DNA from: Nonlabens xylanidelens
GTDB taxonomy: Bacteria; Bacteroidota; Bacteroidia; Flavobacteriales; Flavobacteriaceae
Assembly (NCBI RefSeq): GCF_002934445.1
Contig: NZ_PTJE01000001.1
Span: forward strand, 372,001 to 436,000
Length of the DNA: 64,000 bases
Direction of reading: 5' to 3'
Shown here: one piece after another, positions 1 through 64,000 of the stretch
Numbering within the stretch: the stretch's first letter is position 1
Layout: every line of letters begins with the position of its first letter
Position numbers and translations under genes: made by a program
Notes under the pieces: model-generated
The model's database searches: none
What the model was told of the DNA's origin: nothing
Seen by the model: only the letters and a program-made list of their open reading frames with translations

Positions 1-314
1 GCATATATAGGTCTAGAAAAGTTGTATTTATTAAATATCTTAGTAGGTATCAAAACCACTATAATCATCGCGACACCTATAATGATAGATAGCTGCTGTT
101 GTATACCAAAAAGGTGCATGCTTTTACCTAAAAAACCAAATACAAAACCTAAAAAGCCATAGGTAAACAACCTACCTCCATGATAACCCAATAACTGGAA
201 AAAGCGTTTACTCTTACTCTTGCGATCTAATGGCAATAAAAATGCAATAGGACCGCACATTCCCACACAGTGAAAACTACCCAGTAAACCAAATATGAGT
301 GCAGACCACAACAT
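1..314 (-). CDS. Sulfite exporter TauE/SafE family protein, 3' end cut by window edge
   Basis: The first about 104 residues of a polytopic membrane protein. It begins MLWSALIFGLLGSFHCVGMC and continues through GPIAFLLPLD and further hydrophobic segments. The GSFHCxGMCGPI motif is typical of the SafE/UreH-like transporter that closes cbb3 oxidase operons and is thought to act in copper or heme delivery for oxidase assembly. The ATG lies 2 nt after the ccoH stop, so the genes are translationally coupled. The C-terminus lies outside the window. The family call is firm; the transported substrate is unknown. Confidence 0.85.
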   Translation of the reverse strand, partial: MLWSALIFGLLGSFHCVGMCGPIAFLLPLDRKSKSKRFFQLLGYHGGRLFTYGFLGFVFGFLGKSMHLFGIQQQLSIIIGVAMIIVVLIPTKIFNKYNFSRPIY

Positions 315-316
315 TC

Positions 317-763
317 TTAATAAAGTATTTCTTCTTTATACATGTAAGACTGCCCATCATACGTCCAGTCTATAGTAATATTCCAGCGACCGCCTATCAT
401 TTTATTGTCAGGTATGAGCAAATTATGATCAGATAGTGAAAGTTCAGTCTCAAAATCCAATACTTGATTAGACGGTCTATAAAGGAACATTTTACCTTTA
501 ATTCTCTCTACGTTTAACTGCGATGGAAAAGTAATCATCCATCCGTTTTCAGTTCTTTTACTTACTATTTTCTCAGAGAGGTTATTTGCATTTGTCTCTG
601 CATCTATCTCATTTTGATAGTACATTTCTTTCTCATAGTATTCTTCTGTTACTAGGTCATGACTATATCGCTGGTCTGTAATCATGGTGATTACAAAGTA
701 TAGTATAAAGCCTATAAAGCAAGACATACCTACTACTATTCCTGTTCCCCAATTCCATTTCAT
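317..763 (-). CDS. ccoH: FixH/CcoH family protein, cbb3 oxidase assembly
   Basis: 148 aa with one N-terminal transmembrane helix (about residues 8-28) followed by the conserved stretch YSHDLVTEEYYEKEMYYQNEID, typical of FixH, and a periplasmic beta-rich domain. FixH/CcoH associates with the cbb3 complex and stabilises its assembly. It sits between the small Cys-rich gene and the TauE/SafE transporter, all on the minus strand, in the usual Bacteroidota order. Length and motif fit the family. Confidence 0.9.
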   Translation of the reverse strand: MKWNWGTGIVVGMSCFIGFILYFVITMITDQRYSHDLVTEEYYEKEMYYQNEIDAETNANNLSEKIVSKRTENGWMITFPSQLNVERIKGKMFLYRPSNQVLDFETELSLSDHNLLIPDNKMIGGRWNITIDWTYDGQSYMYKEEILY

Positions 764-795
764 CTCCTTAATCCGATTTAGTCGGCGGCTATTAA

Positions 796-936
796 TTATT
801 TAACTACTGCTTTCTTTTCTGTAGCAATAGATTTATTGGCCAGTTTTTCCATCATTAATTTTGCCTGGCAACTTTGATTTAAACCTGGTTGCCCTTTTTT
901 ACAACCCTGACAGCAATTCTTTTTTTCTGCACTCAT
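796..936 (-). CDS. Small cysteine-rich protein (46 aa) in the cbb3 operon
   Basis: A 46-codon ORF beginning MSAEKKNCCQGCKKGQPG, with four cysteines at residues 8, 9, 12 and 23 (a CCxxC cluster followed by a lone Cys), then a Lys/Ala-rich tail. It fills the gap between ccoG (ends 972) and ccoH (starts 763) on the same strand, with only one palindromic repeat between it and ccoG. No family is recognised. The cysteine pattern and location suggest metal (copper or Fe-S) handling during oxidase assembly, which is inference. The ORF is too short for many gene callers, but it is codon-like and in a tight operon. Confidence 0.6.
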   Translation of the reverse strand: MSAEKKNCCQGCKKGQPGLNQSCQAKLMMEKLANKSIATEKKAVVK

Positions 937-952
937 AGTTAGATGTTTGTTA

Positions 953-968
953 CGCTTTCGCGAAAGCG
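953..968. repeat. Dispersed palindrome GCTTTCGCGAAAGC, copy 1
   Basis: Perfect 16-bp palindrome (the 14-mer plus flanking C/G) just after the ccoG stop and before the small Cys-rich gene. It is one of 16 exact copies in the window. Confidence 0.95.
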
Positions 969-971
969 GTA

Positions 972-2393
972 TTAATTATAACTACGTGGTCCTAAAAAGG
1001 CTGTAGTAGTAGTTTCTATTACTTGATCACCACTCATAATTTCTATTTCTAGTCGCTCCTTATCAGTCTTTATAGCACTAGCATTAATTTCTATAAAAAG
1101 AGTTCCTTGCGTTAGTCCTGCCTCTGGCACAGTTACACTCGTGTTAGAAACCAGCTTAATTGTTCCTTTATGAGATTTTAAACGGAAGGTGATACTATCA
1201 ATAGGTTCTACCGTTTTATTTACCAGTTTATAGGTGTAGACATTACTAATAATATTATCTGCCTTATGTTCATATAACTGACCTGGTAATCTTAAAATAC
1301 TTGCCTCTACATCATTGCGCAGAAATAGCATTCCTATTAAAACGGCAGTAAGAATTCCTAAAACAACTATATACCCTTTAAGCCTAGGAGTCAGTTTAAA
1401 TTTCTCACCCTTTTCAATGTTGTCTTCACTAGTGTAACGTATAAGACCCTTAGGTAGATCTACAGCTTCCATCATGTGGTCACACGCATCTATACAGGCT
1501 GTACAATTTACACATTCTAGTTGTGTACCATTACGTATATCTATTCCTGTAGGACAGACATGTACACATGCAGAACAGTCTATACAGTCACCTTTTCCTG
1601 ATGCCGGACGATCTTCTTTCTTTTTAAACTTTGCTCTACCTTCTTCTTTCTCACCACGTTTATGATCATAGGCAACTATTATAGATTTATTATCAAGAAG
1701 AGCACCCTGTAAACGTCCATAAGGACATACTATAATACATACTTGCTCTCTAAACCAGGCAAAAATGAAGTAGAATACTCCTGTAAAAATCATTAAAGAA
1801 ATGAGCGTACTTCCATGTTGCGACGGCCCGTCTGTAATGTATCTTATCAACTCATCACTACCGATTAAGTAAGCTAAGAATATGTTTGCAATTAAGAACG
1901 AGATAATAAAAAAGATGCTCCATTTGAGAACTCTTTTTCTGATTTTTTCAGCATTCCATGGCATTTTTGCAAGACGTATTTGCTTACCTCTATCTCCATC
2001 TATCCAGTACTCGATACGTCTGAAAACCATTTCCATAAAAATGGTTTGTGGACATATCCAGCCACAAAATAAACGCCCAAAGGCTACTGTAAAAAAGATA
2101 ACAAAGACTACCCCTATAATCATCATGATTACAAATAAGTAAAAGTCCTGAGGCCAAAACGGAAAACCGAATATATTAAAACGACGTTCTAAAATATTGA
2201 ACATCATGAACTGGTTGCCATTGATTTTTATGAATGGCGCAGAGAACAAAATAAGTAATAAAGCATAACTCACATACTTGCGATACTCATACCATTTACC
2301 TGAGGGCTTTTTAGGGAATACCCATGCACGCTTACCTTCTTCATTAAGCGTGCCTATGGTATCTCTAAAATTTTCTTGACCTTGATCTGCCAT
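972..2393 (-). CDS. ccoG: Cytochrome c oxidase accessory protein CcoG (FixG/RdxA)
   Basis: 473 aa. It has about five membrane segments, a FCGWICPQTIFMEMVFRRIE motif near residue 110, and two adjacent ferredoxin-like clusters CIDCSACVHVCP and CVNCTACIDACD (about residues 270-305), followed by a last helix (about 342-360) and a C-terminal periplasmic Ig-like domain. CcoG is a Cu(II)-reducing Fe-S membrane protein needed for cbb3 copper loading. It lies downstream of the cupin-like gene in the oxidase operon. Domain order and length match the family. Confidence 0.95.
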   Translation of the reverse strand: MADQGQENFRDTIGTLNEEGKRAWVFPKKPSGKWYEYRKYVSYALLLILFSAPFIKINGNQFMMFNILERRFNIFGFPFWPQDFYLFVIMMIIGVVFVIFFTVAFGRLFCGWICPQTIFMEMVFRRIEYWIDGDRGKQIRLAKMPWNAEKIRKRVLKWSIFFIISFLIANIFLAYLIGSDELIRYITDGPSQHGSTLISLMIFTGVFYFIFAWFREQVCIIVCPYGRLQGALLDNKSIIVAYDHKRGEKEEGRAKFKKKEDRPASGKGDCIDCSACVHVCPTGIDIRNGTQLECVNCTACIDACDHMMEAVDLPKGLIRYTSEDNIEKGEKFKLTPRLKGYIVVLGILTAVLIGMLFLRNDVEASILRLPGQLYEHKADNIISNVYTYKLVNKTVEPIDSITFRLKSHKGTIKLVSNTSVTVPEAGLTQGTLFIEINASAIKTDKERLEIEIMSGDQVIETTTTAFLGPRSYN

Positions 2394-2409
2394 GATGATT
2401 TATTTATTT

Positions 2410-2733
2410 TTAAAAAACAGTCAACTCTTTTGAGTCGCCTAGTAGCAGTAAAAAAACAGCGTCAAAAACGCCTACTACAGAATGTTTTATATCCTTAGGG
2501 ATATCAAAAGAGTCAAAACGTTCTAAACGATAACTGTGTGTTGCCGTATTAAAATCTATCTCTCCTTGTACTACCATTAATTTTGCCTTTTCTTGTGCAA
2601 TATGTTCTGGTAATTCTACTCCACGACGCAATCCTATCGCTAGCAGTTTCTTTCCTGCTTTCTCATAAATCTGTTTTATGAGAGGTTCTTTACTCGATGC
2701 TAGCGCTTCAGACATTTCATTAAGAATAAGCAT
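2410..2733 (-). CDS. Cupin-like small protein in the cbb3 operon
   Basis: 107 aa, no signal peptide or membrane segment. The predicted beta-rich stretches (KAKLMVVQGEIDF, YRLERFDSFDIPKDIKHSV) resemble the small cupin-fold protein often found between ccoP and ccoG in Bacteroidota. It starts 11 nt after ccoP and ends 17 nt before ccoG, so it is co-transcribed with both. The usual cupin His/Glu metal-binding set is not obvious, so an enzymatic role cannot be claimed. A role in oxidase assembly or sensing is inference from position only. Confidence 0.65.
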   Translation of the reverse strand: MLILNEMSEALASSKEPLIKQIYEKAGKKLLAIGLRRGVELPEHIAQEKAKLMVVQGEIDFNTATHSYRLERFDSFDIPKDIKHSVVGVFDAVFLLLLGDSKELTVF

Positions 2734-2743
2734 CTTACTGTTT

Positions 2744-3697
2744 TTAATTATTAATATCTACTACTATAATAGAGTCCTGAACGATCTCTTCTACCTCTGG
2801 TTGTGTTTCTACTGGCGCATTAGGGTCTATCCATAAATCACCTTCTGGCTCTTTAGGGTCTGCAGGAGTTGTACCTTGAAAATTGATGACATAACTAGCT
2901 ACTTGAGCCATTTGTGCTGGTTTTAAATCTTTTTTCCAAGAAACCATTCCTTTTCCAGATCTACCACCTTCAGATATGGTATTAAATACATTTTTAATAC
3001 CGCCACCTAGAATCCAGTGTTTATCGGTAAGATTAGGACCGATACCACCACCACCATCTATCTTGTGACAGGCGATACAGTTCTCTCCAAAAATGGCTTC
3101 ACCTGCTTTAAGGTCTGCAGCATCGGTAAGCAACACAACCGTATTTACATCTACTAGATCTTTTGCGGTTTTTTTCCATTCTTCTATTTCTATTTTTGCA
3201 GCAGCGACAGCTGTTTCATATTCTTCTTCTTGATTATAGTCATTAAAGACTTCAAATCTTACCAGATAAATAACTGCAAATATGATAGATGCATAGAATC
3301 CATAAACCCACCATGGCGGTAAATTGTTATCTAATTCTTGAATACCATCATAATTATGGTCTAGAATAATCTCGTGCTCATCTTCTATATCTCTACTTCC
3401 TAATGATGCTTTGTATTTATCCTTAATCCATTTAAATTGATTTGCCTTTGCGACAGCGGCATTCTCATCGTACTTTTCTTGAGCTTCTGGTTTAAGACTT
3501 TGATATAAAATACTTTGTAAAGTCGTCACACAAGCTTCTCCTGCTATATAAAACAGTATAATAACACCTAGAATAGCCCATAATAATGGTTGCTCTATAA
3601 ATATAGATTCTTCTCCTGTGGTCCCTATCCAATCAAGGAATAAGTACCCCAAAATAGCTACTCCTAATACACGTAAATATGATGCTGTATTTCTCAT
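2744..3697 (-). CDS. ccoP: cbb3-type cytochrome c oxidase subunit III, monoheme
   Basis: 317 aa. Two N-terminal helices (about residues 10-60) are followed by a linker, a further helix (WWVYGFYASIIFAVIYLVRF, about 128-148) and one cytochrome c domain. The only heme-binding motif is CIACH near residue 206, followed by GGGGIGPNLTDKHW and the likely axial Met in GKGMVSW. Proteobacterial CcoP usually carries two hemes; only one motif is visible here. It feeds electrons to CcoNO. Its ATG overlaps the ccoQ stop as TAATG, indicating translational coupling. The C-terminal tail is acidic and Pro-rich. Confidence 0.93.
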   Translation of the reverse strand: MRNTASYLRVLGVAILGYLFLDWIGTTGEESIFIEQPLLWAILGVIILFYIAGEACVTTLQSILYQSLKPEAQEKYDENAAVAKANQFKWIKDKYKASLGSRDIEDEHEIILDHNYDGIQELDNNLPPWWVYGFYASIIFAVIYLVRFEVFNDYNQEEEYETAVAAAKIEIEEWKKTAKDLVDVNTVVLLTDAADLKAGEAIFGENCIACHKIDGGGGIGPNLTDKHWILGGGIKNVFNTISEGGRSGKGMVSWKKDLKPAQMAQVASYVINFQGTTPADPKEPEGDLWIDPNAPVETQPEVEEIVQDSIIVVDINN

Positions 3698-3891
3698 TAT
3701 TTTAATTGATTAGGGTTAATAGTATCATCATTAAGCGGGATATTACTTACCTCTACAATATGTGATTTCTTTGCGGTAAATACCCACCAGAATAATCCCA
3801 TGAAAAAGAAGAAAAATATAAGTAATGATATCAATGGATAGATCTCTACTCCATCAATGTTTTCTAGGTTTCCTTTTATAAATTTCAACAT
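3697..3891 (-). CDS. ccoQ: cbb3 oxidase small subunit CcoQ
   Basis: 64 aa with a single transmembrane helix (ISLLIFFFFFMGLFWWVFTA, about residues 22-41) and a short cytosolic tail. It lies between ccoNO and ccoP and overlaps ccoP's start by one base. Length, topology and position match CcoQ, which stabilises the oxidase complex. Sequence conservation in the family is weak, so the call rests mostly on context. Confidence 0.88.
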   Translation of the reverse strand: MLKFIKGNLENIDGVEIYPLISLLIFFFFFMGLFWWVFTAKKSHIVEVSNIPLNDDTINPNQLK

Positions 3892-3894
3892 AAC

Positions 3895-6096
3895 TTATTG
3901 ATTTATGTTTAGTGCAGTACCATCTGCAGTTGTAACTTTGATATCTGTTCCTAAGCGTTGTAGGTATGCGATAATTGCGATCAATTCACGGTTGCGCATT
4001 TCTATAAACTCTTCTCCATTATCTAGAGCATACTTCTTATCTGCCTCATAGGTTTTTGCAAAATCAGGATCGCTATAAAGATTTTTTTCTATCTCGATAC
4101 CTTGTTCTAGCATCCATTCTTGTGCGCGGTCTATTTCTTCTTGAGTATATGGCACACCTAAGGACACCATAGCTTCCATCTTAGTTTCTGTAGAACTTTT
4201 ATCCAGCTCATTTTGAATAAGCCATTTATAAGATGGCATTATAGAGCCCTCTGACGTACTCTGCGGATCGTAAAAGTGATTTAAGTGCCAGTTATCACTG
4301 TACTTACCACCTACACGTAATAAATCTGGACCGGTACGTTTACTACCCCATAAAAATGGATGGTCGTAAACAAATTCTCCTGCCTTAGCATATTCTCCAT
4401 ATCGCTCTACTTCACTTCTAAATGGACGCACCATTTGAGAGTGACACCCTACACAACCTTCTCTTATGTATATATCACGACCTTCTAGTTCTAGAGGTGT
4501 ATATGGTTTTACACTTGAGATTACTGGTATATAATCGTCTACCATTAAGGATGGAATAATTTGCACCATACCACCTATAAGAATAGCTACTGTAGCAAAC
4601 AAGGTTAATTTAACCGGTCTTCTTTCTAACCAGGTATGGTATCCTTCTTTATTAGTACGGTTCTTAGTTACTTTTTCAAGAGCTGCTGCTTCGGCAAGCT
4701 CATCAGTTACTTGAGAACCAGCTCTAGCTGTCATAATAAGGTTGCAAACACCTGTTAAAGCACCTATAATAAACATAGTTCCTCCTATAGCACGCATCCA
4801 GTACATAGGGATAATTTCTATAAGTGTTTCTAAGAAAGAATAGGTTAATCTACCATCTGGATTAAATTCTTTCCACATTAACGCTTGTTGAAAACCAGCC
4901 ACATACATAGGCAGTGCGTATAATATGATTCCTAATGTTCCTATCCAGAAATGCGCATTGGCTAGTTTTGTAGACCATAACTTTGTCTTAAATAATCTAG
5001 GTACCATCCAGTAAACCATACCAAAGGTTAAGAAACCATTCCACGCTAGTGCTCCTACATGCACGTGAGCGATAACCCAGTCACTAAAGTGAGCAATAGC
5101 ATTTACATTTTTAAGAGATAACATAGGTCCCTCAAAGGTGGCCATACCATATCCTGTAATGGCTACTACCATAAATTTTAAAACAGGATCTGTACGTACT
5201 TTATCCCATGCACCACGTAGGGTTAACAATCCGTTAATCATACCACCCCAAGATGGAGCAAGCAACATAATTGAAAAAGCAACACCTAGGTTTTGTGCCC
5301 AGTCTGGTAATGCAGAGTATAGTAAATGGTGCGGTCCTGCCCATATATAGATAAAGATCAATGACCAGAAGTGAACTATAGATAATCTATAAGAATACAC
5401 CGGTCTATTTGCTGCTTTAGGTACAAAGTAATACATCAAACCTAAGAAAGGTGTGGTTAGAAAAAAGGCAACCGCATTATGTCCGTACCACCATTGCACC
5501 AGCGCATCTTGCACACCAGCATACATAGAATAACTCTTAAGAGCTCCTACAGGTACTTCCATACTATTAACTATATGTAAAACTGCTACGGTAACAAATG
5601 TCCCTAGATAGAACCATATCGCAACATATAAATGTCGCTGTCTTCTTTTGAGAATAGTACCTATAAGGTTAGCACCAAAAGCAACCCAAATAATAGCGAT
5701 AGCTATATCAAATGGCCATTCTAACTCTGCATATTCTTTTGAAGTTGTATAACCTAGAGGTAGTGTTATCGCAGCACCTACTATGATAGCCTGCCAACCC
5801 CAAAAGTTTAACTTACTCAACCAGTCTTTCCACATTCTTGCCTTAAGAAGACGCTGACTGGAATAATAAACTCCAGCAAAAATGGCATTTCCTACAAATG
5901 CAAATATGACCGCATTAGTGTGTAAAGGACGTAAACGACCAAAACTTAACCACGAGATACCATCTGTCAGGTTAGGAAATAAAAACATAAAGGCTAGTAG
6001 CAGCCCTACACTCATTCCTACAACGCCCCAGAACATTGTAGCAATGATAAAATTGCGTACGATTTTGTTATCGTAATAAAACTTTTGTAATTCCAT
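3895..6096 (-). CDS. ccoN: Fused cbb3 oxidase subunits I and II (CcoN-CcoO)
   Basis: 733 aa. Residues about 1-465 are the CcoN heme-copper core with many membrane helices and conserved His-containing segments (RPLHTNAVIFAFVGN, WYGHNAVAFFLT, WAGPHHLLYSALP, WVIAHVHVGALAWNG). A linker leads to a CcoO part: one helix (about 497-517) and a monoheme domain with CVGCHSQMVRPF near residue 545, then PDLLRVGGKYSDNWHLNHFYDP and SIMPSY. Fusion of the two subunits into one chain is characteristic of Bacteroidota cbb3 oxidases. It is the terminal O2-reducing, proton-pumping unit for low-oxygen respiration. Confidence 0.97.
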   Translation of the reverse strand: MELQKFYYDNKIVRNFIIATMFWGVVGMSVGLLLAFMFLFPNLTDGISWLSFGRLRPLHTNAVIFAFVGNAIFAGVYYSSQRLLKARMWKDWLSKLNFWGWQAIIVGAAITLPLGYTTSKEYAELEWPFDIAIAIIWVAFGANLIGTILKRRQRHLYVAIWFYLGTFVTVAVLHIVNSMEVPVGALKSYSMYAGVQDALVQWWYGHNAVAFFLTTPFLGLMYYFVPKAANRPVYSYRLSIVHFWSLIFIYIWAGPHHLLYSALPDWAQNLGVAFSIMLLAPSWGGMINGLLTLRGAWDKVRTDPVLKFMVVAITGYGMATFEGPMLSLKNVNAIAHFSDWVIAHVHVGALAWNGFLTFGMVYWMVPRLFKTKLWSTKLANAHFWIGTLGIILYALPMYVAGFQQALMWKEFNPDGRLTYSFLETLIEIIPMYWMRAIGGTMFIIGALTGVCNLIMTARAGSQVTDELAEAAALEKVTKNRTNKEGYHTWLERRPVKLTLFATVAILIGGMVQIIPSLMVDDYIPVISSVKPYTPLELEGRDIYIREGCVGCHSQMVRPFRSEVERYGEYAKAGEFVYDHPFLWGSKRTGPDLLRVGGKYSDNWHLNHFYDPQSTSEGSIMPSYKWLIQNELDKSSTETKMEAMVSLGVPYTQEEIDRAQEWMLEQGIEIEKNLYSDPDFAKTYEADKKYALDNGEEFIEMRNRELIAIIAYLQRLGTDIKVTTADGTALNINQ

Positions 6097-6098
6097 AG

Positions 6099-6308
6099 TT
6101 ACTTGAGTTGATCTTTCAATAAAATAGGTTGATTTGATTTTGCGCTGTCCGTGCCCTTTTCCTTAATAAGCTCATCGTCAAAAAGCATGCGCACAGACGG
6201 TGTGTATGTGTCGTCATACTGCCCCTTTTTAACCGATAGAATAAAGGCTACAAAGAAGATAACTGCGACACAAACGCTTATTGCGAGAAGCATATAAATG
6301 ATATTCAT
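6099..6308 (-). CDS. ccoS: cbb3 oxidase maturation protein CcoS
   Basis: 69 aa. It has one N-terminal helix (IIYMLLAISVCVAVIFFVAFILS) followed by QYDDTYTPSVRMLFDDE, the typical CcoS pattern (D-[DL]-x-TP-x-R-[MI]-L-x-DD). CcoS is needed for cofactor insertion into the cbb3 core. It is the first gene after the Fnr-type promoter at 6327-6369 and is followed 2 nt later by ccoNO. Confidence 0.93.
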   Translation of the reverse strand: MNIIYMLLAISVCVAVIFFVAFILSVKKGQYDDTYTPSVRMLFDDELIKEKGTDSAKSNQPILLKDQLK

Positions 6309-6326
6309 AGTTGTTTAATAAAGTGG

Positions 6327-6354
6327 TAAAATTACCGTGGTAACCTTTTACAAA
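6327..6354 (-). promoter_or_regulatory. Predicted promoter of ccoS-ccoNOQP
   Basis: Read on the minus strand: a -33 TTTG (6351-6354), a 16-bp spacer and a -7-like TAATTTTA (6327-6334), about 20 nt before the ccoS ATG. A Crp/Fnr box abuts it upstream. It shares layout and flanking sequence with the ccoI and usp promoters. Confidence 0.55.
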
Positions 6355-6357
6355 CGA

Positions 6358-6369
6358 TGACATATGTCA
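6358..6369. promoter_or_regulatory. Crp/Fnr-type operator upstream of ccoS
   Basis: TGACATATGTCA is a perfect 12-bp palindrome of the Crp/Fnr form TGA-N6-TCA. It ends 3 bp upstream of the -33 TTTG on the minus strand (class II-like activator position). Near-identical sites lie at 9105 and 10841. The regulator encoded at 9207 is the obvious candidate. Confidence 0.65.
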
Positions 6370-6397
6370 GCTTTTGAATTTAATTGTGTGTAAAAAA

Positions 6398-6637
6398 TCA
6401 CACCATTATGTATAATCCTAACAGGGCTGTAGACTGCTGTAATGTATTGATAGAGATACCTTTCACATCTTCCTTTGTAAAAGACTGTTGCTCTAGTGAC
6501 TTTAATTGTGCTTGTGCATTATGGTATTCTCTTTTAAAATACTGTTGCATCACTGCACACGCAGTACAATTACTCTGCATGTATAAATTCTTGAGAGTGT
6601 TTAATTCTAAATCGAGTTGAAGAGCTTCCTTTTTCAT
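6398..6637 (-). CDS. Small hypothetical protein (79 aa) between ccoI and ccoS
   Basis: 79 aa, mostly helical, Gln/Leu-rich, with a single CxxC (SNCTACAVMQQYF, about residues 23-35). The ATG follows the ccoI stop after one base, so translation looks coupled to ccoI. No family is recognised. The CxxC beside the copper-transporting ATPase CcoI could point to metal or thiol chemistry, but that is inference. An ORF on the opposite strand (6384-6620) covers the same bases; the minus-strand reading is preferred because of the coupling and the operon context. Confidence 0.5.
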   Translation of the reverse strand: MKKEALQLDLELNTLKNLYMQSNCTACAVMQQYFKREYHNAQAQLKSLEQQSFTKEDVKGISINTLQQSTALLGLYIMV

Positions 6638-6638
6638 C

Positions 6639-9041
6639 TTAAATTGTTGTTTTGTGGTTAAGTTTTCTCCCTAAGAAATAGGTGTAAATAGTAGTAAATA
6701 CAACTATACTTATAGAACTAAGCGGCATTAAAATAGCAGCAACTACAGGAGCTAGATGTCCAGAAATGGCAAACCCTAGGCCTACTAGATTGTAAATAAG
6801 CGAGAATATAAAGGCATACTGTATGACCTTTTTCCCTTTACGAGATAGATCTATAAATGTGGTGATATTCTTAAAACGTGTGGCATCTATAATACCGTCA
6901 CAAGCAGGTGAGAAAACATTTACATTTTCTGAAATGACCAGTCCTACATTACTTTGAGCAAGTGCACCAGCATCATTTAGCCCATCGCCTATCATAAGGA
7001 CTTTCTTACCATGACTCTGTAATTCTTTGATGTAATTAAGTTTATCGCCTGGTTTCTGATTAAACACTAATGCGGTATTCTTAGGCAGTATATTTTCTAA
7101 ATGCTCTTTCTCTCCTTCATTATCTCCAGATAAAACTGCTAGATCACAATCCACAGAAAGTGTGTCAAACACATGCTTCATGCCATCGCGGTATTCATTA
7201 TAGAACACATAACAACCTTTATACACTTCATTTGCACTTATGTGCACCGTGGTTTGATTTAAATCCGCTTTCGCGAAAGCGGAACTACCATCAGACACAA
7301 ATGCATAAGAACCCACTTTTACACGATTGTTATTGAGCACACCAGTAATTCCTTTACCTATCTCTTCACTAAAATCGTCTAGTGAGCTGATGTTGTTTTC
7401 TTGTAACATACCATAAAGTGAACGGCTCAATGGATGGTTAGACGCTCGCAATGTAGAGGTAAGTAAAGACTGCTCATCTACCGTTAATGCGATACCCTCA
7501 TAAGTAATAACACTTTTATGACTGGTAGTAAGCGTACCTGTTTTATCAAAAACCACGGTATCTATAGAAGCCAGCTGTTCTATAATGCTGCTGTTTTTTA
7601 AGTAGAATTTATGCTTACCAAATATTCTAAGTAAATTACCTAGAGTAAAAGGTGCTGCAAGAGCTATGGCACATGGACAGGCTACTATAAGAACCGCGGT
7701 AAATACATTAAGCGCAAGAGAAGGCTGGTACCACAACCAGAACATAGTTGCCAGTACCGCTATACTCAAAATACTGATGGTAAAACGCTTACTTATCTGG
7801 TCTGTAATACTTTGAAAAAGACTCTCGGCGCTTTTATTAAAAATCTCGTTAGACCATAATTGCGTTAAATAACTTTGCTCTACAGATTTTAAAACATCCA
7901 GTTCTATAACGCCAGCCTGTTGTCTACCACCTGCATATAGTTTATCTCCAGAGTTTTTACTAACAGGCTCTGCCTCGCCAGTTACAAAGCTATAATCTAT
8001 AAGTGCGTTACCTTTAATAAGAATACCATCTACTGGTATGAGTTCTCCGTTTCTTATCACGATCCTGTCGCCAGCTACTAGATCATAAACCTGTGCTTGT
8101 TCTTCCTTGCTAGAATCTGCTTTGTTTAATCGTGTTACCGCTATCGGGAAATATGATTTATAATCTCTTTCAAAAGATAAAAATGAATAGGTTTTTTGCT
8201 GAAAAAACTTACCTAATAATAAGAAAAAAACCAGACCAGCCATACTGTCTAAAAAGCCAGTACCCCAATCCATTACTATCTCTACCGTAGAACGTAGAAA
8301 CAACACAAGAATACCTATCGCAATAGGTACATCTATATTAAGCATTCTAGAACGCACACTTTTATAAGCAGACACTAGGTAATCACTACCAGAATAGAAT
8401 ACCACCGGTAACGCAAACACAAACATTAACCATCTAAAAATATATTTATAACGCTCTAACCAAAACTCTGATACCTCAAAGTACTCTGGAAAAGATAAAA
8501 ACATAATATTACCAAAAGCAAAACCTGCAATACCTAACTTATAAATAAGACTGCGATCTATAGTAGAGGTTTTCTTTGTTGCGTCATCTAGAGATATATA
8601 AGGCTCATACCCTATTTTACACAACAGTAAAACCAGTTGATGTAAATTTAATTGAGCAGAATTATAAGTAATACGCACACTTTTCTTAGGGAAATTAACC
8701 TGAGAGGTAGTAACATCTGGATGCAATTTATTTAGGTTTTCTAAAACCCATATACAAGAACTACAGTGTATAGAAGGAACAACAAAAGTGACTACCTGTA
8801 CATCTTGCTCGTCAAATTCTAGTAGCTTTTTTGCAATTACATCGTTCTCTAAGAAATCAAACTTACCTTCAAATCTAGATGGTGTTGTCCCAGGAGATTG
8901 CTCTAACTCGTAATAATACGAGAGATCATTATCATTAAGAATATCAAAAACGGTTTTACACCCATGACAGCAAAAATGCTTATCCTGGTGCTCAATAACT
9001 GTAGTTGTACAGTCATCACCGCAATGGAAACATGATTCCAT
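6639..9041 (-). CDS. ccoI: Copper-transporting P1B-type ATPase CcoI (FixI)
   Basis: 800 aa. An N-terminal zinc-ribbon-like region (CFHCGDDC, FCCHGCKTVF, residues 4-31) typical of FixI is followed by an HMA domain with CSSC (about 93-96), membrane helices, the ion-binding CPCAIAL motif near residue 455, the phosphorylation motif DKTGTLT near 499, and GDGLNDAGAL near 684. CcoI supplies copper for cbb3 assembly. A copy of the dispersed palindrome encodes SAFAKAD near residue 587, in the nucleotide-binding domain region. It is transcribed away from the Fnr-like regulator. Confidence 0.96.
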   Translation of the reverse strand: MESCFHCGDDCTTTVIEHQDKHFCCHGCKTVFDILNDNDLSYYYELEQSPGTTPSRFEGKFDFLENDVIAKKLLEFDEQDVQVVTFVVPSIHCSSCIWVLENLNKLHPDVTTSQVNFPKKSVRITYNSAQLNLHQLVLLLCKIGYEPYISLDDATKKTSTIDRSLIYKLGIAGFAFGNIMFLSFPEYFEVSEFWLERYKYIFRWLMFVFALPVVFYSGSDYLVSAYKSVRSRMLNIDVPIAIGILVLFLRSTVEIVMDWGTGFLDSMAGLVFFLLLGKFFQQKTYSFLSFERDYKSYFPIAVTRLNKADSSKEEQAQVYDLVAGDRIVIRNGELIPVDGILIKGNALIDYSFVTGEAEPVSKNSGDKLYAGGRQQAGVIELDVLKSVEQSYLTQLWSNEIFNKSAESLFQSITDQISKRFTISILSIAVLATMFWLWYQPSLALNVFTAVLIVACPCAIALAAPFTLGNLLRIFGKHKFYLKNSSIIEQLASIDTVVFDKTGTLTTSHKSVITYEGIALTVDEQSLLTSTLRASNHPLSRSLYGMLQENNISSLDDFSEEIGKGITGVLNNNRVKVGSYAFVSDGSSAFAKADLNQTTVHISANEVYKGCYVFYNEYRDGMKHVFDTLSVDCDLAVLSGDNEGEKEHLENILPKNTALVFNQKPGDKLNYIKELQSHGKKVLMIGDGLNDAGALAQSNVGLVISENVNVFSPACDGIIDATRFKNITTFIDLSRKGKKVIQYAFIFSLIYNLVGLGFAISGHLAPVVAAILMPLSSISIVVFTTIYTYFLGRKLNHKTTI
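7265..7282. repeat. Dispersed palindrome, copy 2 (inside ccoI)
   Basis: Perfect 18-bp palindrome CCGCTTTCGCGAAAGCGG within ccoI. Read in the ccoI frame it gives Ser-Ala-Phe-Ala-Lys-Ala-Asp. Confidence 0.95.
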
Positions 9042-9072
9042 AGTTTATTAAATTTGCTCATTATACCTAATG

Positions 9073-9101
9073 CAAATTTGCTCATACTTCTCGCTTTAAA
9101 A
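9073..9101 (-). promoter_or_regulatory. Predicted promoter of ccoI
   Basis: Minus strand: a TTTT -33-like element (9098-9101), a 17-bp spacer and a -7-like CAAATTTG (9073-9080), 32 nt upstream of the ccoI ATG. The spacing and the adjacent Crp/Fnr box mirror the ccoS and usp promoters. Confidence 0.45.
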
Positions 9102-9104
9102 CGA

Positions 9105-9116
9105 TGACTTTTGTCA
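9105..9116. promoter_or_regulatory. Crp/Fnr-type operator between ccoI and the Fnr-like gene
   Basis: TGACTTTTGTCA is of the form TGA-N6-TCA with perfect TGAC/GTCA half-sites. It lies between two divergent genes: 3 bp upstream of the ccoI -33 element and about 90 bp upstream of the regulator's ATG. It could activate ccoI and control the regulator itself. Confidence 0.65.
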
Positions 9117-9206
9117 CCTGCCTTTTTTAACTTAATTATAAGATTATAATCACAATTACTTTGCGATGATAAATAACCTCTGTACCTTTAAGACTTTATC
9201 CATAAT

Positions 9207-9908
9207 ATGAATAGCCACGTAGAAGGTCGTTGTGAAAACTGTATAGTAAGACAGTTAAACTCATTAAAAGCTCTTAATAAAGAAGAGCTTAAACGTATTT
9301 CTGATAGTAAAACCTCAAAATCTATTAAAAAAGGGGAAACCATTTTTGAAGAAGGTGAACGTCTAGATGGTGTTTATTGTGTGCGCAACGGTGTTTCTAA
9401 ATTATCTAAGTTAAGTGATAATGGAAAAGACACTATAGTAAAAATAGCTGCCAAAGGTGAGGTACTAGGTCAACGCTCTGTCATAACTGAAGAAAAGACC
9501 AACCTAAGCGCTGTGGCTTTAAACGATATGGAAGTGTGTTACATTCCTAAAAAACACCTTACAGACAGTCTAGATTCTAATCCTAATTTTACTAAGGCTA
9601 TATTAATCCACATGGCAAATGATCTCAAATTTGCAGATAATGTGATTGTAAACATGGCACAAAAGACAGTAAAACAACGTGTTGCAGAGACCCTGATGTA
9701 TCTAGATAAAAACTTTGGCGCAGATGCTGACGGTTACATAATCATGACTCTTACTAGAGAAGATATCGCAAATGTAGTAGGTACTGCAAAGGAGGCTTGT
9801 ATAAGAACTCTCACCATATTTAAGAAAGAAGGTTGGATAAGCACCGACGGTAAACGTATAAAATTAGAAGATAAAAAAGCCCTCTACAGGTTAGTAGAAG
9901 GCTTATAG
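9207..9908 (+). CDS. Crp/Fnr family transcriptional regulator
   Basis: 233 aa. An N-terminal CENC motif (Cys9, Cys12) is followed by a cyclic-nucleotide-binding-like beta-roll (about residues 35-125), a dimerisation helix (about 125-150) and a winged helix (about 160-225) with recognition region VVGTAKEACIRTLTIF. Alignment to E. coli FNR places Cys9, Cys12 and Cys111 (EVCYIPKKHL) at FNR Cys20, Cys23 and Cys122, but the FNR Cys29 position is Asn18. An oxygen-sensing Fe-S role is plausible but the fourth ligand is missing. It is divergent from the cbb3 locus, whose promoters carry matching TGA-N6-TCA boxes. Confidence 0.92.
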   Translation: MNSHVEGRCENCIVRQLNSLKALNKEELKRISDSKTSKSIKKGETIFEEGERLDGVYCVRNGVSKLSKLSDNGKDTIVKIAAKGEVLGQRSVITEEKTNLSAVALNDMEVCYIPKKHLTDSLDSNPNFTKAILIHMANDLKFADNVIVNMAQKTVKQRVAETLMYLDKNFGADADGYIIMTLTREDIANVVGTAKEACIRTLTIFKKEGWISTDGKRIKLEDKKALYRLVEGL

Positions 9909-9922
9909 TTTTTTGTGTGTTT

Positions 9923-9938
9923 CGCTTTCGCGAAAGCG
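9923..9938. repeat. Dispersed palindrome, copy 3
   Basis: Exact 16-bp palindrome in the short gap between the convergent Fnr-like gene (stop 9908) and the universal stress gene (stop 9947). Confidence 0.95.
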
Positions 9939-9946
9939 TAATCTAC

Positions 9947-10780
9947 TTACATCTTTACCGTAAGAACAGGCACCACAGAGTGATTTGCAATATCTTCACT
10001 TATACTTCCTTGAAAGAAATGAGAAAGTCCAGTCCTACCATGAGTAGGAATAGCAATCACGTCTGCAGCAGATAATGATGCATAATTCATAACACCTTTT
10101 TCTACCGTGTGGTCTGCATATCGGTTTACTGTTTTAATAGCCGCAACAGGATCAGGGTGTTTTACCTCACTAAAGAAATTAAGTAAAGTCTCGTCCATTT
10201 GAGATGTGCTCTTAAAGTTTTTACCTGGTAAATTGATATATAAGAAGTCAATACGAGCATTAAGCATAGTAGCTGCTTCTATAATTCTATGGTATGCACC
10301 TACGGTTTCTAGATGAAAATCGCTAGCGTACAAAATACGCTCTGGAGCAAAATTGATATCATTATCCTTAACCACTAGAACCGGCACTTCTGAAGATCGT
10401 ACTACCTTCTCTGCATTACTACCTTTTAAAATCTCTGTCATGCCCTTTGCACCGTTACTTCCCATAACGATAAGGGATGCGTCTATCTCTTTGGCAAAGT
10501 CATTCATACTACCGAAATCAAGATGCTGTTTTAAAACCGTATCATATTCTACATTTTCTAAAAATGGACGGTCTAGAAATTCTTCAAACTTTTTACCTAT
10601 CAGTCTGCTATAGAAAACAACCTCCTCTGCAGTGTTAGGCTCTTTATTTAAACCATTTTCTACGCCTGCCATGTGGGTAAGAACAATTTTTGCTTTGATA
10701 CGTTTTGCAATAGTTACTCCTACTTCAAGAGCTTTATTTGATGTACTAGAGAAATCTACAGGAATAAGGATGGTTTTCAT
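9947..10780 (-). CDS. Universal stress protein with two UspA domains
   Basis: 277 aa. The first UspA domain (about residues 1-145) begins MKTILIPVDFSSTSNKALEVG and ends with the ATP-binding-type loop VMGSNGAKGMTEILKGSNAEKVVRSSEVPVLVV. A second domain (about 148-277) includes ERILYASDF and IPTHGRTGLSHFFQGSISEDIANHSVVPVLTV. Usp proteins of this type are induced under oxygen limitation or energy stress. Its promoter carries the same Crp/Fnr box as the cbb3 genes, so co-regulation by the neighbouring Fnr-like protein is likely. Confidence 0.93.
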   Translation of the reverse strand: MKTILIPVDFSSTSNKALEVGVTIAKRIKAKIVLTHMAGVENGLNKEPNTAEEVVFYSRLIGKKFEEFLDRPFLENVEYDTVLKQHLDFGSMNDFAKEIDASLIVMGSNGAKGMTEILKGSNAEKVVRSSEVPVLVVKDNDINFAPERILYASDFHLETVGAYHRIIEAATMLNARIDFLYINLPGKNFKSTSQMDETLLNFFSEVKHPDPVAAIKTVNRYADHTVEKGVMNYASLSAADVIAIPTHGRTGLSHFFQGSISEDIANHSVVPVLTVKM

Positions 10781-10808
10781 AAGAATACTTTTTAAAAATT
10801 TAATATGT

Positions 10809-10837
10809 CAAAAGTAATCCAGTACACCATTTACAAA
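10809..10837 (-). promoter_or_regulatory. Predicted promoter of the universal stress gene
   Basis: Minus strand: a -33 TTTG (10834-10837), a 17-bp spacer and a perfect -7 TACTTTTG (10809-10816), about 29 nt before the ATG. This is the best match of the three related promoters to the flavobacterial consensus. Confidence 0.65.
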
Positions 10838-10840
10838 CGG

Positions 10841-10852
10841 TGACTTTTATCA
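10841..10852. promoter_or_regulatory. Crp/Fnr-type operator upstream of the universal stress gene
   Basis: TGACTTTTATCA (one mismatch from a perfect inverted repeat) ends 3 bp upstream of the -33 TTTG. The flank, read on the minus strand as CACCGTTTGTAAA, is shared with the ccoS promoter (CATCGTTTGTAAA). Confidence 0.6.
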
Positions 10853-10968
10853 GTGTTTAAAAAAAGGAGCAGATTTTTTAATTTAATTTTCTCTATTAAT
10901 ATCCTTAACCCTTATTGAGTAGATCACGAGCGAGGACACTTTTGCTGGCAGGGGAATAACTTTAATTA

Positions 10969-11424
10969 TTAATTAATAGACACTTCAATACATTTAAAGC
11001 ACTGTTCATAATATTGTGGTACCCAATTTTTTATTTCTAATAATAAACCTTTGTTTCTATCGCATTGTGAAATGAAAAGAAAAGACCTCATCACCTCCCC
11101 TTTTTGATCATGCTTATAGGACAACTCACAAATCTTAGTACTATCCAATAGAAGAACCTTCCCTCTGTTTATTTTAGAGGATATTATTTTCTTGGAAAAT
11201 TCGTTTTTCAATATAAGGATCGTATCATTAGGAATAGGCTTAGAAATGTCTTTACCTACCCCTTCATTATAGATTTTAAATTTATATCCATTAGTTAGTG
11301 TTTCATCATCGGTATTTGATAAAAAAGTATTGATTTTGTAATTTAAATTAGACTCTTCAATTTCATTACAAGCCGAAAAACAAAGATTCAGAAAAAACAG
11401 AACTATTAAAATTTTAATTTTCAT
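10969..11424 (-). CDS. Hypothetical lipoprotein
   Basis: 151 aa with a lipoprotein signal peptide (MKIKILIVLFFLNLCFSACN; the FSAC lipobox gives a lipidated Cys near residue 19). The mature part has no recognised domain; it is polar and has several further cysteines (KICELSYKH, SQCDRNKG, YEQCFKCIEV). It ends in an AT-rich region and stands alone on the minus strand between the usp gene and the tRNAs. Function unknown. Confidence 0.7.
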   Translation of the reverse strand: MKIKILIVLFFLNLCFSACNEIEESNLNYKINTFLSNTDDETLTNGYKFKIYNEGVGKDISKPIPNDTILILKNEFSKKIISSKINRGKVLLLDSTKICELSYKHDQKGEVMRSFLFISQCDRNKGLLLEIKNWVPQYYEQCFKCIEVSIN

Positions 11425-11785
11425 CTATGTTTGACATTTAATACATCTGTACTGACATCGCATTTGCAAAATTAACCCAACAATAGGAAATATTCTCAAC
11501 TAGCTCTAGTACTCATCTCTAACGAGTAGCAACAAAGTGATAAACCTATTAATGATTTTATCTTTTAACTACTAATAGATGCTTGCTACCAGCTAAAGCA
11601 ACTAATAAATTTAAATATAGTATTAAAATGCGATAACTACCCACCGGTATCAATCAGTGAAATGAATATTTCAAAAATACTCGCCTTACTAAATCAACAT
11701 AAAAGTGAGGCTTACTATAAACAGATAAAAGAAGTATTAAAGTAAATCGAAAAGATAAGAAATATGTCATTAAAAGACAAAAAAA
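11425..11785. other. Gene-poor AT-rich spacer
   Basis: No convincing gene. The only short plus-strand ORF with a tidy start (11662-11745, 27 codons) has no recognisable homology or clear ribosome site. The region separates the lipoprotein gene from the tRNA pair. Confidence 0.5.
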
Positions 11786-11813
11786 AGCCTCGTAATCAAA
11801 AGATTACGAGGCT
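11786..11813 (-). terminator. Intrinsic terminator after tRNA-Leu
   Basis: A 12-bp perfect stem (AGCCTCGTAATC with its complement) and an AAAA loop, followed on the minus strand by a T-run (A-run at about 11778-11785 on the plus strand). It lies directly 3' of tRNA-Leu. Confidence 0.85.
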
Positions 11814-11819
11814 TACAAG

Positions 11820-11905
11820 TACTCGAGACGGGACTTGAACCCGTACGGGCATTACTACCCATTGGATTTTAAGTCCAACGTGTCTACCAATTCCACCACT
11901 CGAGC
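11820..11905 (-). tRNA. tRNA-Leu (anticodon TAA)
   Basis: The minus strand folds into a class II tRNA: acceptor GCTCGAG/CTCGAGT, D-arm TGGTGGAATTGGTAGACA, anticodon stem TTGGA/TCCAA with loop CTTAAAA (anticodon TAA), an extended variable arm (TGGGTAGTAATGCCCGT) and T-arm ACGGGTTCAAGTCCCGT. The CCA end is not encoded. It is followed by a strong terminator and preceded by tRNA-Gly. Confidence 0.96.
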
Positions 11906-11961
11906 GATTGTGTCAGCGACACATCATTGGTATTTAAAATCTATTTAAGAACAAATTTTAG

Positions 11962-12033
11962 AGCGAAAGACGAGATTTGAACTCGCGACCTCCACCTTGG
12001 CAAGGTGATGCTCTACCCCTGAGCTACTTTCGC
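11962..12033 (-). tRNA. tRNA-Gly (anticodon GCC)
   Basis: The minus strand gives acceptor GCGAAAG/CTTTCGC with discriminator T, D-arm AGCTCAGGGGTAGAGCA, anticodon stem TCACC/GGTGG with loop TTGCCAA (anticodon GCC), and T-arm GCGAGTTCAAATCTCGT. CCA is not encoded. It lies upstream of tRNA-Leu, probably on one transcript, and downstream of mutS. Confidence 0.96.
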
Positions 12034-12114
12034 AAAATTGAAAAACTCAGTTGCTTTTCAAAGCGGTTGCAAATTTAACAACTTTCTTTATTCTACAAAG
12101 AAAAAAACGAAAAA

Positions 12115-14733
12115 TTATTGATTTACTTTCTCTTTTTTTACAAGCATGCGTTTTATCTCATTCAATTTCATGAGTGCTTCTACTGGTGTTAAGGTGTTTA
12201 TGTCCACTTGAAGGATTTCTTGTTTGATATTTTCTAGCAGAGGATCGTCTAGATTAAAGAAGCTTAATTGCATTTCTTCTTCTTGTAAATCCTTCATCGC
12301 CTCTTTAGAGTCTTCTTGTTTGTGCGTTTTTTCTAGTCTTTTGAGGATCTTGTTAGCCTTAGAAATCACTTGTTGTGGCATTCCTGCCATTTTTGCAACA
12401 TGGATACCAAAACTATGATGACTACCTCCAGCGACTAGCTTGCGCATGAATAGCACCTTATCTTTAAGCTCTTTTACTTCTACATTAAAGTTTTTTATAC
12501 GTTCAAATTGCGAGGTCATCTCGTTAAGCTCGTGATAATGTGTTGCAAAAAGTGTTTTAGGACTAGAAGGATGCTCATGTAAATATTCTGTAATAGCCCA
12601 TGCTATAGATATACCGTCATACGTACTTGTACCACGACCTATCTCATCGAGCAACACAAGACTCTTCTCACTTATGTTATTCAAGATACTTGCACTCTCA
12701 TTCATCTCTGTCATGAAAGTAGATTCTCCTTGAGATATATTATCACTTGCACCTACTCTTGTAAAAATCTTGTCAACGATTCCCATTTTCACCTCTTGGG
12801 CAGGAACAAAGCTACCTATTTGAGCAAGCAGTACAATTAATGCCGTCTGTCTTAAAATGGCACTTTTACCACTCATGTTAGGCCCAGTAATCATGATTAT
12901 TTGTTGGCTATCCCTATCTAGTTGTACATCGTTAGGGATGTATGGCTGGTCTGCAGGGAGCATTTTTTCTATTACAGGATGACGACCATTTTTTATAATC
13001 AAGTCATCGTTATCCAGTAATTCTGGACGCACATAATTTGATTTAACTGCATGAGATGCAAAAGAAATAAGACAATCTAGTTGTCCAATTAATTGAGAGT
13101 TAGTTTGAATAGTTTTTATAGAAGGAAGTATCTCTCTTACTACTTTATCAAAAAGCTCTTGCTGTAATGCATTGATGCGTTCTTCGGCACCTAATATTTT
13201 ACCCTCATATTCTTTAAGTTCTTCAGTAATGTAGCGCTCTGCATTTACCAGTGTCTGTTTTCTAGTCCATTCTTCTGGTACTTTATCTTTATGTGTATTT
13301 CTTACTTCTATATAATAACCAAAAACATTATTGCTGGAAATTTTAAGGCTAGTAATTCCAGTTTCTTCAGCATGTCTGGCTAGCATATTATCAAGGTAAT
13401 CCTTTCCTGAAGTTGCAAGACCACGCAACTCATCTAACTCTGCATGATAACCTTGAGCAATCGCATTACCTTTTAAAATATTTACAGGAGCCTGCTCATC
13501 AATAGCTTGCTTAAATAAATCTATTAAATGTACACAAGGGTTTAAACTCTCTCCTATGATATTAAGAGCTTTATTATTTGAGCTAATCGCCTTTTCTTTT
13601 ACTGGTATTATAGCTTCTAAACTGTTTTTGAGTTGCACTACTTCTCTTGGACAAATCTTACCAACAGCAACTTTAGAAATCAATCGTTCTAAATCGCTCA
13701 TGCGTTTTAGATATGATTTAATCTCTTCTTGTTGCTCTTGTGATTTAGTAAAAAACTCTACGACCTCATGACGTTTCTTAATTTGAGAAGCATCTTTTAA
13801 TGGAAAAGCCATCCATCTTTTGAGCATGCGACCACCCATTGCAGTTGTAGTCTGGTCTATGATATCTATTAAAGTAACTGCACCCTGACTAAGCGGTGTA
13901 TAAAGTTCTAGATTACGTACTGTAAAGCGATCCATCCACACAAAATTATCGTCTTCTATACGAGAGATATTTGATACATGGTCTAGTTTATCATGTTGTG
14001 TCTCTTCTAGATAATGTAGGATAGACCCAGCAGATATTAATGCTTGATCTAATTTCTCTACTCCAAAACCTTTCAAAGAATTTACCTTAAAATGTTTAAG
14101 CAAAGATTCTTTTGCAAAATCTATTTGAAAAACCCAATCGTCTAAGTGGAAGAATGGTAAATCATATGGAAACTCTATTGCTAGTTCTTTTTTATCATTA
14201 CGAGTGACTAAAAGCTCGCTAGGGTTAAAATTTTGCAATAACTTATCCACTTCTTCTTTAGAGCCTTGAGACACGAGAAACTCTCCTGTAGAAATGTCTA
14301 GAAAAGCTACACCGTATAAGTTCTTATTTACAGAAAGAGCTGCAAGAAAGTTATTTGTTTTAGAACTAAGAACCTCATCATTAAGTGATACTCCAGGAGT
14401 AATTAACTCTGTAACCCCACGTTTTACAATACTTTTAGTCTGTTTAGGGTCTTCTAGTTGATCACAAATAGCAACACGTTCACCTGCTTTTACCAGTTTA
14501 GGCAAATAAGTATTTAACGAGTGATGTGGAAAACCAGCTAACTCTATCTGGTCGCCACCATTATTACGGCTAGTGAGTACGATGTTAACAATGCGTGCTG
14601 TTTTGATAGCATCTTCACCGAAGGTTTCATAAAAATCTCCAACTCTAAATAACAATAAGGCATCAGGATATTTAGTCTTGATCTTATTATACTGCTGCAT
14701 TAAAGGCGTTACCTTCTTTGATTTAGTGGCCAA
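12115..14733 (-). CDS. mutS: DNA mismatch repair protein MutS
   Basis: 872 aa, a full-length MutS. Domain I has the mismatch-reading motif GDFYETF (Phe34, Glu36), then connector, lever/clamp domains, and the ATPase with Walker A GPNMSGKS near residue 613, LLDEIGRGTSTYDG and ATHYHEL. The C-terminal tail has the usual helix-turn-helix dimerisation segment. MutS recognises mismatches and recruits MutL. It is transcribed toward the two tRNA genes. Confidence 0.98.
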   Translation of the reverse strand: MATKSKKVTPLMQQYNKIKTKYPDALLLFRVGDFYETFGEDAIKTARIVNIVLTSRNNGGDQIELAGFPHHSLNTYLPKLVKAGERVAICDQLEDPKQTKSIVKRGVTELITPGVSLNDEVLSSKTNNFLAALSVNKNLYGVAFLDISTGEFLVSQGSKEEVDKLLQNFNPSELLVTRNDKKELAIEFPYDLPFFHLDDWVFQIDFAKESLLKHFKVNSLKGFGVEKLDQALISAGSILHYLEETQHDKLDHVSNISRIEDDNFVWMDRFTVRNLELYTPLSQGAVTLIDIIDQTTTAMGGRMLKRWMAFPLKDASQIKKRHEVVEFFTKSQEQQEEIKSYLKRMSDLERLISKVAVGKICPREVVQLKNSLEAIIPVKEKAISSNNKALNIIGESLNPCVHLIDLFKQAIDEQAPVNILKGNAIAQGYHAELDELRGLATSGKDYLDNMLARHAEETGITSLKISSNNVFGYYIEVRNTHKDKVPEEWTRKQTLVNAERYITEELKEYEGKILGAEERINALQQELFDKVVREILPSIKTIQTNSQLIGQLDCLISFASHAVKSNYVRPELLDNDDLIIKNGRHPVIEKMLPADQPYIPNDVQLDRDSQQIIMITGPNMSGKSAILRQTALIVLLAQIGSFVPAQEVKMGIVDKIFTRVGASDNISQGESTFMTEMNESASILNNISEKSLVLLDEIGRGTSTYDGISIAWAITEYLHEHPSSPKTLFATHYHELNEMTSQFERIKNFNVEVKELKDKVLFMRKLVAGGSHHSFGIHVAKMAGMPQQVISKANKILKRLEKTHKQEDSKEAMKDLQEEEMQLSFFNLDDPLLENIKQEILQVDINTLTPVEALMKLNEIKRMLVKKEKVNQ

Positions 14734-14852
14734 ATTTGATACTTTTTTATGAATGTCAAAAGTACGATTTAGCCACTGTCATCAATCCCAAACCAAAGAA
14801 CTTTTTTCAACAGTACATTATACTCTTACAAAAGTTCTTTAGTAGAAATAAT

Positions 14853-15884
14853 TTAATTATTAGGTAATTGTTTGATATCTATAGGTCCATTAGGACTTAC
14901 CACATATACCTTAGGATGCGGTGTTTTAACAGGAGCAGGTTTCGGATCTGGTTTCTTTTCAACAGGTTTGAGAGTGTATTGTAGACTTAAATCCATACCT
15001 AATTGTATTACTGGTTTTGTAATTGCAGCATTTACAACAATATCATACCCATTATACGGTATAGGATCATAGTAATAAGAAGTAGGTTTTCTCACCTTAG
15101 TCACGCTCTTTTGATTCTTTAAGGACTCCATACTTACATTTTCGGCAGCGAGGTAGCTTTTATAAAAATCCTTAGGTGTATGGTAGTATTTTTTATCGGC
15201 CATCATGACGTTGTAATTCTTCATTTCAAAACCTAATTTCTCATAATACGCTTTCTTCTTAGCCACCTCAACAAGTAGTTTATTTTGTAAATCTTCATAA
15301 ACTGCCTCTAGATTCTTTACGTAATAATCCACCTTAACCAGGTTATAAACTTCAGCTTTTCCACAAGCAGTGAGAATTTTTTGAAAATCAGTGTCTTTTC
15401 TATAACTGATTAATAAATTTTGCTGGAGTTCAAAACCTACAGGAACTTCTGTGTAGGTTTTAGAAAATAGTTTTTTAGTCACTTCTATTTCATACTGCGG
15501 TACAAAGGAAATCATATCAAGTGCAAACTGTCCTTGAAAACCTTTTTGCGTCAGTTCTTTCTTAATCAACTCAATTTTATCATTCATAAGTTGCGTCGTC
15601 TCCTCGGCAGTTTTACCTACTTGGATTATGTTAAACACAGCCGTATAATCTGTTGCATCAACATTATATAGCGATCTTAGATTAATACTTAACACGTTAG
15701 TAGGTCGCAATGGTGTGTGTGCTTCTGCATAGGCTTTTCTATAAACAGCACCATTTCCCATACTGGTCGCAATGTTTGCTCTTGATATGGACAGGTCTTC
15801 TGCCTGATTTTGAAAATTACCCATATGCTGAGCACTGATTATTAACGCAGTAAGCATTAAAACTGTAGTGAAGATCTTTTTCAT
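14853..15884 (-). CDS. Secreted SIMPL (DUF541)-like protein
   Basis: 343 aa. Signal peptide MKKIFTTVLMLTALIISAQ, then a SIMPL-like body (VLSINLRSLYNVDATDYTAV; LTQKGFQGQFALDMISFVPQYE; KKKAYYEKLGFEMKNYNVM) and a Pro/Lys-rich tail (VEKKPDPKPAPVKTPHPKVY). The ATG at 15884 is chosen because the longer in-frame start at 15905 is a TTG that overlaps a -7 promoter box. Function of SIMPL proteins in Bacteroidota is unclear. It is divergent from the histidine kinase operon and carries the candidate LytTR repeats upstream, so it is a likely target of that system. Confidence 0.7.
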   Translation of the reverse strand: MKKIFTTVLMLTALIISAQHMGNFQNQAEDLSISRANIATSMGNGAVYRKAYAEAHTPLRPTNVLSINLRSLYNVDATDYTAVFNIIQVGKTAEETTQLMNDKIELIKKELTQKGFQGQFALDMISFVPQYEIEVTKKLFSKTYTEVPVGFELQQNLLISYRKDTDFQKILTACGKAEVYNLVKVDYYVKNLEAVYEDLQNKLLVEVAKKKAYYEKLGFEMKNYNVMMADKKYYHTPKDFYKSYLAAENVSMESLKNQKSVTKVRKPTSYYYDPIPYNGYDIVVNAAITKPVIQLGMDLSLQYTLKPVEKKPDPKPAPVKTPHPKVYVVSPNGPIDIKQLPNN

Positions 15885-15902
15885 TTTGACTTGATTTTGA
15901 AT

Positions 15903-15910
15903 CAAATCTA
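15903..15910 (-). promoter_or_regulatory. Predicted -7 box of the SIMPL-like gene
   Basis: On the minus strand TAGATTTG matches TAnnTTTG exactly, about 18 nt before the ATG at 15884. No clear -33 TTTG is seen, which fits an activator-dependent promoter. Confidence 0.5.
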
Positions 15911-15937
15911 TCAGTATAAAAAACCTTTATATAGTTA

Positions 15938-15970
15938 GAATGAGGGAAACCGCAGTTTGAATGAGGGAAA
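15938..15970. promoter_or_regulatory. Direct repeat, candidate LytTR operator
   Basis: Two identical 12-bp copies of GAATGAGGGAAA start at 15938 and 15959, exactly 21 bp (two helical turns) apart. LytTR regulators bind direct repeats with this phasing. The pair sits 28 bp upstream of the SIMPL-like gene's -7 box and between that gene and a kinase/LytTR regulator operon. Confidence 0.55.
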
Positions 15971-15989
15971 ATAGATAGTTGGTGAGTCA

Positions 15990-16003
15990 GCTTTCGCGAA
16001 AGC
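15990..16003. repeat. Dispersed palindrome, copy 4
   Basis: Exact 14-bp palindrome in the divergent intergenic region, 20 bp beyond the direct repeats. Confidence 0.95.
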
Positions 16004-16084
16004 GGTAAAAACACCATCTATACTGCCCAAAACGAACATTTTAACGAGGTGCATATATTTTTTAATGACTAAGTTTACACCATA

Positions 16085-18427
16085 ATGAGACAGCTATTTA
16101 CTTTACTAATTGTGTTATTGAGCCTTCAAACACTGATGGCACAAAACACTGGATTTAAAACATCGAGGACTCTAGAAACCACGATGACTCTAGAAGGACG
16201 TGTTCTTAATGAAGACGGAACGCCTATTTCTGGAGCAAATGTAGAAGGTAAAATGGGCCGCTATGCCACTACAAATGGAATGGGCTATTTTAAACTACCT
16301 GCAAATATGGGAGAAGAAATAGTGATAAGAGGTCTTGATTTTGAAACTGTTTATTACCGCATTAGATCTAATGAAGATATAGAAATACGCGTTCAAAATC
16401 CTGAACAAGACACTCAAAAACTAAGTACTCTGTCTTATAAAATCGCTATGGACAGCGCACAATTTTATTTAAAGAAAGACGCTCAAAAAACTGCCGATTT
16501 TCTTATCGCAGCACTGTCTAACAACCCTAAATCATTATCTACAGCTCAAGAAAGTGCTGCCTATGAAAAGCTAGGTGATCTTTATACGTTTAATAAGCAG
16601 TATGATCTTGCGATAGATAATTATACGCAAGCTGAAGCACTAGAGAAATCGTTTAAAATCACAATTAAAAAAGCAGACGCCCTGCGATTAAATGGTAATT
16701 ATCAAGAAGCCATTACTGCTTATAAAATTAATCCTAATAAAAAAGCTGGTGCTCTTACTACTACAGATCAACTCGCAAGACTTAATGGTCTGGCAGATGC
16801 TTATTCAAAAACAAACAATGAGACTAAGGCACTAGAAACCTACAAGGAAGCGCTATCGATAGCTGCACTGGCTAATAGAAAGAGCGAAATGACTAGCATC
16901 AACACAAATATTGCTAGTATTTATAATTCTCTAGGTGAACTGGACGACGCAGAGTCCTATTACAACACAGCTATTAAAGAATCTAAAAAAGAGAGCCCCA
17001 AGGCAAATGTGGTCACACAATCTCAAACTGCAGATTTCTACAATAGCAATGCACAATTTGACAAAGAAATAGCACTGCGTAAAAACAACATACAACTGCT
17101 AGACGAAATAGCTGCTGACAAAAAAAGGATAAAAGGAAAACCAGAAAGTGTTGCAACAGACCATAAAGAAGGTTTTTTAAACAGCCCTAAATTAATGGCC
17201 GAATCAGAAAGTGTTTCTAGCGAATATGACATGGAAGAAATAGTCATGGATAGTCCAGTAGAAACTACCTCAATTGCTCCTGTGACAGAAAACACTAATC
17301 TAGGACTGACCAAGCAAAAAGAACAACTTAAAATAGCTGAGGCTTTAAAATCTCAAAATAAAATTAGTGAAGCAATTTCCTTTTTTGAAGCTAGTCTAGA
17401 AGAAGCAACTGTTAATAATGACCTTGCTATCAAGAAAGACGCGGCAAAAAGTCTTTATGAATTGAATAAAAAAGCTGGGAATACTAAAAAAGCTCTCTCT
17501 TATAATGAACTATACATCAATACCGTAGATGCGCTTTATTTAGAAAAGGAAAATGAACTAGAAGAAACGGCTAGAAAAGCAAAAGAGCTCGTTTCAAAAC
17601 AGACCAGAATCCTAACCCTAGAAAAAGATCGCGAGCTTACTGAGAATAAAATAGCATTAATCAACACAGAGCGAGAACTGACTCAAGAGATGAACCAGCG
17701 ACAGCGCTGGATTATTTATTCTCTAGTTGCTCTAAGCCTTTTATTACTTACACTGGCTTATTTTATGTACCGCAATAACAAGCAGCAAAAAATTAACAAC
17801 CACTTGCTAGCCTTAAAGTCGTTGCGCAGTCAGATGAATCCGCATTTTATATTTAATGCATTGAACTCTGTGAACAACTACATTGCTCAAAATGACGAGC
17901 GTGCTGCAAACAAATACCTAGCAGATTTCTCTAAACTCATGCGCAGTGTTTTAGAAAATAGCGAGTTAGATTTTATACCTCTAGAAAAAGAAATAGATCT
18001 TTTAGGGTTGTACTTGAAACTGGAGCACGAGCGATTTAAAGATAAGTTTGATTTTAAGCTAGACATAGATCCCGCTATAAAAGAAGCTCATTTGCAAGTG
18101 CCTCCTATGTTGTTGCAACCTATAATTGAAAATGCCGTGTGGCATGGATTGCGTTATAAAAACGAAAAAGGCTATTTAAATGTTGCTTTCGCTAGAGTGG
18201 AAAACGGAATCCAAGTTACCATAACCGATAATGGAATAGGTAGAGAACAATCTAAGGCTATTAAAACCGAACATCAAAAGAAGCGCGATTCTAAAGGATT
18301 GGGTAATATCAAAAACCGTGTCGCTTTATTGAATGAATTACATGATTGTGAGATTGATATAAAAGTAAGCGATGCTGGATTGAGTCCAGATGTTGGGACT
18401 ACCGTTGTTGTGAATTTTAAAAATTAA
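16085..18427 (+). CDS. LytS-like sensor histidine kinase with TPR sensor region
   Basis: 780 aa. Signal peptide (MRQLFTLLIVLLSLQTLMAQ), a carboxypeptidase-regulatory-like beta domain (about residues 30-105), two blocks of TPR repeats (about 130-310 and 405-480), a coiled coil (about 480-540), one transmembrane helix (WIIYSLVALSLLLLTLAYFM, about 541-560) and a His_kinase domain with RSQMNPHFIFNALNSVNNYI (His587) and an HATPase (PIIENAVWHGLRYKN; DNGIGREQS; GLGNIKNR). It likely senses an envelope signal and phosphorylates the LytTR regulator two genes downstream. A -7-like TAAGTTTA lies only 7 nt upstream of the ATG. Confidence 0.92.
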   Translation: MRQLFTLLIVLLSLQTLMAQNTGFKTSRTLETTMTLEGRVLNEDGTPISGANVEGKMGRYATTNGMGYFKLPANMGEEIVIRGLDFETVYYRIRSNEDIEIRVQNPEQDTQKLSTLSYKIAMDSAQFYLKKDAQKTADFLIAALSNNPKSLSTAQESAAYEKLGDLYTFNKQYDLAIDNYTQAEALEKSFKITIKKADALRLNGNYQEAITAYKINPNKKAGALTTTDQLARLNGLADAYSKTNNETKALETYKEALSIAALANRKSEMTSINTNIASIYNSLGELDDAESYYNTAIKESKKESPKANVVTQSQTADFYNSNAQFDKEIALRKNNIQLLDEIAADKKRIKGKPESVATDHKEGFLNSPKLMAESESVSSEYDMEEIVMDSPVETTSIAPVTENTNLGLTKQKEQLKIAEALKSQNKISEAISFFEASLEEATVNNDLAIKKDAAKSLYELNKKAGNTKKALSYNELYINTVDALYLEKENELEETARKAKELVSKQTRILTLEKDRELTENKIALINTERELTQEMNQRQRWIIYSLVALSLLLLTLAYFMYRNNKQQKINNHLLALKSLRSQMNPHFIFNALNSVNNYIAQNDERAANKYLADFSKLMRSVLENSELDFIPLEKEIDLLGLYLKLEHERFKDKFDFKLDIDPAIKEAHLQVPPMLLQPIIENAVWHGLRYKNEKGYLNVAFARVENGIQVTITDNGIGREQSKAIKTEHQKKRDSKGLGNIKNRVALLNELHDCEIDIKVSDAGLSPDVGTTVVVNFKN

Positions 18428-18448
18428 GCACCAGTTCAAAAAAAGATC

Positions 18449-18880
18449 ATGAAAGAGATGGAAGACAAAATACATGAAGAGATCAAAAGCTTATCCCAAT
18501 CTGGAGATACGCTAGCCGAGGAAGGGAAATATGATGAAGCACTTACAGAATACTGGAATGCTTTTAATTTAATTCCTGAACCTAAAAATGAATGGAAAGC
18601 TACTACCTGGGTTTTGGCAGCCATAGGAGACGCTAACTTTCTCGGAAAAGATTACGAGGCAGGAATAGATAATTTGAGCAATGCTATGTACTGTCCCGAT
18701 GCTATAGGAAATCCCTTTTTACACTTGAGATTAGGACAATGCTTATTTGAAATGGAATTCTTAGACCAGGCGGCCGACGAATTAATACGTGCTTATGCTC
18801 TAGAAGGAGAAGAACTTTTTTCTGAAGACGACCCAAAATATCTTGATTTTTTAAGAACTAGAATTGAATCATCTAAGTAA
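18449..18880 (+). CDS. TPR-repeat protein between kinase and regulator genes
   Basis: 143 aa, cytosolic, made of about three TPR-like helix pairs (GDTLAEEGKYDEALTEYWNAF; AIGDANFLGKDYEAGIDNLSNAM; LRLGQCLFEMEFLDQAADELIRAY) and ending EDDPKYLDFLRTRIESSK. It starts 21 nt after the kinase and ends 10 nt before the regulator, so it belongs to the same operon. TPR proteins mediate protein contacts; a role as partner of the kinase or regulator is inference. Confidence 0.8.
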   Translation: MKEMEDKIHEEIKSLSQSGDTLAEEGKYDEALTEYWNAFNLIPEPKNEWKATTWVLAAIGDANFLGKDYEAGIDNLSNAMYCPDAIGNPFLHLRLGQCLFEMEFLDQAADELIRAYALEGEELFSEDDPKYLDFLRTRIESSK

Positions 18881-18890
18881 ACTAAAACCT

Positions 18891-19625
18891 ATGAAACTAA
18901 CCGCCATAATAGTAGAAGACGAGAAAATCTCTAGAGACATTTTAAAAAATTACATTTCAAAATATTGTCCGCAAGTAGAGGTTCTTAATGAGGCCACTAA
19001 TGTAGAAGAGGCGTTTACTTTACTTGAAAAAACAGAGGTAGACTTGGTTTTTCTAGATGTAGAAATGCCTTATGGAACTGCGTTTGATCTTCTTGATAAA
19101 TTACCTAACCGTACGTTTGAAACCGTTTTTGTGACCGCTTATGATCAGTATGCAAAAGATGCGCTTAATCAACAGGCGGCTTATTACCTGACTAAACCTA
19201 TTGACATAGATGAATTGATAAAAGCCACCGAAATAGTAAGGGCTATTAAAGAACGTGAAAATGAAGTCAATGTAGATTTGAGCATTAAAGAAGAAAACAG
19301 CTCACAGCTTACTGATAAAATTACTATCCCTACCCAAGAAGGTTTTGAGGTATTGCCTATAAAGGATATTATCTATTGCACTGCAGACGATAATTACACT
19401 CATATTTTCTTAGAAAACGACAAGAAGCTAGTCTCTAAGACCTTAAAACATTTTGATGATATGTTATCTGATAAAGGTTTTGCACGCATTCATAAATCGC
19501 ATTTGATTAACGTATCTCATGTAACAGCTTATAAAAAAGGTAAAGGTGGCAGTGTGATGTTAGGCGATAAAGAGCTGCCCGTAAGCCCGAGTAAAAAACT
19601 GGCTTTATTTGAGTATTTCTCTTAA
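18891..19625 (+). CDS. LytTR-family response regulator
   Basis: 244 aa from the ATG at 18891. The in-frame ATG at 18864 would overlap the upstream gene and add an N-terminus not typical of receiver domains. Receiver domain (MKLTAIIVEDEKISRD..., phospho-acceptor Asp56 in VFLDVEMP, Lys in YLTKPID) and LytTR DNA-binding domain (about residues 140-244; IIYCTADDNYTHIFL, KSLxx-like ARIHKSHLINVSHV, LPVSPSKK). Partner of the kinase at 16085. Convergent with murI, overlapping it by 4 bp at the 3' ends. Confidence 0.93.
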   Translation: MKLTAIIVEDEKISRDILKNYISKYCPQVEVLNEATNVEEAFTLLEKTEVDLVFLDVEMPYGTAFDLLDKLPNRTFETVFVTAYDQYAKDALNQQAAYYLTKPIDIDELIKATEIVRAIKERENEVNVDLSIKEENSSQLTDKITIPTQEGFEVLPIKDIIYCTADDNYTHIFLENDKKLVSKTLKHFDDMLSDKGFARIHKSHLINVSHVTAYKKGKGGSVMLGDKELPVSPSKKLALFEYFS

Positions 19626-20407
19626 AAGTCTAGTAATTGAACCTCGCGATTTGCAATTTCTTGAGTTAATGCATCTAGCACATCTGTCTTTAAATTAGAA
19701 TAAAGTAAGTGTTTACCAGGCGCTGTATTCAGATTAATTAAGTTTTGAGACTTTAATATATTTAAAGTTTGTCTGGCTACTGCTGCACCAGAGTCTATAA
19801 TACGCACACGAGCAGGAAGCAGCTCTTGCAGCATTTCTTTTATATATGGATAATGACTACAGCCTAGGACTAGATAATCGATACCAGAGATCATAAAAGG
19901 CTCTGTAATACTTATAAGAAGATCCTGCATCTCTTCACTATCTGTCTTACCAGCTTCTATGAGTTCTACAATACCAGTCCCTACTATCTCTATAGTATTT
20001 ACATCTTGGGTAAATTCTTTTTGAGTTTTATTAAACAACTCACTGGAAAGTGTTCCTCTAGTCGCTAGAATCCCTATTTTTTTAGTATCACTTTTAAGCG
20101 CTGCAGGCTTTATAGCCGGCTCTATACCTATAAAAGGCACGTCGTAATTTGCTCTTAAATAAGATATAGCATTAGTAGTAGCTGTATTGCATGGTATAGC
20201 TATCAGTTTGCAATTTTGACTTAATAGATATTCTGTGTTTTTAATACAAAGCTCAATGATTTGTTGCTTTGACTTGCGTCCATAGGGTGCATATTTAGAG
20301 TCGGCAAGATATATGGTATTCTCATGTGGTAATAACTCTATCACCTCTTTCCACACACTCGTGCCACCTACTCCAGAGTCAAAAAAACCTATCGGGCGAT
20401 CATTCAT
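19622..20407 (-). CDS. murI: Glutamate racemase
   Basis: 261 aa. Contains FFDSGVGGTSVWKEV at the N-terminus and the two catalytic-cysteine motifs IPCNTATTNA and LVLGCSHYPYI, with the usual family length. It makes D-glutamate for peptidoglycan. It stands alone between the LytTR regulator (convergent) and the feo genes; a palindrome copy lies just upstream. Confidence 0.97.
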   Translation of the reverse strand: MNDRPIGFFDSGVGGTSVWKEVIELLPHENTIYLADSKYAPYGRKSKQQIIELCIKNTEYLLSQNCKLIAIPCNTATTNAISYLRANYDVPFIGIEPAIKPAALKSDTKKIGILATRGTLSSELFNKTQKEFTQDVNTIEIVGTGIVELIEAGKTDSEEMQDLLISITEPFMISGIDYLVLGCSHYPYIKEMLQELLPARVRIIDSGAAVARQTLNILKSQNLINLNTAPGKHLLYSNLKTDVLDALTQEIANREVQLLDF

Positions 20408-20452
20408 ATGGTAAAAATAGAAAATTCTAGTCTAGATAATTGATTTTAGTCT

Positions 20453-20468
20453 CGCTTTCGCGAAAGCG
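20453..20468. repeat. Dispersed palindrome, copy 5
   Basis: Exact 16-bp palindrome between the murI start and the end of the small FeoB-associated gene. Confidence 0.95.
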
Positions 20469-20481
20469 GAACCGTCAAAAT

Positions 20482-20613
20482 CTAATGGCAGCCACAATCA
20501 CCATCACCACAACTAGATGAGTTGAATCTTTTAGGGAAAATAGATTTTCTAAATAGCCAGAGAATAGCAACAACAGCTATTACAAATACAGATATAGTTT
20601 GAAATATTTCCAT
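20482..20613 (-). CDS. FeoB-associated Cys-rich membrane protein
   Basis: 43 aa: MEIFQTISVFVIAVVAILWL (one transmembrane helix), a basic segment (FRKSIFPKRF) and a Cys-rich tail ending SCGDGDCGCH. The ATG overlaps the feoB stop as TAATG. An upstream in-frame ATG at 20691 would run through the feoB coding region and is rejected. This small protein type accompanies feoAB in many Bacteroidota and is thought to help ferrous iron transport. Confidence 0.85.
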   Translation of the reverse strand: MEIFQTISVFVIAVVAILWLFRKSIFPKRFNSSSCGDGDCGCH

Positions 20614-22733
20614 TACTTGAGAAATTGATAAGCTCCTAAAGCTGCAAAATAAGCCGCAGCGGTCATGAAGAAAAATTGAATTGCTGGCCATTTCCAGCTA
20701 TTGGTTTCTCGTTTTACTATAGCAAGCGTGCTCATACATTGCATGGCAAACGCATAAAATAGCAATAAAGAAATACCACTGGCAAAGTTAAATAAAGGCC
20801 CACCTAGAATAGGATTAGTCTCTGCAGCCATGCGGTTTTTAATCGTTTGCTCTTCTTCTCCATCGCTTTCTACACTATAAATAGTAGCTAGTGTACCTAC
20901 AAAAACTTCACGTGCTGCAAACGAGCTTACTATGGCTATTCCTATCTTCCAGTCGTACCCTAGAGGTCTTACGGCTGGCTCTATTCCTTTACCTATGTAA
21001 CCTATAAAACTGTACTCTAATTCATGAGAGGCGATCTTTTGATCCATTTCTTGATCACTTAAGTCCTGTCCTGCATATTGCTCTTTTACAATAGCCTCTG
21101 CATTATTAAATTGTTCTCCTAAACCATAACTAGCAAGAATCCATAGCACAACAGATATAGCCATGATTATCTTACCTGCTCCTACTACAAAGCTTTTGGT
21201 CTTCTCAATTACCGTTATAGCTACGTTTTTAAACATAGGCAGCTTATAAGCAGGCATTTCCATAACAAAAAATGTTTTGCGCTTAATAGGCAGTATTTTA
21301 TTTAATACCCATGCAGAAAATATAGAAGCAGCAAAACCTAATAAATACAGCAACATAAGTGTGAGTCCCTGCATATTAAAAGCGCCACCCAGTATACGTT
21401 GATCTGGAATTACTAGAGATATAATAATTAAATAAACTGGTAATCTAGCAGAGCAGGTTGTAAACGGCACTACTAGTATAGTTATTAAACGCTCTTTCCA
21501 GTCTTCTATGTTTCTAGTTGCCATTACTGCTGGTATCGCACAAGCTACTCCAGAGACTAACGGCACCACACTTTTACCACTAAGGCCAAATCGTTTCATG
21601 ATATGATCCATAAGAAAGACCACACGACTCATATAACCGCTTTCTTCTAGAATGGCTATAAAGAGAAATAAAAAGGCTATTTGCGGTATAAATATGACTA
21701 TCCCACCTAGACCTGGTATGATACCTTCTGACAGTAAATCTGTGAGTGGTCCTGCTGGAAGCAAGTTATTAACCCAAGTGCTCATACTAGCAAATGCTGC
21801 ATCTATCCAGTCCATAGGATAAGTACTCCAGTCATATATGGCCTGAAAGATGACAAATAGAATCACAAAAAAGATCAAGTAACCCCACACTTTATGTAAT
21901 AGAATGCGATCTAATCTTGTTCTTATATCCTTAGCATTTGCCGCGTCTACGGAAAGTACCTTTTTGAGTAAACCATTAATAAATTGATAACGCACCACGG
22001 TTTCTTTGTGTTGCATCTTTTTGAGATCTGCCTCGGACTTAATATCAAATTTATGCTGTTTCAGGTCGTCTAATTCTCTATTACGGTCTAGTTTACCAAA
22101 GTTGACATCTTGTGTAATTACTAACCACAGTTTATAAACCTGCTGGTTAGGGTATGTTTTTTTTAGTGTATCAAAATAAGGTACATCAATTACAGATGCA
22201 TTTACACAAGGTTGAGAGGTGAGTTGTTTATAATTTGCTATCGCATCTTTAAGATCTTTTATCCCTTCGTTTTTACGAGCACTAACTAGAACCACTTTAG
22301 TATTAAGCTCTTCTTCCATGAGCTCGATATCTAGAGAAATCGCCTTACGCTTCATACGGTCTGCCATGTTAATGACTAGTATGGTAGGGATTTCTAAATC
22401 TTTAATTTGTGTAAAGACTAGTAAATTACGTTTTAGGTTTTCAATATCAGACACCACTACGGCGACATCTGGAAAATCTTTAGAATTTTTATTAAGTAAA
22501 GTTTCTATAACTATACTCTCGTCTAAAGATGTGGTATTAAGGCTATACGTCCCTGGAAGATCTAGAATATGTGCTTTAAGACCACGATCTAGTTTACATA
22601 TACCTTCTTTCTTTTCTACCGTTATACCAGGATAGTTTCCTACCTGTTGATTAAGACCAGTAAGTCTATTAAAAAGCGAAGTTTTCCCAGTATTGGGATT
22701 ACCTATTAACGATACATTAATTGACTTACCCAT
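20613..22733 (-). CDS. feoB: Ferrous iron transporter FeoB
   Basis: 706 aa. N-terminal GTPase with G1 GNPNTGKTSLFN, G3 DLPGTYSL and G4-like INMADR, then a helical GDI-like domain (about residues 165-270) and two Gate membrane domains, including VVPLVSGVACAIPAVMATR and FTTCSARLPVYL. Imports Fe2+. It overlaps feoA by 8 bp upstream and the small Cys-rich gene downstream, forming one operon. Confidence 0.97.
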   Translation of the reverse strand: MGKSINVSLIGNPNTGKTSLFNRLTGLNQQVGNYPGITVEKKEGICKLDRGLKAHILDLPGTYSLNTTSLDESIVIETLLNKNSKDFPDVAVVVSDIENLKRNLLVFTQIKDLEIPTILVINMADRMKRKAISLDIELMEEELNTKVVLVSARKNEGIKDLKDAIANYKQLTSQPCVNASVIDVPYFDTLKKTYPNQQVYKLWLVITQDVNFGKLDRNRELDDLKQHKFDIKSEADLKKMQHKETVVRYQFINGLLKKVLSVDAANAKDIRTRLDRILLHKVWGYLIFFVILFVIFQAIYDWSTYPMDWIDAAFASMSTWVNNLLPAGPLTDLLSEGIIPGLGGIVIFIPQIAFLFLFIAILEESGYMSRVVFLMDHIMKRFGLSGKSVVPLVSGVACAIPAVMATRNIEDWKERLITILVVPFTTCSARLPVYLIIISLVIPDQRILGGAFNMQGLTLMLLYLLGFAASIFSAWVLNKILPIKRKTFFVMEMPAYKLPMFKNVAITVIEKTKSFVVGAGKIIMAISVVLWILASYGLGEQFNNAEAIVKEQYAGQDLSDQEMDQKIASHELEYSFIGYIGKGIEPAVRPLGYDWKIGIAIVSSFAAREVFVGTLATIYSVESDGEEEQTIKNRMAAETNPILGGPLFNFASGISLLLFYAFAMQCMSTLAIVKRETNSWKWPAIQFFFMTAAAYFAALGAYQFLK

Positions 22734-22956
22734 GAATTTCTACACTAATTTTAAGCGCTGTTTCTCTTCTTATCGCAAGATGAGTACCATTAATATCTAG
22801 ATATATAGGGTCTTTAAAAGGTGCAGACTGCATCATAGTAACACGATTACCTGGCAGGCATCCCATTTCTAATAATTTTAACGGCACGTCTATTTCATCA
22901 AACTGTTTGATTATAGCCGTTTCTCCTCTTTTTAAATGTGCGATAGTAATACCCAA
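22726..22956 (-). CDS. feoA: FeoA family protein, TTG start
   Basis: 76 aa, SH3-like FeoA domain (GETAIIKQFDEIDVPLKLLEMGCLPGNRVTMMQSAPFKDPI). The start is TTG at 22954-22956, giving GITIAHLKRG; no ATG is available upstream before a stop codon, and later ATGs lie inside the domain. It is first in the feo operon. A Fur-like box lies 4-20 nt upstream of the start. Confidence 0.92.
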   Translation of the reverse strand: MGITIAHLKRGETAIIKQFDEIDVPLKLLEMGCLPGNRVTMMQSAPFKDPIYLDINGTHLAIRRETALKISVEIHG

Positions 22957-22959
22957 CTC

Positions 22960-22976
22960 TTATTTAGAATAAATTT
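22960..22976. promoter_or_regulatory. Fur-like box at the feoA start
   Basis: TTATTTAGAATAAATTT matches the box at 62673 in 15 of 17 positions. It lies downstream of the predicted -7 box, covering the transcription start and leader, a position suited to repression by Fur. Confidence 0.6.
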
Positions 22977-22983
22977 GAATAAG

Positions 22984-22991
22984 CAAAAATA
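22984..22991 (-). promoter_or_regulatory. Predicted -7 box of the feo operon
   Basis: On the minus strand TATTTTTG matches TAnnTTTG exactly, 28 nt upstream of the TTG start. Confidence 0.5.
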
Positions 22992-23053
22992 AGCTAACGC
23001 AGTGGTTTGTTAAAATTTATGTTGTTAAAGATGTGGGAAGGTTGCTTTCATCT

Positions 23054-23069
23054 CGCTTTCGCGAAAGCG
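23054..23069. repeat. Dispersed palindrome, copy 6
   Basis: Exact 16-bp palindrome between the outer membrane protein gene (stop at 23084) and feoA. Confidence 0.95.
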
Positions 23070-23083
23070 GAATTTTCAAAAAT

Positions 23084-23614
23084 CTAATTACCGGATAGAG
23101 AAAATCGCAATCCCAATGTTAGAGTATCCATATCTAACCGATCTTCGAAAACAAAGTGATATCCTAAAAACACTCCAAAGTCGTCATTCAAATTATAAGT
23201 AAGCAAGGGCATGGAAAATGTATGGACTCCAATCTCAGAATCAGGAATTTCATTATTCATGCTGTTTAAAAATGCCACATCTGGTTTTCCTAATGGGATT
23301 TTTGTACCAGAGTCTATTTGTAAAGTAAATTTTTCTGTGATTTGATATATAAGGCTAAATGCCAAAGAACCGTAAAGCTTACTATCCTTGCTAAGATTAT
23401 CGTTATTAAAATTATAATAATAACCACCTAATTGCGCACCTACATTGAATTTAGATTCTTTTTTCAATAAATAATTACTATAATCTGCCGCATAATAAGA
23501 AGATACGTCACTACTTAGACCTATTCCTCCATGAAATCTCGTATCGCTTTGAGCTATCGATAATGCTGAAATTAAAAGGAAGAGATAAAAGAGAACAGTT
23601 TTCATTTTTTTCAT
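23084..23614 (-). CDS. Predicted outer membrane beta-barrel protein
   Basis: 176 aa with a signal peptide (LFYLFLLISALSIAQS). The mature part is about 150 residues of alternating, aromatic-rich strands (FNVGAQLGGYYYNF; LYGSLAFSLIYQITEKFTLQID; FGVFLGYHFVFED; LTLGLRFSLSGN) ending near a hydrophobic residue, as in small 8-stranded barrels. No specific family is recognised. It may start at the second Met (residue 4). Confidence 0.6.
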   Translation of the reverse strand: MKKMKTVLFYLFLLISALSIAQSDTRFHGGIGLSSDVSSYYAADYSNYLLKKESKFNVGAQLGGYYYNFNNDNLSKDSKLYGSLAFSLIYQITEKFTLQIDSGTKIPLGKPDVAFLNSMNNEIPDSEIGVHTFSMPLLTYNLNDDFGVFLGYHFVFEDRLDMDTLTLGLRFSLSGN

Positions 23615-24250
23615 AATCTTATAGTTTTAAGTTAGTTACACCATAAAGTAAATCACCAAATTTATTAGTAGAAAACCTAATTAACCCCCTAACCATCAGT
23701 GTCGAATCAATCGTTAAACTGTTGACAACCTTTAAAAGTTGATAGCGTAAGAACAGTAAAAGAACTTAGATTTTTTGAAAAGCATGGAAGAATCAACAAC
23801 GATTTAATAAAAGCGCCTTAGAACGTTCATAGTAAGATTCAATTTCTTCTTTAAACTTCTCTTCTTTAATAGATTCTATACCTATCCCATATTCAATAGG
23901 TTTACGACATCACTCAAATAAAGAGTAATAGAGGATTAAATTTCAAAGCGTTACATACAAGATTAATCAGATTAAATCATGGATAAGAATTATATATTCA
24001 TGGGTGAGTGAACATAATCTAAATAGATATTTTAATGAATTTTAAAAAAAAAATCAACAGACCACAAACTAAGTCAACTGTATTTAATAACCTTGCTAGT
24101 AAAATGGTTAATTAAGATATAATTTAGCAAACTAAATTAATACGTGATTAGCTACCGACTTCTACTGTAATATTAACTTATTTCATTTTTTATCATATCA
24201 CTTATAAAAAAATTAGTAAATTGAATCTGTAAGAAGAAAACAGTGTTATT
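23615..24250. other. AT-rich spacer with a possible gene remnant
   Basis: 636 bp without an intact gene. It contains one coding-like fragment on the minus strand (23793-23909). The remainder is very AT-rich and shows no further structure I can support. Confidence 0.5.
23793..23909 (-). pseudogene. Possible C-terminal remnant of a lost gene
   Basis: A 38-codon open stretch, in frame from a stop at 23910-23912, reads RKPIEYGIGIESIKEEKFKE and then a helical EEIESYYERSKALLL segment before a TGA. The Lys/Glu helix composition and codon use look protein-derived, but there is no start codon and no family is recognised. It may be a chance open frame. Confidence 0.3.
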
Positions 24251-24877
24251 ATGAAAAAATTAATTCTATTCCTAATCTTGATATTTTCAAATCAATTTAT
24301 TTACAGTCAGGTAGGTATAAATACTACTACACCAACTGCTGAATTAGACATTAACACATCGCCACTAAATTTACCTGCTCTACATATTGAACCACAGTCA
24401 ACTCCTACAGGTACAGCAACAGGCCAGATAGCAGTCATAGGAGATCAATTATACATGTATGATGCTACTCGAGCCAAATGGTTATCTACAGATGCTATAC
24501 CGTTAATTTTTTCAAGATCTGGAGATGTTACAGGTACCCAAAACTTAAGACTAGCAGGTAATGCTACTTCTGTAAACTCAGGTTTATTAATGCCTTATAA
24601 TGGTACTGTCGTAGCCATAACTACTAATTCTAATGTTAGTAGTAACACTACAACTAACAATCTTTCAACTCCTTTTAATATAAGAATTAGAGAAGAAGAC
24701 AATACAGTTGCAGGTGGTGAAATAAACTTTAATCTCCTCGCTGGAAAGCATATAGATACAACTATTAATTTAGACTTCGTTATTGGTAATCATATTACTG
24801 CAAGAACAACTAATACAGGAACAGACTCTATAAACAATCCAGTTGTAACCGTATGGATAAAATGGCGAGCAAACTAA
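24251..24877 (+). CDS. Secreted VGIN-type protein, orphan copy
   Basis: 208 aa. Signal peptide MKKLILFLILIFSNQFIYSQ followed directly by VGINTTTPTAELDINTSPLN, the tail-fibre-head-like start common in Bacteroidota exported proteins, then DQLYMYDATRAKWLST, and a Thr/Asn-rich C-terminal beta domain. It shares the N-terminal motif with the three tandem genes at 48.3-50.8 kb but the C-terminal half differs. No T9SS sorting domain is seen. Function unknown. Convergent with rnhA, 3 bp apart. Confidence 0.75.
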   Translation: MKKLILFLILIFSNQFIYSQVGINTTTPTAELDINTSPLNLPALHIEPQSTPTGTATGQIAVIGDQLYMYDATRAKWLSTDAIPLIFSRSGDVTGTQNLRLAGNATSVNSGLLMPYNGTVVAITTNSNVSSNTTTNNLSTPFNIRIREEDNTVAGGEINFNLLAGKHIDTTINLDFVIGNHITARTTNTGTDSINNPVVTVWIKWRAN

Positions 24878-24880
24878 TAA

Positions 24881-25348
24881 TTATAATTTCTCAAATTCTT
24901 CATCAATAAGGTGATTACTTTTATTAAGAGCCGCATTAACCGCCAGCGCATCACAACGTTCATTAATAGGGTGATCGTTATGACCTTTTACCCATTGCAT
25001 TTTAGGTTGTGTACGGTTGTAAACTTTTAAGAAACGTTTCCATAGGTCTGGATTCTTCACATTTTTCCATTTGCGTTTTATCCAGCCTGCCATCCAGTTT
25101 TTATTAATAGCATCACTTACATAACGACTGTCTGTAAAAACAGTGATAGTTACTTTATGATCTGGCTTTATCTTTTCTAGTGCTTCTATAACCGCCAGTA
25201 ATTCCATGCGATTATTAGTGGTCTTGCGATATCCTTGAGAAAATTCTTTTTTAAAGTTCTTTCCTACGGCTATCATCACTATTCCATAACCTCCTGGTCC
25301 TGGATTACCACGAGAAGATCCATCTGTATATATATGTACCTGATCCAT
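24881..25348 (-). CDS. rnhA: Ribonuclease HI
   Basis: 155 aa. Catalytic acidic residues in IYTDGSSRGNPGPGGYG (Asp9), NRMELLAVIEAL (Glu), FTDSRYVSDAI (Asp) and the His/Asp region KGHNDHPINERCDALA. Degrades RNA in RNA-DNA hybrids. Its start overlaps the purN stop by one base, so the two are co-transcribed. Confidence 0.96.
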   Translation of the reverse strand: MDQVHIYTDGSSRGNPGPGGYGIVMIAVGKNFKKEFSQGYRKTTNNRMELLAVIEALEKIKPDHKVTITVFTDSRYVSDAINKNWMAGWIKRKWKNVKNPDLWKRFLKVYNRTQPKMQWVKGHNDHPINERCDALAVNAALNKSNHLIDEEFEKL

Positions 25349-25911
25349 TATTTAAGTAATTCTTCTATAGTCTTAGCAAAGTGTTCTTGTTCTAACTTAT
25401 GAATTTTTGCTGCAAGATCATCGGCAGTATCGTTTTGAGAAATACGACAAGTTGCTTGCTTTATTATGGCGCCTTCGTCATAATTTTCATTCACATAATG
25501 GATGGTTATCCCACTTTCTTGCTCTTTATTTTCAATAATTGCACGGTGTACATTCATGCCATACATGCCCTTACCGCCGTAATTAGGTAATAAAGCAGGG
25601 TGAATGTTAATAATTTTATTTGGAAATAATTTTACGAGACTTTCTGGGATTTTCCACAAAAAGCCTGCTAACACTAGTAAATCAGGCATTTCTGCCTTTA
25701 AAAGAGTTTCTACTGTTCCCGCTTTCGCGAAAGCAGATCTATTAAAACTCATCGCAGGAACACCAAATTTACTCGCTCTTTCTAAGACAAATGCTTGAGG
25801 TTTATTAGACAAAACTAAAGAAACCTGAACAGAATCCACCTCTTTAAAATGATCCATAATAGACTGAGCATTAGTACCATTACCACTAGCAAGGATTATT
25901 ATTTTTTTCAT
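25348..25911 (-). CDS. purN: Phosphoribosylglycinamide formyltransferase
   Basis: 187 aa. Contains ILASGNGTNAQSIMDHF (phosphate loop), VLAGFLWKIP, the NIHPALLPNYGGKGMYG loop, GITIHYVNENYDEGAII and the C-terminal helix. Transfers a formyl group from 10-formyl-THF in purine synthesis. A palindrome copy encodes RSAFAKAGTVE at about residues 58-66. Many PurN proteins have a similar helix here (xAxxRA), so the element appears tolerated. Confidence 0.96.
   Translation of the reverse strand: MKKIIILASGNGTNAQSIMDHFKEVDSVQVSLVLSNKPQAFVLERASKFGVPAMSFNRSAFAKAGTVETLLKAEMPDLLVLAGFLWKIPESLVKLFPNKIINIHPALLPNYGGKGMYGMNVHRAIIENKEQESGITIHYVNENYDEGAIIKQATCRISQNDTADDLAAKIHKLEQEHFAKTIEELLK
25721..25734. repeat. 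Dispersed palindrome, copy 7 (inside purN)
   Basis: Exact 14-bp palindrome in purN, read as Ala-Phe-Ala-Lys-Ala. Confidence 0.95.
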
Positions 25912-26027
25912 AAATTTATTTGGCAGGCTTGTTGCAAAGCCAGTGATGAGTTAGTTATTATTATTAAAATAAATGAAATTGCAAGTTAACTCAAATGACT
26001 AAAACATGGTATTAACCCAAAGTTTGT

Positions 26028-26035
26028 TATTTTTG
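26028..26035 (+). promoter_or_regulatory. Predicted -7 box of acpP-fabF-rnc
   Basis: TATTTTTG matches TAnnTTTG exactly, 30 nt before the acpP ATG. Confidence 0.5.
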
Positions 26036-26065
26036 CGATTCATTTAAAATTAAAATTAGATTATT

Positions 26066-26302
26066 ATGTCAGACATTGCATCAAGAGTAAAAGCGATTAT
26101 CGTAGACAAATTAGGTGTTGACGAAAACGAAGTTGTAACAGAAGCAAGCTTCACAAACGACTTAGGCGCAGACTCACTAGATACAGTTGAGTTGATCATG
26201 GAATTCGAAAAAGAATTTGATATCCAGATCCCAGATGACCAAGCTGAAAACATAGCTACAGTAGGTCAAGCTGTTTCATACATAGAAGAAGCAAAAGCGT
26301 AA
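26066..26302 (+). CDS. acpP: Acyl carrier protein
   Basis: 78 aa, acidic, four-helix ACP. The phosphopantetheine attachment site is Ser37 in [12 protein letters not shown]. Carries growing acyl chains in type II fatty acid synthesis. Followed 10 nt later by fabF in the classical acpP-fabF-rnc order. Confidence 0.98.
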
Positions 26303-26312
26303 TTTATATTAC

Positions 26313-27560
26313 ATGGAATTAAAGCGAGTTGTCATTACAGGAATGGGTGCCCTTACTCCTATAGGGAATAACCTAGAAGAATATTGGGAGGCGTTAAAAG
26401 CTGGTAAGAGCGGTTGTGCTCCTATCACATACTTTGATACAGAACATTTCAAGACAAAATTCGCTTGTGAAATCAAGAACTTTACGGTGACTGATTTCAT
26501 AGACCGCAAGGAAGCTAGGCGTATGGATCGATTTGCACAGTATGCACTGGTAGCAGGCGATGAAGCGATAGCCGACTCTGGATTAGATATCGACTCTATA
26601 GATAAGTATAGAGTCGGTGTTATCTGGGGTGCTGGAATAGGTGGTCTAGAAACATTTCAGGAAGAAGTTAAGTCATTTGCTGCCGGTAACGGTACGCCAC
26701 GATTTAATCCTTTCTTTATACCAAAAATGATTGCAGATATAGCTCCCGCTCATATTTCTATAAAATATGGCTTTATGGGACCTAACTATACTACAGTATC
26801 TGCATGCGCATCGAGCGCAAATGCTATGCTCGACGCTGTTAATTATATTAGACTAGGACATTGTGACGTTATAGTAACTGGTGGCTCTGAAGCTGCAGTT
26901 GCACAAGCAGGTATGGGTGGTTTTAACGCCATGCATGCATTATCAACTCGCAATGAAAGCCCTGAGACTGCAAGTCGTCCATTTGATGCGACCAGAGATG
27001 GTTTTGTATTAGGAGAAGGCGCTGGTGCTCTAGTTCTAGAAGATTATGAATATGCAAAAGCTCGTGGAGCAAAAATCTATGCTGAGGTTATAGGTGGTGG
27101 TTTCTCTAGTGACGCATATCACATTACAGCTCCAGATCCAGAAGGACGCGGCGTAATAGCTGTAATGAAAAACACGCTACAAAATGCAGGTATTAATCCT
27201 GAAGACGTAGATCACATTAACACTCATGGAACATCTACACCTCTAGGTGACGTTGCAGAGTTAAAGGCCATAAAAGCCGTATTTGGTGATCACGCTCCTA
27301 ACATAAGTATCAATTCTACTAAGTCTATGACAGGCCACCTTCTAGGTGCTGCTGGTGCTATAGAATCAATTGCAAGTGTAATGGCTATCAACGAGGGAAT
27401 TATCCCACCGACGATAAATCATACCACTGTAGATGAAAATATAGATCCATCATTACGACTGGTATTGAACAAACCTGAAAAAAGAGAGGTAAACGTTGCA
27501 TTGAGTAACACTTTCGGTTTCGGTGGACATAACTGTTGTATTGCCTTTAGAAAGATCTAA
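26313..27560 (+). CDS. fabF: 3-oxoacyl-ACP synthase II
   Basis: 415 aa. KAS II with active-site Cys165 (VSACASSAN), His in NTHGTSTPLGD and His in KSMTGHLLGAAG, and the C-terminal FGFGGHNCC loop. Elongates acyl-ACP with malonyl-ACP. Lies between acpP and rnc in one operon. Confidence 0.98.
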   Translation: MELKRVVITGMGALTPIGNNLEEYWEALKAGKSGCAPITYFDTEHFKTKFACEIKNFTVTDFIDRKEARRMDRFAQYALVAGDEAIADSGLDIDSIDKYRVGVIWGAGIGGLETFQEEVKSFAAGNGTPRFNPFFIPKMIADIAPAHISIKYGFMGPNYTTVSACASSANAMLDAVNYIRLGHCDVIVTGGSEAAVAQAGMGGFNAMHALSTRNESPETASRPFDATRDGFVLGEGAGALVLEDYEYAKARGAKIYAEVIGGGFSSDAYHITAPDPEGRGVIAVMKNTLQNAGINPEDVDHINTHGTSTPLGDVAELKAIKAVFGDHAPNISINSTKSMTGHLLGAAGAIESIASVMAINEGIIPPTINHTTVDENIDPSLRLVLNKPEKREVNVALSNTFGFGGHNCCIAFRKI

Positions 27561-27578
27561 ACCGATCTTTTAATCCGT

Positions 27579-28313
27579 ATGAATAGAATACGCAAAATAT
27601 TTAAATCTCGAAGTAAAGCTCATACTAACGAGAAATTATTTAGTGCGATTAAGAAAATGACAGGCCTAAAGGCCCATGACATTTCTTTATACGAAACTGC
27701 TTTTACCCATAAATCAATGGGATTAAAGACAGACAAAGGTTTTGCGCAAAGTTATGAACGTCTAGAATTTTTAGGAGACGCTATTCTAGGTGCGGTCATA
27801 GCAGAATATATTTACAATGAAGTACCTAGCGGTGACGAAGGTTATCTCACAAAAATGCGTTCTAAAATCGTAAGTAGGGAACATTTAAATGAATTGGGTA
27901 GAGATTTTAATCTAATAGATCATGCACAAACACAAGTTCCTACTCGCAACTTTGGCGCAAATATTCACGGTAATTTATTTGAAGCTCTCGTAGGTGCGGT
28001 TTATCTAGATCGCGGTTATGTAGTTTGTAAAGAATTTATTTTCAAAAAGGTTATAGAACCTTACGTAGATATTGAGAAGCTAGACGGTAAAGTTATTTCT
28101 TATAAAAGTTTATTTATAGAATGGTGTCAAAAGCATAAGAAGAAATTTGACTACGACACCTATGAAGACACCGGTGCTAGTGATGTAAGACATTTTTCAG
28201 TTAAGCTTTCTATAGATAATCGAGTAATTGCAAAGGCAAGAGCTACATCTAAGAAAAAAGCGGAAGAAAAAGCAAGTAAGAGAGCATTCTTTGCGTTACA
28301 AGATAAATTCTAG
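27579..28313 (+). CDS. rnc: Ribonuclease III
   Basis: 244 aa. RNase III domain with signature YERLEFLGDAILGAVIAEYI, second acidic site EALVGAVYLDRG, and a C-terminal double-stranded RNA-binding domain (about residues 172-244, KSLFIEWCQKHKKKFDY to KKKAEEKASKRAFFAL). Processes rRNA and structured RNAs. Last gene of the acpP operon; a palindrome copy lies 35 bp after the stop. Confidence 0.97.
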   Translation: MNRIRKIFKSRSKAHTNEKLFSAIKKMTGLKAHDISLYETAFTHKSMGLKTDKGFAQSYERLEFLGDAILGAVIAEYIYNEVPSGDEGYLTKMRSKIVSREHLNELGRDFNLIDHAQTQVPTRNFGANIHGNLFEALVGAVYLDRGYVVCKEFIFKKVIEPYVDIEKLDGKVISYKSLFIEWCQKHKKKFDYDTYEDTGASDVRHFSVKLSIDNRVIAKARATSKKKAEEKASKRAFFALQDKF

Positions 28314-28347
28314 AGACTCTATCTGAGCATATCTTAATTGCATTTCT

Positions 28348-28363
28348 CGCTTTCGCGAAAGCG
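28348..28363. repeat. Dispersed palindrome, copy 8
   Basis: Exact 16-bp palindrome 35 bp downstream of rnc. Confidence 0.95.
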
Positions 28364-28496
28364 GAATAATACGAAATACTTAAAATAACACCATAACTAC
28401 TATCGTTTTCGTAATTATTTACGTTTAATTAAAGTGAATAGGCGGTAAAATTGCATATGGTCTTCTTAAATTAGCAAGGTTAATAATATCAAATAT

Positions 28497-28985
28497 ATGG
28501 CGGTTCACAAATTAACAGATTGGGAATTAGAAGAAGAGCCTTTCATATTAATTGCTATACATTCTACCATAGAGCCTTATAGAATGGCTTATTTACTTAA
28601 TAAGTTTTTACAAATTAATTTTGCAAGAACTGCGGTAGATCAAGATATTATAGAACCAGCTTATACCGCAAATTATCCGGTGTATAAACATTTTGACAAA
28701 GAACAGAATGCACCGTTCTATTTGATACCTAATAAATATTGGGGAATTTCAAATGAAGAATCGGTATCGTTAAGCTTATTTGATCAAACAGATGCAACGC
28801 AAGTTAAAACTGTACTGATCAAAGAATATGGGACGGTAGACTTTTTACTTAAAATTGAGAAAGAAGAAGACTTTTTCCCGCTTAAAAAACTAATAAATAC
28901 TCTTGGGGAAATACCTCAAGTTATTAGTGTCTATCCTGTAGATACTTTTAAAATAAAACAACAAGATTATTTAATATTTGAATAA
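28497..28985 (+). CDS. Conserved protein between rnc and pyk (IPExxxVDY family-like)
   Basis: 162 aa, no signal peptide or membrane segment. The N-terminal half (EEEPFILIAIHSTIEPYRMAYLLNKFLQINFAR) and the C-terminal GEIPQVISVYPVDTFKIKQQDYLIFE fit the small Bacteroidota protein usually encoded directly before pyk. Its stop overlaps the pyk start by one base, so it is co-translated with pyruvate kinase. The family assignment rests mainly on context and overall look. Function unknown. Confidence 0.7.
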   Translation: MAVHKLTDWELEEEPFILIAIHSTIEPYRMAYLLNKFLQINFARTAVDQDIIEPAYTANYPVYKHFDKEQNAPFYLIPNKYWGISNEESVSLSLFDQTDATQVKTVLIKEYGTVDFLLKIEKEEDFFPLKKLINTLGEIPQVISVYPVDTFKIKQQDYLIFE

Positions 28986-30415
28986 TGCCAAAAAACAAAA
29001 AAACTAAAATCGTCGCAACTCTAGGGCCTGCTACTGCTTCAAAGCAAGTATTACTAGATATGATGATCGCTGGTGTAAATGTGTTTAGAATTAACTTTTC
29101 ACATGCAGACCATGAAGATGTAAGAGAACGCGTGCAAATGATACGAGATATTAATGAAGAGCATGGATTTGCTACCGGTATTTTAGGTGACCTACAAGGC
29201 CCTAAATTGCGTGTAGGTGTTATGAAAGAAGAAGTAGTTGTTCATCCAGGTGATCAAATAACTATTTCTACCGGAGAGCCCTTTAAAGGTACTGCAGAGC
29301 GTGTTTATATGAACTACGAGCACTTTCCTAGAGATGTAAAAGCAGGAGAACGCATATTACTAGATGACGGTAAACTCATGTTTGAAGTAATCTCTACAGA
29401 TGGTGTAAAAGACGTTGTTACTAAGGTTATTCAAGGTGGTCCATTAAGATCTAAGAAAGGTGTTAATTTACCTCAAACTGACATATCTCTTCCTGCTCTA
29501 ACAGAAAAGGATGTAGTAGATGCTATTTTTGCTTGTGAACTACAAGTAGACTGGATGGCTCTTTCATTTGTACGTCACAGCCGTGATTTAATGGAATTGC
29601 AAGAATTAATAAGTGAGCACTCAGAGGAGAAGATTCCTATTATTGCAAAAATAGAAAAGCCAGAAGCAGTTGAAAACATTGATAAAATCGTCGCTTACTG
29701 TGACGGTTTAATGGTGGCTCGTGGTGATCTAGGTGTAGAAATTCCTGCACACGAAGTACCATTGATACAAAAAACACTAGTTCTTAAAGCTAAGAAAGCT
29801 CGTATTCCTGTAATTATCGCAACACAAATGATGGAAACGATGATTACTAGCCTTACTCCTACTAGAGCAGAGGTGAATGATGTAGCAAACTCTGTAATGG
29901 ATGGAGCAGATGCTGTAATGCTATCTGGAGAGACATCTGTAGGTCAGTATCCTGTTCAAGTGATTGAAAAAATGGCGAGTATATGTAGAGCTGTTGAAGA
30001 CAGTGAATTAATATCTGTTCCATATAGCGCACCACATATTAAGACTAAAAGATATATTACTAAATCGGTATGTTATCACGCTGCAAAAATGGCCGATGAA
30101 ATAGACGCAAAAGCTATTACTACCATGACTAACTCTGGTTACACAGCATTCCAGATAAGCGCCTGGAGACCAGATGCACACATACTTACTTTTACTAGCA
30201 ACCATCGCATACTTACTCAGTTAAGTCTACTTTGGGGTGTTAAAGCATTTTTCTATGACCGTTTTGTTAGCACAGACGAGACTATCGAAGACGTAAATAA
30301 ATTTGCAAAAGAAAATGGCTATGTAGAAAAAGGAGATTTCTTAATTAATCTTGCTGCAATGCCTGTCACAGATAAAGGAATGGTGAATACCTTAAGAGTA
30401 TCAGAAGTAGAATAA
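28985..30415 (+). CDS. pyk: Pyruvate kinase
   Basis: 476 aa. Contains KIVATLGPATASKQVLLDMM, FRINFSHADH, the active-site IIAKIEKPEAVENID, MVARGDLGVEIPAHEVP and the C-terminal domain. Converts PEP and ADP to pyruvate and ATP. Coupled to the upstream small gene and followed by a strong terminator. Confidence 0.98.
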   Translation: MPKNKKTKIVATLGPATASKQVLLDMMIAGVNVFRINFSHADHEDVRERVQMIRDINEEHGFATGILGDLQGPKLRVGVMKEEVVVHPGDQITISTGEPFKGTAERVYMNYEHFPRDVKAGERILLDDGKLMFEVISTDGVKDVVTKVIQGGPLRSKKGVNLPQTDISLPALTEKDVVDAIFACELQVDWMALSFVRHSRDLMELQELISEHSEEKIPIIAKIEKPEAVENIDKIVAYCDGLMVARGDLGVEIPAHEVPLIQKTLVLKAKKARIPVIIATQMMETMITSLTPTRAEVNDVANSVMDGADAVMLSGETSVGQYPVQVIEKMASICRAVEDSELISVPYSAPHIKTKRYITKSVCYHAAKMADEIDAKAITTMTNSGYTAFQISAWRPDAHILTFTSNHRILTQLSLLWGVKAFFYDRFVSTDETIEDVNKFAKENGYVEKGDFLINLAAMPVTDKGMVNTLRVSEVE

Positions 30416-30436
30416 AACTAAGTATATAGTTACATA

Positions 30437-30467
30437 AAAAGCCTCATCTGTTAGATGAGGCTTTTTT
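30437..30467. terminator. Bidirectional terminator between pyk and the PAS gene
   Basis: Stem AAAAGCCTCATCT with its complement around a 3-nt loop, flanked by an A-run and a T-run, serving the convergent pyk (plus) and PAS protein (minus) genes. Confidence 0.88.
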
Positions 30468-30478
30468 AATATATTAAA

Positions 30479-30982
30479 TTACACGTCGTACTCTTGTTGA
30501 AATACTATATAATGTGAAACTTCATCTTCTCCATTATAAATCGGAAAAGCATATTTATCAGACATATAAGGAGTATTATCCTTTCTATAATTAATCATTC
30601 TTATTTGATAAGGAATACCTTCAGCAACAGCAACACCCATTAAGAAAATCACATCTTCACTAGTGTCTTTACCATAAAGAGATCTACAAGAAATATTAAT
30701 TAATTCTTTAGACTGATATCCTGTTAGTTCAAATATATTCTTAGAAGCTACTTTTATAATAGATTGAGTATCTACTAAAACAATAGTATAATCTTTAAAA
30801 TGACTGAATCTATCTATAAAATATTTAAAGTGCCAGTTGTGCTCCACACCTATTTTATCTAGAGCCTCGAGTACATCTATATCTAGATCCCACAATAATC
30901 TTTTAATAATACTCCACGATAGTAATGGAGTACTTTTTAACTCATTATGTAAAACGGTAAATTGAGAACTTTGAAGTTTCAT
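30479..30982 (-). CDS. PAS domain protein
   Basis: 167 aa. A helical N-terminus (about residues 1-55) is followed by one PAS domain (about 60-165: TIVLVDTQSIIKVASKNIFELTGYQSKELINISCRSLYG, then GIPYQIRMINYRKDNTPYMSDKYAFPIYNG). No output domain is attached, so it is a stand-alone sensor or adaptor. Ligand and partner are unknown. Convergent with pyk. Confidence 0.8.
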   Translation of the reverse strand: MKLQSSQFTVLHNELKSTPLLSWSIIKRLLWDLDIDVLEALDKIGVEHNWHFKYFIDRFSHFKDYTIVLVDTQSIIKVASKNIFELTGYQSKELINISCRSLYGKDTSEDVIFLMGVAVAEGIPYQIRMINYRKDNTPYMSDKYAFPIYNGEDEVSHYIVFQQEYDV

Positions 30983-31038
30983 AAAGTCACAAAGCTATAA
31001 ATTAAGATCTTAATTTCTCCCAATATAGTGTTTATCTT

Positions 31039-32142
31039 TTAAAAGCCAAAACCCAATTGCACTTCAACAATATCGTTCTCATCTTCATCCTCTTCTTCTA
31101 TCTTTGAGGTATTGAGGTTACTAAGTGTAATACCTAATAATCTAACGCTCTCTCTAAAACTTTCTTGTTCTAATAGATCAACTGCCGTACTTAAAATCGT
31201 TTCTTTATCTCTTATATAGTAAGGCATCGTTTTACTACGAGTTTGAGTTTTAAAATCGCGGTATTTAATTTTAAGAGTAATCGTTTTTCCGGCAACATCA
31301 GACTTTGCGATACGTTTTTCTATTTCCTCTGCTATTTGAACGAGGCGTTCTTTCATAAAAACCTCACTAGATATGTTTTCAGAAAAAGTACGCTCGGCAC
31401 CTAGAGACTTTCTTATTCTGTTTGCCTTTACTGGACTTTTATGTATACCGCGTACTATTTTATAGTAGTGACCACCACTTTTACCAAAATGTTCTACAAG
31501 AAACTCTAGAGACTTTCTTTTAAGATCATTACCTGTAAAAATTCCATGCTGGTACATCTTCTCTGCCGTCACTTTTCCTATTCCGTAAAACTTACGAATG
31601 TCTAGCTCCTCTAGAAAAGGAATAATCTCTTCTGGAACGATGGTTTTCTGTCCGTTAGGTTTGTTGTAATCGCTGGCTATTTTGGCAATAAATTTATTCA
31701 CAGAAATCCCTGCACTAGCAGTAATACCTGTAACTTCATAAATACGCCTTCTTATCTCGTATGCGATAATAGTAGCACTCGGGAAGTTGTATTTATTCTC
31801 AGTTACATCTAGATAAGCTTCATCAAGAGATAGAGGCTCCACTAGATCTGTATAATCATGAAAAATCTCTCGTATTTGTGTAGAAACCTCTCGGTATCTA
31901 TCAAATCTATGCTTTACAAAAATAAGATCTGGGCACAATCTTTTTGCAGTAACACTAGGCATAGCACTGCGTACACCATATTTACGTGCTTCATAACTAG
32001 CTGCGGCCACAACACCGCGATCACTACCACCACCTACAGCTATAGGTTTACCTCGCAATTCTGGATTATCATATTGCTCTACAGATGCATAAAACGCATC
32101 CATATCTACATGAATAATTTTTCTATCTGCCAGTTCGTGCAT
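31039..32142 (-). CDS. dinB: DNA polymerase IV
   Basis: 367 aa. Y-family polymerase with HVDMDAFYASVEQ, AVGGGSDRGVVAAASYEARKYGV, catalytic SLDEAYLDVTENK and the helix-hairpin-helix ITASAGISVNKFIAKIASD; C-terminal little finger domain. It does not end in a standard clamp-binding QLSLF peptide, although VEVQLGFGF at the C-terminus resembles one. Translesion synthesis. Confidence 0.96.
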   Translation of the reverse strand: MHELADRKIIHVDMDAFYASVEQYDNPELRGKPIAVGGGSDRGVVAAASYEARKYGVRSAMPSVTAKRLCPDLIFVKHRFDRYREVSTQIREIFHDYTDLVEPLSLDEAYLDVTENKYNFPSATIIAYEIRRRIYEVTGITASAGISVNKFIAKIASDYNKPNGQKTIVPEEIIPFLEELDIRKFYGIGKVTAEKMYQHGIFTGNDLKRKSLEFLVEHFGKSGGHYYKIVRGIHKSPVKANRIRKSLGAERTFSENISSEVFMKERLVQIAEEIEKRIAKSDVAGKTITLKIKYRDFKTQTRSKTMPYYIRDKETILSTAVDLLEQESFRESVRLLGITLSNLNTSKIEEEDEDENDIVEVQLGFGF

Positions 32143-32197
32143 GCATCAAAATTACTACCTTTAAAATACATAACCTTAAACATTAACATACTTCACC

Positions 32198-32863
32198 ATG
32201 GGATACACAGGCATTATTATAGGAGCAACAGGATTAACCGGAACTGCATTAGTATCTCAGCTTTTAGAAGATGAGAAGTATGATAGAATAATTACGCTTT
32301 CGCGAAAGCAAATTACCAACAACCACCCAAAACATGAAAATCACATAGCAGATTTATTTGATCCCCAAACTTATCAAGAGCAATTAAAAGGAGACCATCT
32401 ATTTATATGCACAGGCACCACGCAATCAAAAACACCAGACAAGGAAGAATATTACCGAATTGAGCATGATCTACCTATTCAAGTTGCACAAGTGGCTTTA
32501 AAAAATGGTGTTTCTAAAGTCGTAGCAATATCTGCACTAGGTGCAAGTCCAGATAGTAAGTTTATCTATAATCGTGGGAAAGGTGACATGGAAAGAGATA
32601 TAGAAGCTCTGGGTTTTCAAGAATCTTATTTTGTACAACCTGCATTAATAGGCGGTAAACGAGATGAAAAAAGACTATTTGAAAGTGCTATGAAAAAAAT
32701 CCAAAAACTCATTGATCCATTACTATTCGGTTTTCTTAAAAAATACCGTACTATAGAACCAGAAACGATTGCCAGTGCAATGATTTATGTTGCCATAAAT
32801 GGTTATGATAAAGTAAGAATAGAGAGTGATGAACTTAAAACAGTAGTCAGTCGCAGTTTTTAG
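32198..32863 (+). CDS. NAD(P)-binding oxidoreductase, HTATIP2/YwnB-like
   Basis: 221 aa. Rossmann fold with IIGATGLTGTALVSQLLED near the N-terminus, then HLFICTGTTQSK, VSKVVAISALGASPDSKFIYNRGKGDME and FVQPALIGGKR. Atypical short-chain reductase fold of the HTATIP2 group; substrate unknown. A palindrome copy falls at residues 33-38 but is read in a different frame (Leu-Ser-Arg-Lys), at the end of beta strand 2 (IITLSRK), where the NADP-binding Arg usually lies. Confidence 0.85.
   Translation: MGYTGIIIGATGLTGTALVSQLLEDEKYDRIITLSRKQITNNHPKHENHIADLFDPQTYQEQLKGDHLFICTGTTQSKTPDKEEYYRIEHDLPIQVAQVALKNGVSKVVAISALGASPDSKFIYNRGKGDMERDIEALGFQESYFVQPALIGGKRDEKRLFESAMKKIQKLIDPLLFGFLKKYRTIEPETIASAMIYVAINGYDKVRIESDELKTVVSRSF
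32296..32309. repeat. Dispersed palindrome, copy 9 (inside the NAD(P)-binding gene)
   Basis: Exact 14-bp palindrome read as Leu-Ser-Arg-Lys, the only genic copy not read as Ala-Phe-Ala-Lys-Ala. Confidence 0.95.
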
Positions 32864-33277
32864 TCACAGTTTTAAGTAGGCAGTGAGCAAGATTAGTTTT
32901 TCGCAAGATTAAAACTTTAGTCGATAGTCATCTTGGCCTGGATATTTGAAAATTTAAAAACTCCTTTCCTTAGAAAAGGAAAGGTGGGCAAAGTAAGCGA
33001 TAGCGAGCTTTGGTCGGAAAGGTTGAACAAGGCTAGAATTTGACTAAAAACTATTTTTATTCGCGATCTAGCCTTAACATTATATCAAAGGAAAAAAAAT
33101 GAGCAACTTTGCTGTAAACGCAAAGGATTTGAAAAAGTTCTAGAAATACATCAAAATTGTTTTACGTTAAAATCAACAAATCCCAGATAAATTTGAAATA
33201 AGCCATTTATCCTTATTAAAAATATCAATAACCAAATTTCTTGGGATAACCATCCTTACAAATCATATATTGCTATC
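32864..33277. other. Intergenic region with nested hairpins
   Basis: 414 bp without a gene. It holds a 9-bp hairpin (32963-32984, CCTTTCCTT/AAGGAAAGG with an AGAA loop) followed by a second inverted repeat around CAAAG...CTTTG (about 32988-33012). Similar CTTTCCTT/AAGGAAAG hairpins occur near 36622. These look like short intergenic repeat debris. Confidence 0.5.
32963..32984. repeat. CCTTTCCTT/AAGGAAAGG hairpin
   Basis: Perfect 9-bp inverted repeat with a 4-nt loop; related to the hairpin at 36622-36643. There is no T-run, so it is not a standard terminator. Confidence 0.6.
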
Positions 33278-33742
33278 ATGACCGAAATAGAACGCAAATT
33301 CCTACTTAAAAACACCGATTTTCTAAAAGAAAAAACTGGAAAACGCATTACTCAAGGCTATCTTACTACAGATAAAGAACGTACCGTGCGTGTAAGAATA
33401 AAAGGAGAAAAAGCCTTTCTAACTATAAAAGGGAAATCTAACGATAGTGGTCTATCTCGATATGAATGGGAAAAAGAAATAGATCTAGAAGAAGCACAAC
33501 AATTATTACTTCTTTGTTTGCCAGGCGTGATTGATAAAACCAGATATGAGATTGCTATAGAAAAACACGTTTGGGAAATAGATATCTTTCACGGAGAAAA
33601 TAACGGACTCACTCTAGCCGAAATCGAACTACAATCTGAAACAGAATCCTTTTCAAAACCAGAATGGATCGATAAAGAAGTGACTGGAGATGTGCGTTAT
33701 TACAATTCTTATATAAGTGAGAAGCCTTTTTGTGAGTGGTAG
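33278..33742 (+). CDS. CYTH domain protein
   Basis: 154 aa. Begins MTEIERKFLLKN, the CYTH ExExK signature, followed by alternating Arg/Lys/Glu strands (ERTVRVRIKGEKAFLTIKGK; RYEWEKEIDLEEA; KTRYEI; LAEIELQSE), which line a triphosphate tunnel. Members hydrolyse tripolyphosphate or ThTP, or make cAMP; the substrate cannot be told from sequence. Single gene, convergent with pbpC. Confidence 0.9.
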   Translation: MTEIERKFLLKNTDFLKEKTGKRITQGYLTTDKERTVRVRIKGEKAFLTIKGKSNDSGLSRYEWEKEIDLEEAQQLLLLCLPGVIDKTRYEIAIEKHVWEIDIFHGENNGLTLAEIELQSETESFSKPEWIDKEVTGDVRYYNSYISEKPFCEW

Positions 33743-33760
33743 ATTTGAATAATTATGCGT

Positions 33761-36124
33761 TTACTCAAACATCACATAGATCTTAGTATCATTACCATCT
33801 TCATCTACTGCGGTAATTAATCGCTTGCCCTTTTTTCCTTCTATAGCTATTTCATGAAAGTTTTTAGTAGCTCCTAAAAACTCATTATCCATGTACCAGA
33901 ATACCTCAACATCATTCTTTTTATGAGCAATTTCAAAAATGGCACTATTCAGCTCGCCATCTACGTTTTTAGTTAGTGTGATTGTAGTATTATGCTTAGG
34001 CATTATGAAACGCATAACATCTTCACTAGCAGGAATACAGTCCTCTCGGTAATCTGGCAATGTTCTATAGCTAGGGTTAGACCTAGCATAATAATAAGAC
34101 ATAACCGGCGGCAATGAGAACCAAGGTTGCGTTACAATTTGTGATGCAGGTTCACAATCTGCATTTACTTGATAGGTTCTCGTTGCGTCTAGATGTACTG
34201 TTTTGTGATATGGACATGAGTCAAATTTTTCTCCTACAGCCGGAATGTACTGATTGATCGACTCACATAACGGCGTTGCTAGATAACCAGATTGCTCACA
34301 AGTTTGCACCTCTATCATGTCATCATAAGGTGGTGCAAACCATTGTTGTGTGGGCAATCTGTTAAACAGATCAAACAGTACTGGTGCAGCACTGTCTATT
34401 CCGGTCATTTGGGCACGTCCTTCTCCGTCTGCATTACCTGTCCAGACACCTATCACATATTTGGGCGTTACACCTATCGCCCAGGCATCACGATTACCAA
34501 AACTCGTTCCTGTTTTCCATGCGATCTCTCTATCTGGATTAAAAAAGTGCCAGATCTCTTCACCTTGCGGTCTATTTACCTTTTTCATGGCTTCAAAAGT
34601 GTGGTAAATGCTTCCTGCACCATAGATAGATGGCTCTAAGGACCAGTTTATTTGCTCTGATGTTGATTTTTGTTCCGCTTTCGCGAAAGCGGAATTACCA
34701 TCTAAATAACTCAATCGATTCATAATCTCAGGATCGTACTGGCTGCTATTTTCTGTATAGAGTTCTAGAGTTTTGGCCATACCCAAATAGGCACGACTCA
34801 TGTCCCAAAGACTGCTCTCGCCACCACCTATAATAAGACTTAACCCATAAGTACCAGCGCAGCGATTTAAGTGAGATAATTTTAATTGCTGCAGTTTATT
34901 ATAAAATCTAGGCACGGTATGTTCTCGTAACATAAGTACAGCAGGCACATTTAAAGAACGAGATAGTGCACGAGAGGCTGGTATTGCACCAGTATATCTC
35001 TTATCATAATTTTCTGTAGAAAACCCATCGATAATAGTAGGTGTGTCTTTTACCAGACTGTGTGGCAACAACTCGCCGTCATCGAGCATAGCAGCATATA
35101 AAAAAGGTTTTAACACACTACCGGTAGATCGAGGCGCGGTTATAATATCTACATCTTTACTGTGTTCTCGAGTGGTAGGCGCATTACCTACGTAGGCCGC
35201 TACGGTTTGTGTTTCTACATCTAGAACCAGCATAGCAAGGTTATTCACGCCATTTTGCTTTAAAATATTATGATGATTCTTTACAATGCGATTTACCGTT
35301 TCCTGCATCTCATAATCTATGCTGGTACGCAATTTTTGAGTTCCATATTCTTTATTAGCTCGTTGCAACAAATGTGGTGCAAGTTGTGGTACTCTAAAAT
35401 CATGAATAGGTACATTTTCTGAAATAGCGAGTTCATAATCCGTTTCAGAAATGATATTTTCTTCTTTTAATTTAAGCAATACCTGATCACGTTTTTCTTT
35501 GAGCAAGCTCTCTCTTTTACCAGGGTAGACTAATCCTGGCGCGTTGGGTAAAACTGCCAGTGTAGCACTTTCTGCCCAATTGAGTTCGTGTGGTTTTCTC
35601 CCAAAATAACGCCACGCTGCCATATCCAGACCGATTACATTACCACCATAAGGCGCATGAGATGCATAGAGTTCTATAATCTCTTCTTTAGAATGGCGCA
35701 ATTCTAATCGCGTTGCCCAGATAAGCTCGATAAACTTCTCGTAATATTTGCGTTCTTGTTTACGCGATAATCGTATTACTTGTTGGGTTATGGTACTACC
35801 ACCTCGGACTACTTTACCTGCCGATATGTTATCGACCATCGCTTTTGCTATAGAAACTGGATTAAATCCTGGATGGTCATAAAAGTGCGCATCTTCATAT
35901 TGTAAAAGACTTTGTTTATACCGATACGGGACGCTATCTACCGCAGGAAATCGCCACTGCTCATCTCTAGCGATGTGTGCGTCTAGCAACCTGCCGTCTT
36001 TACTTTCTATTACCGTAGAGTAAGGAACATCAAATAATTTATCTGGTAAACACAATGCATACCAAACCAGTAATACCGTCAGTATACTGAGTTTGATTTT
36101 ATGTTTATAGAGGTATTTTTTCAA
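33761..36124 (-). CDS. pbpC: Penicillin-binding protein 1C
   Basis: 787 aa. N-terminal membrane anchor (IKLSILTVLLVWYALCL), GT51 glycosyltransferase (EDAHFYDHPGFNPVSIAKA; GGSTITQQVIRLSRK), transpeptidase with STGSVLKPF (SxxK), SxN-like SRSLNVPAV and KTGTSFGNRDAW, then the biPBP C-terminal domain (about residues 700-787). Builds peptidoglycan. A palindrome copy encodes GNSAFAKAEQKS near residues 477-484, in a variable loop of the transpeptidase. Confidence 0.95.
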   Translation of the reverse strand: MKKYLYKHKIKLSILTVLLVWYALCLPDKLFDVPYSTVIESKDGRLLDAHIARDEQWRFPAVDSVPYRYKQSLLQYEDAHFYDHPGFNPVSIAKAMVDNISAGKVVRGGSTITQQVIRLSRKQERKYYEKFIELIWATRLELRHSKEEIIELYASHAPYGGNVIGLDMAAWRYFGRKPHELNWAESATLAVLPNAPGLVYPGKRESLLKEKRDQVLLKLKEENIISETDYELAISENVPIHDFRVPQLAPHLLQRANKEYGTQKLRTSIDYEMQETVNRIVKNHHNILKQNGVNNLAMLVLDVETQTVAAYVGNAPTTREHSKDVDIITAPRSTGSVLKPFLYAAMLDDGELLPHSLVKDTPTIIDGFSTENYDKRYTGAIPASRALSRSLNVPAVLMLREHTVPRFYNKLQQLKLSHLNRCAGTYGLSLIIGGGESSLWDMSRAYLGMAKTLELYTENSSQYDPEIMNRLSYLDGNSAFAKAEQKSTSEQINWSLEPSIYGAGSIYHTFEAMKKVNRPQGEEIWHFFNPDREIAWKTGTSFGNRDAWAIGVTPKYVIGVWTGNADGEGRAQMTGIDSAAPVLFDLFNRLPTQQWFAPPYDDMIEVQTCEQSGYLATPLCESINQYIPAVGEKFDSCPYHKTVHLDATRTYQVNADCEPASQIVTQPWFSLPPVMSYYYARSNPSYRTLPDYREDCIPASEDVMRFIMPKHNTTITLTKNVDGELNSAIFEIAHKKNDVEVFWYMDNEFLGATKNFHEIAIEGKKGKRLITAVDEDGNDTKIYVMFE
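34673..34694. repeat. Dispersed palindrome, copy 10 (inside pbpC), longest copy
   Basis: Perfect 22-bp palindrome: the 18-mer CCGCTTTCGCGAAAGCGG with TT on the left and AA on the right. Read as Ser-Ala-Phe-Ala-Lys-Ala-Glu in pbpC. Confidence 0.95.
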
Positions 36125-36741
36125 TGTGATTTCTAAGGATGTTTTGTTTGTTTAAAACAGCTGATTGCAATAATAATTGTCTTTATTGACAACTTCTAGT
36201 TTCTGTTACTTTTTCGCATTGCTCCAAAAAGTAACCAAAAAGATCTAGGCTGTGGAACACCTGTCTAAAAATTTCATTCCTTGCGCTAAAGAAAAATAAA
36301 ACTCTTTCGAAATTATAAATTCTTGTGAAATTTAAAAGAATATTTAAAAAGTGTCAACCTTATATAGACATCAACAATTTTTCTTTTTAACGCTACATTC
36401 TTTTCATTTTTTACGACAGACTTTCCAATGCCGTTCACATAACAGCAGTGTTTTTTAAGATTAAAGAACGTGAAAATATTTGCTTGATGTACCATAAGGG
36501 TGGAATTAATTCTACCCTTATGAAAGAGTAGGGTTAATACAAACGTAGAGAGCAGGTTTAAACAATGCCAACACAAATAGTTGGCATGTCAAATCTTTTA
36601 AAATGAACACAACTAAAACTTCTTTCCTTAATTTCAAGGAAAGGTTGAGCGGTGCTGGTGTTTTCTGTAAAATATGATTTATAGAAAATTTTCCATATCG
36701 CAAACACCCTTTGTCCTGCGGACATTTCCCTCAAGGGAAAA
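36125..36741. other. Repeat-rich intergenic region, left side of the inverted-repeat block
   Basis: 617 bp without a credible gene. It holds the left arm of a 228-bp inverted repeat (36205-36432), a CTTTCCTT/AAGGAAAG hairpin (36622-36643) and a CAAACACCCTTTG/ACATTTCCCT repeat (36699-36742) touching the stop of the next gene. Open frames here are overlapping and of odd composition. Confidence 0.65.
36205..36432 (+). repeat. 228-bp inverted repeat, left arm
   Basis: The outer 96 bp (36205-36300) match the complement of 40276-40371 and the inner 61 bp (36372-36432) match the complement of 40144-40204, both with scattered mismatches. The 71-bp middle has the same length in both arms but has diverged. 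The outer end is itself a hairpin (GTTACTTTTT/AAAAAGTAAC). Confidence 0.85.
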
Positions 36742-36742
36742 T
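36699..36742. repeat. ACATTTCCCT/AAGGGAAA short repeat, copy 1
   Basis: CAAACACCCTTTG, a short variable stretch, then ACATTTCCCTCAAGGGAAAA. Related copies at 40058-40100 and 40409-40451. Confidence 0.75.
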
Positions 36743-37512
36743 TATAAACCAGAAACAATCTTCTTACCTAAACTCCTACTATTCAATTCAAAACGAGGAC
36801 TTTCTAACCCAAAATCCTTAGCTGCTTTTTGATAATATTCTTCACGACTTTCATGTGGTTCACTAACCGCATGAATTACAAAAACATTGAGTTCTCCTGT
36901 AATTACTTTAAAAATTAAAGAATTTACATGATCTCTAGTGACTAGATTTACTGGCGCATCAGGATTTTTTACCTCTTTTCTACCTGCGAGATATTTGATA
37001 GGATGACGATCTTCTCCTATTAAACCGCATGGTCTTATAATGACAGGTTTATCTATCATTTCTTGAACGACCTGTTCTGCAGCTGTGATTTTTATACCAT
37101 TGTTATCAGTTGCATTAGGTAGAGAATTCTCATCATAACTAGGTATATCTTCCCGATCTTCAAAGACTGATGTGGACGATATAAAAATGACTTTACCTAT
37201 TTCATACACTTGTACAAATCTTAAAAACATCTTGATTCTGTAAGCAAAATCACTTTCTTGATTCTTGCGCAATCCTGGAGGTATATCAATTACTAAAATA
37301 TCTAAACCTTCTAAGAATCCTTGAATATCTCCATAGATTTTATTTTCTTGTAGGTCTACATGAAATGATTCAATTCCTTTTTCTGTAAGTTTTTTAAGCT
37401 TTTCAGAGTTTCTGGAAGTTCCTCTTACATTATACTTTTGGCTTTTTAGTTTTAAAGCAAGGTCATAACCTAACCAGCCACAACCTAGGATACCAATTAT
37501 TTTCTTAACCAT
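36742..37512 (-). CDS. NAD(P)-binding epimerase-like protein
   Basis: 256 aa. Rossmann motif ILGCGWLGYDLALKL at the N-terminus, VRGTSRNSEKL, VIFISSTSVFEDRED and IIRPCGLIGEDRHP, as in the YeeZ group of extended short-chain dehydrogenases. The catalytic YxxxK is not evident, so the activity is uncertain. Its start overlaps the M28 peptidase stop by 8 bp. These two genes form the block enclosed by the inverted repeat. Confidence 0.8.
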   Translation of the reverse strand: MVKKIIGILGCGWLGYDLALKLKSQKYNVRGTSRNSEKLKKLTEKGIESFHVDLQENKIYGDIQGFLEGLDILVIDIPPGLRKNQESDFAYRIKMFLRFVQVYEIGKVIFISSTSVFEDREDIPSYDENSLPNATDNNGIKITAAEQVVQEMIDKPVIIRPCGLIGEDRHPIKYLAGRKEVKNPDAPVNLVTRDHVNSLIFKVITGELNVFVIHAVSEPHESREEYYQKAAKDFGLESPRFELNSRSLGKKIVSGL

Positions 37513-39913
37513 GAGTTACATCTTCAACTGGTGGTAACTCTTCTGACTTCACATTTTTGGAAAGTTTAATAGTTCTTTTTCTCAACACCGCATCATTTAA
37601 AACAAACGGCATAGACATATGATCTAGCGGTCGCTGGCTTACATTAAATTGTTCTTGTTCTAATAAATCAAAAGACGCAGCATAAACAATAATTTCTGGC
37701 TCAGTACTAGCATCAAAAGTGAGCTCCATTTCTAGTGCTGCATTATCGGTTACATAATAACTTAAGAATCTATTTCCCCATCGATTGCTGAATGGTCGTT
37801 GATCATCACCACTTTTTCTAATCTCTAAACCATTCACGGTGGCTTTTTCAAAAGAATATTTATCGTCTGCAAAGGCCTCATATCTGTGTACAACACTTTC
37901 ACTCGTTACTTTAAACTTAACCGTACGTAAATTATTTACGGTAGAGTCTGCCGTGATTTCTAGTTCTATTTTTGGCAAGTTTTTATAATCCGTTTTTGCA
38001 GCATAGGAGAATCCTGTCCCATATTTAGAATCTATGGAATTTGCATTTAATTCTTTTGCGCGTTGCGGTTCTGTACCCAGTTTTTCTTTAGTCCAGTCAG
38101 AAAGTACTTTATCGTATGTTGCCCATTGTGCTGTATTATCGTCTTGATTGTGAACATAAACTAAGCTGGTAGGTTTGGGCTGTGTTTGTGAGAATTCCGC
38201 TTTCGCGAAAGCGAAACATAAACAAACTACGGTAGCTATCAATGAGCCAAAAGCAAGCAAACCTTTCTTGCGATAATGTCCTAAAATAGGAATCAATAAA
38301 CCAAATAAAAGCGCACTTAAAACAGCTGCAACGAAAAGAATACTCATTCCTAGAGCTACTGGAAATGCTTTGATAAACGGTGCGAAGACAAAAATAGCTG
38401 GAACGGCTAAGATTAACAACAAGATATAGCTAGGTCCTTTTTGGTGAATATTGAGCCATAACATGACTAATCCTGCGAGTAATGGTACTAGAAAGAAACC
38501 TGCACCACCTAAATAGACATTAGGGATAAGACCGCCATCGCCTACAGGAAATGCAATAGCTAGCGAGATAATCCATAGCAATACCAGTGGCGCGACACTT
38601 AAACTAGCGATGCGATCGCGATGGTAAAATTTATGATACAAGAAAAATGAAACAGTAATCGCTGCAAATGCTGCTGTGGCAATCATCCAATAACCGTTAT
38701 ATGGAAAAACGGTATTCATGTCTACATAAATCTCGTTTGTTTTAACTGCAGCCCAGCCATAATTACTTAATAAATAACCAATTACTAAACTACCTAAGAA
38801 GGGTACAAAACCACCAAAAAGATGTTTTAAAGTAATGCGTCTTTTACGTATTCCATGTACTATTAAAAGTAATAATAAAATACCACTACCTATTATTAAA
38901 GCAGCTAGCCAGCTGAATGGAAACGTAACCATTTTAAATAATGGCAACGGAAAGTAAACTAGATCTTCTCCTTTATCCACCATAACACGGTCTGTCATGT
39001 CTAGATTACTGAAATGAGATAGTAAAGGCATTAAATAAGAACCTTGATGCGCGAGTGTATTGCGGTCTAGTCTTTCATAAGTATCTAGCTCTGTATGGTA
39101 ATCAAAATGATCTCCTATAAAAGCAAAGTTTAAACCATTAATATCTCTGTCTTCTCTAAAAATGGTAAGATCGGTATCGTTAGGTATCATTTGATAGATG
39201 CTGTATGCAAGCGAGTTAGCTACTGGATAATCGGTACCTGCAGCCATAAATTCTTCTATAATCTTGCGGTTACCACCATTAGTTTCTACCAGCATATAAC
39301 TAGGTCCACCACTACCACGTGCTTCAAAGTTGAGTACAAAACCTACATCTTTTGCCCATGGATGTTGATTTACAAATAGACTTGCTCCATTAAGTCCTAG
39401 TTCTTCACCATCTGTGATACAAATAATAATGTCATTTTTAGGTTGCTTATTTTGTGCCAGAAAAGCTCGTACACCTTCTAGAATAGTGGCTACTCCACTA
39501 CCGGCATCACTCGCACCTTTACTGGAATGTGGATCACTATCATAATGAGTTAGTAAAACCAATGCTTTGTTATCTGGTTGAGAACCTTTTATACGCGCAA
39601 TGATATTTTCTGGTTGCGACATGTTACCATTCCAACTGATATCGTACCCTTTTTGAGTAGTAACATTAAGTCCTAGTTTTGTAAACTCATCTTTTATATA
39701 ATCTCTTACTTCATTGTGTCCATTGCTCCCTACATAATGTGGTTTTAAAGAAATCGCTTTTACATGTTCTAGTGCTCTAGCCGTAGACCATTCAGTCGCT
39801 GGTAAATTTTCTTCTACCTGCGCAGATGGTGTCTGACTGTGAAAAGCATACCAAATCATTAAAATAATGACTACAAATGATGCGGCAGAGGTAAGGTGAG
39901 ACTTGGCTCTCAT
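37505..39913 (-). CDS. M28 family membrane peptidase
   Basis: 802 aa. One N-terminal helix, then an M28 zinc aminopeptidase domain (about residues 40-310: LTHYDSDPHSSKGASDAGSGVA, TDGEELGLNGASLFV, NFEARGSGGPS, FDYHTELDTYERL), eight or so membrane helices (about 335-575) and a C-terminal periplasmic domain. Endoplasmic-reticulum metallopeptidase-like architecture, common in Bacteroidota. A palindrome copy encodes CFAFAKAEFSQ near residue 567, at the end of the last helix. Confidence 0.9.
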   Translation of the reverse strand: MRAKSHLTSAASFVVIILMIWYAFHSQTPSAQVEENLPATEWSTARALEHVKAISLKPHYVGSNGHNEVRDYIKDEFTKLGLNVTTQKGYDISWNGNMSQPENIIARIKGSQPDNKALVLLTHYDSDPHSSKGASDAGSGVATILEGVRAFLAQNKQPKNDIIICITDGEELGLNGASLFVNQHPWAKDVGFVLNFEARGSGGPSYMLVETNGGNRKIIEEFMAAGTDYPVANSLAYSIYQMIPNDTDLTIFREDRDINGLNFAFIGDHFDYHTELDTYERLDRNTLAHQGSYLMPLLSHFSNLDMTDRVMVDKGEDLVYFPLPLFKMVTFPFSWLAALIIGSGILLLLLIVHGIRKRRITLKHLFGGFVPFLGSLVIGYLLSNYGWAAVKTNEIYVDMNTVFPYNGYWMIATAAFAAITVSFFLYHKFYHRDRIASLSVAPLVLLWIISLAIAFPVGDGGLIPNVYLGGAGFFLVPLLAGLVMLWLNIHQKGPSYILLLILAVPAIFVFAPFIKAFPVALGMSILFVAAVLSALLFGLLIPILGHYRKKGLLAFGSLIATVVCLCFAFAKAEFSQTQPKPTSLVYVHNQDDNTAQWATYDKVLSDWTKEKLGTEPQRAKELNANSIDSKYGTGFSYAAKTDYKNLPKIELEITADSTVNNLRTVKFKVTSESVVHRYEAFADDKYSFEKATVNGLEIRKSGDDQRPFSNRWGNRFLSYYVTDNAALEMELTFDASTEPEIIVYAASFDLLEQEQFNVSQRPLDHMSMPFVLNDAVLRKRTIKLSKNVKSEELPPVEDVTHG
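38198..38213. repeat. Dispersed palindrome, copy 11 (inside the M28 gene)
   Basis: Exact 16-bp palindrome read as Ala-Phe-Ala-Lys-Ala-Glu. Confidence 0.95.
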
Positions 39914-40057
39914 GTTTTATTTTTTTTGGGAAATGGAAAGTTAAGGAAAATTCAGAAACCTTTCCCTAGCCCTAAAGGGTAGGTTTGTTTTGAAATTAAA
40001 TTTGAACTAGAACTAGAAACCTTATGCTATCCAATTTTGTGGAAAGTTTACTCTTGT

Positions 40058-40100
40058 GCAAACACCCTTTGCCTATCGGCATTTCCCTCTAAGGGAAAAT
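40058..40100. repeat. ACATTTCCCT/AAGGGAAA short repeat, copy 2
   Basis: GCAAACACCCTTTG, a variable stretch, then CATTTCCCTCTAAGGGAAAA, in the same orientation as copy 1. Confidence 0.75.
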
Positions 40101-40143
40101 CATTTTAATATAAAATAAATATCTAATCAAATTTGTTTCTTTT

Positions 40144-40371
40144 GGCATTGGAAAGTCTGTCGTGAAAAATGAAAAGAGTGTAGTGTAAAAAAGAAAAATT
40201 GTTGAGTGCACAAATAGCTTAAGTTTTCTAAATAATAGTAGATCTTCCTATTACTTATTTAATAAACTTCATGGCTTTATTTTTCTTTAACGTAACGATT
40301 GAAGTTTTTAGACAGGTCTTCCACAGCCTAGATCTTTTTGGTTACTTTTTGGAGCAATGTGAAAAAGTAAC
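40144..40371 (-). repeat. 228-bp inverted repeat, right arm
   Basis: Complementary to 36205-36432: 61-bp and 96-bp matching blocks separated by 71 bp, exactly the spacing of the left arm. It ends in the hairpin GTTACTTTTT/AAAAAGTAAC. Confidence 0.85.
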
Positions 40372-40408
40372 AACAGCCGAAAGCGAAGAAAAGTGTTATT
40401 ACTCAACC

Positions 40409-40451
40409 GCAAATACTCTTTATTATGAAGACATTTCCCTAAAAGGAAAAT
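40409..40451. repeat. ACATTTCCCT/AAGGGAAA short repeat, copy 3 (degenerate)
   Basis: GCAAATACTCTTT, a variable stretch, then ACATTTCCCTAAAAGGAAAA; more diverged than copies 1 and 2. Confidence 0.6.
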
Positions 40452-40568
40452 TTATCAAAAAAAACATCTCTACGATTATATGGAATTCTGTCATGCAGTG
40501 TAATGACATCATTTGTTTTAACCCTAGTTGTACTCAAATTTTAAGAATGATATTCTCAATTAAAATAG

Positions 40569-40576
40569 TAACTTTG
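40569..40576 (+). promoter_or_regulatory. Predicted -7 box of the flavin reductase gene
   Basis: TAACTTTG matches TAnnTTTG exactly, 20 nt before the TTG start at 40597, supporting that start. Confidence 0.5.
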
Positions 40577-40596
40577 TATCTTATCAAAATCAAGAC

Positions 40597-41448
40597 TTGA
40601 AACTTAACCCTAAAGATATAGAAACGTCTCAACTTCATGGCATTATGCTGGGAGCTGTACAACCACGACCTATTGCATTTGCAAGTACTGTGGATGAAAA
40701 TGGAAAGGTAAATTTATCACCCTATTCGTTTTTTAATGTGTTTAGTGCAAATCCGCCGGTGATGATATTTTCTCCTGCGAGACGTGTGAGAAACAATACG
40801 GTAAAACATACATTACTTAACGCAAAAGCTACTGGCGAGGTGGTGATTAACATTGTAAATTATGACATCGTACAACAAATGTCATTATCTAGCACTGAGT
40901 ATGCTGAAGGTGTAAATGAGTTTGAAAAATCTGGTCTTACTGAACTAAAAAGTGATCTGGTAGCTCCACCACGCGTGGCAGAAAGTCCGGTACAATTTGA
41001 GTGTAAAGTAAAAGAAATCGTAGAGCTAGGTCAAGAAGGTGGCGCTGGTAACCTTATCATATGTGAGGTGGTTATGGTGCATGTAAATGACAAGGTTCTA
41101 GATGGAGATAATAAGATAGACCCTTTTAAAATCGATACGGTAGCAAGAATGGGTGGTAACTGGTACTGCCGTTCTAAGGACGCAATGTTTGAGGTGGCAA
41201 AACCGTTGTCTAAATTAGGTGTAGGTGTTGACGCATTACCTGATCATGCTAGGAATAGTGATATTCTAACAGGAAACGATCTAGGGAAACTAGGAAATAT
41301 TGAATTGATACCAGAGCAGGAAGAGGTGGTAGCTTTTGCAAAAGCAGAACAACTATTCAACCTTTCTACAACAGAAAAACATAACAAAGCAAAAGAGCTT
41401 ATCGCTAAAGGAGAAATTCTTACAGCGTGGAAATATTTATTACAATAG
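40597..41448 (+). CDS. Flavin reductase-like FMN-binding protein, TTG start
   Basis: 283 aa. Flavin reductase domain (about residues 12-170: GAVQPRPIAFASTVDENGKVNLSPYSFFNVFSANPPVMIFSP, GEVVINIVNYD) plus a C-terminal helical tail. The start is TTG (40597), supported by an exact -7 box 20 nt upstream and by the normal N-terminus of the domain. It probably binds FMN and reduces flavin or acts as an FMN-dependent reductase. The segment VVAFAKAEQLF near residue 248 looks like a decayed palindrome copy. Confidence 0.88.
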   Translation: MKLNPKDIETSQLHGIMLGAVQPRPIAFASTVDENGKVNLSPYSFFNVFSANPPVMIFSPARRVRNNTVKHTLLNAKATGEVVINIVNYDIVQQMSLSSTEYAEGVNEFEKSGLTELKSDLVAPPRVAESPVQFECKVKEIVELGQEGGAGNLIICEVVMVHVNDKVLDGDNKIDPFKIDTVARMGGNWYCRSKDAMFEVAKPLSKLGVGVDALPDHARNSDILTGNDLGKLGNIELIPEQEEVVAFAKAEQLFNLSTTEKHNKAKELIAKGEILTAWKYLLQ

Positions 41449-41455
41449 AGAGAAC

Positions 41456-41830
41456 ATGGAAGTACAAGGAAAAATTAAAATAATAGGAGAAACTAAGACA
41501 TTCGGTGCAAATGGTTTCCAGAAACGTGAATTAGTAGTAACTACTGAAGAGCAATACCCACAACACTTGATGATCGAGTTTGTACAGGATAAAACAAACT
41601 TATTAGACGCATTTAATGTAGGTGAGCCAGTAAAAGTAGGTATCAATTTAAGAGGTCGTGAGTGGCAGTCTCCACAAGGAGAGACTAAGTACTTTAACTC
41701 TATCGCAGGATGGAGAATTGAAAAAGTAGGAGCACAAGCACCAGCTGGAGCACCAGAAGTACCACCATTTGATGAGTATGAGCCAGTTCAAAACTCAAAG
41801 AATGAAGATCATGATGATTTACCATTCTAG
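41456..41830 (+). CDS. DUF3127 domain protein
   Basis: 124 aa from the ATG at 41456; a longer in-frame start at 41336 lies inside the flavin reductase gene and is rejected. OB-fold-like body (MEVQGKIKIIGETKTFGANGFQKRELVV; VKVGINLRGREWQSPQGETKYFNSIAGWRIEK) and an acidic C-terminal tail ending DHDDLPF, like that of single-stranded DNA-binding proteins. DUF3127 is a small Bacteroidota family with probable nucleic-acid binding. It follows the flavin reductase after 7 bp, and a strong terminator ends the unit. Confidence 0.88.
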   Translation: MEVQGKIKIIGETKTFGANGFQKRELVVTTEEQYPQHLMIEFVQDKTNLLDAFNVGEPVKVGINLRGREWQSPQGETKYFNSIAGWRIEKVGAQAPAGAPEVPPFDEYEPVQNSKNEDHDDLPF

Positions 41831-41852
41831 GTAATTACCATATTAGAATACT

Positions 41853-41887
41853 TAAAAAAGCAGCAGGTTTACTTGCTGCTTTTTTTG
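41853..41887 (+). terminator. Intrinsic terminator after the DUF3127 gene
   Basis: Stem AAAAAAGCAGCA with its complement around a short loop, then a T-run. Confidence 0.88.
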
Positions 41888-41901
41888 TTTGATAAATCTG
41901 C

Positions 41902-41909
41902 TAAATTTG
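41902..41909 (+). promoter_or_regulatory. Predicted -7 box, possible leaderless transcript
   Basis: TAAATTTG matches TAnnTTTG exactly and ends 4 nt before the ATG at 41914, which would place the transcription start at or near the A of the start codon. Confidence 0.4.
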
Positions 41910-41913
41910 TGCC

Positions 41914-42477
41914 ATGGAAAGCCTGAGTAAAAATCCATCTTTTGAAATACTAAGTTATTTACCAGCTTATGGTAAAATGTATATTCCTATTCCAAAAAGA
42001 AATCTCTCAGAAGGTTTAGTGGTAGAGTTCACTAAAGATAATGGTAACACTTGGGTCGCTAATTTTGAAATTAGCAATGATAAAGAATCGATCAGTTTCA
42101 TTTCTGAATTATCAAATTACAAAGAGGTTATTGTAATAATAAATGAAACTGCATATCTCATAGATAGAAATGTGGAATCACCAGTTTTGGCATTTAAAGG
42201 TTTGTTTCAAAAGGCTATTCAGGTTGACAGCTTTGTTGTTCTGATATGTAATAACTCTATTACAATAGTTAAAAATTCTAAAGAAATTAAATTTATAGAT
42301 AATTTAAACTTTATGTCAAGTCATGATATATCATTAGGAAAAGATTGTATCAACGTTGAAATACTTAATAATAGTTTAGCTATTTATCAAACTCATACTA
42401 TTAGACTAAGTGAAATAAAATTTGATGATTTATATTCTTCTAATTATTATCAAGCTCATAAAATAATTGAAGATTAA
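41914..42477 (+). CDS. Hypothetical protein
   Basis: 187 aa, cytosolic, no signal peptide. Rich in beta-strand stretches (MYIPIPKRN, GLVVEFTKDNGNTWVANFEI, VIVIINETAYLI, SFVVLICNNSITIVKN), suggesting a repeat or immunity-like beta fold, but no family is recognised. GC content is lower than in its neighbours. Followed by a GNAT gene 5 bp downstream, likely co-transcribed. Confidence 0.65.
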   Translation: MESLSKNPSFEILSYLPAYGKMYIPIPKRNLSEGLVVEFTKDNGNTWVANFEISNDKESISFISELSNYKEVIVIINETAYLIDRNVESPVLAFKGLFQKAIQVDSFVVLICNNSITIVKNSKEIKFIDNLNFMSSHDISLGKDCINVEILNNSLAIYQTHTIRLSEIKFDDLYSSNYYQAHKIIED

Positions 42478-42482
42478 ACAAA

Positions 42483-42932
42483 ATGCTCCACCTCAAACGC
42501 ACCACTTCAGAAAATAAAGATTTCCAGTCCTTAGTAAAACAACTCGATGCTTTTCTTGCTATAACTGATGGTGATGAGCATGATTTCTACAACCAATTCA
42601 ACAGTACCAAAGGTTTACAACATGTACTAATTGCATATCTAGATGATACGGCTGTAGGTTGTGGTGCTATTAGAAAATATGACGAGCAAACTATGGAAGT
42701 AAAAAGGATGTTTACCACTGCTCAAAGTCGCGGTAACGGCATTGCCTCTCAAGTTTTAAAAGAACTGGAAAAATTGACAAAAGAATTAGGTTATAAAAAA
42801 TGTATTCTAGAGACAGGAACAAGGCAACAAGAAGCAATTGCTCTTTATAAGAAAAACGGTTACCAACAGATTCCTTGCTATGGACAGTATTTGAATGTTG
42901 AGAATAGTTTGTGTTTTGAGAAAACCCTATAG
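42483..42932 (+). CDS. GNAT family N-acetyltransferase
   Basis: 149 aa. GNAT fold with the acetyl-CoA loop VKRMFTTAQSRGNGIASQVLKELEK and the beta5-alpha4 region CILETGTRQQEAIALYKKNGYQQIPCYGQY. Substrate unknown. Begins right after the hypothetical gene and is followed by a terminator. Confidence 0.93.
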   Translation: MLHLKRTTSENKDFQSLVKQLDAFLAITDGDEHDFYNQFNSTKGLQHVLIAYLDDTAVGCGAIRKYDEQTMEVKRMFTTAQSRGNGIASQVLKELEKLTKELGYKKCILETGTRQQEAIALYKKNGYQQIPCYGQYLNVENSLCFEKTL

Positions 42933-42961
42933 CCTGCTGATCCATAAAGCAATAAAAATAT

Positions 42962-42990
42962 AAAATCCCGACTTTCTCAAGATCGGGATT
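42962..42990 (+). terminator. Probable terminator after the GNAT gene
   Basis: Stem AAATCCCGA with its complement and an 11-nt loop. The following T-run is short, so this is weaker than the other terminators. Confidence 0.6.
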
Positions 42991-43118
42991 TCCTAATTTA
43001 ATAGGTTAGTCTTCAAACAAACTCAAAAAAAAGCAATGATGAAAATAAATTTAAATTTGAAGACCATTCAAATATTGTTAATTTTGAGGGCTTTTCCAAA
43101 CTTAAACTACTATTTATC

Positions 43119-43766
43119 TTGCATTTACTTGACGATTCTTTAATTTTTCCTAATCCTAGTGATGCTCCAGATCATGGACTTGCTGCTATAGGTGGTGATT
43201 TAAGTATAGAACGATTGCTACTTGCTTATAATTCTGGTTTTTTTCCATGGTACAATGATGGAGAACCTATTTGCTGGTGGAGTCCTGATCCTAGAATGGT
43301 ATTTGATCTGACCTCTGACACACCTATGCGCATTACTAAATCTATGCGACAGAGCAAGCGCAACCGAGGCTATGAGATAAGAGAAAACACTTGTTTTAAA
43401 GAAGTCATGCAACATTGTGGTAAAATAAAACGCAATGACCAAGATGGCACATGGATTAACGATGACATGCTACAGGCTTATCAAAATCTTCATGAACTAG
43501 GACATGCAAAAAGCATAGAAGTTTTTAAAGACAACCAGCTCGTGGGCGGACTCTATGGTATGGACTTGCCAGAAAAAGGTGTTTTTTGTGGCGAGAGTAT
43601 GTTTGCACTAGCTACCGATGCTAGTAAAATTGCCTTCATGTATCTCGTAGAAAAGCTACAAACTCTTAATTACAAGCTTATTGATGCTCAGGTTTATAAC
43701 GATCATTTAGATAGTCTAGGTGGCATAGAGATGGATCGAGAAGTGTTTTTGAGTTATTTGAGATAA
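43119..43766 (+). CDS. aat: Leucyl/phenylalanyl-tRNA-protein transferase, TTG start
   Basis: 215 aa. Begins HLLDDSLIFPNPSDAPDHGL after a TTG start; the N-terminus aligns with normal Aat starts (xxFPxPxxAxxxGLlAxGGDL), and no ATG is available. Contains GDLSIERLLLAYNSGFFPWYNDGEPICWWSPDPRMV and GGLYGMDLPEKGVFCGESMFA. Transfers Leu or Phe to N-terminal Lys/Arg, marking proteins for ClpAP. Convergent with tag. Confidence 0.95.
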   Translation: MHLLDDSLIFPNPSDAPDHGLAAIGGDLSIERLLLAYNSGFFPWYNDGEPICWWSPDPRMVFDLTSDTPMRITKSMRQSKRNRGYEIRENTCFKEVMQHCGKIKRNDQDGTWINDDMLQAYQNLHELGHAKSIEVFKDNQLVGGLYGMDLPEKGVFCGESMFALATDASKIAFMYLVEKLQTLNYKLIDAQVYNDHLDSLGGIEMDREVFLSYLR

Positions 43767-43820
43767 TTACTCATTATATGACCACTTGAATTTTAATAGA
43801 AAATAGGCTTGTAATTATTC

Positions 43821-43836
43821 CGCTTTCGCGAAAGCG
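43821..43836. repeat. Dispersed palindrome, copy 12
   Basis: Exact 16-bp palindrome between the convergent aat and tag genes. Confidence 0.95.
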
Positions 43837-43860
43837 AGAACCATAAAAATCCATACGTAT

Positions 43861-44424
43861 TTACACCTCATCATACCTAAAACAATTTACCTCGTGATCG
43901 TTTACCATACCAGTCGCCTGCATGAATGCGTACATTATGGTAGAGCCCACAAATTTGAAACCACGCTTTTTTAAATCTTTAGAAATCTGGTCTGACAGGG
44001 GTGTGTTAGCAGGTGATTCTCTATAATTTTGCACCGTATTTTTAATAGGTTTACCATCCACATAGGCCCAAATGTATTTAGAAAAACTACCGTACTCTTT
44101 TTGGATTTCTATAAACAGCTGCGCGTTATTAATAATGGATTTCACCTTTAGTTTATTGCGTATAATTCCAGCATTTTGAAGTAACTCATCCTGTTTTGCC
44201 TGGTCATAAGCAGCTATTTTTTCTATATCAAATTGATCTAGGGCATCAAAATAATTATCTCGCTTTTTAAGAATCGTTATCCAACTTAAACCTGCCTGCA
44301 TGGTTTCTAGAATCAAGAATTCAAATAGCGTCTGGTCGTCATAAACTGGTTTACCCCATTCCTTATCATGATAAGATTCATAAAGATCATCGCCCAGGCA
44401 CCAGCCACATTTGTGTTTTTCCAT
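43861..44424 (-). CDS. tag: DNA-3-methyladenine glycosylase I
   Basis: 187 aa from the ATG at 44424, chosen because the family starts with the zinc-binding KCGWC motif (residues 5-9); the longer frame to 44487 overlaps the upstream gene. Contains DLYESYHDKEWGKPV, LETMQAGLSWITILKKR, and the C-terminal GMVNDHEVNCFRY with zinc ligands His and Cys. Removes 3-methyladenine from DNA. Confidence 0.95.
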   Translation of the reverse strand: MEKHKCGWCLGDDLYESYHDKEWGKPVYDDQTLFEFLILETMQAGLSWITILKKRDNYFDALDQFDIEKIAAYDQAKQDELLQNAGIIRNKLKVKSIINNAQLFIEIQKEYGSFSKYIWAYVDGKPIKNTVQNYRESPANTPLSDQISKDLKKRGFKFVGSTIMYAFMQATGMVNDHEVNCFRYDEV

Positions 44425-44425
44425 T

Positions 44426-44626
44426 TTAATTGAGTTGAGATAATTGAAAGAATAATTGAGATCCAAAATACAATAAAGGTCCCACAATTAGTGTGAACAG
44501 TAATGACTTTGCATTGTTCATTTTCAGCAAGAATTTAAATATTAAAAAGCAAATACCGAGTATAAAATAGAACGACAGTATACTGATTAATGAGCCGAAC
44601 AAGAACGCTTTTTGAAGATCCATCAT
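44426..44626 (-). CDS. Small membrane protein upstream of tag
   Basis: 66 aa with two hydrophobic segments (FLFGSLISILSFYFILGICFLIFKFLL and SLLFTLIVGPLLYFGSQLFF). Its stop lies 1 nt before the tag start, so translation coupling is likely. No family recognised. The first residues overlap a discarded longer start of the divergent lipoprotein gene, but not its preferred start. Confidence 0.5.
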   Translation of the reverse strand: MMDLQKAFLFGSLISILSFYFILGICFLIFKFLLKMNNAKSLLFTLIVGPLLYFGSQLFFQLSQLN

Positions 44627-44700
44627 ATTATTTATTCAAATTTAGGGATTCTAGACAGTTCGCATTAAGAATAACGATTCTATCTTTATCTTTACTACCT

Positions 44701-45192
44701 ATGAAACAGTTTCTATTACTTCTATCCGTTATTTTAATTTCTAGTTGTGCAACTCAAAAAGCCATTAATCCTAATGATGTAGAACCATCTATAGATGCCT
44801 GGCATGAGGCTGCAGCACAAGCCGATTTTAAAAAATATTTTGACCTAATGACAACAGATGGCGTTTTTATAGGAACTGACGCTACTGAGAACTGGCAAAT
44901 TGCAGAATTCAAAGCGTTTTCAAAACCTTATTTTGACAAAGGAAAAGCCTGGTCCTTTACAGCATTAGAACGTCATGTTTATTCAGAGAACGGTGTCGTT
45001 TATTTTGATGAATTACTAGACACTCAAATGGGAATATGCCGTGGTAGCGGTGTTATGAAAATGGAAGATGGCAACTGGAAAATTGCTCACTACGTGCTTT
45101 CCATCGCTGTGCCTAATGAAAATGTATCCTCACTTACTCAACTGAAAAAAGAATGGGATGCAGAGTATATGAAAAAACTGCGCGCTCAATAA
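44701..45192 (+). CDS. NTF2/SnoaL-like lipoprotein
   Basis: 163 aa from the ATG at 44701 (the frame opens further upstream, but the lipoprotein signal starts here): MKQFLLLLSVILISSCATQK with lipobox ISSC. The mature part is an NTF2-like cone fold (IDAWHEAAAQADFKKYFDLMTTDGVFIGTDATENWQIAEFKAFSKPYF; GVMKMEDGNWKIAHYVLSIAVPNE) of the kind called SnoaL or DUF4440. Function unknown. Followed 37 bp later by the S9 peptidase. Confidence 0.85.
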   Translation: MKQFLLLLSVILISSCATQKAINPNDVEPSIDAWHEAAAQADFKKYFDLMTTDGVFIGTDATENWQIAEFKAFSKPYFDKGKAWSFTALERHVYSENGVVYFDELLDTQMGICRGSGVMKMEDGNWKIAHYVLSIAVPNENVSSLTQLKKEWDAEYMKKLRAQ

Positions 45193-45229
45193 AACACTTA
45201 CTCTTCTTTACTATCACTAGTCTCTTATT

Positions 45230-48109
45230 ATGAAAAACCTACTCCTACTACTAGCCTTTATTATTTCTATTACAGCAATAGCTCAAAAAAAGGTCCTTAC
45301 TCATGCTGATTATGACCTGTGGAAACACGCTTCTAAAACTGAAATCTCGCCTGACGGTAACCTAGTTGCTATAAGTGTAGTTACTGCAACAGGTGCTGGC
45401 GATGGTTATCTAGAAATACACAACATCGCAAAAAATACGAAGCATACTTTTTTTAACGGTATAGATCCACAAATAAGTGCCGATGAGAAATATATTTATT
45501 TCCTTCAAAAACCAGAATACCAAAAACTGAGAAAAGAAAAGAAAAAAGAGGTTGATAAAAATGAGCAGTCAAAAAACACTTTTATGGTTTATGAGGTTGC
45601 TACAGGAACTATAGTAGACTCTATTCAAAGGATAAAAAGTTTTGAGGCAAGTGATAAACGTAATGACTTTTTAATCTTAGAGAAATTTAAAGATCTTAAA
45701 CCAGAAAAGAAAAAGGATACAGCAGCTGTAAAAGAAGAAAAAACACCTTTAAAAGAAACTAAAAGGCAGAAAAAACGCCGCTTAAAAAAGGAACAAGAAG
45801 AGCTATCAAAAAAGCTTAAGGAACTCAAGAAAGAAGAGCCTGAAGAGAAAAAAGCAGACTTTACTAAAGAAGATTATCTAATCGTATACCAGCCATTTTC
45901 TAAAGCAAAAGATAGTATCGATAGTTTTAAAGAATATGAAATGCCTAGAGAAGGAACTGGTTTTATCTATTCTAGAGAACAAGGCAAAAAGAAAAAAGAC
46001 CATGGAGTTTATTACTATGATCTCTCTACTAGAACATCTACGCCACTTATAGAAAATGCATGGAGATATAAAGATCTCGCTATAGATAAATATGGAAAGC
46101 AACTGGCTTATAAAGTTGCACTAGATAGCGCCTCTACAGACTCACTAAAATTTGAATTATATTATCATAAAGACTTTAAATCGTATACCAGACAGTTAGG
46201 TTATGGTGACGATAACATTAAAAAAGGCTGGAAATTAACTGAAAAGAGAAAAGCCATATTCTCAGAAAGTGGAAAACGTCTTTTATTTTATGTTCAACCT
46301 AAAATAGCATATACCATTGACACCACATTGATGGACGACGAGATAGCACAGGTAGATGTATGGAACTATAAAGACCGCATGACACAACCAGAGCAAAAAA
46401 CACGTTTTTCTAGTTTAGAAAATAAATCTGCAACGGTGGTATGGGACACAGAAAACGGTACAGTAAAATTTCTTAATGATTATGAAATGGGTGATACAGA
46501 CTGGGATAACGACCTAGATGGCACTTATATTATTTATGCAAATAACGACAAATATGATGTAGCTAGATCGTGGGAATATCCATGGAGATCTGACTACCTC
46601 GTAGAGAATTTAAAAACACGTAGCAAAAAGTTTATCATCAATAAATCTGGTAGTTACCCTATTAGAAATCCAGAAAATACGCACGTGATTTATTTCAATT
46701 TTGACACCCAAGACTGGCACATGATGAATCTAGAAACGCAAATAGGTAAAAACCTAACTAAGTTTCTAAAAGTAAGCTTTGCAGACGAAGATGACGACCA
46801 TCCAGCACTAGCAAATGCTCATGGCTTTGGAGGTTTTGATAAGGACGGTTTTGCACTGGTATATGATAAATACGACGTCTGGAGACTCGATGTAAATGGT
46901 GTTTTGCCACCAGAAAACTTAACTAAATCAGGTCGTCAAAATAAAATTACTTACCGAACAGAAAACCTAGACAGAGAGCATCGCGAGCTGGCTACCTATT
47001 TTAATAACAAATTATTACTCACATCATTTGATCATCGCACAAAGGCAAATTCTATAATGACACTAGGTGCAAATGGTATCGAGCCTCTTTACGAGGTAAG
47101 TGATCGTAATGTTACCGCTTTCGCGAAAGCGGAAAACTCAAACACCTTATTAGTAAGATCTGGCAATTTTACAGATTATCCAGATGTAGAATACGTAAAC
47201 ACTCAAGTTAAAAAAACACTCACAGATATAAATCCGCAACAGGATGGTTTTAAATGGGGAACTGTAGAATTATTTAAGTGGAATGCATATGATGGCGTGC
47301 CATTAGAAGGTTTGATCTATAAGCCAGAAGATTTTGACCCAAAGAAGAAATATCCTATGATCGTTTATTTCTACGAGAAATATTCTGAAAGATTACACGA
47401 TTATAAATCTCCATTACCTAGTGCAAGCACCGTTAATTTTTCTTATCTAACGAGTAATGATTACATCGTTTTTGTGCCTGACATAGTTTACAAAGATGGA
47501 CACCCAGGACAAAGTGCTTATAACTGTATAGTTTCTGGAACTGAAGCTGTGGAGAGATTAGGCTATGTAGATTCTAACAAAATGGCCTTACAAGGACAAA
47601 GTTGGGGTGGTTATCAAACCGCATATCTAGTTACTAGAACTAATAAATATGCTGCAGCTATGGCTGGCGCACCTGTTTCAAATATGACTAGTGCTTATGG
47701 AGGTATACGATGGGGAAGCGGTTTAAGTAGAGCATTTCAATATGAAAAAACACAAACTAGAATAGGAAAAAACCTGTGGGATGGATTAGACCTCTATATT
47801 GAAAACTCTCCATTATTTCATATCCCTAAAATAGAAACACCCTTATTAATGATGCATAATGATGCAGACGGTGCCGTGCCGTATTATCAAGGTATAGAAA
47901 TGTTTATGGGAATGCGCAGGTTAGGAAAACCGTCATGGTTACTGGTTTATAATAACGAGGCTCACAATCTACGTAAGATGAAAAACAAGAGAGATCTCTC
48001 GGTAAGAATGATGCAGTTCTTTGATCATTATCTTAAAGGCGCGGTACAACCTACATGGATGCAAGAAGGCCTTTCTAGAGATAAAAAAGGTAAGCAGACT
48101 GGGTATTAA
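45230..48109 (+). CDS. Exported S9 family prolyl oligopeptidase-like peptidase
   Basis: 959 aa. Signal peptide MKNLLLLLAFIISITAIAQ, a beta-propeller region (about residues 40-660) interrupted by a highly charged Lys/Glu segment (about 165-215), and an alpha/beta hydrolase domain with GQSWGGYQTAYL (Ser791), NDADGAVPYYQG (Asp) and NEAHNLRK (His). Cleaves peptides in the periplasm or at the surface. A palindrome copy encodes VTAFAKAENSN near residues 629-634, in a propeller loop. Confidence 0.93.
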   Translation: MKNLLLLLAFIISITAIAQKKVLTHADYDLWKHASKTEISPDGNLVAISVVTATGAGDGYLEIHNIAKNTKHTFFNGIDPQISADEKYIYFLQKPEYQKLRKEKKKEVDKNEQSKNTFMVYEVATGTIVDSIQRIKSFEASDKRNDFLILEKFKDLKPEKKKDTAAVKEEKTPLKETKRQKKRRLKKEQEELSKKLKELKKEEPEEKKADFTKEDYLIVYQPFSKAKDSIDSFKEYEMPREGTGFIYSREQGKKKKDHGVYYYDLSTRTSTPLIENAWRYKDLAIDKYGKQLAYKVALDSASTDSLKFELYYHKDFKSYTRQLGYGDDNIKKGWKLTEKRKAIFSESGKRLLFYVQPKIAYTIDTTLMDDEIAQVDVWNYKDRMTQPEQKTRFSSLENKSATVVWDTENGTVKFLNDYEMGDTDWDNDLDGTYIIYANNDKYDVARSWEYPWRSDYLVENLKTRSKKFIINKSGSYPIRNPENTHVIYFNFDTQDWHMMNLETQIGKNLTKFLKVSFADEDDDHPALANAHGFGGFDKDGFALVYDKYDVWRLDVNGVLPPENLTKSGRQNKITYRTENLDREHRELATYFNNKLLLTSFDHRTKANSIMTLGANGIEPLYEVSDRNVTAFAKAENSNTLLVRSGNFTDYPDVEYVNTQVKKTLTDINPQQDGFKWGTVELFKWNAYDGVPLEGLIYKPEDFDPKKKYPMIVYFYEKYSERLHDYKSPLPSASTVNFSYLTSNDYIVFVPDIVYKDGHPGQSAYNCIVSGTEAVERLGYVDSNKMALQGQSWGGYQTAYLVTRTNKYAAAMAGAPVSNMTSAYGGIRWGSGLSRAFQYEKTQTRIGKNLWDGLDLYIENSPLFHIPKIETPLLMMHNDADGAVPYYQGIEMFMGMRRLGKPSWLLVYNNEAHNLRKMKNKRDLSVRMMQFFDHYLKGAVQPTWMQEGLSRDKKGKQTGY
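47115..47132. repeat. Dispersed palindrome, copy 13 (inside the S9 peptidase gene)
   Basis: Perfect 18-bp palindrome CCGCTTTCGCGAAAGCGG read as Thr-Ala-Phe-Ala-Lys-Ala-Glu. Confidence 0.95.
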
Positions 48110-48184
48110 TAGATCAATTAAAAATAAATATTGCATTTGAACAATCAGTGTACGTGATACTTATGTCATGTGTTTTTAATGTTT

Positions 48185-48219
48185 GGTTATAAAATCGTGA
48201 TACATGGTAATTACATTGC
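48185..48219 (+). promoter_or_regulatory. Shared 35-bp motif upstream of the VGIN cluster
   Basis: A 35-bp stretch with 25 of 35 positions identical to 50946-50980: GGTTAT, then an AA pair, TCGTGA, and at the 3' end a TAnATTGC -7-like element. It lies about 100 bp before the first VGIN gene. Probably a shared promoter or regulator site. Confidence 0.4.
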
Positions 48220-48318
48220 GCTAACAGCAATTTGAATTGCCATGATTAAGGTGATGGTTATTATTTATAACCCTAGAAAACCACCTGTCATGAAGAAAAA
48301 CAAGATCATGTCATAGAC

Positions 48319-49164
48319 ATGAATCTAAAACATAACTTTATGCAGCGTATCTATTTTATATTATTTCTGTTTCTTTCCTATGCTTCTATTTCCACACTCC
48401 ATGCTCAAGTGGGTATCAATACAAATACCCCAGACGAAAGTTCTATACTAGATATTACCTCTTTAAATAAAGGAGTCCTTATTCCTAGGATTTCTCTCAC
48501 TGGCTCTCAAGATCTTACTACTATTACTCTCAAAGTAGGTGAAACTAAGCCCGCAACTGGCTTATTAATATACAATACTGCTACCACAACCAATGGCTTA
48601 GATAATGTTTCTCCGGGCTTCTATTACTATGAAGGTACAAAATGGGCTCGATTACATGACGAAGGCTACCGTCTAGAATTTAAACAAACTGCAGAGATTC
48701 TTACCGACAATAATCCGAACACTTTTATTGCCATACCTGGCCTAGATACAGGAACTATTAAATTTCCTTATGCAGGTATTTATAAGATTTCAGGTAATGG
48801 ATATTATTCTGCAGGTCCACAAACTGGTAATGGAGATGGGGTTTCTATAGGCTCACTTGCATTAGAAATGGAAGTAAATGGAACACCTACAATAGTTAAG
48901 GAACGTTTTGTATCTGCTGTATCACTTGATTTAGGAAACAATACTCGTTTTGACACTTTAGGGCAGCAAGTCTCGTACACTTTTAATTTTGAAGCAAATA
49001 CTTCTGATAGTTATCGATTCACTGCAAAAGGTAGGGAATGGAATGCTCACAACACATCTACAGCAGGTTATTTTGGTAGAGATTCTGATGGGTTTACAAG
49101 GTCTAATCAACAGAATGAAGCATTTAGAGGCTCTCTAATAATCACCTTAATAGAACAATTTTAA
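48319..49164 (+). CDS. VGIN-type secreted jelly-roll-like protein, tandem copy 1
   Basis: 281 aa (or 274 aa if translation starts at the second ATG, 48340). Signal peptide ending STLHAQ, then VGINTNTPDESSILDITSLN, the head-domain signature KGVLIPRISL, a GLLIYNT...SPGFYYYEGTKWARL linker, and a C-terminal beta-sandwich-like domain (GLDTGTIKFPYAGIYKISGN; FRGSLIITLIEQF) reminiscent of C1q/TNF folds. A conserved WNAHNT...YFGRDSDG insert is shared with its neighbours. No T9SS domain. Function unknown; a surface or matrix protein is plausible. Confidence 0.8.
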   Translation: MNLKHNFMQRIYFILFLFLSYASISTLHAQVGINTNTPDESSILDITSLNKGVLIPRISLTGSQDLTTITLKVGETKPATGLLIYNTATTTNGLDNVSPGFYYYEGTKWARLHDEGYRLEFKQTAEILTDNNPNTFIAIPGLDTGTIKFPYAGIYKISGNGYYSAGPQTGNGDGVSIGSLALEMEVNGTPTIVKERFVSAVSLDLGNNTRFDTLGQQVSYTFNFEANTSDSYRFTAKGREWNAHNTSTAGYFGRDSDGFTRSNQQNEAFRGSLIITLIEQF

Positions 49165-49168
49165 AGTT

Positions 49169-49984
49169 ATGAATAAAGTACTACTTATCACCTCCTGTCT
49201 TATCACTATTCTTATAAATAGCACTTACTTAAATGCTCAGGTAGGAGTGAATACTGCTAATGTAGATCCAAGTGCAGTATTAGAAGTTACGTCAACAGAT
49301 AAAGGTATTCTTATACCCAGAGTAGCATTAATCGCCTCAGATAATGTTGTCACCCCAATAACTAATCCTGCAGCGGGACTTTTTGTTTTTAATACTGCAA
49401 CATCTAACACACCTAGTTCAAACAGTGTCTCACCAGGTTATTATTATTTTAATGGTATTAGATGGAAACGTATTTTTAATAATGGATTTACTCTAGAATT
49501 TAAACAAACAGCAGAGCTTATGGGGTTAGTAAGTTCACAAGCGCTACCTGTTCCTGGTCTCGATACTGGAAGATTTACAGCGCCATTTAAAGGAACTTAT
49601 CAAATCAGTGTTACATGTTATTATACAGCAGGTGATCCTATAAATAATTCTGATGCAGCGTGTCAAGGAGATTTTAGACTCTACCAAGTAGAAGACGATA
49701 ATAGTCGTACTTTTTTGGAAATGGCATATTCCATGTCAGAATCTAAATTTATTCCTCAAAGACCTGGTGAATTTAATAATCTAGGTAATCAATTTACTTT
49801 AATTCATAATATTGATCTAGAAGCAAATACTAGTTATCAATTCTTAGTAGCCGGCAGTCAGTGGTTATGTCACAATACAAATGTGAGTTATTTTGGAAAA
49901 GACACGAGTAATTATGAAGGTTCAAATGGAATAAGTGAAGGTCAGTATGGAGAACTAACCATATCTCTAGTAGAACAAAAGTAA
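49169..49984 (+). CDS. VGIN-type secreted jelly-roll-like protein, tandem copy 2
   Basis: 271 aa, paralogue of copy 1. Signal peptide, VGVNTANVDPSAVLEVTSTD, KGILIPRVALIAS, GLFVFNT...SPGYYYFNGIRWKRI, then GLDTGRFTAPFKGTYQISVTCYY, the LCHNTNVSYFGKDTSN insert and GELTISLVEQK at the C-terminus. It starts 4 nt after copy 1, so the genes are co-transcribed. The N-terminal 100 residues are better conserved between copies than the C-terminal domain. Confidence 0.8.
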   Translation: MNKVLLITSCLITILINSTYLNAQVGVNTANVDPSAVLEVTSTDKGILIPRVALIASDNVVTPITNPAAGLFVFNTATSNTPSSNSVSPGYYYFNGIRWKRIFNNGFTLEFKQTAELMGLVSSQALPVPGLDTGRFTAPFKGTYQISVTCYYTAGDPINNSDAACQGDFRLYQVEDDNSRTFLEMAYSMSESKFIPQRPGEFNNLGNQFTLIHNIDLEANTSYQFLVAGSQWLCHNTNVSYFGKDTSNYEGSNGISEGQYGELTISLVEQK

Positions 49985-50004
49985 TCACCTTAAAAATTTA
50001 AATT

Positions 50005-50838
50005 ATGAAATCAAATTATATATACTCTTGTGTTTTTATCATTTTATTCTCATTTATATCTAAAGCGCAAGTAGGCATAGCTACCTCTACATTAGATGCA
50101 GGAGCTATTTTTCAGGTGGAAAGCAATGACAAAGGGGTATTAATTCCACGTATTAATTTAACTTCTACAATAGACCAAGTTACTATAGCAAATCCTGCTG
50201 TAGGACTCATGATATATAATACCAGTACCGTAACAATAAATGGTAATGATACATCAGTAACTCCAGGACTTTATTATTGGGATGGTGCTAAATGGACTCG
50301 CATATTTACACAAGGATGGAGCAGACAGTTTACTCAAACCTCACAAAATGTAGTAAATACTTTAGGAGACATACCAATTAATGGGTTAGACCAGAATATA
50401 ACTGTTCCATCATCTGGAATCTATAGAGTTTCTGTTACTTCCTATTTTGGCGCTGCCCAAGTACGAAATACAAATCAATTTGATGAGAATGTTGCAACTG
50501 CTTCTATACGATTAGATATAGACGGTGCAACTATTGCTGAAAAGCTTATTCCTACGTTTTCAAAATTTGTAGACGATACAGCTACTGGAGGTAATGGATC
50601 TATAAACTTCTTTGCTTTATCTAGACAGGCTGTATTTCATAAAGATGTAGAGCTTATTGCAGGCCAGAATTATAATTTTAATGTTATAGGTAGGTTATGG
50701 GATTGGTCTAATGTAAATCCAGCAGTAGGTGGTTTTACTTATTTTGGCCTAGACACATCACTTTATGCTCGTAATCCAGGACTAACCGACAATGCTTCTC
50801 GTACTAAACTCACAATTAACCTTGTACAACAGTACTAA
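50005..50838 (+). CDS. VGIN-type secreted jelly-roll-like protein, tandem copy 3
   Basis: 277 aa, third paralogue. Signal peptide ending ISKAQ, VGIATSTLDAGAIFQVESND, KGVLIPRINLTST, GLMIYNT...TPGLYYWDGAKWTRI, a C-terminal domain with GIYRVSVTSYFGAA, LWDWSNVNPAVGGFTYFGLD and LTINLVQQY. It is the most diverged copy. Starts 20 nt after copy 2. The gene ends the three-gene operon; the next gene has its own leader with the shared 35-bp motif. Confidence 0.8.
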   Translation: MKSNYIYSCVFIILFSFISKAQVGIATSTLDAGAIFQVESNDKGVLIPRINLTSTIDQVTIANPAVGLMIYNTSTVTINGNDTSVTPGLYYWDGAKWTRIFTQGWSRQFTQTSQNVVNTLGDIPINGLDQNITVPSSGIYRVSVTSYFGAAQVRNTNQFDENVATASIRLDIDGATIAEKLIPTFSKFVDDTATGGNGSINFFALSRQAVFHKDVELIAGQNYNFNVIGRLWDWSNVNPAVGGFTYFGLDTSLYARNPGLTDNASRTKLTINLVQQY

Positions 50839-50945
50839 TATAATACTCAGCTTCTATTAATAAGATCGATAAAAAACATGTTTTGTTGACTATAATGACC
50901 ATAAAAGGCTATAAAACTTTATAATTCAAGGGTTTTGACCTGATA

Positions 50946-50980
50946 GGTTATGAATTCGTGACATTCAGGCATTATATTGC
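50946..50980 (+). promoter_or_regulatory. Shared 35-bp motif upstream of the T9SS beta-propeller gene
   Basis: Partner of the motif at 48185 (25 of 35 identical), ending in a TATATTGC -7-like element about 22 bp before the ATG at 51002. Confidence 0.4.
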
Positions 50981-51001
50981 ATTATCCCCAATTATACCTA
51001 T

Positions 51002-54000
51002 ATGAAATATTTCATTGCCTTATTAGTACTTACAATCGGTTCATTTACTGCTGCTCAATTAGGAACAGATGCTCCATGGATGCAAGATTTAATGTTGCGT
51101 AAAAATGGATCACAACCTACATATCAAGAAATAAAAGCTGCAGGAGACGCTTATTGGTCCGTACATGATAAAGATGCAAAAGGTAGTGGTTATAAACCCT
51201 TCATGCGTTGGGTAAATAAATCTGAAGCTTTTGTAAAAGCAGATGGGACACTACAATCACCCATAGATTTACAGAACGAGATAAACAAGAATATACTTAA
51301 AAATAGTCTGGTAGATAATTCAAATTGGGTTCCTGCTGGTCCATTTACATATACAGAAGCTGGCTCGTGGTCACCTGGTCAGGGTCGAGTAAATACCGTT
51401 GCTGTAGATCCTAATAATCCAGACGTTTATTATCTCGGTTCACCTGGTGGTGGTGCCTGGAAATCTATAGATGCTGGGGCTACTTGGAATCCTATTACAG
51501 ACTTTTTAACTGAAATAGGCGCTAGCGCAATTGCCATAGATCCTAACAATTCTAATATAGTTTATGTAGGAACCGGAGATGACGACGGCGGCGATACAGA
51601 AAGTATAGGACTTCTTAAATCTACAGATGCAGGTGCTACTTTTAATCCAACGGATTTAGTATTTACTAGAGGTGGTAATATAAGTGAGGTTTATATAGAC
51701 CCTACTAACAGTAATACTATTTACGTCTCTTCTAGTAATGGATTTTATAAATCTACAGATGCTGGAGCAAATTTTACTAGAACGTTAAATGAAAATGTAA
51801 AGGATATTAAACTTAAACCTGGTAGTCCAGATACCATTTACCTTTCTACAACAAGTTCATTTCATAAATCTATCAACGGTGGTGATACCTGGACACAAAT
51901 AACCTCTGGACTTCCATTTAATCAAGGTAGATCTGTTATAGGTGTAACACAGGCAAATCCTAATTATGTATACCTACTTATAATTGATAATAATGCAGAC
52001 CTAGTAGGTGTCTACAGATCTGGAAATAGCGGTAGCTCATTTACTAAAAGAGATACAAGCAATATAGATATTCTAGAAAACAATCAGGGATGGTTCGATC
52101 TAGCATTAGAAGTTTCTCCCACTAATGCAGAAACTATTTACACGGGATGTCTTAACGTATGGAAATCTACCTCAGGAGGTTCTTCTTTTTTTAAAGTAAA
52201 TAGCTGGAATAATAGCGCTCAAGCAAGTTATACGCATGCAGACATACACCAAATAAGACAGTTTAACAATGAGCTATTTGTACTATCTGATGGAGGAATT
52301 TATAGAAGCACAAATGATGGTGGTAGCTTTAGTGATTTAACTTCTGGTGCTCAAATAGGACAGTTTTATAGAGTCGCAGTAGGCAACCAGTCTAGTGCTG
52401 ACATCGCTGGTGGATTACAAGATAATGGTGGTTTTACTAGAAGTGCAAATGCGTGGACTAACTACTATGGGGCAGATGGTATGGAGGCAGGTATAGATCC
52501 TAATAATCCTCAAATACGATATGGGTTCACACAACGTGGTGGTGGTTTATACATATCTACTAACGGTGGTGCGAGTTTAACAAATAGTGTAAACGGCCCA
52601 GAACAAGGCAACTGGATTACTCCTTTAAAAACAGATAGTAGAGGAACTATTTATGCTGGCTATACTAGTTTATATAAAGTATCAGGCGGAGCTTTTACTG
52701 CAGTTTCTCCATCATTCGGCAGCAATATTGATGTATTAGAGATAGATCCTAATAATGATAATAACATTTTTGTAGGTATAGATCAAAATCTATATTTGAG
52801 TACCACTGCAGGTGCTACTTTTACCTTAGTCTCTAGTTTTAACAATAATATTACTGCTATTGAGGTAAATGCAAACGACAGTTCTATTGTTTATGCAGCC
52901 ACTAGTTTTTCTAACGGTGGTGTTTTTAAAAGTAATAATCAAGGTCGTACTTTCCTAGATATTACTGGTAATCTACCCAACCTAGGTAAAAATACTCTTG
53001 CACATCAAGGCTCTAGTATAGACGAGCCTTTATATGTAGGGACCACAGTAGGTGTTTATAAATATGATGAGTCATTAAGCACATGGGAGATTTATTCAAA
53101 TAACTTACCTAATGTAAACATAAGAGATCTAGAGATCAATACAAACGATAACACGCTTACCGCAGCAACCTATGGTAGAGGTATCTGGCAGTCTTCAGTA
53201 CAGCAGGCTGCACCTAATTCTGACATACAATTAGTAGAAATACAAAATAATGGAGGTGATATTTCTTGTGGTATAGATGACCTTATGGTGGTTGTAAAAA
53301 ACACAGGTCTCAATGATATTAGCTCCGTAGATATAAGCTATATCATAGATCGCGGAACTACTGTTTCACAACAAATGACGGTCTCTATTGCTCCTCAAGG
53401 ACAGACTTCTATAGCCTTATCCGGTATTAACCTAAGTCCAGGCACGCATGCTATTAATATTACTGTAAATACCCCTAACGACTATTTCATCAATAACAAT
53501 AATCAATCTATTGATATTCTAAGTAACTCTAGTGGTGTAATAAACGACCTACATCAGTTTGAAAACAGAGAGTTTCTGGTTTCTAATTCTGGCAGCGCTT
53601 CTTCTTTATGGGAACGTGGTACCGCGAGTGGAGCGCTATTAAGCAGCGCGACAGCAGGTACTTCAAATGTTTATGGAACCAACCTTTCTGGGCAATACGG
53701 TAATAATTCTACTAGCTATTTATATTCTGGATGTTATGATCTAACTGATATTCAAAACCCTGTGTTATCCTTTGACATGGCTTATGATCTAGAAAATAAT
53801 TGGGATTTACTTTACATGGAATACTCTACAGATAGTGGTAACAACTGGAATACCCTAGGTACTGCCAGTAGTCCTAACTGGTATAACTCGAGTAGATTTC
53901 CTGATGGAAATGACTGCTTTAACTGTGTAGGTGCACAATGGACAGGCACCTCAGCAACATTAAATAATTATGATATATCACTTAACTTCTTACGCCGTTT

Positions 54001-54352
54001 TCCTCAAGTAGTATTTAGATATGTACTTAGAACAGATCAGTCTGTAACTGGAGAAGGTGCGGTAATTGATAATTTTGTAATCAATGGTATTTTAAGTAAC
54101 GACGCTACATCTATAGAAGACATGTTCACCATATATCCTAATCCGTCTTCAGGCATGTTTAACATCAACTGGAATGCTACACAAGATTTTGATTATGATG
54201 TGTACGATGTAAGCGGTAAAAAAATAACCTCGCGAAAAAACAATACTGGCACATCACATAATGTAGATTTATCAGGTGTGGCCATAGGTATGTACTTTAT
54301 CAAAATCACCACCACATCAGGCTCAGTAACTAAAAAACTAATAGTAAAGTAA
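51002..54352 (+). CDS. T9SS-secreted sortilin/BNR beta-propeller protein
   Basis: 1116 aa. Signal peptide MKYFIALLVLTIGSFTAAQ, then repeated VPS10/BNR blades (VYYLGSPGGGAWKSIDAGATW; VYVGTGDDDGGDTESIGLLK; IYVSSSNGFYKSTDAGANF; IYLSTTSSFHKSINGGDTW and more, about residues 110-730), a CARDB-like domain (about 740-840), a jelly-roll-like domain (about 860-1035) and a C-terminal type A sorting domain (TIYPNPSSGMFNINW ... GMYFIKITTTSGSVTKKLIVK). Exported by T9SS and probably surface-attached; sortilin-type propellers often bind proteins or glycans. Confidence 0.93.
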   Translation: MKYFIALLVLTIGSFTAAQLGTDAPWMQDLMLRKNGSQPTYQEIKAAGDAYWSVHDKDAKGSGYKPFMRWVNKSEAFVKADGTLQSPIDLQNEINKNILKNSLVDNSNWVPAGPFTYTEAGSWSPGQGRVNTVAVDPNNPDVYYLGSPGGGAWKSIDAGATWNPITDFLTEIGASAIAIDPNNSNIVYVGTGDDDGGDTESIGLLKSTDAGATFNPTDLVFTRGGNISEVYIDPTNSNTIYVSSSNGFYKSTDAGANFTRTLNENVKDIKLKPGSPDTIYLSTTSSFHKSINGGDTWTQITSGLPFNQGRSVIGVTQANPNYVYLLIIDNNADLVGVYRSGNSGSSFTKRDTSNIDILENNQGWFDLALEVSPTNAETIYTGCLNVWKSTSGGSSFFKVNSWNNSAQASYTHADIHQIRQFNNELFVLSDGGIYRSTNDGGSFSDLTSGAQIGQFYRVAVGNQSSADIAGGLQDNGGFTRSANAWTNYYGADGMEAGIDPNNPQIRYGFTQRGGGLYISTNGGASLTNSVNGPEQGNWITPLKTDSRGTIYAGYTSLYKVSGGAFTAVSPSFGSNIDVLEIDPNNDNNIFVGIDQNLYLSTTAGATFTLVSSFNNNITAIEVNANDSSIVYAATSFSNGGVFKSNNQGRTFLDITGNLPNLGKNTLAHQGSSIDEPLYVGTTVGVYKYDESLSTWEIYSNNLPNVNIRDLEINTNDNTLTAATYGRGIWQSSVQQAAPNSDIQLVEIQNNGGDISCGIDDLMVVVKNTGLNDISSVDISYIIDRGTTVSQQMTVSIAPQGQTSIALSGINLSPGTHAINITVNTPNDYFINNNNQSIDILSNSSGVINDLHQFENREFLVSNSGSASSLWERGTASGALLSSATAGTSNVYGTNLSGQYGNNSTSYLYSGCYDLTDIQNPVLSFDMAYDLENNWDLLYMEYSTDSGNNWNTLGTASSPNWYNSSRFPDGNDCFNCVGAQWTGTSATLNNYDISLNFLRRFPQVVFRYVLRTDQSVTGEGAVIDNFVINGILSNDATSIEDMFTIYPNPSSGMFNINWNATQDFDYDVYDVSGKKITSRKNNTGTSHNVDLSGVAIGMYFIKITTTSGSVTKKLIVK

Positions 54353-54373
54353 GGAATAAAAATACTTTCATTT

Positions 54374-54408
54374 AAAAAGACTTTTCTTTTTAAGAAGAGT
54401 CTTTTTTT
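54374..54408 (+). terminator. Intrinsic terminator after the T9SS gene
   Basis: Stem AAAAAGACTTTTCT with AGAAGAGTCTTTTT and a T-run, 22 bp after the stop. Confidence 0.8.
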
Positions 54409-54413
54409 GTTTC

Positions 54414-54429
54414 CGCTTTCGCGAAAGCG
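54414..54429. repeat. Dispersed palindrome, copy 14
   Basis: Exact 16-bp palindrome directly after the terminator T-run. Confidence 0.95.
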
Positions 54430-54548
54430 AGAACAACAACCACCTTAATTCATTACCAAATACTTAACAATTAGAAGAAATAATTTTGATATTTTGCTTC
54501 ATTAATTCTATTTACATAGAATTAGAATAATCTTCTTAAATATAAAAC

Positions 54549-56456
54549 ATGAAAAATTACATTCTTATTGTTGTGGCTGTTTTTAGTTTCGCTTTCGCCA
54601 AAGCGCAATCTAAATCCAACTACGTAAAAGAAAATTACACAAAAACGGTAGAATATATCTCTATGAGAGATGGTGTTAAATTATATACCGTAATCTATGC
54701 ACCTAAGGATACCTCAAAGGAATATCCTATCATGATGCAACGTACACCATACAGTGTAAGGCCTTATGGAGAAGGTGAGTATAAAAGATCACTAGGACCC
54801 AACAAATTCATGATGCAAGAAGGTTACATCTTTGTATATCAAGATGTGCGCGGTAGATGGATGAGTGAAGGAGATTATGATAACATGAGACCTCACATAC
54901 CTGGTAACGACGTAAATAATAAAGAAGATATAGACGAGAGTAGTGATACTTATGATACTATAGAATGGTTAGTAAATAATCTCCCTAACAACAATAAAAA
55001 AGTAGGTCAATGGGGAATTTCTTATCCAGGACACTACACCGCAGCTGCATTACCAGAAGCGCACCCATCACTAACAGCATCTTCACCACAAGCACCCATT
55101 GCAGATTTTTTCTTTGATGACTTTCATCACATGGGAGCGACATTACAAAGTTATTTAATGGCATACCCTTTATTCGGCTATCAGTCAGAGCCTACCTCAG
55201 AAAGCTGGTACAATGATAAATGGGATAAACTGCGTGCAGCAGGAAACATGAAGGATGGTTATGATTTCAACATGAAAATAGGACCGCTTAAAAATGTAAC
55301 TAAAAATATTTTTCCAGATAACTTCTTCTGGAAGCAAGTTGCAGAGCACCCTAATTATGACGAATTCTGGCAAAAACGTGCTATAATCAATCATTTTGAT
55401 GACGTAAACCATGCCGTAATGACCGTAGGTGGCTGGTTTGATGCAGAAGATCTTTATGGACCACTTAATATCTATAAAAGTGTAGAAAGCAAAAACCCTA
55501 ACAATAAGAATAACATGATTGTTATGGGACCATGGAGTCATGGAAACTGGGCAAGAGAGCGTGGTAAGCAAATGGTAAATCACATTCACTTCGGTGATAG
55601 CATTTCTACTTTTTACCAGAAAAACATTGAAACACCTTTCTTTGAGCATCATTTAAAAGGAAAGAAAAACCCACAATTACCAGAGGCATACATGTTTGAT
55701 ACTGGCGCAAAAAAATGGGAACAATTTACACACTGGCCACCACAACAAGAACAAGTTTCTTTTGGATTTGGAAATAATGGTGAGTTATTGATCAACAAGG
55801 CTGGCGATAAAAAACAGGAATTCACTTATACGAGTGATCCTATGAAACCAGTACCTTTTAGAAGCGAGATAACACCAGTAACATTTACACCTAGAGCTTA
55901 CATGACAGACGACCAGCGTCATGCATCTAGAAGACAAGACGTACTTACTTTTCAGACAGAAGTGTTAGAAAATGACATGCTTCTTGCAGGAGAGATAGAG
56001 GCAAATCTAGAGGTGATCTTAAATAACATTACAGACGCAGACTTTATAGTAAAAATAATAGACGTATATCCAGATGACGAGGCTAACGGTGCGTATACTC
56101 CTAAAGATATATCTCTAGCAGGTTACCAGCAACTGGTGCGTGCAGAAACCTTCAGAGGTAGATTTAGAAATGACTTTTCTAAACCAGAACCTTTTAAAGA
56201 AGGAAAGAAAACTAAAGTGAATTTCCCTTTACAAGACATCTTACATACCTTTAAAAAAGGACATAGAGTAATGATACAAATTCACAGCACCTGGTTTCCT
56301 TACATAGATCGCAACCCACAGAAGTATGTGGACAACATCTTTGAAGCAACAGAAAGTGATTTTACAGTAGGTCAAGTAACCATACTAGGAAGCAGTAAAG
56401 TAACCGTAGGAGAAAATGACGGTATTGAAAAAATGTTACCTAAAATGAAGAAGTAA
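54549..56456 (+). CDS. Exported CocE/NonD (S15) family hydrolase
   Basis: 635 aa. Signal peptide MKNYILIVVAVFSFAFAKAQ. The alpha/beta hydrolase has QWGISYPGHYTAAALP (nucleophile Ser158), EDLYGPLNIYKS and GPWSHGNWAR (catalytic His), then the C-terminal jelly-roll typical of X-Pro dipeptidyl peptidases and cocaine esterase. Hydrolyses peptides or acyl esters/amides outside the inner membrane. The AFAKA of its signal peptide is encoded by a one-mismatch copy of the palindrome (54591-54604). Followed by a terminator. Confidence 0.93.
   Translation: MKNYILIVVAVFSFAFAKAQSKSNYVKENYTKTVEYISMRDGVKLYTVIYAPKDTSKEYPIMMQRTPYSVRPYGEGEYKRSLGPNKFMMQEGYIFVYQDVRGRWMSEGDYDNMRPHIPGNDVNNKEDIDESSDTYDTIEWLVNNLPNNNKKVGQWGISYPGHYTAAALPEAHPSLTASSPQAPIADFFFDDFHHMGATLQSYLMAYPLFGYQSEPTSESWYNDKWDKLRAAGNMKDGYDFNMKIGPLKNVTKNIFPDNFFWKQVAEHPNYDEFWQKRAIINHFDDVNHAVMTVGGWFDAEDLYGPLNIYKSVESKNPNNKNNMIVMGPWSHGNWARERGKQMVNHIHFGDSISTFYQKNIETPFFEHHLKGKKNPQLPEAYMFDTGAKKWEQFTHWPPQQEQVSFGFGNNGELLINKAGDKKQEFTYTSDPMKPVPFRSEITPVTFTPRAYMTDDQRHASRRQDVLTFQTEVLENDMLLAGEIEANLEVILNNITDADFIVKIIDVYPDDEANGAYTPKDISLAGYQQLVRAETFRGRFRNDFSKPEPFKEGKKTKVNFPLQDILHTFKKGHRVMIQIHSTWFPYIDRNPQKYVDNIFEATESDFTVGQVTILGSSKVTVGENDGIEKMLPKMKK
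54591..54604. repeat. Near-copy of the dispersed palindrome in a signal peptide
   Basis: GCTTTCGCCAAAGC, one base from the consensus, encodes Ala-Phe-Ala-Lys-Ala in the signal peptide. Confidence 0.7.
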
Positions 56457-56475
56457 GATTTAATAAAACATCAAC

Positions 56476-56517
56476 AAAAAGCTCCTTAAATCGATTAAAT
56501 TTAAGGAGCTTTTTTTA
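56476..56517 (+). terminator. Intrinsic terminator after the CocE-like gene
   Basis: Stem AAAAAGCTCCTTAAAT paired with ATTTAAGGAGCTTTTT around a short loop, ending in a T-run. It is AT-rich but long and perfect. Confidence 0.85.
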
Positions 56518-56631
56518 TACTTGACATTTAGTAAAACACATCAATAGATGTATTTTGTCGAATAATTAACGCTTTTCAGCTGTGATAAGAGAATAATTTA
56601 CATATTCGCAATCCTCTTAAAAAACAGTATT

Positions 56632-56739
56632 ATGGAAGCAAATTACTTAGAAGAAAAAAAGCATAATACCATAGTTGCAACTTATAAATTAATCACTGGA
56701 TTAATAAAACTAATTGCTAAGACTTTCTTTTCTTTTTAA
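56632..56739 (+). CDS. Possible 35-aa small protein
   Basis: A 35-codon ORF, MEANYLEEKKHNTIVATYKL followed by ITGLIKLIAKTFFSF, with an acidic N-terminus and a hydrophobic/basic C-terminal half that could be a short membrane-binding helix. It lies alone in a 300-bp gap, with an AT-rich leader. No family recognised. It may be a chance ORF; the codon use and clean start give only weak support. Confidence 0.35.
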   Translation: MEANYLEEKKHNTIVATYKLITGLIKLIAKTFFSF

Positions 56740-56758
56740 AAGCTTCTTTATCCAGTAG

Positions 56759-57211
56759 TTAAACCTGATCTGCGGCATGCCACTCGGCATAGCTGGTTTC
56801 TGTTTCTCTTAATCGTAATGTGTGCAAGGCGATATTACTAGGTAAACGTCTTTTGATCTTATCTGCAAAGTCTATAATCATCATCTCGCTAGTCGGTTGA
56901 TAATCTACTAGAATTACATCGTGACCACGGTCAGAAAGTTCTTTGGCTAGTTCCACATGCGGTGTGTTTTTATTAAACACTGTCGCGTGATCAAATGGAT
57001 CTACAATCTCTTCTTTGATAATCTTCTTTAGATCACCAAAATCGATCACCATTCCATGCTTCACATGACCTAACTCATCTATAGGTGTCCCGATTACCGT
57101 AACGGCTAGTTTATAACTATGGCCGTGTACATTGCGACACTTACCGTCATACCCATAAAGTGCATGACCAGTTTCAAATGTAAATTCTTTTGTTATACGT
57201 ACTTTTCTCAT
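56759..57211 (-). CDS. queD: 6-carboxytetrahydropterin synthase QueD-like
   Basis: 150 aa. Has the zinc-binding His residues in FETGHALYGYDGKCRNVHGHSYKLAV (including Cys in GKCRNVHGHSY), VIDFGDLKKIIKE and FDHATVFN, and a C-terminal Glu region. Produces 6-carboxy-tetrahydropterin for queuosine. Its ATG overlaps the stop of the tiny membrane gene upstream. Confidence 0.92.
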   Translation of the reverse strand: MRKVRITKEFTFETGHALYGYDGKCRNVHGHSYKLAVTVIGTPIDELGHVKHGMVIDFGDLKKIIKEEIVDPFDHATVFNKNTPHVELAKELSDRGHDVILVDYQPTSEMMIIDFADKIKRRLPSNIALHTLRLRETETSYAEWHAADQV

Positions 57212-57342
57212 CCTTTGCGTTTGTATCTATTGTAAATCACTACAATAATGAGAAGTACACCCAATACTAGGAAAAGTCCTGAGCCGCCTAAAAATCCTAT
57301 GATATCTAAGAACGTATTGTCCTCTATAAGTAACGCTTGCAT
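57208..57342 (-). CDS. Tiny single-helix membrane protein before queD
   Basis: 44 aa: MQALLIEDNTFLDIIGFLGG followed by SGLFLVLGVLLIIVVIYNRYKRKG, one transmembrane helix with a basic cytosolic end. Its TGA overlaps the queD ATG (ATGA), a strong sign of real translation. No family recognised; too short for most gene callers. Confidence 0.6.
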   Translation of the reverse strand: MQALLIEDNTFLDIIGFLGGSGLFLVLGVLLIIVVIYNRYKRKG

Positions 57343-57396
57343 ATGCTATAATTAAGGCGCAAAGATAATGAGATTATGTGAGGATTGTGTGGTGTA

Positions 57397-57412
57397 CGCT
57401 TTCGCGAAAGCG
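57397..57412. repeat. Dispersed palindrome, copy 15
   Basis: Exact 16-bp palindrome between the tiny membrane gene and the MATE gene end. Confidence 0.95.
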
Positions 57413-57447
57413 GAATTAACACCAACTATATTTCCTTTAAAAAGAAT

Positions 57448-58782
57448 CTATTCTATTACCATGGCAGCCACCTTACTTTTAAATTTAAAGTACAAAACGG
57501 CCGCACGTCCTATCATCCAAGCAAAGAAAGCAAACCAGACGGCATGAAGGTTATCATTAAAATAGTCTAGAATAAATAAAACAGGTAAAAACACTAATGC
57601 TGTAAGAAGCCACAATAGATTGCGCAGGTAAGAAGCCTCTCCCCAACCTTTAAAAATGCCATCATAAACAAAAGCGACTGCATTTATAGGTTGCATGAGT
57701 AGCACGATCCAGAAGGAGTTTGCAATAATCTCTAGCACCTCAGGATCGTCTGTAAAACGTGTTCCCAGATAAGGATATAATATGGTGCAAATAACAGCTA
57801 GAATAGCCGCCATAACAACACCATAAAGAGAAGTTTTATTTGCTAGATATTTGAGAGAATCGGCATCTTTAGACCCAAATAACTTACCACCTATTGCGTT
57901 ACCAGCATTTGCAAACCCATCTACTAGAAATGAGAAGAACAACCATACATTCATAAGAACAGCGTGTGCTGCCGCCTCTTCTACCCCATAACTATTTGCA
58001 AATTGATAAGAAAAGTAAATCGCTACATTAATGGCTACGGTACGCAAAAAGAAATTTGCAGTAAGACCTATATGTTTCTTCAGTTTTTCATGAGGTTGCC
58101 ATAGCGTTAACTTCATGCTGAAAATGGTCTTTTTATACAAAAAGAAGATAGCTATCAATAACATGACTAACTGTGCGGCGAGACTAGCATATGCAGCACC
58201 CATAATACCATAAGCTGGGACAAAACCCTTAATACCGTAAACAAGTATAAAGTTTAAACCTATGTTTACTACTGCGCCAGACAGACTTGCTATCATGGCC
58301 CAAGAGGTGTTTTGAAGCCCTCTAAATATTCCGAAAATAGCAAAAGCACACAACGTCATGGGAAAACCTATTGCTCTTATTTGGTAATAACTAGACGCTA
58401 TAGAAAGCACCTCGTCCTGAGCTTTATAAAGTGTGAATATATAACTAGCCATAGGTGCGGTGACTAGATAGATACAAGTACCTAGAACAATATTTAACCA
58501 CACCACTTGTGGTATCAAATCATTGATTTTTTCTAGCTGATTTGCTCCTAGCGTATTAGAAACTATAGAAGAGATAGAGGTTTTAGTTTGTGCCAGTGTC
58601 CAGATTATGGCACTTAAAAATGTACCTACCAGTCCTATGGCAGCAAGTGCATTTGTAGTATCGCCATCCATCTTACCGATAATTGCAAGATCGGTGATGC
58701 TTATAAGAGGCTCTGCTATACCTGCAATTATAGCTGGTATTGCTAGTTTAAGTATTTGAGAAGTATTGATTTGAATAGCCAT
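57448..58782 (-). CDS. MATE family efflux transporter
   Basis: 444 aa with about 12 membrane helices and two pseudo-symmetric halves; N-terminal half ILKLAIPAIIAGIAEPLISITDLAIIGKM, middle VNIGLNFILVYGIKGFVPAYGIMGAAYAS. Cation-coupled exporter of organic cations or drugs, closest in look to the DinF group. Substrate unknown. Ends near the palindrome copy. Confidence 0.93.
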   Translation of the reverse strand: MAIQINTSQILKLAIPAIIAGIAEPLISITDLAIIGKMDGDTTNALAAIGLVGTFLSAIIWTLAQTKTSISSIVSNTLGANQLEKINDLIPQVVWLNIVLGTCIYLVTAPMASYIFTLYKAQDEVLSIASSYYQIRAIGFPMTLCAFAIFGIFRGLQNTSWAMIASLSGAVVNIGLNFILVYGIKGFVPAYGIMGAAYASLAAQLVMLLIAIFFLYKKTIFSMKLTLWQPHEKLKKHIGLTANFFLRTVAINVAIYFSYQFANSYGVEEAAAHAVLMNVWLFFSFLVDGFANAGNAIGGKLFGSKDADSLKYLANKTSLYGVVMAAILAVICTILYPYLGTRFTDDPEVLEIIANSFWIVLLMQPINAVAFVYDGIFKGWGEASYLRNLLWLLTALVFLPVLFILDYFNDNLHAVWFAFFAWMIGRAAVLYFKFKSKVAAMVIE

Positions 58783-58947
58783 CGAGATTGCAAAGATAAT
58801 CTCTTAAATATGACTAGATGGCTTTTTAAATTTATCCGGTTTCTGCCCTAAGTTGTTCATACTCTTATGAAACTTAAAAAATGGAAACAAATAAAAACAG
58901 CAACTGAATGAACCAGCTACTGTTTTTATAAGTATTGAATTTTATTT

Positions 58948-59196
58948 TTATGCTTGCGCATTTTGTGGAGCCCAGTGAGAACATAACATTCCTGGAGCTG
59001 CTTTCTGTGGGTTTGCACAAGTAGGTCCTTCATACCTAGCACATGATGTACAATTAGGATCGTTTTTTAATGCTGCTTTCATTTCAAAACTATCGCAGGT
59101 GTAACTCGTACTTACCTTAACACCGTGAATTTTACAATTTTCATTCTCCATTAAATTCTCACAATTCACACAACTGTTTCCTATTCTTATAGACAT
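58948..59196 (-). CDS. Cysteine-rich protein downstream of fur
   Basis: 82 aa from MSIRIGNSCVNCENL (the in-frame start at 59220 is less likely). Eight cysteines in the order CxxC, C, C, CxxC, C, C (NSCVNCENL; ENCKIHG; YTCDSFEM; NCTSCARYEG; TCANPQ; LCSHWAP) suggest a small zinc- or Fe-S-binding protein. No signal peptide. It follows fur on the same strand (gap 125 bp). The function is unknown. Confidence 0.7.
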   Translation of the reverse strand: MSIRIGNSCVNCENLMENENCKIHGVKVSTSYTCDSFEMKAALKNDPNCTSCARYEGPTCANPQKAAPGMLCSHWAPQNAQA

Positions 59197-59321
59197 AATA
59201 TTCGATTTTAAGTTAACCAAATATAATCTCAGGCAGGATTAGAAACAATATAAATACTTGATATAAAAGAGTTTATATTTAGACCACTTAAAAATAAAAT
59301 GAACTATTTACTTCTAAGATA

Positions 59322-59774
59322 CTATTCATTATCAGATTTCTCATTTTTTGTAGCATAGAAATATAAAGAGTGAGTATCTATGGAAACATCAAAAACCTCT
59401 TCTATAGTTTTTTTAATTTCTTGAACCATAGGGTCAGAAAATTCTAATACCTCGCCAGTATCTGTCATGATAATATGATCGTGTTTACCGTCAAAAAAAG
59501 ATTTCTCATAATAGGCCACATTATCACCGAATTGATGCCTGCGTACTAAACGAGATTCTATTAAGATATCTAGGGTATTATAAAGTGTTGCTCTACTTAC
59601 TCTATAATTCTCCTCTATCATTTTTGAGAAAAGTGTATCCACATTTAAGTGCTCTTCAGATTTATATATCTGTTCGAGAATAGCATATCGTTCTGGTGTT
59701 TTGCGATGACCGTTTTCTTCTAGAAAGACGGTAAATCTATCTTTAATAATATTAAAACTACTAATACAAGCCAT
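59322..59774 (-). CDS. fur: Fur family transcriptional regulator
   Basis: 150 aa. Winged helix (FTVFLEENGHRKTPERYAILEQIYKSEEHLNVDTLF; RVSRATLYNTLDIL) and a dimerisation domain with FDGKHDHIIMTDTGEVLEFSD. The usual second-site HDHxxCxxC cysteine pair is absent (Thr/Gly here) and only one Cys exists (Cys3), so no structural Cys4 zinc site is possible. Probably an iron-responsive repressor of the feo operon and the heme/iron module next door; PerR-like function cannot be excluded. Confidence 0.9.
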   Translation of the reverse strand: MACISSFNIIKDRFTVFLEENGHRKTPERYAILEQIYKSEEHLNVDTLFSKMIEENYRVSRATLYNTLDILIESRLVRRHQFGDNVAYYEKSFFDGKHDHIIMTDTGEVLEFSDPMVQEIKKTIEEVFDVSIDTHSLYFYATKNEKSDNE

Positions 59775-59907
59775 GTTGATTTATTGAGAAGGGTGAGAAT
59801 TTAGGAAGCTAATAGGTATTAAAACAATAGGAATGATCAGATTTTAATTAAAAGACTCCTCAAACATTACATAGAAGAGCCTTTTAAAGAACTAATCAAA
59901 CTAAAAT

Positions 59908-60522
59908 CTATAAAGAGGTATCTCCTAAATTAGGATTATACACATAATTAAAAGTGTAAAAACGACTGCTAGCTGTAGTGTCTTGGTTTTCATAATAACT
60001 TAAGATTTCTACTTTAGCATACCTACCATCTCTAGTTCTTATAACTAATACTTTTCCTGGAATAGCAGAAATTACGTTAGTCATGAAGTTATAATTGTAC
60101 CATCCATTATCGCTACCTGCTGGAATCGCGTAGCCCGCACTGGCGTCTTGAGTAAAGACCAACCCTTCTGCTGTAACAACACTAGCAAATGTTCCTGTAG
60201 CAATAGCTGCTGCTGCGTCGCCATTTCTTTCAGGCTCGTCTGCAGTACCAGTAGATACTCCACCATTAATAGCAATGGTAGTACCTCTAAAAGCAATATC
60301 CCATTCTGTATCACTAGTAGTTTCTAATCCTGTTGAAAAATCAAATTTGGTAAAGTCACCTCCTATTTCTTGTCCCTGACCACCAGTTTGTGGTGCTGGT
60401 AAATTAGAAACTGTGTTAGATTCTATAGCTGCTTGTGATACATCGTCATCGCTGCTACAAGATCCAAATCCTAAAAAAAGAATGGCGATGGCAATAGTTT
60501 TAAGTGTGTTGACTGTTTTCAT
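59908..60522 (-). CDS. hmuY: HmuY-like heme-binding lipoprotein
   Basis: 204 aa. Lipoprotein signal (AIAILFLGFGSCSSDDD, lipid Cys22) with an acidic Asp run, then an HmuY-like domain (FTKFDFSTGLETTSDTEWDIAFRGTTIAINGG; NGWYNYNFMTNVISAIPGKVLVIRTRDGRYAKVEILSYYENQ; YTFNYVYNP). HmuY of Porphyromonas captures heme for its TonB receptor. It is directly downstream of the receptor gene (20-bp gap), forming a receptor-lipoprotein pair. Confidence 0.88.
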   Translation of the reverse strand: MKTVNTLKTIAIAILFLGFGSCSSDDDVSQAAIESNTVSNLPAPQTGGQGQEIGGDFTKFDFSTGLETTSDTEWDIAFRGTTIAINGGVSTGTADEPERNGDAAAAIATGTFASVVTAEGLVFTQDASAGYAIPAGSDNGWYNYNFMTNVISAIPGKVLVIRTRDGRYAKVEILSYYENQDTTASSRFYTFNYVYNPNLGDTSL

Positions 60523-60541
60523 TTTGGGTAATTGTTTATAG

Positions 60542-62623
60542 TTAAAATTGATAGTTAAGTTTTATGTATCCTTGAATCCCTGGCTGTGTAGGGATGTTAT
60601 TATCTGTATAATCCAGTAGGTTATTTGCTCCTACTTGAAGATTAAAGTCTTGGTAAAAAGTTTTATTTGCAGCAATGTTAGCAGTTACATAACCGCCTAT
60701 AAAACTTGTATCATAGCTATCTATGAGTCCGTTTCCATTGGTATCAAATTGGGCATATTTACTACGGTATAGCAATCGCAGGTTCACGTTTGCCTTATAT
60801 TTTTTTAAATCATAAAAGATTTTAAAATTACCGTTGTGTCTCGAGCGATTAACAAGACCAAAATATTCTGATCGATCAATCGCAACGGTCTGATTAGTCT
60901 GTGCATCGCGCACAAATACATTACCATCTTCAACAGCTTTTTCTTGAGTTTTATCAAATGCGTAGAGTAATTGATAACCAGCACTTAATTTAATAGCATC
61001 TGATACTTTATAGCTAGTATTTACTTCTAACCCAGTAGTATATATCTCATCAAAATTCACGTAACTAAAAACATTCTGTCCATTATTCTTGCGCGCTATA
61101 ATTCTAGTATCAATTAAGTTTTTAAAATCATTACGGAAAAAATTAAGTTCTGAATTCCATTTTCCTTTCTTAAAGGTCATGCCTAGATTATAACCTATAC
61201 TACTTTCTGCCTCTAGTGGATCATCTAACTCATTAAGCGGCACAACCACATCTAGAATCTGACCTTGCGCTTGCAAGTCATTTAATTTATCTACCGCAAC
61301 ATTATATCCTAAAACCGTATATCCTACCGCCGAGTTTGTAAAATCAAAATACAACTGTCTAAAATCTGGAGCTTTAAACCCATAACCTACAGATGCCTTT
61401 ATGGCTATAGATTCACTAAGTTGGTATCTCGCAGCCAGCTTAGGACTGAATTGATTACTGTACTCTGAATGGTTATCAAATCTAGCACCTGCTATAACAT
61501 TTAATTTTTCTGTAGGATTCACATCATACTGTCCATAAACGTATTGCGAGTTAAAATCTACACGCTCGTCAAAATATGTTCTATCCAGCGATTCTAGTTG
61601 ATATCCTACACCAGCCGTTATAGTACCAGCCGATTCTAACTTATAATTTGCTCTAATCTCAGGACGTATCAAGGTCTGGTTAAAATCACTATCGGTAAAA
61701 GCATCTTCTTCTATAGGATCTTCTAGTCGCTCGTTTGCACGATAATTAGTATAATAAAACTCATAAGAAGTAGAGAGCTTCTCATCCCATTTATGATCTA
61801 ATCGTGCGTGCGCGTTCCATTCCTTTTCATTGCTATCGCCTTTGTATTCTATATCTTCAAAAGTAAATCCAGCATCTTGAGTCTGGTCATAATATCGAGC
61901 CGAGGTAAATAGAGATATACTCTCGTTAAAATCATAATATAAACGAGTGTTAAAAGTGTAATTCTCAAAAGGATTAACGGTTTGCCCGCCAGTTTCTGGA
62001 CTCAAATCATAACCATTGCTAGAAAAACGATTTGCAAAAAAGCCTATTCTCAGTTTATCAAAACGTTTTTTTACATCTAGATTAATGTCTTGTTGTGTAA
62101 AACTGCCCAATCTATAAGAAACGTTTCCATTTAGTTTTTCAGTTTTAGGCTTTTCAGTAATAATATTGATGACTCCACCCAGCGCTTCACTACCATAAAG
62201 ACTACTCGCCGGACCTTTAACCACTTCTATTTGTTTGATATTACCTACTGTAATTCTACTAAGGTCAAAATTACCTGCACTGCGTCCTACTAGTGGTACA
62301 CCGTCTACTAGAATAAGAATATAGTCTGACGATATTCCTTGTATTTGTACACCTTCAAAACCACTCTCATCAGACACCGTTATGATACCTGTTTGCTCGT
62401 TAAGAATTTCATCTAGTCGTATAGTTCCTGACTGTAAAATGTTCTTTTTAGAAATAAGAGTCACTGGTAATGGTAGTGAAGATAATTGTCTTTCTGTACG
62501 TGTTGCTGTAAGGACTATTTCTTCTAGCTTTTCTGTTGCTGTAGAGTCGATTACAGTTTGTTGGGCTACCGCTTTCGCGAAAGCGATAAAACTCAATACA
62601 CTTATAAACAAATATTTACACAT
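60542..62623 (-). CDS. TonB-dependent receptor (HmuR-like)
   Basis: 693 aa from the ATG at 62623. Signal peptide MCKYLFISVLSFIAFAKAVAQ, plug domain (VLTATRTERQLSSLPLPVTLISKKNILQSGTIRLDEILNEQTG; VKGPASSLYGSEALGGVINI), 22-stranded barrel and a C-terminal strand ending YIKLNYQF. The AFAKA part of the signal peptide is a palindrome copy. Imports heme or an iron compound with HmuY; the exact ligand is unknown. A longer frame to 62722 would run through the promoter and Fur-like box. Confidence 0.92.
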   Translation of the reverse strand: MCKYLFISVLSFIAFAKAVAQQTVIDSTATEKLEEIVLTATRTERQLSSLPLPVTLISKKNILQSGTIRLDEILNEQTGIITVSDESGFEGVQIQGISSDYILILVDGVPLVGRSAGNFDLSRITVGNIKQIEVVKGPASSLYGSEALGGVINIITEKPKTEKLNGNVSYRLGSFTQQDINLDVKKRFDKLRIGFFANRFSSNGYDLSPETGGQTVNPFENYTFNTRLYYDFNESISLFTSARYYDQTQDAGFTFEDIEYKGDSNEKEWNAHARLDHKWDEKLSTSYEFYYTNYRANERLEDPIEEDAFTDSDFNQTLIRPEIRANYKLESAGTITAGVGYQLESLDRTYFDERVDFNSQYVYGQYDVNPTEKLNVIAGARFDNHSEYSNQFSPKLAARYQLSESIAIKASVGYGFKAPDFRQLYFDFTNSAVGYTVLGYNVAVDKLNDLQAQGQILDVVVPLNELDDPLEAESSIGYNLGMTFKKGKWNSELNFFRNDFKNLIDTRIIARKNNGQNVFSYVNFDEIYTTGLEVNTSYKVSDAIKLSAGYQLLYAFDKTQEKAVEDGNVFVRDAQTNQTVAIDRSEYFGLVNRSRHNGNFKIFYDLKKYKANVNLRLLYRSKYAQFDTNGNGLIDSYDTSFIGGYVTANIAANKTFYQDFNLQVGANNLLDYTDNNIPTQPGIQGYIKLNYQF
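62569..62585. repeat. Dispersed palindrome, copy 16 (signal peptide of the TonB receptor)
   Basis: Exact palindrome read as Ala-Phe-Ala-Lys-Ala in the receptor's signal peptide. Confidence 0.95.
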
Positions 62624-62654
62624 ATCACTACTTAGAATCATTCTTAATAAAGTG

Positions 62655-62662
62655 CAAATATA
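62655..62662 (-). promoter_or_regulatory. Predicted -7 box of the TonB receptor-hmuY operon
   Basis: On the minus strand TATATTTG matches TAnnTTTG exactly, 31 nt before the ATG at 62623. Confidence 0.6.
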
Positions 62663-62672
62663 TAGTTTATTA

Positions 62673-62689
62673 TTATTTAGAATAAATAA
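62673..62689. promoter_or_regulatory. Fur-like box between two divergent iron genes
   Basis: TTATTTAGAATAAATAA, a perfect 7-3-7 inverted repeat. It lies between the -7 boxes of the two divergent genes and overlaps both -33 regions. The feoA box shares 15 of 17 positions. Confidence 0.65.
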
Positions 62690-62696
62690 ATATAAG

Positions 62697-62704
62697 TATT
62701 TTTG
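62697..62704 (+). promoter_or_regulatory. Predicted -7 box of the DUF6607-like gene
   Basis: TATTTTTG matches TAnnTTTG exactly, 29 nt before the ATG at 62734. Confidence 0.6.
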
Positions 62705-62733
62705 CAGAAGAATAATTTTCAAAAAAATCCAAA

Positions 62734-63636
62734 ATGAAAACTAGCTATCTTACCTTAATAACTTTTATTACCGTCTTGTTTGCGACTGCACAAGACAAGA
62801 AACAACAAGACCAAACAGCCATTAAAGACATGTGTGGTTGCTATGAAGTAACTTTTAATTTTACAGAGACCTTTAATTATTCTAACGACTCTCTTTATAA
62901 ACCGTCTGCAACTAAAGTGGATAAGGCACTAGAATGGGCGCAGTTAGTAACTGATGAAGAGGATAAAATTCAAATACAGCATTTATTACAAGTAGGTAAC
63001 CCTGCAGAGCCTATGATTATCAAACACTGGAGACAGGACTGGTTGTTTGAAAATCAAGATCTATACACGTTTGATGTAAATAACAAATGGGTTTATGAGC
63101 ATAAAGCAAAAAATGATGTTGCAGGACAGTGGACACAAAAGGTATATCAAGTAGATGACAGCCCGAGATATGAGGGAAGTTCTACGTGGGTGCATGTAGA
63201 TGGCAAGAGTTATTGGGAAAACACAACTCCAGCACCACTGGCAAGAAGAGAATACACCACACGTAGTGACTATAATGTTCTTTTAAGAGGTAACAGACAA
63301 GAAATTACAGATTATGGCTGGTTACACGATCAGGATAACCATAAAATAATCAAAGAAGAAGGAAAAGAAGATGTACTTCTAGCTAAAGAAAAAGGTTATA
63401 ACACTTATGTAAAAGTAGATGACAGCCGTTGTAAAGCTGCTGCAAACTGGTGGAAAGAAAACACAGCAAAGTGGGAACTGGTAAGAGCTAAATGGGATAA
63501 TGTCTATGCTCGCAATAAAGACCTAACTCTGGAAGAAAAAGTGGATAACAAAGTTCTTTACAAACATCTCTTTAATGACGAGGTAACTGAAAAGGAACAA
63601 ATAGACCCAATTATTGAATCATTTGTAAAAAAATAA
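62734..63636 (+). CDS. Exported DUF6607-like protein
   Basis: 300 aa. Signal peptide MKTSYLTLITFITVLFATAQ, then IKDMCGCYEVTFNFTETFNY, HWRQDWLFENQDLYTFDVNNKWVYE, SSTWVHVDGKSYWENTTPAPLARREYTTRSDYNVLLRGNR and ITDYGWLHDQDNHKI. This Trp/Tyr-rich pattern with a CGCY start matches the DUF6607 family often placed next to TonB iron receptors. Function unknown. It is divergent from the receptor and shares the Fur-like box. Confidence 0.75.
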   Translation: MKTSYLTLITFITVLFATAQDKKQQDQTAIKDMCGCYEVTFNFTETFNYSNDSLYKPSATKVDKALEWAQLVTDEEDKIQIQHLLQVGNPAEPMIIKHWRQDWLFENQDLYTFDVNNKWVYEHKAKNDVAGQWTQKVYQVDDSPRYEGSSTWVHVDGKSYWENTTPAPLARREYTTRSDYNVLLRGNRQEITDYGWLHDQDNHKIIKEEGKEDVLLAKEKGYNTYVKVDDSRCKAAANWWKENTAKWELVRAKWDNVYARNKDLTLEEKVDNKVLYKHLFNDEVTEKEQIDPIIESFVKK

Positions 63637-63642
63637 ATCACC

Positions 63643-64000
63643 ATGAAAAATATTTTTATGAAACTAGCCTTCTTGCTGATAGGCTATAGCTCAATTGCTC
63701 AACAAAATACTTTCTATTCCGGTGATTTCTGGAAAACAAATCCTAGCCTCAATGAGGTGAAATCGCTAATAGAAAAAGGAAATGATCCAGTGTCGATGAA
63801 TCAGAACGGTTTTGACGCAACAGTATATGCGATTATACGTCATGCAAATAATGATGTTATAGAACACCTTCTTTCTATAGAAGGAAACATACCTAATAAG
63901 AAAACTCATGACAGCCGTAATTATTTACATTGGGCTGCCTATTCTGGTAATGTAACTATCGTAAAGCAATTATTAAAGCTAGGATCTTCTGTAACACAGC
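63643..64000 (+). CDS. Exported ankyrin-repeat protein, 3' end cut by window edge
   Basis: The first about 119 residues. Signal peptide (MKNIFMKLAFLLIGYSSIAQ), then ankyrin-type units (NPSLNEVKSLIEKGNDPVSMNQNGFDATVYAIIRHANNDVIEHLL; NYLHWAAYSGNVTIVKQLLKLGSSV). Starts 6 nt after the DUF6607-like gene, so they are co-transcribed and probably iron-regulated together. The protein continues past the window. Confidence 0.82.
   Translation, partial: MKNIFMKLAFLLIGYSSIAQQNTFYSGDFWKTNPSLNEVKSLIEKGNDPVSMNQNGFDATVYAIIRHANNDVIEHLLSIEGNIPNKKTHDSRNYLHWAAYSGNVTIVKQLLKLGSSVTQ

Follow-up and report, generated by a model that had tools for sequence, protein, structure and literature searches.

Several systems built on recurrent short DNA sites can be compared with the palindrome reported here. 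The regional chromosome sites: parS and the sites of Noc, SlmA and MatP are palindromes recognized by dimeric chromosome-acting proteins, number tens at most and lie in one region. The Chi site of E. coli (GCTGGTGG): this is short, non-palindromic and read as a single strand. The uptake sequences (USS/DUS) of the Pasteurellaceae and Neisseriaceae: these occur in hundreds of copies, genic as well as intergenic, arise by substitution and, as in the USS, have a conserved flanking context; even spacing has also been claimed for them. Known uptake sequences are non-palindromic, and their mismatched forms are over-represented in graded fashion (PMC1939737). The HIP1 element of cyanobacteria (GCGATCGC): this highly iterated palindrome of 8 bp has no settled function and is tied to methyltransferases (PMC4390886).

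The Nonlabens element resembles the regional sites in being a palindrome with a (here putative) dimeric chromosome protein, but its copies number hundreds and are chromosome-wide. With USS/DUS it shares copy number, genic and intergenic placement, flanking context and substitution origin, whereas it is a perfect palindrome, and its mismatched forms show a sharp cut-off in genome G000 and a blunter one in smaller samples. It is like Chi in density and G/T-richness but palindromic. Like HIP1 it is a highly iterated palindrome, but it has a core of 14-16 bp within about 50 bp, and its inner hexamer alone shows no excess.

Occurrence, gene context and host range

The window, i.e. the entire 64-kb stretch of DNA that was analysed, contains 16 exact copies of the 14-bp palindrome by exact-match count (Table 1), together with a one-mismatch copy and a two-mismatch copy at 41332; these 18 copies with up to two mismatches compare with a mean of 0.16 in dinucleotide shuffles. 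The first-pass annotation had listed the exact copies and the one-mismatch copy at positions that proved right to within 4 bp, and its division of the exact copies into nine intergenic and seven genic was recovered from independent gene calls, made with a simple dicodon caller written for this analysis. Its statement that no T-run accompanies the palindrome also held for the 20-bp flanks of the window copies on either strand; the perfect palindrome around the exact copies measures 14-22 bp. The earlier observation of a repeated palindrome is correct, and understated: the whole 3.28-Mb genome of this marine bacterium has 664 exact copies, far beyond expectation and roughly one per 4.5 kb (about 4-5 kb), with no copy of the reversed control word.

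Table 1. Positions in the window of the palindrome, its one-mismatch copy and an example of the extended element, with their surroundings and their state at orthologous places
Feature	Position	Strand	Context	Orthologous places
site	954..967	.	intergenic; centre 11 bp beyond 3' end of ccoG (972-2393, -)	
site	7267..7280	.	within heavy-metal P-type ATPase-like gene (6639-9041, -)	
site	9924..9937	.	convergent genes either side	
site	15990..16003	.	divergent genes either side	
site	20454..20467	.	intergenic	exact in 2/2 alignable Nonlabens loci (7 compared)
site	23055..23068	.	intergenic	sole alignable relative has 2-mismatch form
site	25721..25734	.	within conserved putative purN gene (25348-25911, -); encodes AFAKA	exact in 6/7 relatives; seventh has 1 mismatch
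site	28349..28362	.	intergenic, downstream of gene that comes after fabF	exact in 0/2 alignable relatives (one has 1 mismatch, the other no site)
site	32296..32309	.	within gene 32198-32863 (+); encodes LSRK	exact in 5/6 alignable relatives; sixth has 1 mismatch
site	34677..34690	.	within pbpC-like gene (33761-36124, -)	exact in 3/3 alignable relatives; reading frame differs in one (L075)
site	38199..38212	.	within gene 37505-39913 (-)	
site	43822..43835	.	convergent genes either side	
site	47117..47130	.	within gene 45230-48109 (+)	
site	54415..54428	.	intergenic	
site	57398..57411	.	intergenic	
site	62571..62584	.	close to 5' end of TonB-receptor-like gene (60542-62722, -)	
one-mismatch copy (GCTTTCGCCAAAGC)	54591..54604	.	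176 bp from exact site at 54415	
extended element, example	34659..34708	.	dyad 34683/34684	

Predicted genes hold 52 of 104 placed sites, and sites are about 4.4-fold enriched in intergenic DNA. Among these 104 no preference for gene orientation is apparent: seen and expected counts are 8 and 1.8 in convergent intervals, 30 and 6.5 in tandem, and 14 and 3.3 in divergent ones.

All 23 Nonlabens genomes are rich in sites, with 288-857 copies each, and the site-rich members of 397 Flavobacteriaceae genomes fall in three genera only. At the level of the order, a 16-mer is present in 18 of 393 genomes, with G000, G017 and G227 alone being rich; in the phylum any copy is found in 22 of 395, the only rich one being G000. 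No comparable other palindromes were found in related genera, nor the 14-mer in print in the literature searched. That the site-rich hosts form one clade is rejected by a combined MutS and ParB tree of 16 genomes (AU p 0.008); the single genes give p 0.19 (MutS) and 0.041 (ParB), and Nonlabens sits on a long branch in these trees. The host range may also reflect loss in the lineages in between.

The symmetric element, its spacing and its upkeep

The 14-mer lies at the core (14-16 bp) of a longer element, about 50 bp in all and two-fold symmetric, whose position-specific arms reach about 25 bp from the dyad at genic (104 arms) and intergenic sites (106 arms) alike. From -25 to -8 relative to the dyad the 5' arm of each strand is C-poor and G/T-rich. 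Between the left and right arms, bases at positions -8 to -13 pair no more often than expected, so that selection beyond the core is not for a hairpin or cruciform. Two-fold symmetry, position-specific arms and independent halves are what a site for a dimeric DNA-binding protein would be expected to display, and the element combines them.

In 476 kb of G000 the half-site GCTTTCG occurs 8 times outside sites against 4.4 expected, and the half-site TTCGCGAA has no copy there; half-sites being barely enriched on their own, the full palindrome is needed. The inner TCGCGA is seen 38 times outside sites in the same 476 kb, against about 36 modelled (145.3/4, the model's strand count having been corrected by hand). 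Copies in G000 with 0, 1, 2, 3 and 4 mismatches number 107, 14, 5, 12 and 89, while the simulated means of five runs are 0, 0, 1.6, 12.0 and 91.2: the excess of mismatched forms thus ends after two mismatches. In five smaller sets from other genomes, when pooled, three mismatches are seen 27 times against 12.8 simulated and four mismatches 113 times against 125.6. By distance from the outer end, the changes in single-mismatch copies number 4, 1, 1, 0, 2, 5 and 1 (n=14, a small sample).

The sites are spaced evenly in part of the genomes. Gaps between the first 100 sites have a CV of 0.438, a value matched by none of 20,000 random sets, with a smallest gap of 1268 bp; counts per 20 kb are under-dispersed both in G000 (0.22, P 4e-5) and in the single-contig G004 (0.44, P 0.018). 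In G001 the initial stretch of 69 sites, at 14-270 kb, shows even spacing (CV 0.674; 3 of 20,000), but all 94 listed sites are not evener than random (CV 0.92; 5002 of 20,000 sets as low), and site-free stretches of up to 29.7 kb are tolerated. Close pairs, 223-273 bp apart, occur in G001 and G004. Each of 20 stretches round the G004 chromosome has 2-7 sites (against distance from parS: rho -0.42, p 0.063), and no restriction to ter or ori of the kind seen in the MatP, Noc and SlmA systems is present in G004.

The first-pass annotation had named two outcomes as speaking against the element, genome-wide counts close to expectation and absence from relatives at orthologous places, and neither is what we find: the counts are far too high, and among the 21 alignable of 56 site-by-relative cells (35 were dropped), 16 are exact and four more have 1-2 mismatches, random 14-mers being identical at such places in 2.6-9%. 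Upkeep at orthologous places, like the element with its symmetry and its even spacing in the G000 and G004 samples, is a computed property of these genomes. No pair passed the filter in a search for sites shared between G000 (476 kb) and G211 or G227 (80 kb each). When four genic sites were aligned to site-free relatives, no insertion was found at two, which arose by point substitution; the other two lie in gapped loops and are uninformative. Flanks copied between sites were not seen: over 22 columns identity averages 7.8 and reaches 17 at most.

Candidate readers and competing roles

Of the four roles suggested in the first-pass annotation, that of a site for a nucleoid or chromosome protein fits best, on account of the symmetry over about 50 bp, the weakness of lone half-sites, the even spacing and the presence all round the chromosome; an uptake sequence fits less well, and the HIP1-like and methyltransferase-linked roles are weak, TCGCGA showing no excess. 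As the best explanation we tentatively propose that the copies are genome-wide sites of a putative dimeric double-strand DNA-binding protein acting in chromosome architecture or maintenance. In the site-rich hosts, the element of about 50 bp would be bound as double-stranded DNA by a sequence-specific protein in dimeric (or tetrameric) form, and the copies would work jointly rather than as switches of individual genes, some 660 anchors, one per 4-5 kb, spanning the entire chromosome. We infer binding by a protein, its dimeric state and an architectural job; the role of the putative protein is probably architectural, most likely in anchoring, looping or the loading of a DNA-organising complex. 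If a protein does read the sites, the whole chromosome is touched at 4-5-kb intervals.

Several observations weaken this proposal: the binding protein was not found; G001 has long gaps and an uneven full list, and both it and G004 have close pairs; two Nonlabens phages manage without sites; the regional (ter/ori) restriction of the MatP, Noc and SlmA systems is not seen; and the even spacing is shared by what is claimed for uptake sequences. A site of the matS, Noc or SlmA type does not accord with sites all round G004. Among 30 genomes searched, ParB has one match in each of seven site-rich genomes (five Nonlabens, G211 and G227) and 2-4 matches in seven of the remaining 23. The canonical 14-bp parS is present twice in each of four Nonlabens, the exact word being absent from G211, G227 and four site-poor genomes. 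With a single ParB match and canonical parS retained twice, ParB is unlikely to be the reader in these four Nonlabens; a parS identity of the palindrome is disfavoured by its hundreds of spread copies and by the separate canonical parS.

The main rival is a DNA uptake signal, which we regard as rather unlikely: competent Nonlabens would take up element-bearing DNA, and biased uptake with recombination would spread and keep the element. Hundreds of genic and intergenic copies, the substitution origin of two genic sites, the gathering of sites by resident mobile DNA and the three-mismatch excess in the five sets other than G000 agree with this; that excess in the smaller samples lowers slightly the weight we give to chromosome anchors and raises that of uptake. 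In the same family, Riemerella columbina favours its own DNA in transformation (PMC7965970); for Nonlabens no paper on natural transformation was found in the literature searched. Against uptake stand the palindrome itself and the ungraded G000 classes, with three and four mismatches at chance, when set beside the known signals (PMC1939737). The pilus/T2SS F protein (PF00482), the component that the search covered, is present in 10 of 51 genomes and three of the seven site-rich genomes tested, being missing from G004, G011, G211 and G227, which argues against a type IV pilus or T2SS as common partner. A G001 pilin scores 21.6 bits against ComP_DUS (E 4.2e-4), under the 27.3 cut-off, and is given no weight here.

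A bidirectional recombination or end-protection site, i.e. a palindromic Chi-like mark whose G/T-rich 5' arms would be preferred RecA-loading DNA, is improbable. Its density is much like that of Chi in E. coli, of which 150 kb hold 24 with a mean gap of 4.6 kb, and on either side of the core the strand that enters it 5' to 3' is rich in G and T and poor in C; however, the single-strand reading of Chi gives no reason to expect a full palindrome, Chi spacing in that 150-kb sample is uneven (CV 1.57, 21 gaps), and RecC, found in none of 32 rich or poor genomes, is no mark of site-rich hosts. Yet more improbable is a HIP1-type palindrome maintained by an orphan methyltransferase and repair: palindromy, strong over-representation and genus-wide presence suit it, but methyltransferase targets are far shorter than a symmetric context of about 50 bp, and TCGCGA shows no surplus outside sites. 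In HIP1, deviations fall preferentially on the first and last base (PMC4390886), whereas only four of the 14 single mismatches here are at the ends and five are at the sixth base from an end. A REP/MITE-like mobile extragenic palindrome or a bidirectional transcription terminator is hardly credible and, like parS, disfavoured: palindromy and the intergenic enrichment are countered by the genic half of the 104 sites, convergent intervals that are not specially favoured, the lack of insertion at two genic sites, uncopied flanks and flanks free of T-runs.

Sites in resident mobile DNA

Sites are present in some phage contigs and in a mobile element, whereas two isolated Nonlabens phages have none. 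A viral scan returned at least 120 stretches, and 76 of the 120 listed, with a G+C of at least 46%, were set aside as probable chance matches. Among named phages no match to part of L260 was found, and a plasmid search with FabF gave nothing informative.

A bolder and doubtful extension of the proposed chromosome anchors is a new marking system, in which a putative reader, shared by two or more distinct lineages of Flavobacteriaceae, would impose an even grid of palindromic anchors of about 50 bp on DNA of long residence, whether chromosome, prophage or integrative element, altering proteins by selection to place anchors. If so, the two-lineage pattern would mean that the reader can move between genera and lay the grid anew. 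If a protein reads the sites at all, a bacterial genome with a visible even grid would offer a test bed for anchor spacing or own-DNA recognition, and sites would label DNA with a past in Nonlabens, tracing mobile elements that left.

That sites decay in foreign hosts is no more than suggested by the mismatch classes. Exact sites number 16 in the G097 element and 107 in G000, and those with 1-2 mismatches 11 and 19 respectively (Fisher p 0.0057); this element was, however, picked out after being seen, and islands share ancestry. Nine other foreign sets have 42 and 15 (G072 alone 12 and 2). The hosts themselves vary, with exact and 1-2-mismatch counts of 84 and 9 in G004, 28 and 10 in the seven named loci of Nonlabens, 19 and 4 in G227, and 12 and 6 in G211.

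Distribution of the palindrome in Nonlabens and beyond

The first-pass annotation reported 16 exact copies of the 14-bp palindrome GCTTTCGCGAAAGC and one single-mismatch copy in the window: their positions are right to within 4 bp, and the exact copies do divide into nine intergenic and seven genic ones. Matches with up to two mismatches number 18, against a mean of 0.16 in shuffles, and no comparable palindrome is found in the window among those of 10-14 bp with at least three copies. The genome-wide count that it called for gives 664 copies in the 3,276,842-bp assembly of the source genome, G000, in which the window spans C1:372001-436000, and none of the reversed 14-mer used as control. The FabF proteins of G000 and Nonlabens ulvanivorans share 99% identity, and in 23 of 23 genomes of the genus the 14-mer occurs 288-857 times and the control not at all. 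Within a sample of 397 family genomes, 80 possess any copy, and the only site-rich ones are Nonlabens itself and two genomes outside the genus, G211 (408) and G227 (857), the others having 0-19. Any copy is seen in 22 of 395 genomes of a phylum sample (only G000 being rich), and the 16-mer in 18 of 393 of an order sample, with G000 (579), G227 (630) and a further genome, G017 (495), alone being rich. The fabF locus has a copy in 9/9 Nonlabens loci and in 0/71 loci outside the genus.

A MutS phylogeny with 30 genomes places Nonlabens apart from G211 and G227. Constraining the site-rich genomes to group together is not rejected with MutS (p 0.19), weakly rejected with ParB (16 genomes, p 0.041) and rejected with the two joined (16 genomes, p 0.008). 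Given this split, the sites arose on two occasions, were transferred, or disappeared from the intervening lineages. Four Nonlabens genomes (G000, G001, G004, G011) each have exactly two copies of the canonical parS 14-mer, separated by about 1.89 kb, and its exact form occurs in none of six genomes of other genera. Another palindrome, GAAGCTAGCTTC, is found in loci of Winogradskyella and the Confluentibacter group (among L080-L149) at 8 copies in 379 kb and 10 in 298 kb, with about 0.01-0.02 expected; these copies may represent one orthologous place per locus.

Architecture, spacing and upkeep of the element

On either side of the dyad, position-specific preferences extend over about 25 bp (105 sites, 464 kb): C at -8 (0.91), T at -11 (0.77), -17 (0.76) and -20 (0.60), and G at -22/-23 (about 0.4). 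The arms are poor in C (0.01-0.13 from -25 to -11, against a background of 0.18), and base bias almost vanishes more than 40 bp from the dyad. These preferences are common to genic and intergenic sites, other Nonlabens, G227 and foreign-island sites, and are weak in G211. There is no left-right pairing excess between arm bases, a result that favours two protein half-sites over a selected hairpin. Outside the sites, the half-site GCTTTCG is hardly in excess by itself (8 against 4.4 expected, 476 kb) and TTCGCGAA has no copies (476 kb). The G000 copies with zero to four mismatches number 107, 14, 5, 12 and 89, against 0, 0, 1.6, 12.0 and 91.2 in simulation: a cliff rather than a slope. The cut-off is less sharp in smaller samples than in G000, with three-mismatch copies, seen and simulated, of 8 and 2.2 in G227, 9 and 4.0 in seven Nonlabens loci, 5 and 2.2 in G211, 3 and 2.0 in G001, and 2 and 2.4 in a mobile element of the low-copy genome G097. 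The G211 stretches (L063-L066) have lower density and weaker arms than Nonlabens and G227; the system may be on its way out in this lineage.

Gaps between the first 100 sites of G000 average 4455 bp (CV 0.438, minimum 1268), and 0 of 20,000 random sets are equally even. Counts per 20 kb are under-dispersed both in G000 (index 0.22, P 4e-5, 23 stretches) and in the single-contig G004 (index 0.44, P 0.018, 20 stretches, 84 sites), the latter having one gap of 273 bp. In G001 the first part is even (69 sites, CV 0.674; 3/20,000 random sets as low), but the full list of 94 sites is not (gaps of 223 bp to 29.7 kb, CV 0.92; 5002/20,000 as low); by eye, its gaps contain a relaxase-like gene, repeated giant proteins and a Wadjet-like set. 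E. coli Chi has a similar density but uneven spacing (150-kb sample, 24 sites, 21 gaps, CV 1.57). On the G004 chromosome 20/20 stretches contain sites, and any bias towards the parS side is mild (rho -0.42, p 0.063). Predicted genes contain 52 of 104 placed sites, and all intergenic classes are about 4.4-fold enriched (seen/expected: tandem 30/6.5, divergent 14/3.3, convergent 8/1.8); hence, there is no preference for promoters or for gene ends.

The proposed comparison at orthologous places bore out upkeep of the sites: across seven Nonlabens loci of 73.5-80.6% nucleotide identity, the site is exact in 16 of 21 alignable instances, carries one or two mismatches in four and is missing from one (35 further site-by-relative cells were unalignable and dropped), while random 14-mers are identical in 2.6-9% in the same comparison. 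Two informative window genes differ from those of site-free relatives by substitutions, without a gap among the matches listed; at these two places, therefore, the site arose by substitution rather than insertion. In the pbpC-like gene and one other, the site loops align with gaps and are uninformative on origin; one relative has a site at the same loop of the pbpC-like gene in a different frame.

Coordinates of features in the window and in the genomes compared
Feature	Source	Position	Remark
One-mismatch and exact copy	window	54415-54604	176 bp apart; smallest spacing in 476 kb, one-mismatch copies included
Informative gene	window	25348-25911	mostly AFAKAG in Nonlabens, e.g. AFTKTDD or AFSKSED in site-free relatives; no gap among the matches listed (16 of 75)
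Informative gene	window	32198-32863	same pattern against site-free relatives
Gene with gapped site loop	window	37505-39913	
Wadjet (Jet)-like genes	L305 (G001:C4)	4244-9355	site-free gap, by eye
T2SS/type-IV-pilus-like operon	L308 (G001:C4:332-339 kb)	176-6698	in G001 gap, by Pfam; F, secretin, E ATPase, pilin
Giant proteins	L306 (G001)	3681-13877	described below
Giant proteins	L308 (G001)	8083-18159	described below
Mobile element, ~80 kb	G097:C3 (L298-L302)	25001-120000	adjoins ftsZ-like gene, by eye

The giant proteins of G001 form two pairs of similar length (1813/1793 and 1507/1487 aa, the second with an Rhs repeat) that resemble each other over the first 45 residues, about 23 kb apart. 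The F protein of the T2SS/pilus type is found in 10/51 family genomes and 3/5 Nonlabens, and the pilin of the operon has a ComP_DUS match below the cut-off.

Possible roles: collective binding or DNA uptake

The sequence pattern supports a collective genome-wide binding site for a predicted dimeric double-strand DNA-binding protein, and an architectural role is suggested by its symmetry, its regular spacing and its indifference to gene context. A DNA uptake signal would share most features of the site set, and in its favour PMC7965970 reports a preference for its own DNA in another member of the family, Riemerella columbina. We keep this alternative as the less likely one: the site is palindromic and has a mismatch cliff in G000, unlike the uptake sequences described in PMC1939737, and the pilus F protein is absent from 4/7 site-rich genomes.

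The 14-mer was not found in print in the literature searched, which mostly excludes subscription papers, nor the 12-mer among the matches listed for a shorter word. Papers on Nonlabens and palindromes, judged by title and start of abstract, include none about this site; the searched texts yielded none on Nonlabens and natural transformation; and Nonlabens is absent from the main text of the REP survey PMC12306157.

Sites in mobile DNA and phages

In low-copy genera the sites are often clustered: a 933-bp site pair recurs in four genomes (G122, G099, G236, G108), and all 16 copies of G097 lie within one 78-kb stretch. With 16 exact, nine one-mismatch and two two-mismatch copies, the G097 element has a larger mismatched share than G000 (Fisher p 0.0057, the element being picked post hoc). 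Mismatched and exact copies number 15 and 42 in other foreign sets, 9 and 84 in G004, 10 and 28 in the named Nonlabens loci, and 6 and 12 in G211. Decay outside the host is only suggested, because G097 was chosen post hoc and both the other foreign sets and the hosts themselves vary.

Sites are present on viral contigs including L260 (portal, head and tape-measure genes), L203 (integrase) and L194 (Mu-like transposition genes). Two isolated Nonlabens phages, neither with an annotated integrase, have 0 sites in 35.7 kb each, which at host density has a chance of 0.0003 (computed for one of the two); their gene lists mark the two phages as closely related, so that they make a single case. We infer that DNA remaining in the host accumulates sites.

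The G097 element encodes a serine recombinase, a Zot/A32-like ATPase, a peptidase M15 and an N6-methylase-like gene, with copper-efflux-like cargo by eye; it is perhaps an undescribed virus-like integrative element moving among Flavobacteriaceae. Genes with N-termini resembling those of this element are seen in Nonlabens G001 (L305, L307).
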